The notes beneath the pieces were generated by a model that was not told the origin of the DNA, ran no database searches, and worked only from the letters and a program-made list of their open reading frames with translations. From the NCBI GenBank assembly GCA_963565915.1, contig OY751485.1, positions 1,426,001-1,490,000 of the forward strand: 64,000 nucleotides of DNA, given 5' to 3'. The stretch is from Entoloma clypeatum. Lineage: Eukaryota > Basidiomycota > Agaricomycetes > Agaricales > Entolomataceae. The position numbers were made by a program, and so were the translations under genes. Positions 1-64,000 of the stretch are shown piece after piece. Every line of letters starts with the position of its first letter. The first letter of the stretch is position 1.

Positions 1-235
1 AATTCAACCTTGCTATGTATTTCACTCTTAAAGATACTGTAAAGGACTGTGAGGGCAGAGTAGTCACAAAGTATAATATTTCAACTATGTGAAACATGAA
101 TCTAAACTAAGCACCGCAGCTGTGCACCCCCTCCTCACATGTCCCTCCATTCTCGCATATGTTGTGCTCTTCACTCATGTCCCGCCGTCCTTCTGCTGTC
201 GCCTGACATGTCTCTCAGTGCGTTATCATGCGCGC

Positions 236-690
236 AGCCAACAGCTGTCTGTTGCACCCAATGGCTGCCTGTTGCACCCAATGGCTGCCTGTTGCACCCA
301 ATGGCTGCCTGTTGTGCCCAATGGTTGTCTCTCATCTCCAACGGCTCCCTCTCACCTCCAATGGCCTTCTCTCACTTCCAAGGGCTGCCTCTCATCTCCA
401 ACAGCTGCCTCTCACCTTCTGGCCTCTCTCTCATGCCCACGGCCATCTCTCATCCTCTACAGTCTCCTCAGGCTCCCTCTCTCCTCCAACAGCCTCCTCT
501 CATCTCCAATGGCCATCTCTTGCCTCCAACTGCCGTTTCTCACTTCTAACAGCCTCTCCTCACCTCCAATAGCCTTCTCTCACCTCCAACAGCCTCCTCT
601 CACCTCCAACAGCTGCCTCTCACCTCCTGGCCTCTCTCACATGTCCAACAGCCATCTCTCATCCTCTATGGTCTCACATGCCCCCCCCCC
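236..690. repeat. Minisatellite array 1, 20-bp period
   Basis: Tandem degenerate 20-bp units built on a caatggctgcct core followed by ctctcaYctc. The first units (241-330) are nearly identical, and later ones drift. The unit has few stop codons in any frame, so all three plus-strand frames stay open across it. Because 20 is not a multiple of 3, the frames rotate through each other, so the open frames are an artefact of the repeat and not genes. Confidence 0.85.
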
Positions 691-715
691 CTCAGCATTT
701 CATTTCAGTATGTAG

Positions 716-1544
716 AGAGCCAATGGACATATTTACATGTTTGTAGCATAATAATAATTTTTAATTTTTCACGCCACATCATCATCCAAACAGTGTGTGA
801 TTCCTACAATACCACCAGCTATCCTACTGGTTGTGGATCCAGAGTAGCTGTCTATAGTACTGGCTGCCTCCTACAGGACACTACATCAGCAATCTGGGGG
901 TCTGTTCTGAAGCAGTTGAGACCAGTCTATAACATCCTATAGCATCATAGCACTATAGCAAAGGTTCTCTTGTTTAGAGCGCCCACTGTGAGGTATGGAG
1001 CATTCCATAGCAACCTCTGAGCTCTTTAAACCTAGTCAAATCCCTATACCATCATAGTGTATAGAATGTTACAGAGCACTATGGAGCCTTCAGGAGGCTG
1101 CTGTAGAATAGGTTTATATGTCAGTCCACTCAATTCATTTCACACAAATAGTCATTATGAAAAAAATAAAAAATATCATTGGATGTACTACTACATCTTG
1201 GTAACAAACTCTCAAGAAAAGGACATATTGAAATCTGTATTACTAGTACCATTGCCACAATCACTGTCAGGTTCTCTTCAACCAAATAACACCCCCCCCC
1301 CCTACTGTCTCCTTTTCGTTGCTCGTCCATCATTCACAATCTGTTCGTCGCCTGGTGGTGTGGTCTTTGCACGGCCATGGCCGTTGCTGTGGTCCCTCAT
1401 CATTTTTTTCTTTTGGTCCTGTTGCTTGTTGTCACCGGCGTCGTCACCACCCTGATATGTGGGAACATGGGACCTTCTTGGGAGGGGGTAGACTGGCTGC
1501 AGTCTGGTTTGGTTTCAGCAGTTCAACATGAAAAAAAGTTAAAA
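716..1544. other. Intergenic stretch without a recognisable gene
   Basis: AT-rich sequence with short ctatagca-type repeats around 930-1080 and a C10 run near 1290. No conserved protein, splice pattern or RNA gene was recognised on either strand. Confidence 0.5.
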
Positions 1545-2850
1545 AATGGCCCTTGGGCGCGAGAGGCAGCCGTGGGCAACAAGAGCCGGCCATTGGGCAC
1601 GCTGGGAGGCCGTAGGGGACGAGAGGGAGCTGTTGGGGGCAAGAGTAGGCTGTAGGGGACGGGACATGGCTGTTGGATGTGAGAGACGACTGTTGGTGAT
1701 GAGAGACCCCCATTGTTATGGTTGACAAACCCATGCAATGCTTAGGCAGAGAGGCTTAAGTAGCAAAGGCAGATACCAAGGTGATTGCTAGATCTGGGGA
1801 ATACATGCAATGTATGTACCCTATATATACTAGAAGGTCGAGTCATCTAGATGACTCTAGAGCGGTTCCGGTCTGACTCCAGAAGCGGACCCGGAGTAGG
1901 TGTCTATGGTAACTGCTGCGGCGTGAGTCAGAGTATCTAAGTATAGTCCAATAAGTAACACAATGTCAAGGATGTGTGAGAGTAACCATCTAGATATGGT
2001 AATGATGACCATACTGTAGTGAGTAAGCGGAGGCCGGGGCCCGAATGATGTAAAAGTGAATAGTAAGCATGAAACCAATAGATAAGATGAAACTGGCCAT
2101 TAATCAGATAAGGCCTCTATGTCTTGTATCTTGTCCGAGCGATCAATGCCATGGATAGCGAATCCATAACACCCATTGGACATGAGAGGAGGGTGTTGGG
2201 GGTGAGAGGCAGCCGCAGGGCACGAGAGGAGGCCATAGGGGATGAGAGGAGGTCATAGGGGACAAGAGGGAGCTATTGGAGACGTGAGGAGACTGTAGGG
2301 GATGAGACACAGCCGTTAGGAACACCAGGAAGCCATTGGAGATGAGAGACAGCCATTGGGGGTGAGAGGCAGCCGTTGGAGGCGAGAGGAGGCCGCTGGG
2401 CATGAGACGAGGGGGTTGGGGGCGAGATGCAGCCGCTGGGCATGAGAGAAGGCCGTTGGAGACAAGAGACAGCATTGGGCACGGGAGGCAGCCGTTGGGC
2501 ACAAGAGGCCATTTGGCACGAGAGGAGGGGGTTGGGGGCGAGAGGCAGCTGTTGGGGAGGAGGCCGTTGGGCACGTGAGGAAGCCATTGGAGATGAGAGA
2601 CGGCCGTTGGGTGCGAGAGGCAGCCGTTGGGCACACAAGGAGCCGTTGGGCACATGAGAAGGCCATTGGGCATGAGGAGAGGGGGTTGGAGGTGAGAGGC
2701 AGCCGTTGGGGGCAAGATGGCTGTTTGGTGTGAGAGGGAGCTGTGGGAGACAAGAGACGGTCGTTGGACACGAGAGGGAGCCGTTGGACATGAGGGACAA
2801 CCATTGGCGATGAGAGATGGCCATTGGGCAATGGGGGTGTTGTGTTCGGC
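1545..2850. repeat. Minisatellite array 2 (inverted relative to array 1), split by a solo LTR
   Basis: Degenerate tandem units around gagaggcagccgttgggcac, the reverse complement of the array 1 unit. They run 1545-1713 and resume at 2177. The 1714-2171 gap is a solo LTR bounded by 5-bp duplications, so both halves were one array before insertion. Long open frames on both strands come from the stop-poor unit and are not evidence of coding. Confidence 0.8.
1714..2171 (-). mobile_element. Solo LTR, diverged relative of the Gypsy-2 LTR
   Basis: It starts tgttatggttgac and ends ccataaca (TGTTA...TAACA), flanked by the same 5 bp, cccat, at 1709-1713 and 2172-2176. The first 130 bp align by eye with the Gypsy-2 LTR, including gtgattgct-agatct and a tatatata TATA motif, but with many differences. 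No internal region remains, so this is a solo LTR left by LTR-LTR recombination. Orientation is inferred from the Gypsy-2 match. Confidence 0.75.
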
Positions 2851-2861
2851 ATTGGGGAATA

Positions 2862-3018
2862 AGGAGGATCAACAATATCGATCAACCCTCGGGGTTTGCC
2901 AACCACACACAAACAAATTGACAAGTCCATTGCTGATGTTTGTTTGTGTGGCACACTATAGCAACCACCGAGGGTTGAATGTTGAATGTTGAATGTTGAT
3001 CATTGTTGATCTTCCTTC
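2862..3018. repeat. Fold-back (long imperfect inverted repeat)
   Basis: The left arm (about 2862-2930) contains ggatcaacaat, gatcaaccctcgg and ccacacacaaacaaa. The right arm (about 2937-3018) contains the reverse complements in mirrored order, separated by a loop of about 15 nt. The right arm has an added ttgaatg microsatellite (2973-2997). It resembles a fold-back or MITE-like element; no clear target duplication was identified. Confidence 0.55.
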
Positions 3019-3917
3019 TTCCCACCTCTCACCATGTTTCCCTCCCTCTCCCCTCTCTCCCAATGCCTCGCCAACCCACAACATGATCCACCACGCCCAA
3101 TACCGGCTCAGGACCACGGCCCACCATCAACTCAAGACCATGACCCCAACATCCCCACACCCCACTAACGCTGAACACCACTCACCACTCCAATGCCCAC
3201 GCTGACTCACCCCGAATCCCCATCAACGCCAAATGTGACGTACCACACCACAGGACACGAGGCGCAAGTAAATGACGCACACCAACCACGAGGCCGACTC
3301 ACCATGCCAAATGACACATGGGGAACATGTCGTCCATGACAGCCATGGGGAGTGGCGCGCGCAGGCAGGACAGACAGGTAGGAAATGACCACAGCAACAA
3401 TGGGAAGCAAGACAATACCTGTAGGCAACGACGGCAGGCGGGAAATGGGACGCACGAGCCGGAGGGCAAGGAGAAATGACATTGGGCAGACAGGAAGGCA
3501 GGGGCAGGTCCTGTCGTATGCGAAAGGGTGGGGGCATATTAGTAGTTCCCCTGCGATATTATAATAGACTTCTTTCTTTATGTTGCATCATTATAATTCA
3601 TTCAGTTTTCATTTCCCCTTCCCACTGAAACTATAATGCATGTCATAATTCTCATGCATGAAGACAAGTAAATTATAGCCTGAGCTTGTTAAATTACTGC
3701 AAAACATTATAAATAATATGGCTACTTGGGAATGTTATACAAGGCTATGACAGTACCACACTATGAAATGCTATGGAACACTATGGGATGGTATGGTGCT
3801 CCATGATGCTATGTGGTGCTATGACTTTGACTGTGTTTGCTATAGTTTGGTTTGATCAAAATCAGAGTTTGCTGATGTACAGAATGCTACAGAGTAGCCT
3901 GCCAGCCTACCAGGGTC

Positions 3918-3945
3918 CTCTGTAGTGACCCTGGTCACTACAGAG
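3918..3945. repeat. 28-bp near-perfect palindrome
   Basis: ctctgtagtgacc at 3918-3930 is the exact reverse complement of 3933-3945, separated by 2 bp. It could extrude as a hairpin. No associated gene was seen. Confidence 0.8.
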
Positions 3946-5070
3946 CTCTCTGTTTCAAATACTCTGTTCTACCACACTACAGCACTCTGTAGTGCTCTGT
4001 AGTACTCCCAGGGCCAATCAGGTTTTGCTGATGTGGTGAGTTGGCACTTTTACACTCCATTACACACATGAAGGAGTATCCAAAGGTGTGTCCCCAAGCT
4101 CTATTATGATGTAGAAATAACCTATAGGCATCATATTTGCATATACATATCATTTAGAGGGTGTATACATATGTGCTCCTCCTCCCCCAAGACTGTTTGG
4201 GCATCTTTTGGACTAAGAACACTGCTTCTACTGCTTGCCACTGGTGGGAAACTCATGATATAGTGTAGGGATAGAGGATAGAGACCATGGACATGCTTTT
4301 ACACCCCTCTATTGATGCACTATTGTGCAAAAGGGGGGTGGAGGATCACATATCTCTTCAAGGTGATCCAGACATTCCCCAAATCCTTCCTTTGGTCAAG
4401 GACACCTTGTATATGTCTAAGACAAGGGCCCAGAAGGCGAGAGGTATCTGTGCCATGGTTCAGGAGCAATGGAGGTATGTATTTTTGATTGTACATCAGC
4501 AAACCCTGGGTGGGCTATGCAGCCCTGTGCAGGTCTATGCAGATTCTTGCAGGGCTGAAGTTCCAAAGACAAGGTATATGCTACATGCAGCTCTGCAAAA
4601 GTTCTGCAAAAGCTCTGTGCAACTTCACTACCATCTTTTGCAGCTCTTCACACTTTCACTCCATTCTTAAAGGCCTCCACAGATTCTGTACACCTTCATA
4701 GGCCTCCAGACTCTGGTACAACTTACAGTTATAGAGCATTCCATTTTATCAATAATAATGTGTTTGAGAAAAAATGATGTATATTTTTCCATGCTATTAC
4801 AACAGACAATGCAACAATATTATGGTACAATGTATCTCTCTCTTGCCTGGCCATTGTACCTCTCATTCCTCACACTCCCTGCCTATGCCAAGTGTGTGCT
4901 GGCACTTCCCATGTCCCCCCACCCACATGTCACAAGGACTCACAACTCTCCCTCGAGTCCCCTGGGTAGCAACTTTGACCCATGTGTTGTACCTCTCATG
5001 CCTCACACCCCTTTCCCAGATGTGGTCCCTTGTATCTTGCATCGTCGTCTCTCACGCATGGCCCACCGCT

Positions 5071-5330
5071 CTTGCGTGTTTCATCAGTGGTCTGGGGTGA
5101 CATGAATGGCGGGGTGTGCTTACCCGCATCTGCCAGTGCGTGTCCCATCCCCCCCCCCCTCCCCCGCATGCCTGTCCCCCTGCGTGCCCCACCCCTCTCA
5201 CATCTGCTGGTGTGTGTCATGCTGTTTCTCACATGTCCCATCCCATTCGCTGTGCATCCTGCCACTCTCGCGTGTTTTATCAGTGGTCTGACAGGGCGTG
5301 AATGGGAGGGGGGTGCTTACCTATATGGGG
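5071..5330. repeat. Direct duplication of about 64 bp, spaced 196 bp
   Basis: The segment beginning cgtgttt-atcagtggtctg and running to gtgcttacc occurs near 5071-5134 and again near 5267-5330, with several substitutions. This suggests an old local duplication in C-rich sequence. Confidence 0.6.
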
Positions 5331-5512
5331 GCATCATGGCCCTTGTGTGAACAGGGGAGCAGAGGGATGGAGGAGGGAGAGGAAGGTGGTGGGGGAAGGC
5401 AAGAAGTACTATGATGGGACTTTGGATATTGTTCGACTGTCGGCCATTGCTGAGGTCGGCAAGTTCCGATGTTTCATCATGGGTGCCTGGGCCCGGAACC
5501 TGCCAAGCATGC

Positions 5513-5946
5513 TGTAAGGGCAACCTTACGATCCAAGACTCAAACTCAGATACTTGCAAGGGAGATCTGAAGTTTAGATTGAGCAGTCTAATAAGTAATA
5601 CAACACATACCTTGCAAGGGAGATCCGAAGAGAAAGTTCTAAGGATTCCCCTGCAAGCTAGCTGCGATAAATAGTAAAATGAGATATGAAATAAGAGATA
5701 AAACGAGACGCATGAGTGATGAGCAATGATCAGGAGTAGCGATGAAGGATGAATGGAAACAAGATGAATGATAGTACCTGCGATCCGACGTGCGGAGTAG
5801 TGGATGGGGGTGGAGTTGTCGGATGCGGAGAGGTGGATAAGATGTTGGAGACAGCGGATACGATCAGAGGACGTCGGAGATGGTGGAATAGAAAGGAAAG
5901 GAAGAAAGGAAGGGAAAAGTAAAAAGTGAAAGTGGTTGCCCTTACA
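5513..5946 (-). repeat. Gypsy-1 3' LTR
   Basis: 434 bp, TG...CA ends with an 8-bp inverted terminus (tgtaaggg/cccttaca). It pairs with 11182-11615. Confidence 0.92.
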
Positions 5947-5960
5947 TCACCCCCCCTTCA
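5947..5960 (-). other. Gypsy-1 polypurine tract
   Basis: On the minus strand a gaaggggggg run lies directly before the 3' LTR, the expected plus-strand primer site. It overlaps the pol stop codon (5958-5960). Confidence 0.75.
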
Positions 5961-8900
5961 AGGCACGGCGTCTCGACGTGTCAGGCAAAATGAGTCGAAT
6001 ATCGCAGCGGCGATCCGCTGTGGAGCTCCCGGATGGCGTCGGTAGAAGTTGCAGACTAGGCGCGGAGCGTGGACATTGTCTTCTGCTTCCCAGGAATTCT
6101 CTTCGTAGCCATATCCCTTCCATTTGACCAAGAATGGAAGCTTGCCTCAATGCAGTCAGCTGTCCAAGAGGTTTTCAACATCATACTCCAATTCTTCTCC
6201 AACTACCGTCGGAGGCGGAGGAGAGCGGACTTGGCATCGGAAAGGGTCGTCGGGAACTAGTGAAAGTTTGACGACATGGAATACTGGGTGAACGCGGGAC
6301 ATGGAAGGGGGAAGGCGAAGTTCATAGGCATGTGTTCCGACAGGTCGGACCACTGGGAAAGGGCCTATGTATTGATGTGCAAGCTTTTTTGTGGGTCGGG
6401 TGGTTTTGAGGTCTGATGAGTCTAAAAAGACCTTGTCCCCCAGGCGGAATGTTGGAGTGGTGCTCCGATGCTGGTTGTAGTATCGTGCCATGTCATCTTT
6501 TGCCTTTGTCAGTGCTGCACGAGCCTCCTCTAGAGCGGACTTCATCCGCTGGCTGAAATCCGCTACCGCCTCGATCTCCGTCCACTTCTCGCGAGGTTTG
6601 AATCCCATGCGCGGATGGCGGCCGGTGTCAATGTAGAATGGAGTTTGATGTGTCGATGCGTGAACATGGTTGTTGTATGCAAATTCAGCCATCGGAAGCC
6701 ATTCGTCCCAATCGTCTTGATGTTCATTGACGAATAGGTGAAGGTATTGTTCTAATCCTTGATTGACCCGCTCCGTCTGTCCATCCGACTGCGGATGGTA
6801 GGCTGTCGAGGCAGCAACCTTAATGTTAAGCAGCCTGTATAGTTTGCGCGTGAACTTGGCAACAAACTGTGGTCCTCGGTCGGAGACAATGGCCTCCGGT
6901 AGTCCGTGGAGTTTCCAGACATTTTGAACATAGGAGCGTGCAGTCCCGAGTGCGGAGATGTTGGAGTGTGTCAGGATGAAGTGTCCCCGCTTCCCTACTG
7001 AGTCCACTACCACCATGATAGTGTCGTAGCCGTGGGCTTCTGGTAGTTCAGTAATGAAGTCAACACTGGTTACTTGCCATCGCTCTGTGGGGACCGGTAG
7101 TGGATTGAGCTCTCCGGAGGGCGGAGTGCGTCGGACCTTGGTGCGGAGGCATGGGTCGCATGTCTTGCAATATTGACCTATTAAACGAGACATGTGTGGC
7201 CACCAGTAATTGCGCGACACCAGTTCCAAGGTTTTCCACCATCCAGGATGTCCGGCCACTGGAGTGTCATGGTGTTGTGTGAGGATCCGATGACGCAGTT
7301 GGGGATTGTTAGGAACATAGATACGATCCCTGAAGTAGAGCAAACCTTCCGCTTGCCTCCACTCCGCACTACGGACGGATCCCGCTCCGACGGTCGGAAG
7401 GGATTTGACGACCTCCGCCACACTATCCTCCAGTAACCCCTCTCGGATTCCCTGTCGGACCTGGCAGAGGACGTCGTGTTCTTCCCCTTGAACAGTTACC
7501 CCACACATTGCTCACACTGCAAACAATTCTGGTCGCAGAAGGATGATGTTTTCATTGTCCCATGATCCGTCTCTGTGGTCCGCTCGTCGGGACAAAGCGT
7601 CGGACTTGCCCATTGACTTGCCAGGTCGATGGTGCATTTTGAAATCGAAACGAGCGAGGTATAAGGACCATCTAGCCTGTCGTCGATTTAGTTTTTGAGC
7701 TGTCATGAAATACTCAAGATTTTTGTGGTCCGTCCAAATCTCCACTGTCTTCTCCGCTCCTTCAAGGAAGTGCCTCCACTCCTCCAATGCGCGGACCACT
7801 GCCAACATCTCCTTGTCGTAGATCTCGTAGTTGCATTCCACCGGACTAAGGCTTTTGGAATAGAATGCGACAGGGTGCCACTTACCGTCCTCTGTTGGTT
7901 GGGACAGTACTGCTCCGGTTGCAAAGTCCGAGCTATCCGCTTCTATCCGCCACTTCTTTCCATGATCAGCTAAGACCAGGATCAGAGCGGATGTAATCCT
8001 CCGCTTCAACTCCGCAAATGCGGACACTTCTCCCTCCCTCCAAGACCAGAGGTGCCCTTTCTTCGTGAGCTCGAAAAGAGGGCGCGCGATGTCCAAAAAC
8101 CCTTCAATAAAACGGCGATAGAAGTTAGTGAATCCCAGAAAGGACTGTACTTCTCGGACGTTTGTCGGAGCAGGCCACTCCGCAACCCCCGCTACCTTCA
8201 CTGGATCCATCTCTACATGTCCTTGTTCAATAATAAGGCCTAGGTATTCAATGCGCGTTTGTTCAAACTCGCATTTCTCTGGTTTTGGATAGAGTTTGTG
8301 TTTGCGAAGTCGTTCCAGTACGATCCGTGTGACTCTCCGATGCTCTGCAAGGGTCTCCGTGAAGATGAGTATGTCGTCGAGGTAAACACAGACTACACCT
8401 TCAGTGATAAGGTCCTGAAAGATTTCGTTCATCATAGTCTGGAATGTGGATGGACTATTAGTGAGGCTGAAGAACATCACCAATGGTTCATAGAGTCCGC
8501 GATTGGTCCAAAAAGCAGCCTTCCACTCGTCTCCGGGTTTTATCCGCACATTGTTGTAGCCCCAGCAGATGTCGAGCTTGGTGAAGTGTTGAGCGCATTG
8601 AAGTTTATTGATCAGTTCGGATATGAGCGGAAGCGGATGCTTGTTTTTGATAGTTTTGGAATTGAGTGACCAGTAGTCTTGTACAAGACGAAGGGAGCCA
8701 TCCTTCTTCTTGATGTAGAATACCGGAGATGCCATCGGAGACTTGGAAGGGCGGATCCGACCAGTTGCAAGGTTTTCCTCCAAAAACACGTCGAGTTCCT
8801 TCTGTTCATTTGGAGCAAGCGGATATACCTTACAACCCGCCGGAGAGGCGTCCGGAACAAGTTCAATGGCGTGGTCCCAAGTCCGCTCTTCTGGTAAGGT

Positions 8901-9863
8901 GTCAAAAGAGGTCTTTGAGAATATGTCTTCGAAGTCAAACAAGTGGTCTGGTACAGAGTCGCGGAAAGATTTAGGTTTTTGGTTACTGAGGAAGGCCTCC
9001 GATAGACGTTGCGAGATATTGGATGAAGCACGGATGAACTCCGCCTCCGCGGGTACTGTTCCGACAAAAAGGCGGTCTCCCTCCTCAAACTCATCCTCTT
9101 CCTCATCATCTTCCGCTAACTCCTCCGCTTCCTCTCCTTCTGTGACATCCTCCACCCATGGGCCATGTGGAGCCTCCTCCTCTAGACCGGACGTTGGAGT
9201 GGAACCCATCCGACAGGCTCGGATGCGGACTTGTTCAAACTTCGGCTCCTTCCGCTCTTGGGCTGCCTCTTGGTGGCATGTCTGACATCGTGCAGGACAC
9301 CGGCTCATCTTCACTTCCCCTGATGTCCAATCTACCTCGGGGTTGTGTTCCTTGAGCCAAGTGAAGCCTAACATGATTTCTTGTTTTCCCAAACTTGTGA
9401 CTGCAAGCTGGGTCCGTTCCGAGTGATCCCGGTAGCAGAGCACTACATCCAACACCTCCGTTATTGCTCCGGCCTCATTTGGAGTTCCGTTGATGTTGTA
9501 TACCGGAATTGCGTGTTGTAGTTTTCGAGTAGAGAGTCGATGTTTCTCGACCAGAGTGCGTTCAATAAACGACCCTGTTGCCCCGCTGTCGAGTAAGGCC
9601 TTTTGTGATAGTGTGTCTTTGGTGTCGGTAGTTTCAAGAACTATGTCTAGTTCAATAGAATTGTTGGAGTGAGTGGAGGCGAGGACATATTGTTTTGGAA
9701 GCCGACGCTCCCATTTAGAGAGGCGAAGGCGGATGGGATTTGCGGAGTTGGGTGCAACTATGGGATCATTTGCAGGCTTAGAGATGGAGGGTATAGGATC
9801 ATATTGTTCCATAAATAAGGCAGCATAACGATTTTTAGCAGACAACGAGGGCGCACTGTTCAC
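5958..9863 (-). pseudogene. Gypsy-1 pol: protease-RT-RNase H-integrase-chromodomain, three in-frame TGA
   Basis: One frame of 1302 codons. Protease shows LLDSGATG (DSG at 9582-9590, residue 92), RT shows VYLDD (YLDD at 8373-8384, residue 494), and RNase H shows EADSSDFATGAVLSQ and TDHKNLEYF. The integrase zinc finger has HHDTPVAGHPG and CKTCDPC; its catalytic core shows VDFITELP, SDRGPQF and SDGQTERVNQ, so D, D and E are all kept. The chromodomain core is FLVKWKGYGYEENSWE (about 6146-6098). TGA codons at 7512-7514 (between RNase H and integrase), 6156-6158 and 6147-6149 (start of the chromodomain) break it; the last two align with arginines in Gypsy-2. Pol lies in a different frame from gag and overlaps its end, so gag-pol expression would have needed recoding. 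No ATG occurs at the frame start. Confidence 0.9.
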
Positions 9864-11020
9864 TCGCTGTGGGGAGGAAAATCCTCCTGTCTTCCCTCCG
9901 ACTCCGCAGACTCCGTGGGCGGAACGGAGTTGCCTTCCGCTGCGTCCTTGACCACGAGTTGTTCCATAACAAACTCGTCCTGCTCCTCCGTTGTCATGAA
10001 GCGAACGTCAAAGCGAAGGGGGCATTCACGACTAAAGTGACCCGTTTTGTTACATCTGAAGCATGCATTGGCATTCTTGCCTTTGACGCGTGAAGTATCA
10101 ATGTCCATTGCATTGGGGTCCCTTGTCGGCGGAGACAGAGCAGATGCGGATGCAAGCGGAGCTGTGCGTGGAGTGAATGGAATGTAGGGGCGAGGGAATA
10201 CTGAGGTGCCAGGTACTCTTGGTCCGACAACATTGCGGAAGGCGGAGGTACGGGTCGGAGCAGTGGCTTTGAAGGCTTTGTTGGCAATCCTATTGTCATC
10301 ATTGACTCATGCTGCAGAGTACCACTCATCGGGGTTGTCATCCACAGGTCGTCCGTGGGTCAGGGTGGCAATCTTGTTCTGAATGTCGGAACGGAGACCA
10401 TGGCGGAATTTGAGTACGATGTTGGTATCCTCCTGGTAGCCTGCTTTGTCAATGTAGTCTTTGAACTCGTCAATATAGGTCTCGACATCCTGTTGACCTT
10501 GATAATAGGATTCTCCTTCGAGGATCAGTCTCGCGTCCTGTTCCTCATTCTTCGGAGTGAACTCCACTGTAAAGACTGCATGGAAGTCCACCCAAGTCCG
10601 ATAAGGCGGAGCACCGGTCCTCCGCTCCTGTCGGATAATGCGATCCACAAAGCATGCTGCACGTCCACTCTTCATGAAAGATAAAGCCCAATAAATTTTA
10701 GCGTGGTCGTCTGCGAACTGTTCCGGAGCCAGCCCCATAAACAATTCACAGGAGTTTAGAAAGGTCCAGCCATTTGCGCGCAGTCCATCGAAGTCCGACG
10801 GATTGGCAGGTTTTGCTCAACGCATGCCCGGATTGGCCGGAGCGATCGGAGCAGGTATAATAGCGGGTGCGGGAGCAGGTGGGATAGGTGGCGGAGCTGG
10901 GGCAGGAATTGCGTTGAAGGCGAGGAGGAGTTGGTCAAGTTGAGTTGAGATATCAGTGAGAGTTTGACGTTGTTCCTGGAACTCGTGCTCAAGCTGTTCA
11001 AGGCGATTGGGGTCGTCCAT
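9860..11020 (-). pseudogene. Gypsy-1 gag with CCHC zinc knuckle, two in-frame TGA
   Basis: A frame of about 386 codons starting at an ATG (11020). It begins MDDPNRLEQLEHEF with heptad-like leucines (short coiled coil), then a proline-rich linker (PAPAPPPIPPAPAP), a capsid-like region around 10760-10310 (YRTWVDFHAVF, QQDVETYIDEF), and one zinc knuckle CFRCNKTGHFSREC near 10060. TGA at 10817-10819 corresponds to CGA in the truncated sibling at 48918-49155. A second TGA is at 10307-10309. The family role is the virus-like particle shell that binds element RNA. Confidence 0.85.
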
Positions 11021-11169
11021 TACTATGCGCGGAGCAGAATCACCAGTTACGGAGAGGTAGTTAGAAGAACTGGAAGGGATGTGAGATGTATCGGAGTCGG
11101 ACGCGGACGAAGCTGCTCCGAAGCGCAGAATCGTGACAATGATGCAATCGGACCTGGTCCAATTAGAAG

Positions 11170-11179
11170 AGAACTTTCT
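11170..11179 (-). promoter_or_regulatory. Gypsy-1 predicted self-primer binding site
   Basis: Sense sequence agaaagttct lies 2 nt after the 5' LTR. Its exact complement agaactttct lies inside the LTR (sense start 11309), 33 nt after a TATTTAT box starting at 11342. That is where the RNA 5' end should be, as in Tf1-type self-priming. No tRNA-like tgg site is present. Confidence 0.7.
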
Positions 11180-11181
11180 AC

Positions 11182-11615
11182 TGTAAGGGCGACCTTACGA
11201 TCCAAGACTCAAACTCAGATACTTGCAAGGGAGATCCGAAGTTTAGATTGAGCAGTCTAATAAGTAATACAACACATACCTTGCAAGGGAGATCTGAAGA
11301 GAAAGTTCTAAGGATTCCCCTGCAAGCTAGCTGCGATAAATAGTAAAATGAGATATGAAATAAGAGATAAAACGAGACGCATGAATGATGAGCAATGATC
11401 AGGAGTAGCGATGAAGGATGAATGGAAACAAGATGAATGATAGTACCTGCGATCCGACGTGCGGAGTAGCGGATGGGGGCGGAGTCGTCGGATGCGGAGA
11501 GGTGGATAAGATGTCGGAGACAGCGGATACGATCAGAGGATGTCAGAGATGGTGGAATAGAAAGGAAAGGAAGAAAGTAAAGGAAAAGTGAAAAGTGAAA
11601 GTGGTTGCCCTTACA
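11182..11615 (-). repeat. Gypsy-1 5' LTR
   Basis: 434 bp, pair of 5513-5946. It contains the sense TATA-like box TATTTAT (from 11342) and the predicted RNA start cctTAGAAC (from about 11309). Confidence 0.92.
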
Positions 11616-12779
11616 GCTGACATGAGAGGGGCAGGACATAGACCAGCAGATGCGAGAACAGCGGGATGCAATGAGAACAGCGGCAGATGTGAGAAACGGC
11701 AAGGCAGACAGGACACATGGAAACAGCAGGACACACAAGGAACAGTGGGACGTGCGCTGGCAGACAAAGGACGATGCACTGGGGGGCATGAGGAGCACAT
11801 TGATATAAATTGTACATTGTCATGTCATAGCACTCCAACTCAATCAATTTTTTCCAATCTGTTATTCGTGAATTGCTGTAGCACCATATTGGAATGTTTC
11901 TATGAAGACTTACACAAGGTTTCCGATTATCTTTACAGATTCCCGCAATATCTATATATTACTTTATAGAAACTATATCACCTACCAGCTCACAAAGACC
12001 TTCAAATTTGACACTTCAGCTCCACATTGCTGCGAAGAGCTACACAGCATATAGGCCAAGCTGCTGCAACATATTCGGCAAAAATCAGTGTTTGCTGATG
12101 TGAGTGCATTCTAATGATAGCTTTATGATGTATTCTAATCAAATGATGATGTATTCTGTCAAATGATAACTATTCTAATGAAACATGTGGTCTAATGATA
12201 GCTTTATGATGTATTCTAATCAAATGATGATGTATTCTGTCAAATGATAACTATTCTAATGAAACATGTGGTCTAATGATAGCTTTATGATGTATTCAAT
12301 TGAATGATAACTATTCTAATGAAGAGAATTAACTCTAATGATGGTTTTATGATGATTTAAAACTAATGATAGGAAATATCATAAGTATGATAAGTAGTTT
12401 CAAATGATAAAGCATCATATAGAATACAATCTATCATATCATGCTGATAACTTATGATTAGAATGGTACATACTAGTGAAAGGTATGCTAAACAACCTGG
12501 ATATCCATCCAAATGCAACTGTCAACCGTTGGATTGTGGTAATCCTACTCTTTGATTTCAAACTCGTCCACATACCTCAAAGGACCAGATGCCCTGTCTT
12601 GATGCAAGAGAACGATTGATGATGGAGATCCAGCTGAGAATGCTGCTGAGAAATGGATGGAGGATATATTGAGCTGTGGAATTTGGGTGGCAGACATGAT
12701 ATTCCACGATCTCGGTGACAACATCAACAGTGCTTTGGTCTTAGTGTCAACAACAGTTTGTAACCTGACAATTCCATTA
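11616..12779. other. Intergenic, purine-rich and ATGATA-rich repeats, no gene seen
   Basis: 11616-11800 is degenerate gagaacagc/gacacatgg purine-rich repeat sequence similar in feel to the minisatellites. 12100-12440 is AT-rich and dominated by ctaatgata and tcaaatgata motifs. No recognisable coding or RNA gene. Confidence 0.5.
12111..12310. repeat. 81-bp tandem repeat, about 2.5 copies
   Basis: Units beginning ctaatgatagctttatgatg start at 12111, 12192 and 12273. The first two are virtually identical and the third is partial and shortened. Confidence 0.85.
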
Positions 12780-14010
12780 TGCAACATAGGGACAAGGACC
12801 TCGAGGATGTACAAAGATTCCTGGAAGATGGGACACAACTGGAACACATCTCCAACAATGACATATTATGATTCATCAAGAGGGCAATCTGATTTTTTGT
12901 ACTCAGGAAACAACTTTGGTAATGTGACGCCCAGAGCAAACACCAGCTATACATACATGAACATGACCGCTACCAACTACTACGTGGTACCCACGACAAA
13001 CTTGGACACCGAGGGCTATATGCAATGCGGAAAAACATTGCAATGCAATTCTGGTGGCCTGCTCTCAATGACAATGTTAAATGGTATCTAAAGACATGTC
13101 ACCAATGTCAAACGCACTCCATGCAATGTACCATGATCCTGCCCACCATTTCTTATCCAGCTGGCCTCTTCAGCAAGTTGTATGCCAACACCATGGTACT
13201 TCCCAAATCCAAAAACGGCTTCCAATTCGTCACACAAGGTCGCTGCAGCTTGACAACTTGGCCAGAGTACATTGCACTGGAAAGGGAGAATGGTAAGGCA
13301 ATTTCTGGGTGGCTAATGGCAGACATCATGTGTCAATGGGGACCAATCATGGAGATCATCACCGACAATGGGACACTGGATCGCAGCCATCGACTGGCTT
13401 GCAAAGCGATACAACATACATCATATCCAAATCAGCAGATACAATTCCCAAGCCAACAGCATCGTCAAGAACGTGCACAGGCACATACATGATGCCCTCG
13501 TGAAGATTTGTGACAGTAACCTATGTGAATGGGATAAGCATCTTTCCTTCATCTTCTGGGCCGAACACATCACCATATGATGACAACTTGGCATGTCTCC
13601 TTACGAAGCTGTCACCGGAACTGAGCCTCTCCTCCCCTTCAACATCACAGAAGCAACATTCTTATTTCCCAACTTCAACAGACATTTATCCAAATCTGAA
13701 CTTCTTGCCAACTGAGCTGCGCAACTACAACAAGGTGACGACAACCTCGAAATGATCCGTTCACATGTTATCAATGCATGATTCAAATCTATTGCAGACT
13801 TCGAAAAGAAAAACAAACATAATACCACCAACTACAATTTTAAACCTGGCATATTTGTCCTTGTATTGAATAAGAAATTTGAGAAAGGGAAAAATAGAAA
13901 ATGCCATGCAAGATATTTCGGACCAATGCTCATTGTCAAATGACACACAGGTGGATTGTACACTCTTGCATATTGAACAGCACACCTTGCAGACACAGAG
14001 GAAGCCTGGT
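12780..14010 (+). pseudogene. Remnant of a Ty3/gypsy integrase (different lineage)
   Basis: Frame-broken fragments still read as integrase: a zinc-finger region with HDKLGHRGLYAMRKNIA and CHQCQ (about 12985-13115), core pieces TTWPEYIALEREN and IITDNGT (about 13250-13380), and a YNSQANSIVKNVHRHIHDAL block (about 13430-13490) where the family normally has glutamate; then SPYEAVTGTEPLLPFN (about 13590-13640) and a GPY/F-like C-terminus YFGPMLIVK (about 13916). The plus-strand order is correct but reading frames change several times and stops occur. It is unrelated at sequence level to Gypsy-1 and Gypsy-2. No LTRs were found for it. Confidence 0.75.
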
Positions 14011-14187
14011 TAATAATACTCACATTGAAGTGAAGGGGTTGAGATGTTTGAGAAGAGTGGGTGATGATAGAAGTTGTAGAACTTGTAAAGCCTTGTTAGA
14101 GCATTAAAGTCTCTTATACTACACTACTTACATGCAGTACTTATATCTATGGGAATGCACACAGACCAACTACGAGCTAGTAACACT

Positions 14188-14575
14188 TGTTATGCTTAAC
14201 AAACCGTTCCAAGGTTCGGGCAGAGTATGCAGGAAGTGGAAAGGCGAAGAGCAAAGTGACTGCTAAATCTAAGGAATGTAGCTATGGTACATGGGGTTTA
14301 TATAGTACTGGCTACAAGCGGTAGCGAGTGAGTCAGTAGCTGCGGAAGGCAGTGCGGATGAGTCCGTAACTGCGGAAAGGCAGTGCAAAGTGAGTCAGAC
14401 GACTGCGGACTGAGTAATCCCTACTGCGGAGTGCGAGTCAGCGTGGGAGCGAAGTATACTAAAGGGGAATGGTAGAGTAAAGGTAAATGAATAAGCGGTC
14501 CGATGAGTCAAAGAAATGACGAAGGTACAATGGAAGGGAAAAGTGCGTAACATACAAACTGGTAAGTCCGTAACA
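14188..14575 (-). repeat. Gypsy-2 copy C 3' LTR (alpha subtype)
   Basis: 388 bp, TGTTA...TAACA. The inside contains degenerate tandem gagtcag/ctgcggaaggcagtg units. On the sense strand the polypurine tract cttgaggaggggaaca (14576-14590) lies directly before it. Confidence 0.92.
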
Positions 14576-14591
14576 TGTTCCCCTCCTCAAG

Positions 14592-14609
14592 CTCTGTGTC
14601 CTCACAGAG
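14592..14609 (-). other. Conserved hairpin between ORF4 stop and polypurine tract (copy C)
   Basis: Sense CTCTGTG-AGGA-CACAGAG, a perfect 7-bp stem with a 4-nt loop starting right after the ORF4 stop. The same hairpin occurs in D and E. Copy B has its outermost pair changed from C-G to G-C, keeping the pairing. Confidence 0.7.
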
Positions 14610-14972
14610 TCATTGTCCCCATCCCTTGTTGTTGCCGGGATTGGACCAGTTCGGACTTTCCTTGAGGCTCCAATCATATATCAACTCCTCGTTGATGGCT
14701 ACGGTGAGTTCGAGGCCTTTGATAGCCAGCCGAATACGTTGATTCTCGATCACGAGGGTGCTGGTGTAGTTCCCGAGAATTTGTTTTTCCTCGGGACTCG
14801 GGGCGACAGGTAGGTTGGACAGCGAGTGGAGCCGGATATGCATCTGGCGATGGAGGAGGTCGGCAAGGGAAGTTTCGAGAGCGTGGATTTGGTCTCTCAT
14901 GGAGAGTGCCTCGTTCATGAGGGCGGCGATGGCGGGGTTGATGTCGGTGGTGGTGACGATGGTGTTTGACAT
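14610..14972 (-). CDS. Gypsy-2 ORF4, accessory ORF downstream of integrase (copy C)
   Basis: An intact 120-codon ORF in the same sense as gag-pol, between the pol stop and the 3' LTR, where retroviruses have env. Visible blocks are DINPAIAALMNEALSMRDQI, ALETSLADLLHRQMHIRLH (helical, heptad-like) and EELIYDWSLKE, ending GWGQ. It has no signal peptide or membrane segment, so it is not an envelope. All four Gypsy-2 copies have it, with the central block nearly unchanged even in diverged copy B. Function unknown; a coiled-coil protein acting on gag or integrase is only a guess. Confidence 0.65.
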   Translation of the reverse strand: MSNTIVTTTDINPAIAALMNEALSMRDQIHALETSLADLLHRQMHIRLHSLSNLPVAPSPEEKQILGNYTSTLVIENQRIRLAIKGLELTVAINEELIYDWSLKESPNWSNPGNNKGWGQ

Positions 14973-15105
14973 GGCGGTGAGGATGGTTGAGAGATAAAAG
15001 AAGAATGGGGTGGCTATATTGGGCAGGGAGAAGACTAGAGCGGGGAACTCAGTGTGTGTTTGACTGATGAGGTCGATACTGTCATGGATTTTGAGAACTC
15101 ATCTT

Positions 15106-18100
15106 TTATTGTGGTCGAGACAGGTTTTGCCGATGGAAATCACGGATCAAATCTTGAGCGTTCTGAACATTAGCTCGAGGTTCCCATGTGTTCTCTTCTG
15201 GGCCATATCCTTCCCACTGAACGAGGTACTGGATCTTTCCGCGGAACTTTCGAGAGTCCAGGATCGTAGACACATGGTACTCTTCTCGTCCTTCGACGAT
15301 GATCGGATCAGGGGCTGATTTCTTTTTCTGGATGGCGTACTTCGGAGTTTCATATGGTGACAACAGGGTCTCGTTGAACACAGGGTGAATCATCTTCCAA
15401 GTCTTCGGAAGATCAAGAAGGTACGCGCTAGCTCCTTTCTTCTCTAGGACTTTGAATGGTCCATGTCGGAGTGCATCAAGTTTCTTTGAGGGTCGATCGG
15501 TCCTGATGTTAGTCCCTTCCAGCCACATCTTGTCTCCGATGCGGTAGTCCCAAGACGGATGTCAACTGTCTTCTTCATCTGATCCTGTGCTTGTTTCAGC
15601 GCAGCATTGGCTTCTTCTCGTGCCTGTTTGAGTTTTTTCAAGAAGTCGTTGGCAGCCGGATTGGTATCTTCTAACACGAGTTCTCCCTTCCATGGATGTA
15701 AACTGTAGTTGAGGTAGAATGGGGTGTGCTTCGTTGCCTGATGTTCTTTGTCATTGTACTGGAACTCTGCGATTGCGATCCATTCAGCCCAATCATCCTG
15801 TAGATGGTTGACAAAGTTTCGTAAGAATGCTTCTGTTTCCTGATGCCATCGCTCGGCCTGTCTGTCAGTCTGTGGGTGGTATGCGGTGGACAGGTTCCTT
15901 TTGATCCCTAGCATGCGGCAGAGTATCTCCATGAACTTCGCGGCGAACTGCGGTCCCCTATCGCTGATGATCTTCTTGGGGATCCCATGAAGCTTCCATA
16001 TCTGATCCCGATAGATCTTGGCTAATCCTTCAGCTGATAGTTCCACGGTTGTCGGAATAAGGTGAAGCATCTTTGAATGTCTATCCGTGATGACCAGAAT
16101 TGCGTTTTTTCCATCAGATTCTGGTATCGGTCCCATGACGTCGATTCCTATGTCTTCCCATGGGTGACTTGGTGCTGCATGGGGATGTAGCGGAGCATGT
16201 CGCTTTTGTCGGTTAATCTTGTTGCGTTGACAAGTGTCGCAACCCTTCACGTACTTCTTCACATCATGCAATATGGTAGGCCACCAATAGGTGCGAGTGA
16301 GGAGTTCATGTGTCCGGTACTGTCCTGGATGTCCAGCCACTGGTGCATCGTGTGACTCAAACATCAATTCTTGTCGTAATTGTGGATCTGGCGGGACATA
16401 GACTCATTCACCTGCATATGTGATGCCGTTTTCCTGTTGATACCAATGAGGATTCTTCTTTAGACCCTGGGCTACTTCTGTCTCCATGTGGTTTGAACCC
16501 TTGATGCGTGTGATCCACGGATTTTCGATGGTCGTGATGTTTCCAATTTTGATGGAATCAGATGTTTCACCCCCTTCAAAGAATTGTTCCTCCATGAACA
16601 TCTCCATTTGTACCACATCTTCTGATTCCAACCGTTTCAAGAATAGTCCCTCCTTGAGCATTTGGTCACTGTCCTGTGGTTTGAGTTCCGCTTCATACCA
16701 GGGTAAGCGTGACAGGATGTCCGCTTTCGCATTGGTCTTGCCGGGCACATGCCATAATTCGAAGTCATAGTCTTGTAACTTCATTTTCCAGCATCGCTGT
16801 TGTTGATTCAGGTCCTGAGGACGACGGAAATATTCCAGGTTCTTGTGATCAGTCAAGATTTCAAAACGTTCCCTGGCTTCAAGCAGATAGTGTCTCCAAT
16901 CTTTTAGTGCTTCCACGACCGCCAGGAGTTCCTTGTCATATATCTCATAATTCTGTTCGGCCGCGGACATGGTCCGCGACAAGAACACGATGGGGTGCCA
17001 TTTGTCGTCTTGCTTCTGAGAGAGTACTGCTCCAATTGCATAGCCCGATGCATCGGTTTCAACCCTGAACTGTCCCTCTGGTTTTGGTAATGCCAAGACT
17101 GGTGCCGATGTGATTGCCTGTATGAGACCTTCAAAAGCTTGCTGCTCTGTTGGTCCCCAAGTAAATGCCGTACCGCCTGTGAGCGCGGTGAGAGGTTTTG
17201 CGATGTTTGAGTACCCTTCAATAAATTGTCGATAGAAGTTAGCAAATCCAAGGAACTTCTGAACTTCCTTTTTTGATGTGGGTGCTCGCCAGTTTCGAAT
17301 TGTATCCACCTTCTCAGTTTCCATCTCAACACGTCCCTCACCAACCACATATCCCAATATAGGACATTTCGTTACTTCCCATAAACACTTCTTCTCCTTT
17401 AGGAACAAATCATTGTCCGATAGGATCTGTAGGATTTCTTCAGTGTTTCACGCGAGTTCTTCCTTGGTTTTACCAATAACCACGATGTCATCCATGTAGA
17501 TCACGCAGATACGTCGGCGGATCTGGTCCCGGAATAGACTAGCCATCATTCGAGAGAACGTTCCCGGGGAGTTGCAAAGACCGAAAAACATGACCAATGG
17601 TTCGAACAATCCTCGACTGGTGAGGAAGGCAGCTTTCCATTCATCGCCCTCATTAATCCGGACGTTGTTATAGCCCCACATGATGTCCATTTTATTGAAG
17701 TAGACCGCATCTTTCAGTACGTCCAAGAGATCGGATATTCGTGGGAGTGGGAACTTGTCTTTGACCGTGAATTTATTGACCATGCGGTAATCTTGTACCA
17801 ATCGTTTGGAGCCATCCTTTTTGTTGATGAAGAAGCAAGGGGAGGCATAAGGGGATTTGGACGGGCGGATCTTTCCTGTTGCTAGACCCTCGTCAATGAA
17901 TGCGTCCAATTCTTCTTGTTCCTTTTGCGTCATAGGATATGTATTTCCCCCTAGTTCCTTTGGTGCGTCCGGTGTAAGTTCAATACCATGGTCCCATTCC
18001 CTCTCCTTTGGGATCTTGTCAAAGTTCTCTTTCTCGAAAAGATGAGCAAATCGTTCAACATATGAGGGTCGTTTGGTTGTGGGAGGTGGTGTGGGAGTGA

Positions 18101-18696
18101 CAGCTTCCAAAATAGGGTCTCCAGGCTTCCATTTCTGATCCGACTTTTTGGGTGCATCTTTGTCGCGCACCTCAACCATGCGAACCCGGTGCTTGCGACC
18201 ATTAAGGTTAATCCTAAAATCCGAGTGTTTGGTCCGTTGGGCACCGGTTAAATGTTACCGCGCCGGTTGTCCAATTGATTGTGGGGTTGTGGTGTACCAA
18301 CCAGTCATGTCCCAAGAGCATGTCTGTCCTCCCAATGTCCAGTACCATTGCTTCCATGGTTTCCTGATGTGCTCCCAAATCCAGCTTGACTTCGGCAAGT
18401 TGGCTCGCTTTCTGTTGTTGATTTGGTGATCCATCCGCATTTAGAATTGCTATGGGTGGTATTCCTCGCATGGGGAGGTTCTGTTCGCGTACTATTCTGG
18501 GATGAATGCATGTGCGTTCACATCCGCTGTCAACCTCAGGTCGGATAACCTTTGGTCCTCGTCGTGTTTTGAGCTGCGCTAACAGCCTGATTTCTCGTCT
18601 TTTCGGAGGTTTATCTCCCTTCACAATCTTAGTCGACGCAGCGGCTCGCTTGGCAGGGATGACATAGGTTCTATTGTCTGCAGTCATACAAGGCAA
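15106..18696 (-). pseudogene. Gypsy-2 pol, copy C (frameshifts and two TGA)
   Basis: Protease (EVDSGCERT), RT (IYMDDIVV near 17490), RNase H (ETDASGYAIGAVLSQ), integrase zinc finger (CDTCQRNK), core with SDRGPQF and TDRQAERWHQETE, and chromodomain core [16 protein letters not shown]. Defects: an 8-nt deletion near 18235 separates protease from RT, TGA at 17448-17450 (CGG in copy B), TGA at 16404-16406 (CGA in copy B), and a 10-nt deletion near 15550 that puts the last 140 codons in another frame. The first two TGA and the 8-nt deletion recur in D and E. The integrase motif reads DRQAER where the family norm is DGQ-ER. Confidence 0.88.
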
Positions 18697-18715
18697 GCAA
18701 GTCCGTTTAATAGAT

Positions 18716-18751
18716 AAGGGTCGCGACTTAGCGTCGTTTAATCGGACCCTT
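18716..18751 (-). other. Stem-loop enclosing the gag stop codon (copy C)
   Basis: Sense AAGGGTC (7 nt) pairs with GACCCTT; inside, CGAC pairs with GTCG around GCTAA. The gag TAA lies in the internal loop. The 36-nt structure is identical in copies B, D and E, although flanking sequence differs. It is a candidate signal for making pol. Confidence 0.6.
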
Positions 18752-19940
18752 CGGGAAAATCCTTCTCGTTGGCTTCTAAGATTGTGGTTTCATCATTCTC
18801 GGCATCTTCCTCGGACACCTTCCTAATCCTTCCGGAGTTCTTCTTCGGCTTGCGGCAGTTGCGCGCGATATGGCCTTCTTGGTCGCAGTTGAAACACTTG
18901 CGACCATCTTTCTTCTTTGGAGCGCTACAGTCTTTAGCCAGATGACCGAAGCGTTGACAGTTGTAGCAATGGGCTACTCCTGCTTCGTCGATCTCCATGG
19001 CTTTGCCCTGACCACCATAAGTGGTACCCGATCCGGTGCGCATGTTGCCACCACCTCGGATGACCAGTGCGTGTCCTTCCATCTGTCGTCCCTTGTTTCG
19101 GATCTCCTTTGCGTAATCGGTGTACGTCTTGCCATTGCTGGCCACTTGTTCAGAGATTCTGTGGTTGACGTTTTTCTCCAGGATGTATTTCCCAGTTTCT
19201 TCGCCAAGGTTTGACAGTTTCAAGAGTTCTTCAAATTCATCCAAGAATTCATCAACAGTGTGTTTCTCTTGTTTCAGCACTTCGAGTCTCGCTTTGGCAG
19301 TGACCAACTTGTTGGCGATGGAGAATCATGTGGCGATATCATTGGAAAAACCTAGCCAGGTGATGTTCTCATTGTCAACGGCAAGAGCATCTAACTTGTT
19401 ACTGGCCCAGTGTCTGCCGGACCCTTCCATCATGCGGGATAGTACCGCAAGAATCTTCTGATCGTCTGTGAGGCTCTTTTGGAACCTGATGTATAGTTTG
19501 GTGGCTTTCCACCACTCGTCAAAGGTGTATCTGTCCTTGAACATTCCAGGATCCTTGATGATCTTGGATGTATCCATTGTTTGTACAGCCGGAGCTTCTG
19601 CCATGTTCAGAGTCTGCGGAGGAGAAGAGGAGTCGGGTTGTTGGGATGAAGATGGGGTTCCGGATACAGGTAAGGATTGAAAATGAGTCCCTGTTCTAGG
19701 CGTCTGTTTGATATCTGACTGCGCGGAGTCAAAAGTAAATTCGTCAGGGGACTTGTCGGCGGAATCAGTGGCAAAACGTTCAGAGTATTTCCTCTGTAAA
19801 TCTCTAAGGAATCTCTGTTCCTGTGCGTCTGTTGGTCTCGAGAAGGGGTCAAGTCTCTCGTTTCGTGCCCAGCGGTTGTACTCGGTCTGTTGTTCTTCGG
19901 TGGTGAAGTGGGCGTAGATCTGCTGCTTCGAGTAGGACAT
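18738..19940 (-). pseudogene. Gypsy-2 gag, copy C (one TGA)
   Basis: A 401-codon frame (MSYSKQQIYAHFTT start) with a capsid-like region around TFDEWWKATKLYIRF and two CCHC knuckles, CYNCQRFGHLAKDC and CFNCDQEGHIARNC, before the end. TGA at 19326-19328 splits it; copy B has CAA here, so at least two changes occurred. The same stop is present in D and E. The 5' third overlaps ORF1 in another frame. Confidence 0.88.
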
Positions 19941-20335
19941 GATGATGTGGTTCTGGGACGTCTCGATGTGAGCGTCCTAATCAATCTTCTGATAACGGTT
20001 GTCTGGACACCGATAAACTCTCTGATCTCTGTGATCCGACCTGTCTGAGGTCCTTCTTGAACGCGAAAGCTTTCGAGTTCATTCTGTCGGGCGTTGTAAC
20101 GCGCGATCTGGTGTTGCCGAGCAAGATGGATGCTCTCTGCTATCTCGCCGTGGGGGCGATGCTCGTCGTTGTCTAGTTCTTCGTCAAGCACCTGCTGTAG
20201 GATGCGACGGATCTCCGATTCGATGTACTGCTGGATGAGTGTAAAATCGATACTGTCTCGAGGACTTAGCTCCTCCTGTCGGGCTTCTGGCGTGCTGAAT
20301 GGGTTACTGGTGAAGTCTTCAAAGAAGCGCGATGT
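19607..20335 (-). pseudogene. Gypsy-2 ORF1, copy C (start codon lost)
   Basis: A 243-codon frame. In copies B and D it starts ATG-TCG-CGC; here and in E the first codon reads ACA. It is otherwise open. The first 130 residues are unique to this frame and predict helices (IESEIRRILQQVLDEELDND, EIAESIHLARQHQI); the remaining 110 codons overlap gag. Function unknown. Confidence 0.55.
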
Positions 20336-20382
20336 CTTGACTCATCTGGTAGTTGCTCTCTTCGCTCTGGGCGAACCTAACA

Positions 20383-20393
20383 AGATTTAGCAA
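20383..20393 (-). promoter_or_regulatory. Gypsy-2 predicted self-primer binding site (copy C)
   Basis: Sense ttgctaaatct lies 2 nt after the 5' LTR and is complementary to agatttagcaa in the LTR just downstream of its TATA box. Confidence 0.72.
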
Positions 20394-20395
20394 CT

Positions 20396-20783
20396 TGTTC
20401 TGCTTAACAAACCGTTCCAAGGTTCGGGCAGAGTATGCAGGAAGTGGAAAGGCAAAGAGCAAAGTGATTGCTAAATCTAAGGAATATAGCTATGGTACAT
20501 GGGGTTTATATAGTACTGGCTATGAGCGGTAGCGAGTGAGTCAGTAGCTGCGTAAGGCAGTGCGGATGAGTCAGTAACTGCGGAAAGGCAGTGCGAAGTG
20601 AGTCAGACGACTGCGGACTGAGTAATCCCTACTGCGGAGTGCAAGTCAGCGTGGGAGCAAAGTATACTAAAGGAGAATGATAGAGTAAAGGTAAATGAAT
20701 AAGCGGTCCGATGAGTCAAAGAAATAACGAAGGTACAATGCAAGGGAAAAGTGCGTAACATACAAACCGGTAAGTCCGTAACA
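20396..20783 (-). repeat. Gypsy-2 copy C 5' LTR (alpha subtype)
   Basis: 388 bp. It starts tgttctgc here in place of tgttatgc. The right flank tgaag is the first base set of the interrupted Gypsy-1 LTR. Confidence 0.92.
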
Positions 20784-20987
20784 TGAAGGATGAATGAAAA
20801 CAAGATGAATGATAGTATCTGTGATCCGACATGCGGAGTAGCGGATGGGGGCGGAGTCATCGGATGCGGAGAGGTGGATAAGATGTCGGAGACAGCGGAT
20901 ACGATCAGAGGACGTCGGAGGTGGTGGAATAGAAATGAAAGGAAGAAAGGAAAGGAAAAGTGAAAAGTGAAAGTGGTTGCCCTTACA
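20784..20987 (-). repeat. Half of a Gypsy-1 LTR, separated from its other half at 49317-49543
   Basis: Matches Gypsy-1 LTR positions from tgaaggatgaatg to the terminal cccttaca. The other half lies left of copy E and ends ...cgatgaag. Joined with one tgaag the two make 227 + 199 = 426 bp, which equals the 434-bp LTR minus an 8-bp deletion visible in the left half. Confidence 0.88.
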
Positions 20988-21032
20988 GATGCCGGATTAG
21001 CAGAGGAGGCCCCATGAGGCCCTGGGGTAGAA

Positions 21033-21583
21033 TGTTACACTTTTTCCCTTTCCTATGCACCTTCACACGATTCTGCGACCCTCAATCCTTATCAGGCCCC
21101 ATTTCGCCTATTTCCGATAACCCTGGGACACATGTCCCCTCTAACAGCGATATGACTCACATTGACTTGGACTATTCCCCTTTTAGATACATTTTCACTT
21201 GTTATCTCTGACTCATGGCCTTGAGGCCTTATCTCTGACTCCTATGCCACAACCCCTTGAAACATCTAACTAACCAATGGCTTATTTAGCTCCTGCGCAG
21301 CATCTACTTAATTATAGCCACTGGATAACATATATAAGACTTGTAACTTAGAGTAGAGGTCCTCAGCTTGATCTAGGCAATTAATGCTGACTTGTCCTAT
21401 CCCTTCAATGCTCTCCAACTAAGTGCCTTGTGAGGACTTAGCTCAGCTAGAACCAAACCGAGTCGTCCTTCTGAGGAGCTCGTTGATCTTGACCAAGTCG
21501 ACCTATTGAGGGACTTGTGTGTGGAAACAGTACGAACCCACATGACTTGATACTTGAACTGATTGTAGGCTATCGCCGTAACA
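21033..21583 (+). repeat. LTR of a third gypsy-like family (Gypsy-3)
   Basis: 551 bp, TGTTAC...GTAACA ends, with a TATATAAG box at 21331-21338. Sequence tcagcttga at 21363-21371, 32 nt after the TATA start, is complementary to tcaagctga at 21589-21597 just past the LTR end, as in the other two families. No partner LTR lies in the window, so the element is truncated on its 3' side. The boundaries rest on the terminal motif and the primer site only. Confidence 0.6.
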
Positions 21584-21588
21584 AAAGG

Positions 21589-21597
21589 TCAAGCTGA
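21589..21597 (+). promoter_or_regulatory. Gypsy-3 predicted self-primer binding site
   Basis: tcaagctga lies 5 nt after the LTR and is complementary to 21363-21371 inside it. Confidence 0.5.
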
Positions 21598-21601
21598 TCT
21601 A

Positions 21602-22024
21602 TGTCGTCAACCCACCGCGGTTTTAGATACAAAGATTCCTCCCCGACGATCAACCTATGGAGTCCCGTCCGACTCAGAAGACAAACAGGAGTTCGTTGAT
21701 GCACCCGTTACACCACAACAACCACCGACACCGTACAGAAGAGTAACCTCCTCTTTCGTGCCACTCGACCCCACATCACCTTCCTACCTCTTCCGAAGAC
21801 GAATCCCACCGCCGCCAGCTGTTGCTGTTGCTGCACCTAGACCAAAGACCCCAGACACCCCAGTTGAAACAACACCTGTAGAAATGACTTCTCAGGCCAG
21901 GAACCCAGAAAAAGAAATTAAGATCAGCCCACCAGCAATAGTGACATGGTACACGAAAATAATGCATAAATGGGCCAACAACCCTATGCATTATGCATTA
22001 TGCAATATGCCTCAATTTTCTTGA
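21602..22024 (+). pseudogene. Gag-like N-terminal stub of Gypsy-3
   Basis: One frame is open from the LTR end to a stop at 22024. It is proline-rich and acidic with YGVPSDSEDKQEFVDAPVT, PQQPPTPYRRVTSSF and LFRRRIPPPP blocks, the composition of a gypsy gag N-terminus. No ATG begins this frame (the ATG at 21601 is out of frame), so an indel or truncation is likely. No capsid core or zinc knuckle follows. The assignment rests on position after an LTR and primer site. Confidence 0.4.
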
Positions 22025-22806
22025 GCCCCAATGTGGTTCCGCCAAAAATCCATGCATTATGAGAATGTCGACTGTATTATTATTTGTTTTTTGATACTAG
22101 AATATATATTCTTATGATATACCATCACAAAGGCAGCTTCAGCCAGCTTGTAAGCTGCTCCAGAGCCAGAGCAAGCCAAAGACATGGCTTGGCAGTGAGC
22201 CAATCACGCAGCTTCATGCAGCTCAGCTAGCTGACCCGCAGCAACACTACAGGAGACACACAATAGCATGAGACAAGACACAGAGCATCCATAGGAAAGT
22301 AGAGGTCCACGTGAAACTCAGCACCATCAGTTCCCCTTCCCCAGTCGAAATCGGATCAGCTGGGATCATGATTTTTCAGGGCTTTCATCAGGTTAAAATA
22401 GGAAATTTGAGTTAACCGATAAATCATCCAACTTATTATGTTTGGATGGGAATTATCTTGAAATCCAATCATTTTTCCCAGCCAATTCCCGCTCAATAAG
22501 GGCTTAGTCCTGTTTCTCAACCAACCAGAACCAACTTGGAACCAAAAACCCCCCTGAAAACCCCTGATCAAACCCCTTGAGTTCCCCAATATGACCCACA
22601 AATGGTTCAACTTTTAGGGTTTGAGTGGGAATCATCAATTTTCCCATTTAATCCAATTTTAACCCACTCAGCCCTGAAAAAGCCCTGAAAAATCGGCGAA
22701 AGATCACAATTCCAGCCGACCCGATTTCCACTGGAATTCACCACCAGCCTTTGTACACCAGCCTTTGTACCTGTCAAGGGCTTGGGAATACTGGTCTCAC
22801 CATTCT
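22025..22806. other. Intergenic, no gene recognised
   Basis: AT-rich sequence with short repeats (tgcattatgcaatatgc near 21990, cagcttgtaagctgctc near 22146). No protein or RNA gene was recognised. Confidence 0.5.
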
Positions 22807-25325
22807 CTAGTGACTCCCACTCGCCGAGCCAAGAAAATAACAAAGTCGTGACAATTCTTTGTCTTTGGCTCGTTGACCGTCACATTTTTCTGAATGCCCA
22901 AAGTCGACGATTGTAACACCTGAGTCACCGATAAGGATATTATCCCGACGGATGTCTCCGTGGAGTATGCCTGCACAATGAATAGATTTCAATGTTGAGA
23001 GTGCTGATTCGCTAATTTGAAATGAATAACCAGTATTGTACGTCGAACAAGTAAAACCTACCGGTCAGAGATCGACAAATTGCATTGCGACTCGGTGGAG
23101 AGTGGAACACCTGCATAAAGCATGACAAGAGCACAAGCGCCACCTTCGGAGTCATCGAAGAAACCCAGTGCTGTCGCGATGCCTCGACGAACTCCCTTGG
23201 ACCTCAAACGGCGATAGACTTCGTATTCGCTCCTGAGGGCATCCCGCTGTCCACTGTCAAACGCGAGCTTGACGACTACATCCAGTGGCATGGCTCCTTC
23301 CATAATTTCTGGCTCAAGTGTGCCGCGGTGGACCACGCCTGTTGCGCCCCGCCCAACTTCCGATGTAAGGATAATGGTCAGACATTCCTCTAGCCCGTAA
23401 GTGCGGATGGCTTGTGGAGACAATGGGGGAGTTGGACACCTTGTGTGTGTCATGATCGAAGGAGCAGAGCGAAGGAACGAGGCAGGTACCGGGGAGTCGT
23501 ATACATCGTATTGGAGGTAGAGAAGGACAACAGCACGGTTACTGGCCACACCTATCGTTTTCTGTAGCTTGTCAGGTTCGTCGAAAGACTAAACATAGGT
23601 CAGGCCAAACATACCTCGATGGCTACCAATTCACCATCCTGAGGACCTTTCCTTCCTGCCGAGCCTTGGAATCCACGCTTTTTCCCACCTCTACCCTTGC
23701 GATGTCCACGGCCGTCCTTGCGCCGACTTCCAGAACCCCGATCACGACCCTGGTCGCCCCGGGCCTTGTCCCCAGCGATCAAGTCACCAGGGGGCTTTAA
23801 TTGGGATAGGCGGTCCACCGTGTCTTGGATGGCAGCGATATAGATGCCAACATGGAGCTTCCCATACCCGGGGTCAACGCACGTAGATGGTTCTATGACG
23901 TCTGAAACGTAAAGCGTCTGAGAGGCTCGATGGCGGAGACACACGAGCTCGTGGTTGCCTGAGTGAAGGACGATGACGGTCCCATCGACTCGTACGGCTT
24001 GTGCCCACGCCTGAGAAAGTTGACAGATCAGCATTATTTTGACGGGTATTGTATTGCACGTCACCTGCTGCACTAGACTTTGCGCAGAAATGCCATGCCG
24101 ATCTTGGTAGGCCTTCTCTTCCTCTTCCTTTTCCTCGTCATCATCTCGTCGGCGTTTCTTGCCTTTATCCTTCGTACGAGACATGTTAGGCCGATATTGG
24201 TAGGCCTCCTCTTCCTCGTCGTCGTCTTGTTGGCGTTTCTTGCCTTTATCCTTGCTACGAGACCGATGATTTGATGGACGTGATGCACTCGGTTGTGCTG
24301 GAGGGAGCGTCGGAGGACCTGACCCTGCAGCTAATCGAGTGACTTGTCGAGTGACCGGTCGTTGTGGGGTTGCAGAGGATGCTACAATGGGTGCGAGTGG
24401 TTGTGCGTCGATTTCTTCATCGCGACTTCCTGTAACAAGGGAAGTATTTGAAGCACCATTCTATAATTGATGAACACCATTTTTGGCGATTTAGAGAGTA
24501 CGAACATACAGGGAAACTCCATGGGGGAGCCTGCGCATCAGGTCCAACGACAGCCCGCAGGACATTCTCCTTTGCTCTCACATGTTTAGAAATCGAGGAG
24601 CAATTGGGAGCAATGCAGGTCGTCCAAGAAAAATCGCCTAGTTCAGGAACCGCCACCATTACTTCAACAGAACCCGCACTGATACTCTTCATCCCCAAAG
24701 GCAACCCAGACTCCCTCAGCTCCTCAAAGATGCGACGAATTTTGGGCTCCATGCTGTCCACGATGGCTGCCTGTTGTGTTTTCTCGATCTCATCGACGCG
24801 TTCCTCCATGAAGCAGAGCTGCCCGTCCATAATTGCATAACTGGAGGAAGGACCTGATTGCGTCCAGAACAAGAGAGACCGCCATCGTGAAAACGGAGCA
24901 GTGGGGTGCAGAGCAAGGGTCGAAGCCACAGGCGTGCAGTATGAGGCGGTGGTTTTGTCGTAAAAGTTGGTAACTGCTTTTTCGTCGGTCACAACAGTGT
25001 TTAAATTCTCCAGGAGATCTGCTCGTATTTCGGCTGTGATGAAGCCAGCCAGAGGCGGAAGGGTGGCTAAAGCGGCGTCAAGTGCTGTATCGACATTTTT
25101 TGCTAGATCTTGGACTAGGGTTGGAAGCCGCACTACCCTCTTAAGAACCAGCTTTTTTTTTAAATGTTTATCATAAACCGAAGGTGCACAGGTGGCAGTT
25201 GATGGCTTCTTGTTAGGCGCAGGAATGAGAGGAGGCGGATTCCAAGAGAATAATGCCTTGATTTCGTCGAGGGCTTCAGGTGGGGACCCAGCAATGGTAG
25301 AAGGCCCAGCAATGGTAGAAGACAT
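22807..25325 (-). CDS. Five-exon gene with C-terminal protein-kinase-like domain
   Basis: Proposed exons: 25325-24510, 24460-24065, 24010-23615, 23561-23062, 23011-22807; introns of 49, 54, 53 and 50 bp, all GT-AG, all phases consistent, giving 770 aa. Residues 1-272 are of unknown family. Exon 2 has two tandem copies of a KDKGKKR basic block followed by a DDDEEEEAYQ acidic block. Exon 3 ends in an RG/K-rich stretch (GHRKGRGGKKRGF), plausibly nucleic-acid binding or nuclear. The kinase-like domain fills the C-terminus: glycine loop GRGATGVV (606-613), lysine in VVKLAF (634), catalytic HGDIRRDN (Asp722, Asn727), metal-binding DFG (739-741). It ends about 30 residues after DFG, so the C-lobe is much shorter than in canonical kinases. 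No broken exon and no CGA-derived stop occur, unlike the elements around it. Substrate unknown. An atypical or degenerate kinase is the alternative. Confidence 0.65.
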
Positions 25326-26578
25326 AAAGAACGAAACTGCGTTGTGGCGGTTAAAATTAAATGGTTAAAGCGAAGGGAACATTCCACGAAAACACGTGAT
25401 CGTCGGAATCTCGTGTTGCCTTGGTTGGCCAGTCAAAATCGGACCTGGTGGAATCTGGCCCTTGTGGGATTAGAGCGTATTTACAGCACCCAAAACTTTC
25501 AGAATTTTGCCATCAGTTTGCAACGGCTCGTTTATCACTCGCTCCCCATCAAATCTGGGCCGATGCCGGGCAAGCAGAAATGACTGCAGTTTCAACATTG
25601 TTGCAGGGCATTATAAGTGAGGGCCTAAGTCGTCGGTGACACCGACAAGCCATCTACAACTGCTCGGGCATCCTGCTCTTTGTTGTACTCAAAACTGCCA
25701 TGCTGGGGTCGCTTCACGTGAGCCAAACACAACACAAAGGGTTCTTTCATTTTCTGGTGACTGTCATGGTGGGGCCTGTGTGGGTTGTGGAGCCCAGGCG
25801 CCCATCACTTTTAAGTGATCAGACATCACTTTGCAATGGAAAGTGAAGGCACTGCAAATACGCTCTATTGAGAGGGGTAGGATTTCAGATCAAACGGTCA
25901 AATTTTTCCAGCTGATTGCAAAACTCTAGACATTTTTGAATCCTCCCGGATATGATTATGTGAGGCGAGCTAAACCAAATTGGGGAAGTTCATTCCTGGC
26001 ACACCCTGATTTTGAATACTCTTTTTTCACTCCAATGGAAGAAATTTTGCAGCCAACAATGGCATCTACTAGACTCTCTGCCAAGTGAGGGAGTTTCTGC
26101 GTGATGTGTGCGTCAACACATGCCGCTGAGGAGTCTGTTGAGGTTTCGTCATAACTATGATTGTCAAGAGCTTCCCGATTTAGTTTAGTCTGCCTCACCT
26201 AATCATACCCAGCAGGATTCAAAAACCTCTAGAGTTTTGCAATCAGCTGTCAAAAAAAAGATGTGGGGATTGTGTGGGGACAATATTGTATCCATATGAG
26301 TCAGCTTTTTTTTTGATATTTCATGTTGACTAGCCCCGGTTAGTGTCCAAATCCCCATCAACACAGCTGCCACATGTGTTTGCCATTGTCTGACTACCTC
26401 GCGCTCACTGCACTACACAGTGAGCTCGAGTATATAGCCATTCCATGGTGTTTTTTTGCAGATTTGTTGTACAAATTATACATATATCTATGTAGCATGT
26501 ATCAATGTATTTTTGAGCTGTACAAGTCCCTCAAAGCTTGGGAATGAATGTATTATGAGAGGAAGGGTATACACGTAC
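25326..26578. other. Intergenic between kinase-like gene and copy B
   Basis: No gene recognised. 25326-25420 would hold the promoter and 5' leader of the kinase-like gene; no clear TATA box was seen. The right part contains one copy of a dispersed repeat (26338-26480). Confidence 0.45.
26338..26480 (+). repeat. Dispersed repeat, left member of an inverted pair flanking copy B
   Basis: Starts ggttagtgtccaaatcccc and ends near gcagatttgttgtacaaatt. The reverse complement, with about 10% differences, lies at 40211-40351. Family unknown. Confidence 0.7.
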
Positions 26579-26948
26579 TGTTAAGCGTAACAAACCGTTC
26601 CAAGGTTCAGGCAGAGTATGCAGGAAGATGGAAAGGCGAAGAGCAATGTGATTGCTAAATCTAAGGAATGTAGCTATGGTACATGAGGTTTATATAGTAC
26701 TGACTATGAGTGGTAGCGAATGAGTCAGTAACTGCGGAAGGCAGTGCACATGAGTAAGGCGACTGCGGAAGGCTATGCACTAATGAGTAAGCTGACTGCG
26801 GAATGAGTCAGACAGCTGCGGAAAGCGAGTCAGCGCGGGAGCGAAGTATACTAAAGGAAATAAAGTATAATACGATATGTGTAAGCGGGGGCCGATGAGT
26901 AAAAGTGAAAAAGTAAGCGTATACGTCCGTAGTCGTTAGTCCGTAACA
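26579..26948 (-). repeat. Copy B 3' LTR
   Basis: 370 bp, TGTTA...TAACA, TSD cgtac to the left. The sense polypurine tract cttgaggaggggaaca precedes it. Confidence 0.94.
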
Positions 26949-26964
26949 TGTTCCCCTCCTCAAG

Positions 26965-26982
26965 GTCTGTGTCCTCACAGAC
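26965..26982 (-). other. Conserved hairpin before the polypurine tract (copy B)
   Basis: Sense GTCTGTG-AGGA-CACAGAC. Compared with C, D and E the outer C-G pair is G-C here, a compensatory double change. Confidence 0.7.
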
Positions 26983-26985
26983 TAC

Positions 26986-27354
26986 CTACTCCCATCCATC
27001 GTTGCCATTTGGATCGGCCCAGGCAGGGTCAACTCGGTTACCCCAATCCTTTATCAGTTCATCGTTTACCGCCGTGGCAAACTCTAAACCTCGAACGGCG
27101 AGGCGAAGGCGTCGATTCTCGACAGCAAGGGTGTTGGTATAGTTTTTGAGGATGAGCTTCTCCTCAGCGGTGGGGGCGGTTGGTAAATCGGAGAGGGTAT
27201 GAAGGCGGATATGCATCTGCCGGTGGAGGATGTCGGCGACAGAGGTTTCGAGCGCATGGATCTGGTCGCGCATGGAGAGCGCTTCGCCGATGAGGGTGGT
27301 GATGGTGGGGTTGATATCGGAAGCATCAGTGGAGGCGGTGGTGATGTTGGACAT
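26986..27354 (-). CDS. Gypsy-2 ORF4, copy B
   Basis: A 122-codon ORF; the ATG at 27354 aligns with the starts in C and D (an in-frame upstream ATG at 27426 looks accidental). Blocks EALSMRDQIHALETSVAD and HRQMHIRLH are almost identical to the other copies, while flanking residues differ at roughly a third of positions. The frame has no stop or indel despite that divergence, which argues that the protein was used. No known domain recognised. Confidence 0.68.
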   Translation of the reverse strand: MSNITTASTDASDINPTITTLIGEALSMRDQIHALETSVADILHRQMHIRLHTLSDLPTAPTAEEKLILKNYTNTLAVENRRLRLAVRGLEFATAVNDELIKDWGNRVDPAWADPNGNDGWE

Positions 27355-27471
27355 GGCAGAAATGATGTTTGAAAGGTATAAGAAGAATGGCGTGTTGGGC
27401 GAGAAGAGTTGGAGCGGGGAACTCAATGTGACGGAAGTCGATGTGGAAAATGGTTCTCAAAGTTTGTTCTT

Positions 27472-30400
27472 TTATCGTGGACGCGATGGATTTTGCCGAT
27501 GAAAATCTCGGATCAAGTCTTGAGCGTTCTGAACATTAGTCCGAGGTTCCCACGTGTTTTCTTCTGGGCCATATCCTTCCCATTGGACAAGGTACTGGAT
27601 CTTTCCACGGAATTTCCGAGAGTCCAGGATCATGGAGACATGGTATTCCTCTCGTCCTTCGACGATGATCGGATCAGGGGCTGGCTTCTTTTTCTGAATG
27701 GCATACTTCGGGGTTTCGTATGGCGATAACAGGGTCTCGTTGAACACAGGGTGGATCATCTTCCAGGTTTTGGGAAGATCAAGACGGTATGCGCTAGCTC
27801 CTTTCTTCTCTAGGACTTTGAACGGTCCGTGTCGGAGGGCGTCAAGTTTCTTTGAGGGACGATCAGTCCTGATGTTAGTCCCTTCCAGCCACACCTTGTC
27901 TCCAATGCGGTAATTCCAAGACGGGCTTCATCGTGTGTCAACCGTCTTCTTCATCTGATCCTGGGCCTGTTTCAGTGCTGCGTTGGCTTCTTCTCGTGCC
28001 TGTTTGAGTTTTTTCAAGAAGTCGTTTGCCGCTGGATTGGTGTCTTCCAACACAAGTTCTCCCTTCCAAGGATGCAGACCATAGTTGAGATAGAATGGTG
28101 TGTACTTTGTCGCTTGATGTTCTTTGTCATTGTACTGGAATTCTGTGATTGCTATCCATTCCGCCCAATCATCTTGTAGATGGTTGACAAAGTTTCGTAA
28201 GAATACCTCGGTTTCCTGATGCGATCGTTTGGCTTGTCCATCAGTTTGTGGATGGTACGCAGTGGACAGGTTTCTCTTGATTCCCAACATGCGGCAAAGT
28301 ATCTCCATGAACTTCGCGGCGAACTGTGGTCCTCTGTCGCTAATGATCTTCTTAGGGATCCCATGAAGCTTCCATATCTGGTCCCGATAGATCTTGGCTA
28401 ATCCTTCAGCCGATAGTTCCACGGTTGTCGGGATGAGATGAAGCATCTTTGAATGTCTGTCCGTGATGACCAGAATTGCATTCTTCCCATCAGATTCTGG
28501 TATCGGTCCCACAACGTCAATCCCTATGTCTTCCCATGGTTGACTTGGCGCGGCGTTAGGGTGTAGAGGGGCGTGTCTCCTTTGGCGGCTGATCTTGTTT
28601 CGTTGACAGGTGTCACAACCTTTCACATACTTCTTTACGTCATGTAGGATGGTGGGCCACCAGTAGGTGCACGTGAGGAGTTCATGTGTTCGATATTGTC
28701 CTGGATGTCCTGCCACTGGTGCGTCGTGCGCTTCAAACATCAGTTCTTGGCGCAATTGTGGGTCTGGTGGAACATAGACTCGTTCTCCTGCGTAGGTGAT
28801 GCCATTTTCCTGTTGGTACCAGTGAGGATTCTTCTTCAGACCCTGGGCTACTTCTGTCTCCATGCGATTCGAGGCCTTGATGCGTGCGATCCATGGGTTT
28901 TCGATGGTTGTGATGTTTCCGATTTTGATGGAATCAGATGCTTCACCCCCTTCAAAGAATTGTTCCTCCGTGAACATCTCCATTTGTATCACATCTTCTG
29001 ATTCCAATCGTTTCAAAAATAGCCCCTCCTTGAGCATTTGGTCACTGTCCTGCGGCTCGAGTTCCGTCTCATACCAGGGTAAACGTGACAGGATGTCTGC
29101 TTTCGCATTTGTTTTCCCAGGTACATGTCGCAATTCGAAGTCATAGTCTTGTAACTTCATCTTCCAGCGCCTTTGTCGTTGGTTTAGGTCCTGAGGACGC
29201 CGGAAATACTCCAGGTTCTTGTGATCGGTTAAGATCTCGAAACGTTCCTTGGCTTCAAGTAGATAATGTCGCCAGTCCTTCAGTGCTTCCATGACTGCCA
29301 AGAGTTCCTTGTCATATATCTCATAATTCTGTTCGGCCGCAGACATGGTCCGCGACAAGAACGCGATAGGATGCCACTTGTTGTCTTGTTTCTGTGAAAG
29401 TACCGCTCCAATTGCATAACCCGATGCATCGGTTTCGACCCTGAACTGTCCGTCCGGTTTGGGCAATGCCAAGACTGGTGCCGTCGTGATTGCCCATATG
29501 AGACCTTCAAATGCTTCTTGCGCTGCTGGTCCCCACATGAATGCTGTATTTCCCGTAAGTGTTGTGAGTGGCTTTGCGATGTTTGAGTATCCTTCAATGA
29601 AGCGTCGATAAAAATTGGCAAATCCCAGGAACCTCTGTACTTCCTTTTTTGATGTGGGTACTCGCCAGTTCCGGATTGTGTCCACCTTTTCAGTTTCCAT
29701 CTCAACACGTCCTTCTCCAATGACATATCCCAATATGGGGCATTTCGTTACTTCCCAGAGACACTTCTTCTCCTTTAGGAACAGGTCATTGTCTGACAGA
29801 ATCCGCAAGATCTCTTCGGTGTTCCGGGCGAGTTCTTCCTTGGTTTTACCAATAACCACTATGTCATCCATGTAAATCACACAGATGCGCCAACGGATCT
29901 GATCCCTGAATAGGCTGGCCATCATCCGAGAGAACGTTCCCGGGGAGTTGCAGAGACCGAAAAACATGACCAATGGTTCAAACAATCCTCGGCTGGTCAG
30001 GAAGGCGGCTTTCCATTCGTCACCCTTCTTGATCCGCACGTTATTGTATCCCCACATGATGTCCATTTTGTTGAAGTAGACTGCATCCTTCAATACATCC
30101 AAGAGGTCGTTGATGCGTGGGAGTGGGAATTTGTCCTTAACCGTGAATTTATTGACTGTGCGATAATCCTGTACCAATCGTTTGGAACCGTCTTTCTTGT
30201 TAATGAAGAAGCAGGGTGATGCATAAGGGGATTTGGACGGTCGGATCTTTCCGGTTGCCAGGCCTTCATTGATGAATTCGTCCAGTTCTTCTTGCTCCTT
30301 TTGGGTCATAGGGTACGTGTTTCCTCCTAGCTCCTTTGGTGCGTCCGGTGTAAGTTCGATGCTGTGGTCCCATTCTCTTTCCTTTGGGATCTTGTCAAAG

Positions 30401-31080
30401 TTTTCTTTTTCAAAGAGATGGGCAAAACGTTCAACGTATGAGGGTCGTTTGGTTGTGGGGGGTGGTGTGGGAGTAACTGCTTCCAATATGGGGTCTCCGG
30501 GCTTCCATTTCTGATCCGATTTCTTGGGCGCGTCCTTGTCTCGTACTTCCACCATGCGAACCCGATGTTTGCGACCATTAAGGTTAACCCTGAAATCCGA
30601 GTGTTTGGTTTGACATGTTGATGGGCACCGGTTGAATGTTACAGCGCCGGTCGTCCAATTGATTGTGGGGTTGTGGTGCACCAACCAGTCATGTCCCAAA
30701 AGCATGTCCGTTCTCCCAATGTCCAATACCATTGCTTCCATGGTTTCCTGGTGTGTTCCTAAGTCTAGCTTGACTTCGGCAAGTTTTTCTGCTTTCTGTT
30801 GTCGGTTCGGCGATCCATCCCCATTTAGGATTGATATGGGCTTTATTCCACGTGTGGGAAGGTTCTGTTCGCGTACTATTCTGGGATGGATACATGTGCG
30901 TTCACATCCGCTATCAACCTCGGGTCGAATGGCCTTTGGTCCTCGTCGTGTTTTGATCTGAGCTTGCAGCTTGATCTCTCGTCGTTTCGGAGGTTTATCT
31001 CCCTTGACAATCTTAGTTGACGCAACGGCTCGCTTTGCAGGGATAACATAAGTTATATTGTCTGTAGCTGCACCAGGCAA
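27472..31080 (-). pseudogene. Gypsy-2 pol, copy B (nearly intact)
   Basis: One frame of 1203 codons. Protease PEVDSGCERT (Asp56), RT with VIYMDDIVV (YMDD at 29863-29874, residue 403), RNase H VETDASGYAIGAVLSQ and TDHKNLEYF, integrase zinc finger AHDAPVAGHPG and CDTCQRNK, core with SDRGPQFAAKF, and C-terminal chromodomain [16 protein letters not shown]. Two defects: TGA at 27928-27930, where copy D has CGA, just before the chromodomain; and the catalytic glutamate motif reads DGQAKRS, codon AAA at 28228-28230 for lysine. No ATG opens the frame, and pol is open back through the gag 3' end in the -1 frame, so pol was probably made by recoding. Confidence 0.9.
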
Positions 31081-31099
31081 GCGAGTTCGTTTAATGGAT

Positions 31100-31135
31100 A
31101 AGGGTCGCGACTTAGCGTCGTTTAATCGGACCCTT
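31100..31135 (-). other. Stem-loop enclosing the gag stop codon (copy B)
   Basis: Same 36-nt two-stem structure as in C, D and E, unchanged although flanking codons differ. Confidence 0.6.
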
Positions 31136-32296
31136 CGGGAAGATCCTTCTCATCGGTCTCTATGGTGATGGTTTCATCATCATCGGTATCTCCATCAGAC
31201 ACCTTCCTAATCTTTCCAGAGTTCTCCTTTGGCTTGCGGCAGTTGCGCGCGATATGTCCTTCTTGGTCGCAGTTGAAACACTTACGACCATCTTTCCTCT
31301 TTGGGGCTTTGCAGTCTTTGGCAAGGTGACCAAAACGCTGACAGTTGTAGCAACGGGCTACTCCTGCTTTGTCGATCTCCATGGCTTTGCCTTGACCACC
31401 ATAAGTGGTGCCTGATCCGGTGCGTGTGTCGCCACCCCCTCGGATGACTAGTGCATGTCCCTCCATCTGTCGTCCCTTGTTTCGGATCTCCTTTGCGTAA
31501 TCAGTGTACGTCTTGCCATCGCTAGCCACTTGTTCAGAAATTCTGCGGTTGACGTTCTTTTCCAGGATGTATTTCCCAGTTTCTTCGCCAAGGTTTGACA
31601 GCTTCAAGAGCTCTTCGAATTCGTCCAAGAATTCGTCGATGGTGCGTTTCTCCTGTTTCAGGACTTCGAATTTCGCCTTGGCCGCTGCCGACTTGTTGGC
31701 AATAGAGAATTGCTTAGCGATGTCGTCTGAGAATCCTAACCAGGTGATGTTCTCGCCATCGGTGGCAAGGTCGTCTAACTTGTTGCTGGCCCAGTGTTTA
31801 CCGGACCCTTCCATCATGCGGGATAACACCGCAAGAATTTTCTGATCGTCGGACAGGCCCTTCTGGAACCTGATGTATAATTTGGTGGCTTTCCACCACT
31901 CGTCGAAGGTGTGTCTGTCTTTGAACATTCCAGGATCTTTGATGATCTTGGATGTATCCATTGTTTGTACTGTCGGTGCTTCTGCCATGTCTAGAACCTG
32001 CGGAGTAGGAGAGGTGTCGGATTGTTGGGATGAAGATGGGGTTCGGGATACAGGTAGGGGTTGAAAATCAGTCCCTGTTCTAGGCGTCTGTTCAGTATCT
32101 GACTGGGCGGAGTCAAAAGTAAATTCGTCAGGGGACTCGTCGGCGGAATCGGTGGCAAAACGTTCGGGGTATTTCCTCTGTAGATCTCTAAGGAATCTCT
32201 GTTCCTGCGCGTCTGTTGGTCGCGAGAAGGGGTCAAGTCTCTCGTTTCGTGCCCAACGGTTGTACTCGGTCTGTTGCTCGTTGGTGGTGAAGTGGG

Positions 32297-32625
32297 TAAT
32301 GATGTAACCGATGTAGGCAGCCCAAAGGGCGCTCAAGACATAACGGTACGAAGGCATATGGAAGCTAGACTAACCTGGTTAAGAGACGTTAGTGGAATGA
32401 AGACAACGTCTCAGAGAACTGGGGTGTTCAAGAGTTAGGATTCATCGTACTAAATACATGGGTATTTATACTAATCCAATATGCGCACGGACCATTGTAC
32501 AAACAATACATAAACAAGTCATGCGTCCGTGGTTGTACCATAAACTCACATATATGGTAATAGTGACTTATAGTGACTTCTTGTGACAAGCACATGGTGC
32601 GACATATCTGGCAATATGTTCAACA
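32297..32625 (-). repeat. Copia 3' LTR
   Basis: 329 bp; sense orientation starts TGTTGAA and ends CATTA. It lacks a 13-bp agctaactagcta segment present in the 5' LTR. Confidence 0.92.
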
Positions 32626-32638
32626 CTCCCCCTCACTT
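32626..32638 (-). other. Copia polypurine tract
   Basis: Sense gtgagggggag lies directly before the 3' LTR and overlaps the pol TGA stop (32633-32635). Confidence 0.8.
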
Positions 32639-35600
32639 AGAATCCCGGGTAGGTTTCGTAAGTGGAGTATAAGGCTCTTTAAACTCCATTCGGAGTAGAG
32701 CACGGAATTTCTCAAATTCCTGGCGACCAAGTGGCTTGGTAAACATATCAGCCGGATTCTCTGTTCCCGGAACAAACCGTGGTTCGATCAATCCATCTTT
32801 AACTCTATCGCGTATAGCAAAGTGATGGATTGCTATATGTTTGGTTCTGCCTTCAGTGACTGGGTTTTGCGCATTGAAAATCGCGCCTTGGTTATCTACA
32901 TGGAACGGCATTTTGGTAATGTCCTGTAGTCCAAGCTCTTTGAAGAGATGAGTAACCCATTCGCACTCCCACGAACATTCACTGGCAGCAACCATTTCCG
33001 CCTCAGTGGACGAATGTGCCACTGTCTTTTGCTTGCGACTTTTCCAAAGAACAAGTCCTCCTGCAAGCTTAAGGAAATATCCCGATTGGGACTTTCTATC
33101 AGATGGGTCTGATGCCCAGTCTGAATCTGTCCATGCTTCAAAGGAAGCTTTGGATCGACCATCATAGATTATAGAATAGTCTTGAGTACCGACAAGATAT
33201 CTGATAATCCGTAGAGCGTATTTCTCATGCTCTTTGGAAGGGTTTGCAGACATTTGTGACATTTTTGCAACTGCAAAAGCAATGTCCGGTCTCGTTCCAA
33301 TGGACAAGTACAACAACGATCCAATGATCATTTGGTACCTTGTTTTGAGTGTGGGATCCACCTCCCCCTCATTTGGTGCAGGGTAATAACCCTTTGGGAG
33401 TGGAGTGTCAGCAGCCTTTGCATTTTCTAAGCCAAAGCGCTTAATGATCTTCTTCAGGTATTCTGACTGATCGATTGTTACGATCTGCTTTTTCGAATCT
33501 TGTCATATTCTCATACGCAAGAATTTTTTAGCAATACCAAGATCACGACTTTCCCATTTATTTTTAAAGTCAGATTTTATCTTGCGAACAAGATCTGGGT
33601 TTGATCCCATGAACAGGCCGTCATCAACATAGATCAAAGCGATTATCAAATCACCTGATTGTTTGTTGTGGTAAACAAAGACGCCTGAGTCAGTTCTACA
33701 GCGAGTAAAACCTAGCTTCTCCATTGATGCATTGAGCGCGATCCACCATGCTCTTGCAGCCTGTTTTAGGCCATAGAGTGCTTTTAATAAACGGATGACC
33801 TTCCGTTCTTGGCCTTTGACAACAAAGCCTTCGGGTTGATTCATATAGATTTCTTCATCGAGCTCTCCATAGAGAAAAGCTGATTTGACATCTACTCCTT
33901 CAATCACCCATCCTTCAAGCGCAGCTACGGCGAAGAGGATTCGGATAGTCTTGAAACGTATCACAGGTGAGAAGATCTCATCAAAATCGATACCCTCGAT
34001 CTGTGAGAAACCCTTGGCAACGAGTCGTGCCTTCTTTCGTCCGTCAGTTTTGACGTCGAATACCCATCAATTTCTGATGGTTTTACGACCTTTAGGCAGG
34101 TCAACCAACTTAAAGACATTGCGCTTCTGGAGGGCTTCTAGTTCCTCACGGCATGCTGCTTTCCATTCAAGCTTTTCCTTTTCAGGTAGCTTATTTATGT
34201 CCTTCATTTGCCAAGACTTTGGGTCTTGTGGAATTTCGTCATATGCAGGGATTGCTTTAGATAGCAAGTGCGCAAGCATTTGTGACTGTCCTCCTCCTTC
34301 CCTAATATAGAGTAATTCCTCCATATCTATATCCGGATTCGGATTGGAATTGTTCTGATACATCTGAGGATCAGCGGAGCTAGTTGATGGATCAGCGCCA
34401 GATTGCTGGGGTCTGGTCTCCGATCTGGGATTATAGGCGTATCGCCACGAATCCTCCTGAACAGTTCTGCTCCAATCACGCTGATTTTGATGCAAGGCCT
34501 CAGCCGGGTCATTCCCGTAAACATTTCCAGGACGCTGGGGTATAACCCGAGTACGACGAGGACGATCAGTTTGTGGACAATAATCGCCTGGTAAGGTATG
34601 ATCATCGTTTGGTGCATCTGTGAGCACACGTTTCCCTGGATTGCGAGTCCGGGGAACCCACTGCTGATTCTCAGCGGTGTCCTGTCTGTTTGTTCCATCA
34701 GAAGTCTGATTGGAACCTTCGGGAAGCTGACCAGTTTGGTCGCTATTTGTGTCAGGGAGGTTATGATTGTCATCATGGGTTCCTGGATTAGACGGGTAAT
34801 GTGAACCGCCAGGACCATGTGCATCATTATCTTCCGAATGGAAATCGTCGGTTGGTAAATCAGACGGGCCATCATGTCCATTTACATCATCGTTTCCCAT
34901 ATCGTCTGATGTTGGATCATGGTATTGTGTTATCGAAGGTATTTTGTTCATTGTAGAACATTTTGGGAACAGCTGTTCATCAAACATTGCTGTGACACCT
35001 ATGAAGACTACGTTGTTTGGTATCCGCATAAACCGGTAACCTTTAGTTCCAGTTTTAAATCCGATGAAGATCATCAGCTCGGATTTAGCGGTGGTAGTAC
35101 GAATTTCTTTTGGAAGAAAGACGTAAGCTCCACATCCAAAAACGTGTAGGTTCGACACATCAGGCTTTTCCTTTTTAAGGGACTCATACGGAGTAAGCCA
35201 TCCATGTCTTTTCAATGGAGTTCGGTTATACAAGTGAAGTGCATGTTCTACCGCAAATTGAATCCATATTTCGGGTAGGCAAGCATCATGCAACATAGCA
35301 AGTGCTTTATCCATTAAAGTTCTGTTGAACCGTTCTGCACGACCGTTTTGTTGTGGCTGGTGCGGCACAGTAACTTCACCCTGGATTCCCATCTCATGCA
35401 TATCTGCTTGGAAAGGGACAAACTCACCGCCGCCATCAAAACGCCAAGTTTTAATTGTCGTATTGAATTGGTTTTTAACCATGGCATTAAAATCACGAAG
35501 TGCAGAGTGTGCATCGGATTTTAGTCTCAATAAAGAGATCCAGGCGTGTGACATGTAGTCATCAACAAAGCTGATATAATAATTATATTTGCCATAAGTC

Positions 35601-37816
35601 GCCTTCTTGAATTGCTTTAAATCCGAATGGAGTAGCTCAAGAGGTGCTTTAGCGCGTGTCTGAGATGGTGGGAAAGATTTTGAAGGCATCTTTCCAAGAG
35701 CGCATCCTTTGCAGGGTCGCTCAGTGGACGGTTTGTCCACTCCATTGAAACCTTTGACATGTTTAGAAGCATGTCGTAGTACTTCATGTGAAGGGTGTCC
35801 GAATCGCTTGTGCCAGGTGTCATAATCAACAGATTGCGAGACACTAAGACTAACCAAGTGTATTCGTTCCTCTTTAATGATCGTGGCATTTAGCCAATAA
35901 ATCGATTCATTTGCCTTATGAGGATAACACATAAACAAAGGAAGACCTGAATTGGTCTTTAGCGTGATCGAACCAAATCGTCCGCTAATTTCATTTCCTT
36001 GTTTAAGGATCTCGCCTACAGATAAAAGACGAACGTCTAAATCTGGTATATAATAAACGGGTGATAGACGAGTTATTTTATTTTGTTCTCGCCCGTTTTT
36101 CCTGATGGTGTGATTAATCAACACCGTTCCTTGTCCAAGGATCTGAATAGTGTGACCTTTCTGTGCAATTTGCACAGATTGACGATCTTTTAGTGGGGTA
36201 TACTCAATGAAATCATTGATATCATAAGTGAAGTGCAATGATGCACCTGAATCAAGAATCCAATTGGATTGATTCTGTTTCTTACATTCAGCACAATTCG
36301 CATAATGAGAATTTATTTGCGCTATAAGCGCGTGTACAGCAGGTGATAAAAATACATTGGACCGCCGTCCATTCACTCGTCTCCAAAGAGGCTTCTGTGA
36401 AGTATTTGTTAACTGCGTTGTATGTGCTGTCGAATGTGAAACATACCCCATGTCGTCGTTGTTTCCATCACCACGGGAAACTTCATACTCCATATAGTCA
36501 TTGACGTATCCTTCATCGTAATAGCCCCTTATGGTGGGGGCTATGTCTTCTGTCTCCATCTCATCGGCCCAGCTGATTCTACTCGGCGTTTCTTCGAAAA
36601 CCGGAATGCGGTGATTCCGGGGGTCCATTGTCGGAGGCGCTGAGAGCGGCCTTGACGTTGCAGCTTCATTACGTTGAAGTGCAGGGACCTCGACGAGGCG
36701 AGTTAGATTCTGAGCTGTTGGAGGGACACCAATGCTGTTAGCTAGTGTGCGCGCTCCATCCAGGTCCGCGAAAGGGCCTGGGCCAGGAATATTACCGATC
36801 GCAAGCGATTGGTTGTTCCTTATCCTCCAGTCGGTGGATGATGAGGGGTGCGGAGTGAAGATAGACCCATTTCCGTAAATGACCGTGTTCGGCAAGGTCT
36901 GGATTGGGAGCTGCCCATCAGGGGCGCTATCCATGGCAGAGGAGGCAAAATGCGCCTTCTCTTTACCTTTCCAGGGTCCTTTGCCCTTGGACTTCCTGGC
37001 GGAAGTTCCACATCCCTTGCCTTTCCAGGGCTTAGAGTGCTGATGCGAATGCTGCTGGTTAGCAGCCGGTCCTTCCGAAGATCCCTGAGAGGGTCCAGTG
37101 CGAGGCTGGTACTTCGGGGGGTTGGGACGAGCGCGTTTTACTGCAGAGATTTTGTTCGCGTGAGCGCTTCCTTGGGACTGTGGAGCGTGCGGGTTTTTAC
37201 GGAAGTATTCCAAGCGTACCTGCTCGATTACTTTCCCGATTTCGAGTACAGTGGACTGATTGCCGCCAGGCGCCACATAGTGTACCGCATCAAAAAGGAT
37301 GCTGTGCACTAGACCATCATAGCCTTGAGGTAGTCCATTCAGGATCATCATGATCCGGACGAACTTGGGGATGTCTATGTGGTTGTGCTCGAGTCGTTGA
37401 AAAAGGGTCTGCATTTTATCGATGCCAGATAAAGGATCGGCGGGAGAAAGAGAGGTGCGGAGGAGTTGCTGAAAGTCAGCAAAGACGGTGGACGGGCCGA
37501 CCGTGGACAGTTTAGTGGCGATCAAGTCCCACATCTCCTTGGAGGTTTTAGCTCCCTTGATGTGATGGACAAGAGAGTCCGAAATGGACATCTGGATTAG
37601 GCCTTGGGCCTGATCGTCCTGTTCATGCCAAGTGTTTAACTTGTCTTGGAAATCTGTCTCTTTAGGGTCAGCCGGGATCTTTTTATCGCTGGTGACGATC
37701 CTCCACACTTTAGCTGCCTTCAGGTAGGCGCTCATTTTCTCCTGATAGATGGAGAAGTTGGTGGTGGTGAGCTTGGGAACGGAGGAAGCGAGGTCGAGTT
37801 TTGAGTTTGAAGACAT
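32633..37816 (-). pseudogene. Copia gag-pol polyprotein (two in-frame TGA)
   Basis: A single frame of 1728 codons from ATG 37816 (in-frame ATGs also at 37849 and 37834). Gag-like N-terminus (LTTTNFSIYQEKMSAYLKA) followed by a basic GKGKGPWKGKEK stretch with no CCHC knuckle. Protease WILDSGASLHF; integrase zinc region WHKRFGHPS and CKGCALGK; integrase core HSDLKQF, FVDDY, QQNGRAERFNRTL; RT LIYVDDGLF with FLYGELDEEIYMNQPEGF; RNase H AHSSTEAEMVAASE and TKHIAIHHFAIRD. The order PR-IN-RT-RH is the copia order. TGA at 34067-34069 (start of RT) and 33503-33505 (after the YVDD region) break it; both sit where arginine would fit, but no sibling copy is here to prove CGA. Confidence 0.9.
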
Positions 37817-37905
37817 GATGATGCTGCGAAACATAAATAGAATCAGCATATGAAATATCGAAAAAGCGCATCAGAAAATAAATAGACGAGCTGCCTTGTC
37901 GATCA

Positions 37906-38742
37906 TCATTCTTCGTTCTCTGTTTGGTCTAGTGGTAGCATATGGAATGCCATCACTAGTTCTACCCAATCGTCATGTGCACCCTGAGTGCTGTGTTGCC
38001 CACAGGTGCAAGATCCTCCCTGAATAGGGAGCATGACTTCATTCGCTCTGTTCGCCGCCTCAATTAAGGGGTCATTATTCGGCAACCGAATTTGTCGGGC
38101 TGGAGGCGAAAGAGGAGGTGCCCCGTGTGCTTCAGGGATAGTCCCATCATCAACATACATGGGCGGAGGATCCGTGGGATCTCCATCTTGGGTAGGTACC
38201 ACAACAGGTACCTCAGTACGGCGATTACGCCGTCTGCGGTTTTGAACTCGAGTCCTGGCTGATCCTGCATCACACGTAGTACACGAGTAGTCAAAGGTGG
38301 TGTTGTCTATGCAATGCCTTGGGCAATGCTGACTGTCAACAACAAGTTGTCGACACACCCCGCATCGTGCAACGATGCGTCCATTGTCATCAAGACCTGA
38401 AGGGACTGAGCCCTGTGCCATTGGCACCATATGGACTTGCTCTCATGATATGATCATTGTAACAGGGATTCTCTCAAGCAATCGATCAAGAATGGCCCAC
38501 TGAAAGGTACATTCAATACCTCGAATGCTGCGAGGTTCACCGTTGAGGGAACCGTCGAGCTCGATGTATTCGATGCTGAGGAAACCAGTCTCCAGGCTAG
38601 CATACAAAGCGGATGCTGCCAATAATAGCGCAAAAGCTAAGATGCTTAGAGCATGCGGCGCTAGGGCCGGGGCCCATAACCTAATGATGTAACCGATGTA
38701 GGCAGCCCAAAGGGCGCTCAAGACATAACGGTACGAAGGCAT
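37906..38742 (-). pseudogene. Copia upstream ORF (ORF0): two membrane segments plus Cys-rich basic domain, one TGA
   Basis: A frame of 278 codons lies between LTR and gag, broken by one TGA (codon 100, 38443-38445). Its ATG (38742) is inside the 5' LTR, downstream of a TATAAATA box, so it would be on the transcript; it reads through the primer site. Residues 6-20 and 31-50 are hydrophobic, the second clearly membrane-like (ALSILAFALLLAASALYA). Then a symmetric cysteine set CX2C-X9-CX3C-X9-CX2C (residues 127-157), a basic run NRRRRNRR, a proline-rich linker, a CTCGQH motif near 245-250, and an acidic end. The spacing suggests zinc binding. No known family recognised. A leader of over 850 nt is unusual for copia elements. 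Confidence 0.55.
38665..38681 (-). promoter_or_regulatory. Copia primer-binding site for an initiator-tRNA-Met fragment
   Basis: Plus-strand ggggcccataacc directly abuts the 5' LTR. It equals the eukaryotic initiator tRNA-Met anticodon stem-loop (GGGCCCAUAACC, anticodon CAU), so the element RNA is complementary to it. Drosophila copia is known to prime with a 5' half of this tRNA cut in the anticodon loop. Confidence 0.75.
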
Positions 38743-39023
38743 ATGGAAGCTAGACTAACCTGGTTAAGAGACGTTAGTGGAATGAAGAAGCTAACTAGCT
38801 ACAACGTCTCAGAGAACTGGGGTGTTCAAGAGTTAGGATTCATTGTACTAAATACATGGGTATTTATACTAATCCAATATGCGCACGGACCATTGTACAA
38901 ACAATACATAAACAAGTCATGCATCCGTGGTTGTACCATAAACTCACATATATGGTAATAGTGACTTATAGTCACTTCTTGTGACAAGCACATGGTGCGA
39001 CATATCTGGCAATATATTCAACA
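38682..39023 (-). repeat. Copia 5' LTR
   Basis: 342 bp; sense TATAAATA box near 38873-38880 followed by the ORF0 ATG at 38742. It ends 5'-TG...TA-3' rather than TG...CA. Confidence 0.92.
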
Positions 39024-39498
39024 GTGGGCGTAGATCTGCTGCTTCGAGTAAGACATGATGATGTGGCTCTGGGACGTCTCGATGTGAGCGTCCTAATCAA
39101 TCTTCTGATAACGGTTGTCTGGACACCGATAAACTCTCTGATCTCTGTGATCCGACCTGTCTGAGGTCCTTCTTGAACGCGAAAGCTTTCGAGTTCGTTC
39201 TGTCGGGCATTGTAACGCGCGATCTGGTGTTGCCGAGCAAGATGGATGCTCTCTGCTATCTCGCCGTGGGGGCGATGCTCGTCGTTGTCTAGTTCTTCAT
39301 CAAGCACCTGCTGTAGGATGTGACGGATCTCCGATTCGATGTACTGCTGGATGAGTGTAAAATCGATACTGTCTCGAGGACTTAGCTCCTCCTGTCGGGC
39401 TTCTGGCGTGCTGAATGGGTTACTGGTGAAGTCTTCAAAGAAGCGCGACATCTTGACTCGTCTGGTAGTTGCTCTCTTCGCTCTGGGCGAACCTAACG

Positions 39499-39509
39499 AG
39501 ATTTAGCAA
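39499..39509 (-). promoter_or_regulatory. Gypsy-2 predicted self-primer binding site (copy B)
   Basis: Sense ttgctaaatct, complementary to agatttagcaa within the LTR. Confidence 0.72.
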
Positions 39510-39511
39510 CT

Positions 39512-39881
39512 TGTTATGCGTAACAAACCGTTCCAAGGTTCGGGCAGAGTATGCAGGAAGATGGAAAGGCGAAGAGCAATGTGATTGCTAAATCTAAGGA
39601 ATGTAGCTATGGTACATGAGGTTTATATAGTACTGACTATGAGTGGTAGCGAATGAGTCAGTAACTGCGGAAGGCAGTGCGCATGAGTAAGGCAACTGCA
39701 GAAGGCTATGCACTAATGAGTAAGCTGACTGCGGAATGAGTCAGACAGCTGCGGAAAGCGAGTCAGCGCGGGAGCAAAGTATACTAAAGGAAATAAAGTA
39801 TAATACAATATGTGTAAGCGGGGGCCGATGAGTAAAAGTGAAAAAGTAAGCGTATATGTCCGTAGTCGTTAGTCCGTAACA
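39512..39881 (-). repeat. Copy B 5' LTR
   Basis: 370 bp, pair of 26579-26948; TSD cgtac follows at 39882-39886. Confidence 0.94.
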
Positions 39882-39903
39882 CGTACCTTCTCATATTGAG
39901 GCC

Positions 39904-40207
39904 TTCCACAATGTCTAATATGATGTATATGTTACATGTGATATATCTAGTACAAAATGAAGGAGTACTACTGTAGATATGGGTTCAAGTGGGTGAAAAG
40001 TACCCAAAAAGTGCATGCCTTAATATTACTCTCCCTACCTCAAGACATCTTACATGGCCCCTAGGTGTCCAATGTACCAATAGGATGTTAATGGACATGC
40101 CCAGGCCTTCTTAGATATAAGTGCACTTTTTTACACTCATACTACTCACTTCACTTTGTACTAGGTATATTATATGTAACATATACATCATGTTAGATAT
40201 TGTGGAA
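39904..40207. mobile_element. MITE-like element with about 58-bp terminal inverted repeats
   Basis: The left end ttccacaatgtctaatatg... (39904-39961) matches the reverse complement of the right end ...attgtggaa (40145-40207) over about 58 bp with a few differences. Total length is 304 bp, with no coding capacity. It abuts the dispersed repeat at 40211. Copy B inserted about 20 bp from its left end. The target duplication is unclear. Confidence 0.65.
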
Positions 40208-40210
40208 GCA

Positions 40211-40351
40211 TAATTTATACAACAAATCTGCAAAAAATGCCATGGAATGACTATATACTTGAGCTCACTGTGTAGGGCAATGAGCGCAAGGTAGTCGGAC
40301 AATGGCAAACACACGTGGCAGCTGTGTTGATGGGGATTTGGACACTAACCT
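40211..40351 (-). repeat. Dispersed repeat, right member of an inverted pair flanking copy B
   Basis: Reverse complement of 26338-26480, sharing gtccaaatccccatcaacac and gcagatttgttgtA-aaatta blocks. Confidence 0.7.
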
Positions 40352-41647
40352 GTCTTTTTTCAAGAAATTTGACCATTTGATCTGAAATCTTGCCTGATAC
40401 AGTTGGCGCACCGTAGGGGGGTCCCTGACAGGGAAAGTTGGAAATCAAAACACCATCGGGAAATTTTTCTGATGGTCCTGGAACTCCCAGCCTTGCAACG
40501 AAAAGGTGTGTTGCACCTGTTCGGACTTCACACCGACAACACATTGTGCTGGCACACTCAAGATTTTTCAAGTCAATTCAAACTCTGATTCAACTCGCCA
40601 AAGCAAGTCATTTGAACTTAAAAATTTAAGTATGTAACCACTGCCAACCACTTTCACAATGCCTCCCCTTGCTCTGACCCATCATCACCTGGTTTGTGGG
40701 CTCAACAGCCACCCCTTGTGCCCAACTGCCACATTTCTTGCCCAACTGCCTACCTCTGTGCCTGTGGATCTCGACATCCAGAGTCATGTGATCAGTCATG
40801 TAGATAGCAGTTTGTTCGTAGATTCCTGTTTCTTTAGCTCACTCATCTCAGAGGCAACAACACACAATCCCCCCTGCTCTTTTGAAGCTCATCCCCACCA
40901 TCTCTGGACTTAGACTGACAGCAGCTGTTACATAGTGGAGCCCACCATGGAGGGCTCCACTTATGTGGCGTCCTGACCATGGGCAGCGAGTGCGCATTGA
41001 GAGAAGAGAGAGAGTGTGGGCACGAGAAAATGAGAGGAACTCGAGAGTGGTGATTTGATGCTACATACTACATTCTTTTTATACTACTTCATTGTGGCTG
41101 ACCATAGATCTAATATAACCAGAACTGCTAAGAAAGGAATCCACAAAACTAAATATAACCTGAAGCCAGGGTGCCATTGAGAGGGGTGTGTGCTCAGACC
41201 GTGTGACAAGATCCGAGGTCAGCCAGAGTTGGTCCCCCACATCTCCTCCCAACAGACAAATATCGACCTTCCATGGTCGATCCTACCACTCCCTCGCCAT
41301 CTATTCCCTTACTCCTTCCAGATCCTCCTTGTGTGACTTGTATTTTCTTTCTTGATCATGTGTGGTACGGGACAAGGTGGAAGGTGCCAAAGCTTTGTTT
41401 GTGGAGCGCGCCGTTGACATCCACGAGGTTGAAACATTCAAGTATGGATGTATCGACAGTCAATCATGTGACTATGATCATGTGTTTTATCATGTGGCCT
41501 GACCACATGAAATGTCCTAAACATAGAACAATCTAGACCCGCTCTAGATCTCTGAGTCATCTCTGTGACTCAGAATGCTGCACACCACAGCCTTGATGCT
41601 GTGTATAAGTGATGTTCTATCACATAATACATTCTAGCCAATAGTGT
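40352..41647. other. Intergenic, no gene recognised
   Basis: Contains a 10-bp-stem hairpin (agtggagccc/gggctccact, 40934-40961) and a tctaga-rich palindromic patch near 41534-41560. Short open frames here resemble nothing known. Confidence 0.45.
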
Positions 41648-42035
41648 TGTTATGGACTTACCGGTTTGTATGTTACGCACTTTTCCCTTGCATTGTACCT
41701 TCGTCATTTCTTTGACTCATCGGACCGCTTATTCATTTACCTTTACTCTACCATTCTCCTTTAGTATACTTCGCTCCCGCGCTGACTCGCACTCCGCAGT
41801 AGGGATTACTCAGTCCGCAGTCGTCTGACTCACTTTGCACTGCCTTTCCACAGTTACGGACTCATCCGCACTGCCTTCCGCAGCTACTGACTCACTCGCT
41901 ACTGCTTGTAGCCAGTACTATATAAACCCCATGTACCATAGCTACATTCCTTAGATTTAGCAGTCACTTTGCTCTTCGCCTTTCCACTTCCTGCATACTC
42001 TGCCCGAACCTTGGAACGGTTTGTTAAGCATAACA
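41648..42035 (+). repeat. Copy D 5' LTR (alpha)
   Basis: 388 bp. TATATAAA box at 41919-41926; predicted RNA start and self-primer agatttagcag at 41953-41963, 34 nt later. Confidence 0.92.
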
Positions 42036-42037
42036 AG

Positions 42038-42048
42038 TTGCTAAATCT
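42038..42048 (+). promoter_or_regulatory. Gypsy-2 predicted self-primer binding site (copy D)
   Basis: ttgctaaatct, 2 nt after the LTR. It is complementary for 10 of 11 nt to 41953-41963 and for 11 of 11 to the same place in the 3' LTR. Confidence 0.72.
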
Positions 42049-42095
42049 CGTTAGGTTCGCCCAGAGCGAAGAGAGCAACTACCAGACGAGTCAAG

Positions 42096-42824
42096 ATGTC
42101 GCGCTTCTTTGAAGACTTCACCAGTAACCCATTCAGCACGCCAGAAGCCCGACAGGAGGAGCTAAGTCCTCGAGACAGTATCGATTTTACACTCATCCAG
42201 CAGTACATCGAATCGGAGATCCGTCGCATCCTACAGCAGGTGCTTGATGAAGAACTAGACAACGACGAGCATCGCCCCCACGGCGAGATAGCAGAGAGCA
42301 TCCATCTTGCTCGGCAACACCAGATCGCGTGTTACAATGCCCGACAGAACGAACTCGAAAGCTTTCGCGTTCAAGAAGGACCTCAGACAGGTCGGATCAC
42401 AGAGATCAGAGAGTTTATCGGTGTCCAGACAACCGTTATCAGAAGATTGATTAGGACGCTCACATCGAGACGTCCCAGAACCACATCATCATGTCCTACT
42501 CGAAGCAGCAGATCTACGCCCACTTCACCACCAAAGAACAACAGACCGAGTACAACCGCTGGGCACGAAATGAGAGACTTGACCCCTTCTCGAGACCAAC
42601 AGACGCGCAGGAACAGAGATTCCTTAGAGATTTACAGAGGAAATACTCTGAATGTTTTGCCACCGATTCCGCCAACGAGTCCCCTGATGAATTTACTTTT
42701 GACTCTGCACAGTCAGATATCAAACAGACGCCTAGAACAGGGACTCATTTTCAATCCTTACCTGTATCCCGAACCCCATCTTCATCCCAACAACCCGACT
42801 CCTCTTCTCCTCCGCAGACTCTAA
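42096..42824 (+). CDS. Gypsy-2 ORF1, copy D (intact)
   Basis: 242 codons from an ATG 60 nt after the LTR, the first ORF on the predicted transcript. Residues 1-130 are unique and charged with likely helices (LIQQYIESEIRRILQQVLDE, ESIHLARQHQI, QTTVIRRLIRTLTSRR); from 42491 it overlaps the gag start by 334 nt in another frame, where it is proline- and arginine-rich. The overlap frame is also open in copy B. No family recognised. It might be a separate gag-like N-terminal protein or joined to gag by frameshifting. Confidence 0.5.
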   Translation: MSRFFEDFTSNPFSTPEARQEELSPRDSIDFTLIQQYIESEIRRILQQVLDEELDNDEHRPHGEIAESIHLARQHQIACYNARQNELESFRVQEGPQTGRITEIREFIGVQTTVIRRLIRTLTSRRPRTTSSCPTRSSRSTPTSPPKNNRPSTTAGHEMRDLTPSRDQQTRRNRDSLEIYRGNTLNVLPPIPPTSPLMNLLLTLHSQISNRRLEQGLIFNPYLYPEPHLHPNNPTPLLLRRL

Positions 42825-43693
42825 ACATGGCAGAAGCTCTGGCTGTACAAACAATGGATACATCCAAGATCATCAAGGATCCTGGAATGTTCAAGGACAG
42901 ATACACCTTTGACGAGTGGTGGAAAGCCACCAAACTATACATCAGGTTCCAAAAGAGCCTCACAGACGATCAGAAGATTCTTGCGGTACTATCCCGCATG
43001 ATGGAAGGGTCCGGCAGACACTGGGCCAGTAACAAGTTAGATGCTCTTGCCGTTGACAATGAGAACATCACCTGGCTAGGTTTTTCCAATGATATCGCCA
43101 CATGATTCTCCATCGCCAACAAGTTGGTCACTGCCAAAGCGAGACTCGAAGTGCTGAAACAAGAGAAACACACTGTTGATGAATTCTTGGATGAATTTGA
43201 AGAACTCTTGAAACTGTCAAACCTTGGCGAAGAAACTGGGAAATACATCCTGGAGAAAAACGTCAACCACAGAATCTCTGAACAAGTGGCCAGCAATGGC
43301 AAGACGTACACCGATTACGCAAAGGAGATCCAAAACAAGGGACAACAGATGGAAGGACACGCACTGGTCATCCGAGGTGGCGGCGACATGCGCACTGGAT
43401 CGGGTACCACTTATGGTGGTCAGGGCAAGGGCATGGAGATCGACAAAGCAGGAGTAGCCCGTTGCTACAACTGTCAACGCTTCGGTCATCTGGCTAAAGA
43501 CTGTAGTGCTCCAAAGAAGAAAGATGGTCGCAAGTGTTTCAACTGTGACCAAGAAGGCCATATTGCGCGCAACTGCCGCAAGCCAAAGAAGAACTCCGGA
43601 AGGATTAGGAAGGTGTCCGAGGAAGATGCCGAGAATGATGAAACCACAATCTTAGAAGCCAACGAGAAGGATTTTCCCGAAGGGTCCGATTAA
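42491..43693 (+). pseudogene. Gypsy-2 gag, copy D (one TGA)
   Basis: 401-codon frame; TGA at 43103-43105 after FSNDIAT. Capsid-like TFDEWWKATKLYIRF region; CCHC knuckles at residues about 325-338 and 349-362. The TAA stop sits inside the conserved stem-loop 43680-43715. Confidence 0.88.
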
Positions 43694-43715
43694 ACGACGC
43701 TAAGTCGCGACCCTT
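43680..43715 (+). other. Stem-loop enclosing the gag stop codon (copy D)
   Basis: AAGGGTC (43680-43686) pairs with GACCCTT (43709-43715); CGAC (43695-43698) pairs with GTCG (43704-43707). The gag TAA is 43691-43693. The pol frame (-1 relative to gag) is open throughout. Confidence 0.6.
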
Positions 43716-43734
43716 ATCTATTAAACGGACTTGC

Positions 43735-46700
43735 TTGCCTTGTATGACTGCAGACAATAGAACCTATGTCATCCCTGCCAAGCGAGCCGCTGCGTCGACT
43801 AAGATTGTGAAGGGAGATAAACCTCCGAAAAGACGAGAAATCAGGCTGTTAGCGCAGCTCAAAACACGACGAGGACCAAAGGTTATCCGACCTGAGGTTG
43901 ACAGCGGATGTGAACGCACATGCATTCATCCCAGAATAGTACGCGAACAGAACCTCCCCACGCGAGGAATACCACCCATAGCAATTCTAAATGCGGATGG
44001 ATCACCAAATCAACAACAGAAAGCGAGCCAACTTGCCGAAGTCAAGCTGGATTTGGGAGCACATCAGGAAACCATGGAAGCAATGGTACTGGACATTGGG
44101 AGGACAGACATGCTCTTGGGACATGACTGGTTGGTACACCACAACCCCACAATCAATTGGACAACCGGCGCGGTAACATTTAACCGGTGCCCAACGGACC
44201 AAACACTCGGATTTTAGGATTAACCTTAATGGTCGCAAGCACCGGGTTCGCATGGTTGAGGTGCGCGACAAAGATGCACCCAAAAAGTCGGATCAGAAAT
44301 GGAAGCCTGGAGACCCTATTTTGGAAGCTGTCACTCCCACACCACCTCCCACAACCAAACGACCCTCATATGTTGAACGATTTGCTCATCTTTTCGAGAA
44401 AGAGAACTTTGACAAGATCCCAAAGGAGAGGGAATGGGACCATGGTATTGAACTTACACCGGACGCACCAAAGGAACTAGGGGGAAATACATATCCTATG
44501 ACGCAAAAGGAACAAGAAGAATTGGACGCATTCATTGACGAGGGTCTAGCAACAGGAAAGATCCGCCCGTCCAAATCCCCTTATGCCTCCCCTTGCTTCT
44601 TCATCAACAAAAAGGATGGCTCCAAACGATTGGTACAAGATTACCGCATGGTCAATAAATTCACGGTCAAAGACAAGTTCCCACTCCCACGAATATCCGA
44701 TCTCTTGGACGTACTGAAAGATGCGGTCTACTTCAATAAAATGGACATCATGTGGGGCTATAACAACGTCCGGATTAATGAGGGCGATGAATGGAAAGCT
44801 GCCTTCCTCACCAGTCGAGGATTGTTCGAACCATTGGTCATGTTTTTCGGTCTTTGCAACTCCCCGGGAACGTTCTCTCGAATGATGGCTAGTCTATTCC
44901 GGGACCAGATCCGCCGACGTATCTGCGTGATCTACATGGATGACATCGTGGTTATTGGTAAAACCAAGGAAGAACTCGCGTGAAACACTGAAGAAATCCT
45001 ACAGATCCTATCGGACAATGATTTGTTCCTAAAGGAGAAGAAGTGTTTATGGGAAGTAACGAAATGTCCTATATTGGGATATGTGGTTGGTGAGGGACGT
45101 GTTGAGATGGAAACTGAGAAGGTGGATACAATTCGAAACTGGCGAGCACCCACATCAAAAAAGGAAGTTCAGAAGTTCCTTGGATTTGCTAACTTCTATC
45201 GACAATTTATTGAAGGGTACTCAAACATCGCAAAACCTCTCACCGCGCTCACAGGCGGTACGGCATTTACTTGGGGACCAACAGAGCAGCAAGCTTTTGA
45301 AGGTCTCATACAGGCAATCACATCGGCACCAGTCTTGGCATTACCAAAACCAGAGGGACAGTTCAGGGTTGAAACCGATGCATCGGGCTATGCAATTGGA
45401 GCAGTACTCTCTCAGAAGCAAGACGACAAATGGCACCCCATCGTGTTCTTGTCGCGGACCATGTCCGCGGCCGAACAGAATTATGAGATATATGACAAGG
45501 AACTCCTGGCGGTCGTGGAAGCACTAAAAGATTGGAGACACTATCTGCTTGAAGCCAGGGAACGTTTTGAAATCTTGACTGATCACAAGAACCTGGAATA
45601 TTTCCGTCGTCCTCAGGACCTGAATCAACAACAGCGATGCTGGAAAATGAAGTTACAAGACTATGACTTCGAATTATGGCATGTGCCCGGCAAGACCAAT
45701 GCGAAAGCGGACATCCTGTCACGCTTACCCTGGTATGAAGCGGAACTCAAACCACAGGACAGTGACCAAATGCTCAAGGAGGGACTATTCTTGAAACGGT
45801 TGGAATCAGAAGATGTGGTACAAATGGAGATGTTCACGGAGGAACAATTCTTTGAAGGGGGTGAAACATCTGATTCCATCAAAATTGGAAACATCACGAC
45901 CATCGAAAATCCGTGGATCACACGCATCAAGGGTTCAAACCACATGGAGACAGAAGTAGCCCAGGGTCTAAAGAAGAATCCTCATTGGTATCAACAGGAA
46001 AACGGCATCACATATGCAGGTGAATGAGTCTATGTCCCGCCAGATCCACAATTACGACAAGAATTGATGTTTGAGTCACACGATGCACCAGTGGCTGGAC
46101 ATCCAGGACAGTACCGGACACATGAACTCCTCACTCGCACCTATTGGTGGCCTACCATATTGCATGATGTGAAGAAGTACGTGAAGGGTTGCGACACTTG
46201 TCAACGCAACAAGATTAACCGACAAAAGCGACATGCTCCGCTACATCCCCATGCAGCACCAAGTCACCCATGGGAAGACATAGGAATCGACGTCGTGGGA
46301 CCGATACCAGAATCTGATGGAAAAAACGCAATTCTGGTCATCACGGATAGACATTCAAAGATGCTTCACCTTATTCCGACAACCGTGGAACTATCAGCTG
46401 AAGGATTAGCCAAGATCTATCGGGATCAGATATGGAAGCTTCATGGGATCCCCAAGAAGATCATCAGCGATAGGGGACCGCAGTTCGCCGCGAAGTTCAT
46501 GGAGATACTCTGCCGCATGCTAGGGATCAAAAGGAACCTGTCCACCGCATACCACCCACAGACTGACAGACAGGCCGAGCGATGGCATCAGGAAACAGAA
46601 GCATTCTTACGAAACTTTGTCAACCATCTACAGGATGATTGGGCTGAATGGATCGCAATCGCAGAGTTCCAGTACAATGACAAAGAACATCAGGCGACAA

Positions 46701-47283
46701 AGCACACCCCATTCTATCTCAACTACGGTTTACATCCATGGAAGGGAGAGCTTGTGTTAGAAGATACTAATCCGGCTGCCAATGACTTCTTGAAAAAACT
46801 TAAACAGGCACGAGAAGAAGCCAATGCCGCGCTGAAACAAGCACAGGATCAGATGAAGAAGACAGTTGACACACGGCGAAGTCCGTCTCGGGACTACCGC
46901 ATCGGAGACAAGGTGTGGCTGGAAGGGACTAACATCAGGACCGATCACCCCTCAAAGAAACTTGATGCACTCCGACATGGACCATTCAAAGTCCTAGAGA
47001 AGAAAGGAGCTAGCACGTACCTTCTTGATCTTCCGAAAACTTGGAAGATGATTCACCCTGTGTTTAACGAGACGCCCCTGATCCAATCATCGTTGAAGGA
47101 TGAGAAGAGTACCATGTGTCTACAATCCTAGACTCTCGAAAGTTCCACGGAAAGATCCAGTACCTCGTCCAGTGGGAAGGATATGGTCCAGAAGAGAACA
47201 CATGGGAACCTCGAGCTAATGTTCAGAACGCTCAAGATTTGATCCGTGATTTCCATCAGCAGAATCCATCTCGCCCACGATAA
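43735..47283 (+). pseudogene. Gypsy-2 pol, copy D (frameshifts and two TGA)
   Basis: Same domain order as in B and C: protease EVDSGCERT, RT IYMDDIVV (near 44930), RNase H, integrase with SDRGPQF and DRQAERWHQETE, chromodomain [16 protein letters not shown] near 47170-47215. Defects: the 8-nt deletion near 44190, TGA 44981-44983 and 46025-46027, and a 52-nt deletion near 47075 that shifts the frame before the chromodomain. It lacks the 10-nt deletion seen in C and E, so its 3' part comes from a different parent. Confidence 0.88.
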
Positions 47284-47416
47284 AAGACAGCCTCGGAATC
47301 CATGACAAGTATCGACCTCATCAGTCAACCACACACCGAGTTCCCCGCTCTAGTCCTTTTCCCTGCCCAATATAGCCTCCCCCTTTTTCTTCTATCTCTC
47401 CACCATCCTCACCGCC

Positions 47417-47788
47417 ATGTCCAACACCACCGTTACCTCCACCTCCACCACCGACATCAACCCCGCCATCGCTGCTCTTATGAACGAAGCGCTATCCATG
47501 AGAGACCAAATCCACGCCCTCGAAACTTCCCTTGCCGACCTCCTTCATCGCCAGATGCATATCCGGCTTCACTTGCTGTCCAATCTCCCCGTCGCCCCGA
47601 CTCCCGAGGAAAAACAAATTCTCAGAAATTACACCAGCACCTTTGTGATCGAGAATCGATGTATTCGACTGGCTATCAAGGGCCTCGAACTCGCCGTAGC
47701 CATCAACGAGGAGTTGATTTATGATTGGAGCCTCAAGGAGAGTCTGAACTGGTCCGATCCCGGCAACAACGAGGGATGGGGACAGTGA
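47417..47788 (+). CDS. Gypsy-2 ORF4, copy D (intact)
   Basis: 123 codons, ATG with accatg-like context, 130 nt after the pol stop. Thr/Ser-rich start, then NEALSMRDQIHALETSLAD, HRQMHIRLH, a proline break (LPVAPTPEEK), and an NEELIYDWSLKE end. Likely a helical coiled-coil protein of unknown function. Confidence 0.67.
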   Translation: MSNTTVTSTSTTDINPAIAALMNEALSMRDQIHALETSLADLLHRQMHIRLHLLSNLPVAPTPEEKQILRNYTSTFVIENRCIRLAIKGLELAVAINEELIYDWSLKESLNWSDPGNNEGWGQ

Positions 47789-47806
47789 CTCTGTGAGGAC
47801 ACAGAG
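47789..47806 (+). other. Conserved hairpin after ORF4 (copy D)
   Basis: CTCTGTG-AGGA-CACAGAG immediately after the ORF4 TGA; the polypurine tract cttgaggaggggaaca follows. Confidence 0.7.
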
Positions 47807-47822
47807 CTTGAGGAGGGGAACA

Positions 47823-48193
47823 TGTTACGGACTCTACGGTATGAGGACCACGTCATATCTTTTACTTATCGGCCCGACTCGGTGCCCTCTTACGAACTTA
47901 CTATGTCTAATATCTACTTTCGCAACCTTCGGTTCCCAGTCTGACTCATTACATTACTTCGTCATCCCCTTTAGTATACTTCGCTCCCGCGCTGACTCGC
48001 TTTCCGCAGTCAGCTTACTCACTGTACATAGCCTTCCGCAGTACTGACTCATCCGCTATCGCCTATAGTCAGTACCTATATAAACCTCTTGTACTATAGT
48101 AGATTCCTTAGATTTAGCAATCACTTTGCTCTTCGCCTTTCCATTCTCCTGCATACTCTGCCCGAGCCTTGGAACGGTTTGTTAAGCATAACA
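47823..48193 (+). repeat. Copy D 3' LTR (beta)
   Basis: 371 bp, about as similar to the E right LTR as that one allows, apart from a 32-bp tandem duplication there. Its U3 start tgttacggactctacgg differs from the alpha LTR. Confidence 0.92.
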
Positions 48194-48917
48194 TCCAGTC
48201 AAGTAAGCCTTCGCTAGAGACATCGTGATGTGTCCATGTGGTTGACAATGCGACAGGTACGTTCTTTTCTCCATATTCTACCTCTATCATGCTTGTGAGG
48301 ACACTATTCCACTATCTCGGTCTATTGATACACCTCGCGACGATGCTAATGAGTTACTGCGAGGTATCAGATGCTTTGATGAAGGGTCATCTCGGTAAGC
48401 AACCGATCAACAACCGATCCATATCAATATGTCTGCCATGTAATGCACATTGATCGCGGTGTATCAAACCCGATCTCGGTCTGTTTGATCCGATGTCATT
48501 GGCTATTCCCCATATGGACCATTTGGACGCAAAGCGAGGCGCACGTTTGCCAAGCCTCTCGCGAGAATGTCTCCAGTCAAGCCCTCGATGTATAGTAGAC
48601 AGTGCTAGTGTCATTGATAAATCCAATATAATCAATCTCCTTGTTTCGCGCTTTGTTTTGAGAGGTGCTTGATAGTCTTATCTATCTCGTGAGACGATCC
48701 CATGGCTCTCGAGTATCATAGCTAAGCCCATAGTGGTGACCAGCACTATGTCCTACATTGCCATGGTCTCTAAATGCTTTAAAATGTCTCTCTAACGTCG
48801 CCACTAAGTCCTCAGAATCAGAGCTCATCTAGGACTCTCTATATCCCTTAGAGATAGTGTGAAATGATGCAAAATGCGAAGATTTAGGCCTAGACACATC
48901 ACAGCCCTATCAGCGTG
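48194..48917. other. Unassigned sequence between copies D and Gypsy-1 remnant
   Basis: No gene recognised. It begins with the TSD tccag. By the rearrangement model it was once joined, inverted, to the sequence at 56150. Confidence 0.45.
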
Positions 48918-49155
48918 ATCCATTGAAGTCCGACGGATTGGCAGGTTTTGCTCGATGCACACCCGGATTGGCCGGAGCAAGTGGAGCGGGTATAATAGCG
49001 GGTGCGGGAGCAGGTGGGATAGGTGGCGGAGCTGGGGCAGGAATTGTGTTGAAGGCGAGGAGGAGTTGGTCAAGTTGAGTCGAGATATCAGCGAGAGTTT
49101 GACGTTGTTCCTGGAACTTGTGCTCGAGCTGTTCAAGGCAATTGGGGTCATCCAT
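48918..49155 (-). pseudogene. Truncated Gypsy-1 gag (N-terminal 80 codons)
   Basis: Starts MDDPNCLEQLEHKFQEQ and matches Gypsy-1 gag through PANPSDF; homology then stops near 48920. At the site of the first Gypsy-1 TGA this copy has CGA, which proves the direction of change there. Confidence 0.8.
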
Positions 49156-49316
49156 TACTATGCACGGAGCAGAATCACCAGTTATGGAGAGGTAATTAGA
49201 AGAACTGGAAGGGGTGTGAGATGTATCGGAGTCGGAAGCGGACGAAGCTGCTCCGAAGCGTGGAATTGTGACAATGATGCAATCGGACCCGGTCCAATTA
49301 GAAGAGAACTTTCTAC

Positions 49317-49543
49317 TGTGAGGGCGACCTTACGATCCAAGACTCGAACTCAGATACTTGCAAGGGAGATCCGAAGTTTAGATTGAGCAGTCTGATAAGT
49401 AATACAACACACACCTTGCAAGGGAGATCCGAAGAGAAAGTTCTAAGGATTCCCCTGCAAGCTAGCAAGATAAAATGAGATATGAAATAAGAGATAAAAC
49501 AAGACACATGAATGATGAGCAATGATCGGGAGTAGCGATGAAG
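49317..49543 (-). repeat. Gypsy-1 LTR fragment interrupted by copy E
   Basis: Matches Gypsy-1 LTR from its tgt-aggg end to cgatgaag (starts tgtgaggg here). It has an 8-bp deletion relative to 11182-11416. Its continuation is at 20784-20987. Confidence 0.88.
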
Positions 49544-49931
49544 TGTTATGCTTAACAAACCGTTCCAAGGTTCGGGCAGAGTATGCAGGAAGTGGAAAGG
49601 CGAAGAGCAAAGTGATTGCTAAATCTAAGGAATGTAGCTATGGTACATGGGGCTTATATAGTACTGGCTACGAGCGGTAGCGAGTGAGTCAGTAGCTGCG
49701 GAAGGCAGTGCGGATGAGTCAGTAACTGCGGAAAGGCAGTGCGAAGTGAGTCAGACGACTGCGGACTGAGTAATCCCTACTGCGGAGTGCGAGTCAGCGT
49801 GGGAGCGAAGTATACTAAAGGAGAATGATAGAGTAAAGGTAAATGAATAAGCGGTCCGATGAGTCAAAGAAATAACGAAGGTACAATGCAAGGGAAAAGT
49901 GCGTAACATACAAACCGGTAAGTCCGTAACA
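49544..49931 (-). repeat. Copy E 3' LTR (alpha)
   Basis: 388 bp, close to both C LTRs and the D 5' LTR. Confidence 0.92.
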
Positions 49932-49947
49932 TGTTCCCCTCCTCAAG

Positions 49948-49965
49948 CTCTGTGTCCTCACAGAG
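49948..49965 (-). other. Conserved hairpin after ORF4 (copy E)
   Basis: Sense CTCTGTG-AGGA-CACAGAG, as in C and D. Confidence 0.7.
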
Positions 49966-50334
49966 TCATTGTCCCCATCCTCCAGCATCGTCGTTGTTTG
50001 GCCAGGAGCCATTCTCCTTGAGGCTCCAATCGTCTATTAGCTCTTCGTTGATGGCGACGGCGAGCTCAAGACTCCGGACGGCTAGTCAGATGCGCCGGTT
50101 TTCAATGACCAGCATACGGGTGTAGTTCCCGAGGATTTGTTTTTCTTCAGGGGTTGGTGCGACGGGGAGGTCGGATAAAGAATGGAGGCGGATGTGCATC
50201 TGTCGATGCAGGATGTCGGCGAGCGAGGCTTCTAGCGCGTGGATCTGGTCTCTCATGGAGAGGGCTTCACCCATGAGGGTAGTGATGGCGGGGTTGGTTT
50301 CAGTGGATGTGGTGGTGACGTTGGCGGTGGACAT
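49966..50334 (-). pseudogene. Gypsy-2 ORF4, copy E (one TGA)
   Basis: 123-codon frame, MSTANVTTTSTETNPAITTL start, conserved EALSMRDQIHALEASLAD and HRQMHIRLH. TGA at 50086-50088 stands where copy D has CGA; the frame continues to GGWGQ and a final TGA. Confidence 0.75.
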
Positions 50335-50456
50335 GGTGCGGAGGATGTTGGAGAGATAGAGGAAGAATGGAGTAGCTATATTGAAGACAGAGCGGAGAAC
50401 TCGGTGGGTTTTTGACTGATGAGGTCGATGCTGTTGCTGATTTCAACGGTTGTCTT

Positions 50457-53400
50457 TTATCGTGGACGCGACGGGTTCTGCCAATGGAAATCACGGATCA
50501 AATCTTGAGCGTTCTGAACATTAGCTCGAGGTTCCCATGTGTTCTCTTCTGGACCATATCCTTCCCACTGGACGAGGTACTGGATCTTTCCGCGGAACTT
50601 TTGAGAGTCTAGGATTGTAGACACATGGTACTCTTCTCATCCTTCAACGATGATCGGATCAGGGGCTGGTTTCTTTTTCTGGATGGCGTACTTCGGAGTT
50701 TCATATGGTGACAACAGGGTCTCGTTAAACACAGGGTGAATCATCTTCCAAGTTTTTGGAAGATCAAGAAGGTACGTGCTAGCTCCTTTCTTCTCTAGGA
50801 CTTTGAATGGTCCATGTCGGAGTGCATCAAGTTTCTTTGAGGGGCGATCGGTCCTGATGTTAGTCCCTTCCAGCCACATCTTGTCTCCGATGCGGTAGTC
50901 CCGAGACGGATGTCAACTGTCTTCTTCATCTGATCCTGTGCTTGTTTCAGCGCAGCATTGGCTTCTTCTCGTGCCTGTTTGAGTTTTTTCAAGAAGTCGT
51001 TGGCAGCCGGATTGGTATCTTCTAACACGAGTTCTCCCTTCCATGGATGTAAACTGTAGTTGAGGTAGAATGGGGTGTGCTTCGTTGCCTGATGTTCTTT
51101 GTCATTGTACTGGAACTCTGCGATTGCGATCCATTCAGCCCAATCATCCTGTAGATGGTTGACAAAGTTTCGTAAGAATGCTTCTGTTTCCTGATGCCAT
51201 CGCTCGGCCTGTCTGTCAGTCTGTGGGTGGTATGCGGTGGACAGGTTCCTTTTGATCCCTAGCATGCGGCAGAGTATCTCCATGAACTTCGCGGCGAACT
51301 GCGGTCCCCTATCGCTGATGATCTTCTTGGGGATCCCATGAAGCTTCCATATCTGATCCCGATAGATCTTGGCTAATCCTTCAGCTGATAGTTCCACGGT
51401 TGTCGGAATAAGGTGAAGCATCTTTGAATGTCTATCCGTGATGACCAGAATTGCGTTTTTTCCATCAGATTCTGGTATCGGTCCCACGACGTCGATTCCT
51501 ATGTCTTCCCATGGGTGACTTGGTGCTGCATGGGGATGTAGCGGAGCATGTCGCTTTTGTCGGTTAATCTTGTTGCGTTGACAAGTGTCGCAACCCTTCA
51601 CGTACTTCTTCACATCATGCAATATGGTAGGCCACCAATAGGTGCGAGTGAGGAGTTCATGTGTCCGGTACTGTCCTGGATGTCCAGCCACTGGTGCATC
51701 GTGTGACTCAAACATCAATTCTTGTCGTAATTGTGGATCTGGCGGGACATAGACTCATTCACCTGCATATGTGATGCCGTTTTCCTGTTGATACCAATGA
51801 GGATTCTTCTTTAGACCCTGGGCTACTTCTGTCTCCATGTGGTTTGAACCCTTGATGCGTGTGATCCACGGATTTTCGATGGTCGTGATGTTTCCAATTT
51901 TGATGGAATCAGATGTTTCACCCCCTTCAAAGAATTGTTCCTCCGTGAACATCTCCATTTGTACCACATCTTCTGATTCCAACCGTTTCAAGAATAGTCC
52001 CTCCTTGAGCATTTGGTCACTGTCCTGTGGTTTGAGTTCCGCTTCATACCAGGGTAAGCGTGACAGGATGTCCGCTTTCGCATTGGTCTTGCCGGGCACA
52101 TGCCATAATTCGAAGTCATAGTCTTGTAACTTCATTTTCCAGCATCGCTGTTGTTGATTCAGGTCCTGAGGACGACGGAAATATTCCAGGTTCTTGTGAT
52201 CAGTCAAGATTTCAAAACGTTCCCTGGCTTCAAGCAGATAGTGTCTCCAATCTTTTAGTGCTTCCACGACCGCCAGGAGTTCCTTGTCATATATCTCATA
52301 ATTCTGTTCGGCCGCGGACATGGTCCGCGACAAGAACACGATGGGGTGCCATTTGTCGTCTTGCTTCTGAGAGAGTACTGCTCCAATTGCATAGCCCGAT
52401 GCATCGGTTTCAACCCTGAACTGTCCCTCTGGTTTTGGTAATGCCAAGACTGGTGCCGATGTGATTGCCTGTATGAGACCTTCAAAAGCTTGCTGCTCTG
52501 TTGGTCCCCAAGTAAATGCCGTACCGCCTGTGAGCGCGGTGAGAGGTTTTGCGATGTTTGAGTACCCTTCAATAAATTGTCGATAGAAGTTAGCAAATCC
52601 AAGGAACTTCTGAACTTCCTTTTTTGATGTGGGTGCTCGCCAGTTTCGAATTGTATCCACCTTCTCAGTTTCCATCTCAACACGTCCCTCACCAACCACA
52701 TATCCCAATATAGGACATTTCGTTGCTTCCCATAAACACTTCTTCTCCTTTAGGAACAAATCATTGTCCGATAGGATCTGTAGGATTTCTTCAGTGTTTC
52801 ACGCGAGTTCTTCCTTGGTTTTACCAATAACCACGATGTCATCCATGTAGATCACGCAGATACGTCGGCGGATCTGGTCCCGGAATAGACTAGCCATCAT
52901 TCGAGAGAACGTTCCCGGGGAGTTGCAAAGACCGAAAAACATGACCAATGGTTCGAACAATCCTCGACTGGTGAGGAAGGCAGCTTTCCATTCATCGCCC
53001 TCATTAATCCGGACGTTGTTATAGCCCCACATGATGTCCATTTTATTGAAGTAGACCGCATCTTTCAGTACGTCCAAGAGATCGGATATTCGTGGGAGTG
53101 GGAACTTGTCTTTGACCGTGAATTTATTGACCATGCGGTAATCTTGTACCAATCGTTTGGAGCCATCCTTTTTGTTGATGAAGAAGCAAGGGGAGGCATA
53201 AGGGGATTTGGACGGGCGGATCTTTCCTGTTGCTAGACCCTCGTCAATGAATGCGTCCAATTCTTCTTGTTCCTTTTGCGTCATAGGATATGTATTTCCC
53301 CCTAGTTCCTTTGGTGCGTCCGGTGTAAGTTCAATACCATGGTCCCATTCCCTCTCCTTTGGGATCTTGTCAAAGTTCTCTTTCTCGAAAAGATGAGCAA

Positions 53401-54047
53401 ATCGTTCAACATATGAGGGTCGTTTGGTTGTGGGAGGTGGTGTGGGAGTGACAGCTTCCAAAATAGGGTCTCCAGGCTTCCATTTCTGATCCGACTTTTT
53501 GGGTGCATCTTTGTCGCGCACCTCAACCATGCGAACCCGGTGCTTGCGACCATTAAGGTTAATCCTAAAATCCGAGTGTTTGGTCCGTTGGGCACCGGTT
53601 AAATGTTACCGCGCCGGTTGTCCAATTGATTGTGGGGTTGTGGTGTACCAACCAGTCATGTCCCAAGAGCATGTCTGTCCTCCCAATGTCCAGTACCATT
53701 GCTTCCATGGTTTCCTGATGTGCTCCCAAATCCAGCTTGACTTCGGCAAGTTGGCTCGCTTTCTGTTGTTGATTTGGTGATCCATCCGCATTTAGAATTG
53801 CTATGGGTGGTATTCCTCGCGTGGGGAGGTTCTGTTCGCGTACTATTCTGGGATGAATGCATGTGCGTTCACATCCGCTGTCAACCTCAGGTCGGATAAC
53901 CTTTGGTCCTCGTCGTGTTTTGAGCTGCGCTAACAGCCTGATTTCTCGTCTTTTCGGAGGTTTATCTCCCTTCACAATCTTAGTCGACGCAGCGGCTCGC
54001 TTGGCAGGGATGACATAGGTTCTATTGTCTGCAGTCATACAAGGCAA
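50457..54047 (-). pseudogene. Gypsy-2 pol, copy E (frameshifts and three TGA)
   Basis: Same domains as C. TGA at 52799-52801, 51755-51757 (shared with C and D) and 50637-50639 (CGA in C). The 8-nt deletion near 53585 and the 10-nt deletion near 50910 are also present. Integrase motifs SDRGPQF and DRQAERWHQETE are retained. Confidence 0.88.
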
Positions 54048-54066
54048 GCAAGTCCGTTTAATAGAT

Positions 54067-54102
54067 AAGGGTCGCGACTTAGCGTCGTTTAATCGGACCC
54101 TT
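54067..54102 (-). other. Stem-loop enclosing the gag stop codon (copy E)
   Basis: Same 36-nt structure as in B, C and D. Confidence 0.6.
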
Positions 54103-55291
54103 CGGGAAAATCCTTCTCGTTGGCTTCTAAGATTGTGGTTTCATCATTCTCGGCATCTTCCTCGGACACCTTCCTAATCCTTCCGGAGTTCTTCTTTGGC
54201 TTGCGGCAGTTGCGCGCGATATGGCCTTCTTGGTCACAGTTGAAACACTTGCGACCATCTTTCTTCTTTGGAGCGCTACAGTCTTTAGCCAGATGACCGA
54301 AGCGTTGACAGTTGTAGCAATGGGCTACTCCTGCTTCGTCGATCTCCATGGCTTTGCCCTGACCACCATAAGTGGTACCCGATCCGGTGCGCATGTTGCC
54401 ACCACCTCGGATGACCAGTGCGTGTCCTTCCATCTGTCGTCCCTTGTTTCGGATCTCCTTTGCGTAATCGGTGTACGTCTTGCCATTGCTGGCCACTTGT
54501 TCAGAGATTCTGCGGTTGATGTTCTTCTCTAGGATGTATTTCCCAGTTTCTTTGCCAAGGTTTGACAGTTTCAAGAGTTCTTCAAATTCATCCAAGAATT
54601 CATCAACAGTGTGTTTCTCTTGTTTCAGGACTTTGAGTCTCGCTTTGGCAGTGACCAACTTGTTGGCGATGGAGAATCATGTGGCGATATCATCGGAAAA
54701 ACCTAGCCAGGTGATGTTCTCATTGTCAATGGCAAGAGCATCTAACTTGTTACTGGCCCAGTGTCTGCCGGACCCTTCCATCATGCGGGATAGTACCGCA
54801 AGAATCTTCTGATCGTCTGTGAGGCTCTTTTGGAACCTGATGTATAGTTTGGTGGCTTTCCACCACTCGTCAAAGGTGTATCTGTCCTTGAACATTCCAG
54901 GATCCTTGATGATCTTGGATGTATCCATTGTTTGTACAGCCGGAGCTTCTGCCATGTTCAGAGTCTGCGGAGGAGAAGAGGAGTCGGGTTGTTGGGATGA
55001 AGATGGGGTTCCGGATACAGGTAAGGATTGAAAATGAGTCCCTGTTCTAGGCGTCTGTTCGATATCTGACTGCGTGGAGTCAAAAGTAAATTCGTCAGGG
55101 GACTTGTCGGCGGAATCAGTGGCAAAACGTTCAGAGTATTTCCTCTGTAAATCTCTAAGGAATCTCTGTTCCTGCGCATCTGTTGGTCTCGAGAAGGGGT
55201 CAAGTCTCTCGTTTCGTGCCCAGCGGTTGTACTCGGTCTGTTGTTCTTTGGTGGTGAAGTGGGCGTAGATCTGCTGCTTCGAGTAGGACAT
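54089..55291 (-). pseudogene. Gypsy-2 gag, copy E (one TGA)
   Basis: 401-codon frame with both zinc knuckles; TGA at 54677-54679. It differs from C at several residues around 54500-54650 (for example LKVLKQEK, NINRRISEQ), consistent with a different parent toward its 5' end. Confidence 0.88.
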
Positions 55292-55686
55292 GATGATGTG
55301 GTTCTGGGACGTCTCGATGTGAGCGTCCTAATCAATCTTCTGATAACGGTTGTCTGGACACCGATAAACTCTCTGATCTCTGTGATCCGACCTGTCTGAG
55401 GTCCTTCTTGAACGCGAAAGCTTTTGAGTTCGCTCTGTCAGGTGTTGTAACGCGCGATCTGGTGTTGCCGAGCAAGATGGATGCTCTCTGCTATCTCGCC
55501 GTGGGGGCGATGCTCGTCGTTGTCTAGTTCTTCGTCAAGCACCTGCTGTAGGATGCGACGGATCTCGGATTCGATGTACTGCTGGATGAGTGTAAAATCG
55601 ATACTGTCTCAAGGACTTAGCTCCTCCTGTCGGGCTTCTGGCGTGCTGAATGGGTTACTGGTGAAGTCTTCAAAGAAGCGCGATGT
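54958..55686 (-). pseudogene. Gypsy-2 ORF1, copy E (start lost, two TGA)
   Basis: 243-codon frame as in D, but the first codon is ACA. TGA occurs at 55609-55611 and 55438-55440, where B, C or D have CGA. Confidence 0.55.
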
Positions 55687-55733
55687 CTTGACTCGTCTGG
55701 TAGTTGCTCTCTTCGCTCTGGGCGAACCTAACG

Positions 55734-55744
55734 AGATTTAGCAA
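55734..55744 (-). promoter_or_regulatory. Gypsy-2 predicted self-primer binding site (copy E)
   Basis: Sense ttgctaaatct, 2 nt after the 5' LTR, complementary to agatttagcaa in that LTR. Confidence 0.72.
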
Positions 55745-55746
55745 CT

Positions 55747-56149
55747 TGTTATGCTTAACAAACCGTTCCAAGGCTCGGGCAGAGTATGCAGGAAAGTGGA
55801 AAGGCAAAGAGCAAAGTGATTGCTAAATCTAAGGAATCTACTATAGTACAAGAGGTTTATATAGGTACTGACTATAGGCGATAGCGGATGAGTCAGTACT
55901 GCGGAAGGCTATGTACAGTGAGTAAGGCGACTGCGGAAGGCTATGTACAGTGAGTGAGCTGACTGCGGAAAGCGAGTCAGCGCGGGAGCGAAGTATACTA
56001 AAGGGGATGACGAAGTAATGTAATGAGTCAGACTGGGAATCAAAGGTTGCGAAAGTAGATATTAGACATAGTAAGTTCGTAAGAGGGCGCCGAGTCAGGC
56101 CGATAAGTAAAAGATATGACGTGGTCCTCATACCGTAGAGTCCGTAACA
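55747..56149 (-). repeat. Copy E 5' LTR (beta)
   Basis: 403 bp. It contains a 32-bp tandem duplication (actgcggaaggctatgtaca unit repeated) that explains the length difference from the 371-bp LTR of D. Confidence 0.92.
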
Positions 56150-56948
56150 CTGGATACCCCTTAGTGAGACCACATGCATCCCTTTTCTATATTTATTGCA
56201 GCTCATGTATAAAATCTCATAGTTTCGTTGTAGATAGGTTAGGTTAGATTGTGCCCCAGAATTGATAGCATTTGTCTTGTGCATCTGTCGTTGTTCGCGA
56301 GTATCATTGAAGCCTCAAGATCATTTGGTTTGCATCGGAAGTCAGTCGCGATTGTGTTTTGTGTGTTCGAGAACTTGTCAATCGTCAAATTGTGCTATCT
56401 ATCGGTCGTATTGGTCATTGTCGTGTTCGTATTCGGTCGAGATCATGTTCGCGAAGTCTTGTTTGGTTCGGAAATCACAAACCTCGGTTCATTATCTATT
56501 GAGAACTATCTCTAAGTCTTGTTCAAGACTTATTGAGCCATCACTAAGCAAGTTATTCAATTGTTGTTTGGAAGAGTCGCATCCTGAGTGATCCCACTCA
56601 TCACCCCGAACTATATCGATTGAGAAGTACGCATCGCGAGACTTGTTTGGTCTTCGTTGTTGTGTTTGGTGTTTGTGTGTGTGTTAGAGATATTGCTCAC
56701 GCTCATCCCCAGAATTTACATTATTAAAGTGATTTAATTTAAGTTTCATTAATTCAAGCCTCACTTCCTTCGTTTCATCTCGAGCCCACTGCGAGGGGTG
56801 GTTCTAAAAACAAGAGTTTAACTCTATATTGGTTCGCTATTGTCCCTTTCAAGGAATTCAGCGATAGCTCTCGCTTGAGAGATAACCCTGTCCTCTTTGA
56901 GCACAACTGGTGTCGCACCAAGAAGCGATACAAACCCTTGCAGTCAGC
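56150..56948. other. Unassigned sequence right of copy E
   Basis: No gene recognised. A tataaaatc motif at 56214 and tcg/ttg-rich sequence suggest an untranslated leader or old LTR, but no ends could be set. Confidence 0.4.
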
Positions 56949-57380
56949 ATGCTCATGCAAAGTGAAATGGCCAAGCACAACCAGCGGATTGCTATGTTCA
57001 ATAGCGGTCTTGCACAACCGTTTGCTCCATCGCTACATGCTGTTCAGCAACTGTATTATGATCTTAATACATATGCACCACTTCGCGGTGCTATGCCATC
57101 GATACCCATCCCTTATACCCCTGTTCAGAGCTATTCAATGTCTGGAACATTGAATCCAGTTGCTCATGATGTGGCGATGACTGTGAATTGGATCGCGATG
57201 CAAAGGCAGTATGACAATATCGCAGTCACACCAGTGCAGCAGCTGCTACCTGTTCAGAACAATCTCGAGAGTACTGTGGAGAGCCTCGCGATGCAGGACA
57301 GCCTGATCGTGATGGCTAAGGCAATGCAGGACATAAGTCAGTTTGTCTCTGACGACATTGCAAATGACTTGGATTGTTAG
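56949..57380 (+). CDS. Unrecognised ORF, possibly a gag-like remnant
   Basis: 143 codons from the first ATG (the frame is open a little further upstream without ATG). Polar, glutamine- and methionine-rich, with no cysteine motif, signal or membrane segment. A lysine/arginine-rich frame (SRKAKQIPGKSRVARNH) follows in another phase at 57374-57580. It could be a gag fragment with a basic tail or chance; nothing I know matches. Confidence 0.25.
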   Translation: MLMQSEMAKHNQRIAMFNSGLAQPFAPSLHAVQQLYYDLNTYAPLRGAMPSIPIPYTPVQSYSMSGTLNPVAHDVAMTVNWIAMQRQYDNIAVTPVQQLLPVQNNLESTVESLAMQDSLIVMAKAMQDISQFVSDDIANDLDC

Positions 57381-57837
57381 AGAGCTCAAGGAAGGCGAAG
57401 CAGATTCCAGGGAAGTCAAGGGTTGCTAGGAATCATGCCAAACCGCCGGAGAAGCGATCTAGAGACAGGAAACCCTATAGCGAGATAGAAAACGAAAATG
57501 ATATTGATACAGTTGATAAGCCAGAGCCTCTATCGAAGTTCAAATCTGGTTTTCGGCAGGGGTCTGGTATGCCTAGATAGGTATTGTCAGCAATTCCCAC
57601 AGTGAGATCACTTTATATGGCCTTACCTGATCATATAATTGGTTCACAGAATTGTGCTGGAAGATCATCTGCCGAGCTGGAGTTGGCAGAATGGTAGATG
57701 GTGAACTGTAGATGTAAATAATAGATCCAATTAAATGCTATCATAATACAGTCTCATTCTTGTCACAAGCCAGTAAGGCCTTAGAAGGGGTTATGGTGTT
57801 GGGTAAGTATTGTAATCTGAGATCATTGCTCAACAGG

Positions 57838-58095
57838 TCTCTTACCAGTCTGGCACTGTATGAGCTGATAGTAGATTCAGGATGGAAGAAGAAATGACAT
57901 TACCACTGCTCTTTGGAAAGAGAGTATACTGTCAGACAAAGGTCAAGCATTATCATTAGATTGAATTCTCTTACCAGTCTGGCATTGTATGAGTTGATAG
58001 TAGATTTAGTATGGAAGAAGAAATGACATTACCACTGCTCTGCAGAAAGAGAGTATACTGTCAGACAAAGGTCAAGTATTATTATTGGATTGAAT
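57838..58095. repeat. Tandem duplication, 129-bp unit, two copies
   Basis: Unit starting tctcttaccagtctggca occurs at 57838 and 57967 with about 10 differences; the pair shares gaagaagaaatgacattacc and gtatactgtcagacaaag blocks. Confidence 0.88.
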
Positions 58096-59423
58096 AATTG
58101 TCATGGGGGTTCAGCTACTGATACCATGTCCAACAGAAATGGAAAGTAGGAGAATGCCTTGCCATCAGATTAAATATTTATTGTGAATGACACTGGCATG
58201 AAAATAATTGCAAGGGACGATAATGATTTCTATGCTAGTGAGCTAATTGTTTACGAGGAAAAACTGAGCCTCGTTCGGATGTGTGGAGGGTATCAAACAT
58301 GGGCCGTGCTGCTGAATCGAGGGCTATCATCTGGGTGATTAGGTTCTGACACCTGGGGTAAGTTTCGCTTTATGTGAATGAGAAGATAATACTCGCTCAA
58401 ATACCCTCGTCATCGATATGTCAACACCGACACCCCGTCCGATCACCCACAGGTGGAGCGGGGAGGCGAGAAGAGAGGGGAGACAAGAAGACGCGACGGG
58501 CGGCATCCCTCCGTCAACGCCCGCACAGAACGCGAGCCAAGCTGAGACGAGAGACGAGACGGGACGGGAAGCGACATGAGACGGGGATGTCCCTCTGTCA
58601 ACGCCCACACCAATAGCGTCGGCGTTATCACCTACTGAGGGCGTCGCCCGGACCAGCCACGTTCTGCCGTCAACGCTCACATCCCAATACGGGACCCAGG
58701 ACGCGACGAGCGGGACGAGACACGTCGCGACAAGGGACAGACGCGATGGGGGACAGGAGCCATGGGGACAAGGTGTCCGCGACCCGCACCGTCCACTACC
58801 CCAGACTCACCCACTGCTACCACCTAGCCGTCTGCCAAATGGCATGGGAGGTGAAGGCAGTGGCTAGAGAGGGAAAGTGGGTTGGAAGTGGAACGACGAG
58901 ACAGGGGCGAGATGCGATGGGGGACGGGACGGGATATGACGAGACGAGCGGGACGGGACCAGAGACTCGGATGGGACAAGACGCGACGGGGACGAGATGT
59001 CTGCGACCGCACCGTCCACCATCCCGAACCTGCCCACTGCTACCACCAAGGGTTTCCGTACCCCGTGAGCGGAAGAATTTCGATTCGATTCAACTTGAGA
59101 GTGTCCTTTGTTTGAATCAGGGTTACGGTCATGGAGAGTCGTCACGAGCACTGAGCAAAAGCGTTGATCGAAGAAAGGTCGGGGGAGGACTCAGGAGGGT
59201 GTGGCACGATAGCTCGACTGCACGAATCCGTCCATTCGTTATCCGATACCATGTATGTATTCACGACGGGTATGGTCATTGGTGGGCGAAGGTAATTTCT
59301 GTATATCCTACGTTCCATGGACGACGCTCATCTGTACAGACAGTTTGGAGTTGGGGGTTTTATAATCATTGATATGATATGCTTTCCCTTAAGTTCGTGT
59401 TCCGGGGTTTGAAGTCTTGCGAC
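58096..59423. other. GC-rich degenerate repeat sequence, no gene recognised
   Basis: 58440-59000 is rich in gacgggac/gacgagac motifs on one strand, with duplicated tccgtcaacgcccgcac and tctgtcaacgcccacacc blocks near 58510 and 58593. Open frames here follow the base bias. Confidence 0.45.
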
Positions 59424-60031
59424 CTAAATCTGCGGATTTTTGTTAGACGAACGGATCTGCAGGCGAGCGGACAGACCAAACTTACCTTGACGACAAAGAC
59501 GGTGGTTTCGTTGAAGTCTCCTCCCAATCGTTTCGCCCCGTCTATCACCAGTTGTTTCCCTTGCCACGCTGCCTTGGATGCCCGGGCCGCCTCCGTCGCC
59601 GCTGCTTGTAAGAAGACCTCGTCGTTGCTTTTCGACTTGCGGATGTGTAACGTGGCGATGTTCTGGCCAGCGTCGTTGAAACTCCGGATGGTAGAGTACC
59701 TGAAGAGGTCGGAGCACCTCCCACCAACGGAAGGTAAGTAACAGCGGTGGTCAGATTGAAACAATGCTCACCTTGTTCTTCCGTTCTCCGCCCACCGCTT
59801 TTTTGTTTCATTCCGGGACTCCGCATCGTGATAGGAGCCGCTGAGAGGGTGACGGTCGAGGTTGGTTTGGTTTATCAAACCGCCGTTTACTTACTGGTGA
59901 ACAATTTTCGTGGCTCCAATGGCCTTGAACAAGGGACTGTACCGCTTATTGGCACGGGTGAGATCCTTCGTGGCGGCGCGGACGGGACGACATCGGTAAA
60001 ACGCCGAGAGAACGGGTTTGAGGGGCGTCAT
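59424..60031 (-). CDS. Small spliced gene, basic protein of unknown function
   Basis: Proposed exons: 60031-59895, 59840-59772, 59699-59486 and a 6-nt last exon 59429-59424; introns of 54, 72 and 56 bp with GT-AG ends, the last with a ctaac branch site 15 nt before its AG. This gives 141 aa, pI clearly basic. The N-terminus is rich in Arg/Lys/Ser/Thr without acidic residues for 20 positions (MTPLKPVLSAFYRCRPVRAA), which resembles a mitochondrial targeting sequence. The middle reads RSFNDAGQNIATLHIRKS and ends GGDFNETTVFVVK. No family recognised. If the last intron is not used the frame continues to 59366. Confidence 0.45.
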
Positions 60032-61628
60032 GGATGGTCGAGAAGGAGAGGTATGCTTAGTCGTTGGGTGGTTGATGTAGAAGAGGGATGTTGATTAGTC
60101 GTCGATAGGATTAGTCGAAGGTTGTCGATGGAATTAGTCGTAGGTTGTCGGTGGTATTAGTTACGTTGATGGTATTGGTCGCAGAGTGTGATTAGTTGTT
60201 GAGATATGAAGGGCAAAGTTGAGTTTGTAAACCGTTTGTCTTCGTTGCATTGCACCGAATGATCGTCCGCACTTGGCCGGGCACAATGCCAAATCCGGGT
60301 TATATTTGTATGTTTCTTGAGTGGATGAAATGAAGGGATAAGATAATACGATCTTCCAGGGCATTTTAACGGCTACATAGTTTCTTGCAACTACTTGAAG
60401 GCAATTCGTGATGAAAACGAGGCACGGCGAAGGGACTCAAAGAGCTTGTGGAATGCGTAAGTCTATAGGCGGACAGGGATATTTCGGAGGGTAGCTGGCA
60501 CATATGGGGCAAGGGAAAGTTGAAGGAGGTTGTGAATATATCTGCCAAGCTACACAAGAGATAAACATGAGAAAAATCGAGTACCTCAAGGGAATAAACT
60601 CACTGTTTATGATTCGCTATTCATAAGGTCTCCTCAAAGCGTCGGATGTCAAGGGACCGAAATGGTTGGCACCAGTGGCCCCTGCCGATGATGCGGGAAT
60701 GAGCCAATCAGACCCCACAAGTTGATAGTTGAATGCGAACAGGGTGGAGGAATGAGGGTCCAGGAGCCGCGTGGATGCCAGGGACGCTTGAGTCCCTTCT
60801 TGAGAGTGTCGCATGAACCTCGGAATCAAAGATGACCAGTAGAGCAGAACATTAGGTGAACTTATCCGGAAGGGGCGCAATACCGTTGAGTTAGTATCTC
60901 ATCGCCCAAATTTGCAGTCCGGTCGCCGCTGTCATTCAAGATGCTGATGTCACAATACCGACACCAGATGCATCGCCATTTGACGATGGACGATCGAGGC
61001 TTTCTAGCAGTGAGTCTTCTTCAACTTCCGGATTAACTTGATACCCATTTGACGGTGAAAGTTATTCGGTTGTTTCTGCTTGGACAACATCAACCCGACC
61101 GCCTGCCGTGGAATTAGAGCAGAGCGACCAAAGGTCAGAACGGCCATCGACTCCGAGAACTAGTAATCCCTCGGAATTGGTTGGGTCCACCTGTTCGAAC
61201 GATTAGTCGATGAAACTCGTAAGAGTGAAAGACTTACGAAGAAACAATAACCTGAATGCGGTCGGGGCGGAAACTGTGTCGAAATAAAACTGGGAGATTC
61301 GCCTTCGCCGAGCAACAGGGACACGGTTTTAAGGCAAGGGGAGGAAGGGGACACTGCGAACAGCGTTCCGTTTGTATTAGGAGTTAATGTATATATGTAG
61401 GGTAATCATCAGAAACGTACAGAGTACGAAGGAGAGGAAGCCGTACGCCAATTGGAGGATTTGTCAACTCCGAAGAAAAAACGGCGAGACTTATATTACG
61501 GTAGAGCTCCCCCAGCCACCTATAAATCACGCTCGCGTCCCCATATAAATGGATGTTTCATAACGACGACCGTCCTCTTCCTCGTCATATGATGTCTAAT
61601 CGTGAAGTCGATGAATTATCTCGGAATG
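60032..61628. other. Intergenic, no gene recognised
   Basis: Contains short gtcg(t/a)agg(t)tgtcg repeats at 60095-60190. No conserved protein was recognised; upstream of 60031 it should include the promoter of the small gene. Confidence 0.4.
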
Positions 61629-64000
61629 TCATTCATCAATTCCTTCGTAATCGTCCTCCGAATCATAATGGCTATTGCCGTTACCATCCTCTGGAGTATC
61701 GCTCTCCACATCCTCCCAACCCTCCAAATCACGGTCTTCCAGGGACATTTCTGGGTTGTCCGATTCGCGGTCCACGTTGCTGCCTATATCTGTAGCATGG
61801 GCATTTATGTCGCCCCGGAGTATTTCAGGATCTGCAACTTGAGCATCTGAAACATCAATGATCCTTGAGGTGTCAGGAATGCGGGTAGAAGTAGGACGAT
61901 GTGCGTGATAATGGCCAACACCCAGACCCCAATGATATCGCATGAGCAAATCCCGATCAGAAAAGCTGCAAATTCAATTTGGATGAGTGTCAAATTCATT
62001 GTGACATCGCCGAACATACATACCAGCCAACATAGTATAGCTGATAGTCTTTACTATCCTTGGCACAAGGAGACACATCAATCTCGGTTTCCTTTCGTTT
62101 GCCTTTCGAGAAGGCCGGGAGAATATGGCACCCCCGCAATACATCGCCCGGATCCACAAAGCCAAAAGAATCATCCTCATGCATAGGAGGGAAGCGGACC
62201 GAGTCCAGTGTGGAATTACTCCATCCTGAAGGCCCCGCATCGACAACCTCGTACCATCGCACCCACAAGAAATCAAAGCGGCGGGCCTTATAGTCTCGCA
62301 TCCCGGGGCCAGTATAGATCACGTTTGCATGATATGCGCCGACTATTCGCGCGTACAAAAAGCGATGTAAATTTGAAGAGTCGGAACCATCTGCGTGATT
62401 TGCGAGTAACATGATGTTGCAACGAGGCGTGCCAGGGTTGACAATGTCGGTCCCGCGCCGCACGTCATAAGTGGTGAAGTTAAATCGAAGGACCTTGTGG
62501 TGGTATATACAATCGTGTTTGAAAAACACGTAATCACACGCAGAATCACCCAAGCCAGGGGAAGATCCAGCATTGGATGCTGTACCGATGGAAGTGAGCG
62601 CAGGACACGATTCGGCCTCCTGCTGAAGTGCCGCTTGAATACGTGGAAGGAGATGGCCTCTCAACTTTGGAAAAAAATTCTGTACAAGGTTTTGGGGAGA
62701 GCCAACATAAAGAAGAGATAAAACCGCTCACCTTAACGGCAGGATCTCTATCATTCCGTTGCAGAAAGGTGGGAATATGCACACGGAATTTCTCCGACGT
62801 TCCCATTTTGTAACGATCCCCAGACTTCATAGTTATATCCTCTGACTCTACCTGAGAGGAAACACCATTCATGTTTCCACGGGTCATGCGAATGTGGCGC
62901 TGTCGCTGTTCGATCTTTGACAATTGCTGCGGTATCAACCGCCCACTAGTCCGAAGGAACCGCCCTTTTGAAGTTCGGTGCTCCCGTTCACTCTGATAGT
63001 TGTTAGTATCAAGTCGCTCAATTAGAACGTCGAGAAACACTGACTGATTGGGTAGAGTATGAGTCTGTTGTACCAAACTGCCGAATAGTATGGTGGTAGT
63101 CGCCAAGCGCATGGTACTTGTAAGTCTTCAAGTTGAATTGTTTCGGTTGCCTCGCACTGCTCGATTTTTGAGATACCGAGTTGGAAGATCCTGGTTTCGT
63201 TGTGGCCACGCGTTTTTCCTGACGCCGCATACGGGCAGCCTGCTCACGCGCTAATTCCCGTGTTGGGAATGCTACACATGTTTTCTCCTGGAATGCGCGC
63301 AATCTGTTGCCCAACGATGTAGTGACTTGCAACAAGAGTTCCAGAGTAGTGTCCGTGTGCATCCGGAGCTTGGCAAGGCCATGCCAGTGAGCCAGATCAA
63401 ACAGAAGTTGTAGAATGCGCGTATTGTGAGGTTCAGGAAGGAGACCATCAAAGACAGGTATAGCGCACTAGGTGAGCATGTTACTCAAGTTCATTTTGAA
63501 CCTAACCATTCACTTTACTTGTAACATATCCTCATAGTCATGTGCCGTCATCTTCTTTAATTCTGATCGGTTCGTCGTTACCCTCCTTACACCATCAATC
63601 CCGAAAGGCGGGATCTCTCGAAAGCTAATGAAGTCGAATGTTAGTGTTTGATCTCCAAAGGTTTATCTAATCCCCACCGTCGATCCAATTCATGTTTCAT
63701 GTTTTCATTTTCGCAGTCCAGAAGGCGTAGCAGGTGGATGAACACTGCCTTCCATACACCGAGCTCAACTTCATGCATTAGGTCTACTACTACCATCTCA
63801 AACATGTTGAAGTTGAGCGGCGATAGCTTATCCGAAAACGCATTCTAGCACAGTGGAATATTAACACCAGACGCATAGTAAAACAGGCATACTCACTGCC
63901 GTTGGGACCAAAGAATCCGCTTTTAGGAGATTCTCTACACCCGTGCTAACAACGGTGTAGCCCCCCCCATATATGACGTCTCGCGCAGCCTCGACACGAC
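61629..64000 (-). CDS. Plavaka-type transposase, C-terminal seven exons (runs past the window edge)
   Basis: Proposed exons: 64000-63897 (partial), 63844-63678, 63624-63519, 63467-63045, 62992-62732, 62664-62024, 61965-61629. All six introns are 51-67 bp with GT-AG ends and the frame is open throughout (about 679 codons). Diagnostic blocks as I recall them from the fungal Plavaka family: GVENLLKADSLVPT, NMFEMVVVDLMHEVELGVWK, REIPPFGIDGVRRVTT, FDGLLPEPHN, AHWHGLAKLRMHTD, QFNLKTYKYHALGDY, RQFGTTDSYSTQ, DRDLLMRYHWGLGVGH. The acidic C-terminus (DGNGNSHYDSEDDYEGIDE) precedes the stop. The N-terminal part with most catalytic residues is outside the window. It could be an active transposon or a domesticated copy. 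Confidence 0.72.

Follow-up and report, generated by a model that had tools for sequence, protein, structure and literature searches.

Organisation of the locus

The window, a stretch of 64,000 bp from Entoloma clypeatum contig OY751485.1, contains three neighbouring copies of a Ty3/Gypsy retrotransposon, designated C, D and E, which are all bounded by TGTTA..TAACA. Their coding strands, as given by the open reading frames (ORFs), are minus, plus and minus, and the reading frame of each copy is broken into several ORFs. A further copy, B, lies between C and D; C and E align with it at 85% over 5.8 kb and D at 87% over 4.6 kb. The assignment to Ty3/Gypsy is based on the order of reverse transcriptase, RNase H and then integrase in the copy B ORF at 27928-31077 (Pfam RVT_1, RT_RNaseH, Integrase_H2C2 and rve, in this order), on LTRs of the TG..CA form and on the 5-bp duplication. 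The region left of C is referred to as segment a, the two regions between the copies as b and c, and the region right of E as d. Copy ends are attributed to three likely insertions, E1, E2 and E3, as set out below.

14188..20783, minus strand: Gypsy copy C, flanks ACACT / TGAAG; left end attributed to E1, right end to E2
20784..41647: segment b, 20,864 bp, putatively inverted relative to the order at insertion; contains copy B and a kinase-like gene
22807..23588, minus strand: kinase-like gene in segment b, from Pfam
26579..39881, minus strand: Gypsy copy B, CGTAC on both sides, an internal control; contains a nested copia element
32297..39023: copia element nested in copy B, GTGGG on both sides, an intact duplication
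41648..48193, plus strand: Gypsy copy D, flanks AGTGT / TCCAG; left end attributed to E1 (AGTGT being the reverse complement of ACACT), right end to E3
48194..49543: segment c, 1,350 bp, putatively inverted relative to the order at insertion
49544..56149, minus strand: Gypsy copy E, flanks TGAAG / CTGGA; left end attributed to E2, right end to E3

A 5-bp target duplication within one copy is absent in C, in D and in E, and all six ends pair across copies instead. More specifically, ACACT left of C is the reverse complement of AGTGT left of D, TGAAG right of C is identical to TGAAG left of E, and TCCAG right of D is the reverse complement of CTGGA right of E. Based on the 5-mer frequencies of the window, a complete pairing of the six ends in any of the 8 possible cross-copy arrangements has a chance of approximately 1.2e-8. 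The first-pass annotation of this DNA had given exactly these flanking 5-mers, with no match inside a copy and all of them pairing across copies, and had placed the limits of the inverted segments correctly at 20784-41647 and 48194-49543. Its statement that the neighbouring copies lie in the opposite orientation required for inversion agrees with the strands found here for C, D and E. The kinase-like gene that it had read in the 21-kb segment is real, although partly read: positions 22807-23061 (minus strand) match Pfam Pkinase at 1.9e-8, above the cut-off of that model, whereas 23058-23585 matches PK_Tyr_Ser-Thr at 0.044, below its cut-off. Segment b additionally carries a 301-aa ORF on the minus strand at 24417-25325 with 71 homologues, of which the two that carry an organism name are hypothetical proteins of Amanita muscaria; it gave no Pfam match at 0.01. 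Other named proteins met in the homology searches belong to Agaricus, Lyophyllum, Armillaria, Trametes and Panaeolus.

Target duplications in other copies of the family

Whether other members of the family retain their duplications was assessed in the best 40 of 2140 first-look candidates for the left end of C, which is not a random sample; 39 of the 40 were other copies. Both ends were readable in 24 of these 39. The 15 copies that were dropped comprise 12 without a right LTR in the 801-bp stretch fetched and 3 with only part of the right LTR. A perfect 5-bp duplication is present in 21 of the 24 readable copies, four of the five bases agree in two, and one copy has no match.

The copy without a match (G000:C1:326820) is full-length, with LTRs that are 98.4% alike, and its flanks, TCTAT and GAGGG, are the only ones among the 24 that do not resemble each other. 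One of the two copies that agree in four bases has two LTR types: G000:C14:3989583, flanked by CCTTC and CCGTC, has a left LTR of type A and a right LTR of the type of copy B (97%), and may be a further element that arose by recombination or conversion. Two copies that lie 24 kb apart on the same strand (G000:C8:1552339 and C8:1576697) have identical left LTRs and a common 10-bp left flank, and probably represent a segmental duplication. Furthermore, an inverted pair approximately 31 kb apart was found on C15 (G000:C15:2673484, minus, and C15:2704988, plus), with 1 mismatch in 3,600 sampled bp. Both members of this pair carry their own intact duplication, and they are probably two recent sibling insertions.

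Interrupted host repeats and the probable order at insertion

Each of the three insertions split a multicopy repeat at its target 5-mer: repeat F at ACACT (E1), the LTR of a G-family element at TGAAG (E2) and unit H, a repeat of approximately 1.28 kb, at TCCAG (E3). The pieces of these repeats now lie beside different Gypsy copies.

5512..11615, minus strand: G-family Gypsy element, whose right LTR displays the uninterrupted E2 target
13971..14187, plus strand: left piece of repeat F (E1 target); its join with the reverse complement of 41428-41642 matches paralogues
20784..20988: right piece of the G element (LTR, E2 target); joined with 48944-49543 it matches 10809-11616
41428..41647, minus strand: right piece of repeat F, from the genome search of the join and junctions read in detail
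48194..48915, minus strand: first piece of unit H (E3 target)
48919..49543: G-element piece left of E2, comprising internal part and LTR, from self-comparison and the alignment of the join
56150..56713, plus strand: second piece of unit H, from the join search, the unit limits and the reading of junctions

We reconstructed the join expected at each target before insertion and searched the genome with it. For the E1 join (14187 followed by the reverse complement of 41642 downward), the best 40 of 208 candidates were scored; two were the window's own halves, and the remaining 38 all span the junction at 84-88%. Reading of these junctions in 10 places revealed a single target site without a gap, gaps beginning 11 or more bases further on, and in several places one or two differing bases in the target site. 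The E2 join (49543 to 20789) gave one alignment through the G-element LTR at 10809-11616 of the window, at 93.7%. Genome-wide, with the best 40 of 965 candidates scored, all 40 main matches span the E2 junction at 93-95%, one of them being the window's own element, while one further match was a short half piece. Likewise, the E3 join (the reverse complement of 48194-48493 followed by 56155-56454) matches at 93-97% in all 40 places scored, the best of 192 candidates. With scoring confined to the best 40 candidates of each search, these numbers of spanning places are minimum values. The limits of unit H were set from 12 loci, some of which fall short of one or the other limit; in the 12 places read, the H junctions are gap-free with a single target site.

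In contrast, the joins in their present order at C, D and E gave no spanning match among the best 40 scored of 824, 356 and 973 candidates, respectively, and in these searches the window's own halves extend over the junction by 8 bases or fewer. The uninterrupted single-copy target site is found in paralogues, in the same genome. Since the ancestral joins match paralogues without interruption and the present joins do not, flanks that share a 5-mer are halves of one multicopy repeat in the assembled sequence. Together with the exact cross-pairs, this indicates that C carries ends of E1 and E2, D ends of E1 and E3, and E ends of E2 and E3.

The order of the segments at the time of insertion would accordingly read a, -b, -c, d. 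This order is supported by the target duplications, the uninterrupted paralogues of the target sites, the lack of a spanning match for the present order among the candidates scored, and the LTR types of D and E described below. Two inversions are the minimum number that gives the present order, and on these grounds the earlier reading of C, D and E as a record of two inversions is supported.

A near-copy of part of this region was observed approximately 27 kb to the right of the window end (G000:C1:1517401-1518244). It comprises 844 bp that differ by 1 mismatch from window positions 48072-48915, consisting of the last 122 bp of the right LTR of D and 722 bp of unit H, and continues across a GCGCGC palindrome into a G element read in the opposite direction. 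A templated insertion or a fold-back copy would look like this, and the near-copy shows that the region underwent other events that a history of two inversions does not explain.

LTR types of the breakpoint copies

The LTRs were compared within and between copies. The left and right LTRs of D are 74.8% alike and those of E 74.0%, each copy having one A-type LTR and one LTR of a different type. D and E are therefore chimeric in their LTRs, whereas the LTR pair of C is 95.9% alike, within a range of 92.2-100% in intact copies. The right LTRs of D and E agree at 97.8-98.1%, and their identity to any other LTR compared is no higher than 88%, which supports the view that they are the two ends of one insertion. 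The A-type pairs across copies are 98.2% (E1) and 97.9% (E2) alike; the left LTR of E has closer matches elsewhere (99.0%) than the right LTR of C.

LTR identity alone was rejected as proof of pairing for the A type: the own partner is the best match in only 4 of 21 intact copies, a figure that is skewed by a truncated 206-bp LTR, which takes 8 of the 17 better matches.

A nearly identical internal core

Alignment of the three copies revealed an internal core of 3,123 bp that is nearly identical in all of them.

15736..18858, minus strand: homogenised core in C
43573..46695, plus strand: homogenised core in D
51087..54209, minus strand: homogenised core in E

The core differs at 4 positions between C and D, at 5 between C and E and at 1 between D and E (99.8-99.97% identity), with 4 changes private to C and 1 to E. 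Exact shared runs extend over 1,875 bp between C and D, and over 1,638 and 1,492 bp between D and E. Outside the core, the right internal part differs by 1.5-3.0%, the left by 7-14% and the copy ends by up to 25%. To place these values among the family, a 1.2-kb sample of the core was compared in 23 sequences, namely C, D, E and 20 of the 24 other readable copies. In this sample, 1-2 bases separate C, D and E from each other, against 2.8% for the closest of the other copies and 4.4% for the median pair. Apart from these three, no pair falls below 1.7% except the inverted pair on C15, at 0.

Recent transposition was considered as the source of the core identity and rejected: the LTR pairs have diverged by approximately 2% since insertion, compared with 0.03-0.16% in the core, and the copy ends differ by up to 25%. 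Given this divergence of the LTR pairs, the core must have been homogenised after the insertions, if the assembly is right. The simplest account is gene conversion with crossing-over in the core, where the crossovers probably lie. The 5 private changes in 3 x 3,123 bp (9,369), set against an LTR-pair divergence of approximately 1.9% (approximately 0.95% per LTR), suggest that the homogenisation is roughly 18 times younger than the insertions.

Proposed history and alternative explanations

We consider it highly probable that homologous recombination between Ty3/Gypsy copies of opposite orientation inverted segments b (20.9 kb) and c (1.35 kb) through two crossovers, following what were likely three independent insertions. 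In this history, E1 (ACACT), E2 (TGAAG) and E3 (TCCAG) would have landed in minus, plus and minus orientation. Segment b would then have been flipped by a crossover between E1 and E2, and segment c by one involving E2 and E3, in either order. Both crossovers probably took place within the 3.1-kb core, and gene conversion, acting long after the insertions, would have brought the core to near identity in the three copies. Being nearly identical in C, D and E, this probable crossover tract bears no mark of the order of the events or of the crossover points.

The same near-identity gives some room to an assembly artefact, in which the cores of the three copies were collapsed by the assembler or polisher and wrong exits taken, such that the inversions exist in the assembly only; the three insertions and the cross-paired duplications would remain real. 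Swapped flanks around a near-identical 3.1-kb core are what a collapsed repeat node is expected to produce, and exact runs of 1,875 bp (C-D) and of 1,638 and 1,492 bp (D-E) are shared between copies. We nevertheless regard an artefact as improbable. It needs two separate misjoins, the cores carry private changes (4 in C and 1 in E), and the 20 contigs obtained for 60 Mb suggest long reads that would span 6.6 kb. Furthermore, 21 of the 24 other copies were assembled with perfect duplications, and so was the inverted pair on C15, which is at least as alike in the sampled parts. Since that pair keeps two separate intact duplications, this assembly can resolve inverted pairs of this kind.

Alternatively, both segments could have been flipped at once in a single complex event, for example by template switching between the three copies during replication. 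The three cores are about equally alike, so that nothing parts two events in time, and the nearby 844-bp near-copy, which ends at the GCGCGC palindrome, resembles a template switch. However, the element at every junction has retained both ends and is free of stray sequence at its borders, and two simple inversions suffice; we therefore assign this explanation a very low probability. That the mismatched duplications reflect mere decay or chance matches is close to negligible. Three of the 24 other copies do lack a perfect duplication, two of them agreeing in 4 of 5 bases, but three exact cross-pairs have a chance of approximately 1e-8, and empty-site paralogues exist for all three insertions.

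C, D and E might form a standing flip cassette, in which recurrent recombination in the core homogenises it and repeatedly flips the 21-kb segment with the kinase-like gene and the 1.35-kb segment. We hold this to be unlikely; it would imply that the two orientations still segregate between present-day nuclei or strains.

Comparison with known systems

The closest parallel is inversion 2z3 of Drosophila buzzatii, which was mediated by the transposon Galileo and is reported to have opposite copies at its breakpoints, exchanged target duplications and chimeric copies (PMC2775673). Opposite copies, exchanged duplications and chimeras are shared with the present locus, as is the single uninterrupted target in the uninverted state. 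Galileo differs in being a DNA transposon with 7-bp duplications, and 2z3 was compared with uninverted chromosomes (PMC2775673). C, D and E belong to an LTR retrotransposon with 5-bp duplications, the empty sites that give the polarity are paralogues within the same genome, and three copies record a pair of small linked inversions. For LTR retrotransposons, copies of Ty1 in budding yeast are described as mediating rearrangements, inversions among them, with a hybrid Ty at a junction (PMC3102749). Those rearrangements were accumulated and selected in the laboratory, while the present case comes from a natural genome sequence (PMC3102749).

In Atlantic cod, ectopic recombination between opposite related elements was inferred from chimeric or similar repeats at inversion breakpoints (PMC12368964). 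In that study the inversions are large, lie between ecotypes and were compared across haplotypes, and the term 'target site' is absent (PMC12368964). Regarding homogenisation, conversion in plants is reported to be far more frequent when the two LTRs belong to the same element than when they belong to different ones (PMC7251063). The present locus resembles the situation outlined there in that retrotransposon sequence was homogenised after insertion, but here it would concern a 3.1-kb internal core common to three neighbouring elements.

A literature search run without the organism name gave no report of this locus among its top results. Ectopic recombination that exchanges target duplications is already a known mechanism. 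The novelty lies in the specimen, a well-documented one, in which three LTR-retrotransposon copies record two small, linked inversions and the polarity is taken from the same genome. As a whole, the locus provides a self-contained record of probably two inversions, and a single genome, with no outgroup, suffices to tell which order came first. The target duplications, the LTR types, and the host repeats that are split here and intact in paralogues all agree. The inversions are moreover linked to a stretch that was recently homogenised. The test based on split host repeats could be used to count retrotransposon-driven inversions across repeat-rich fungal genomes.
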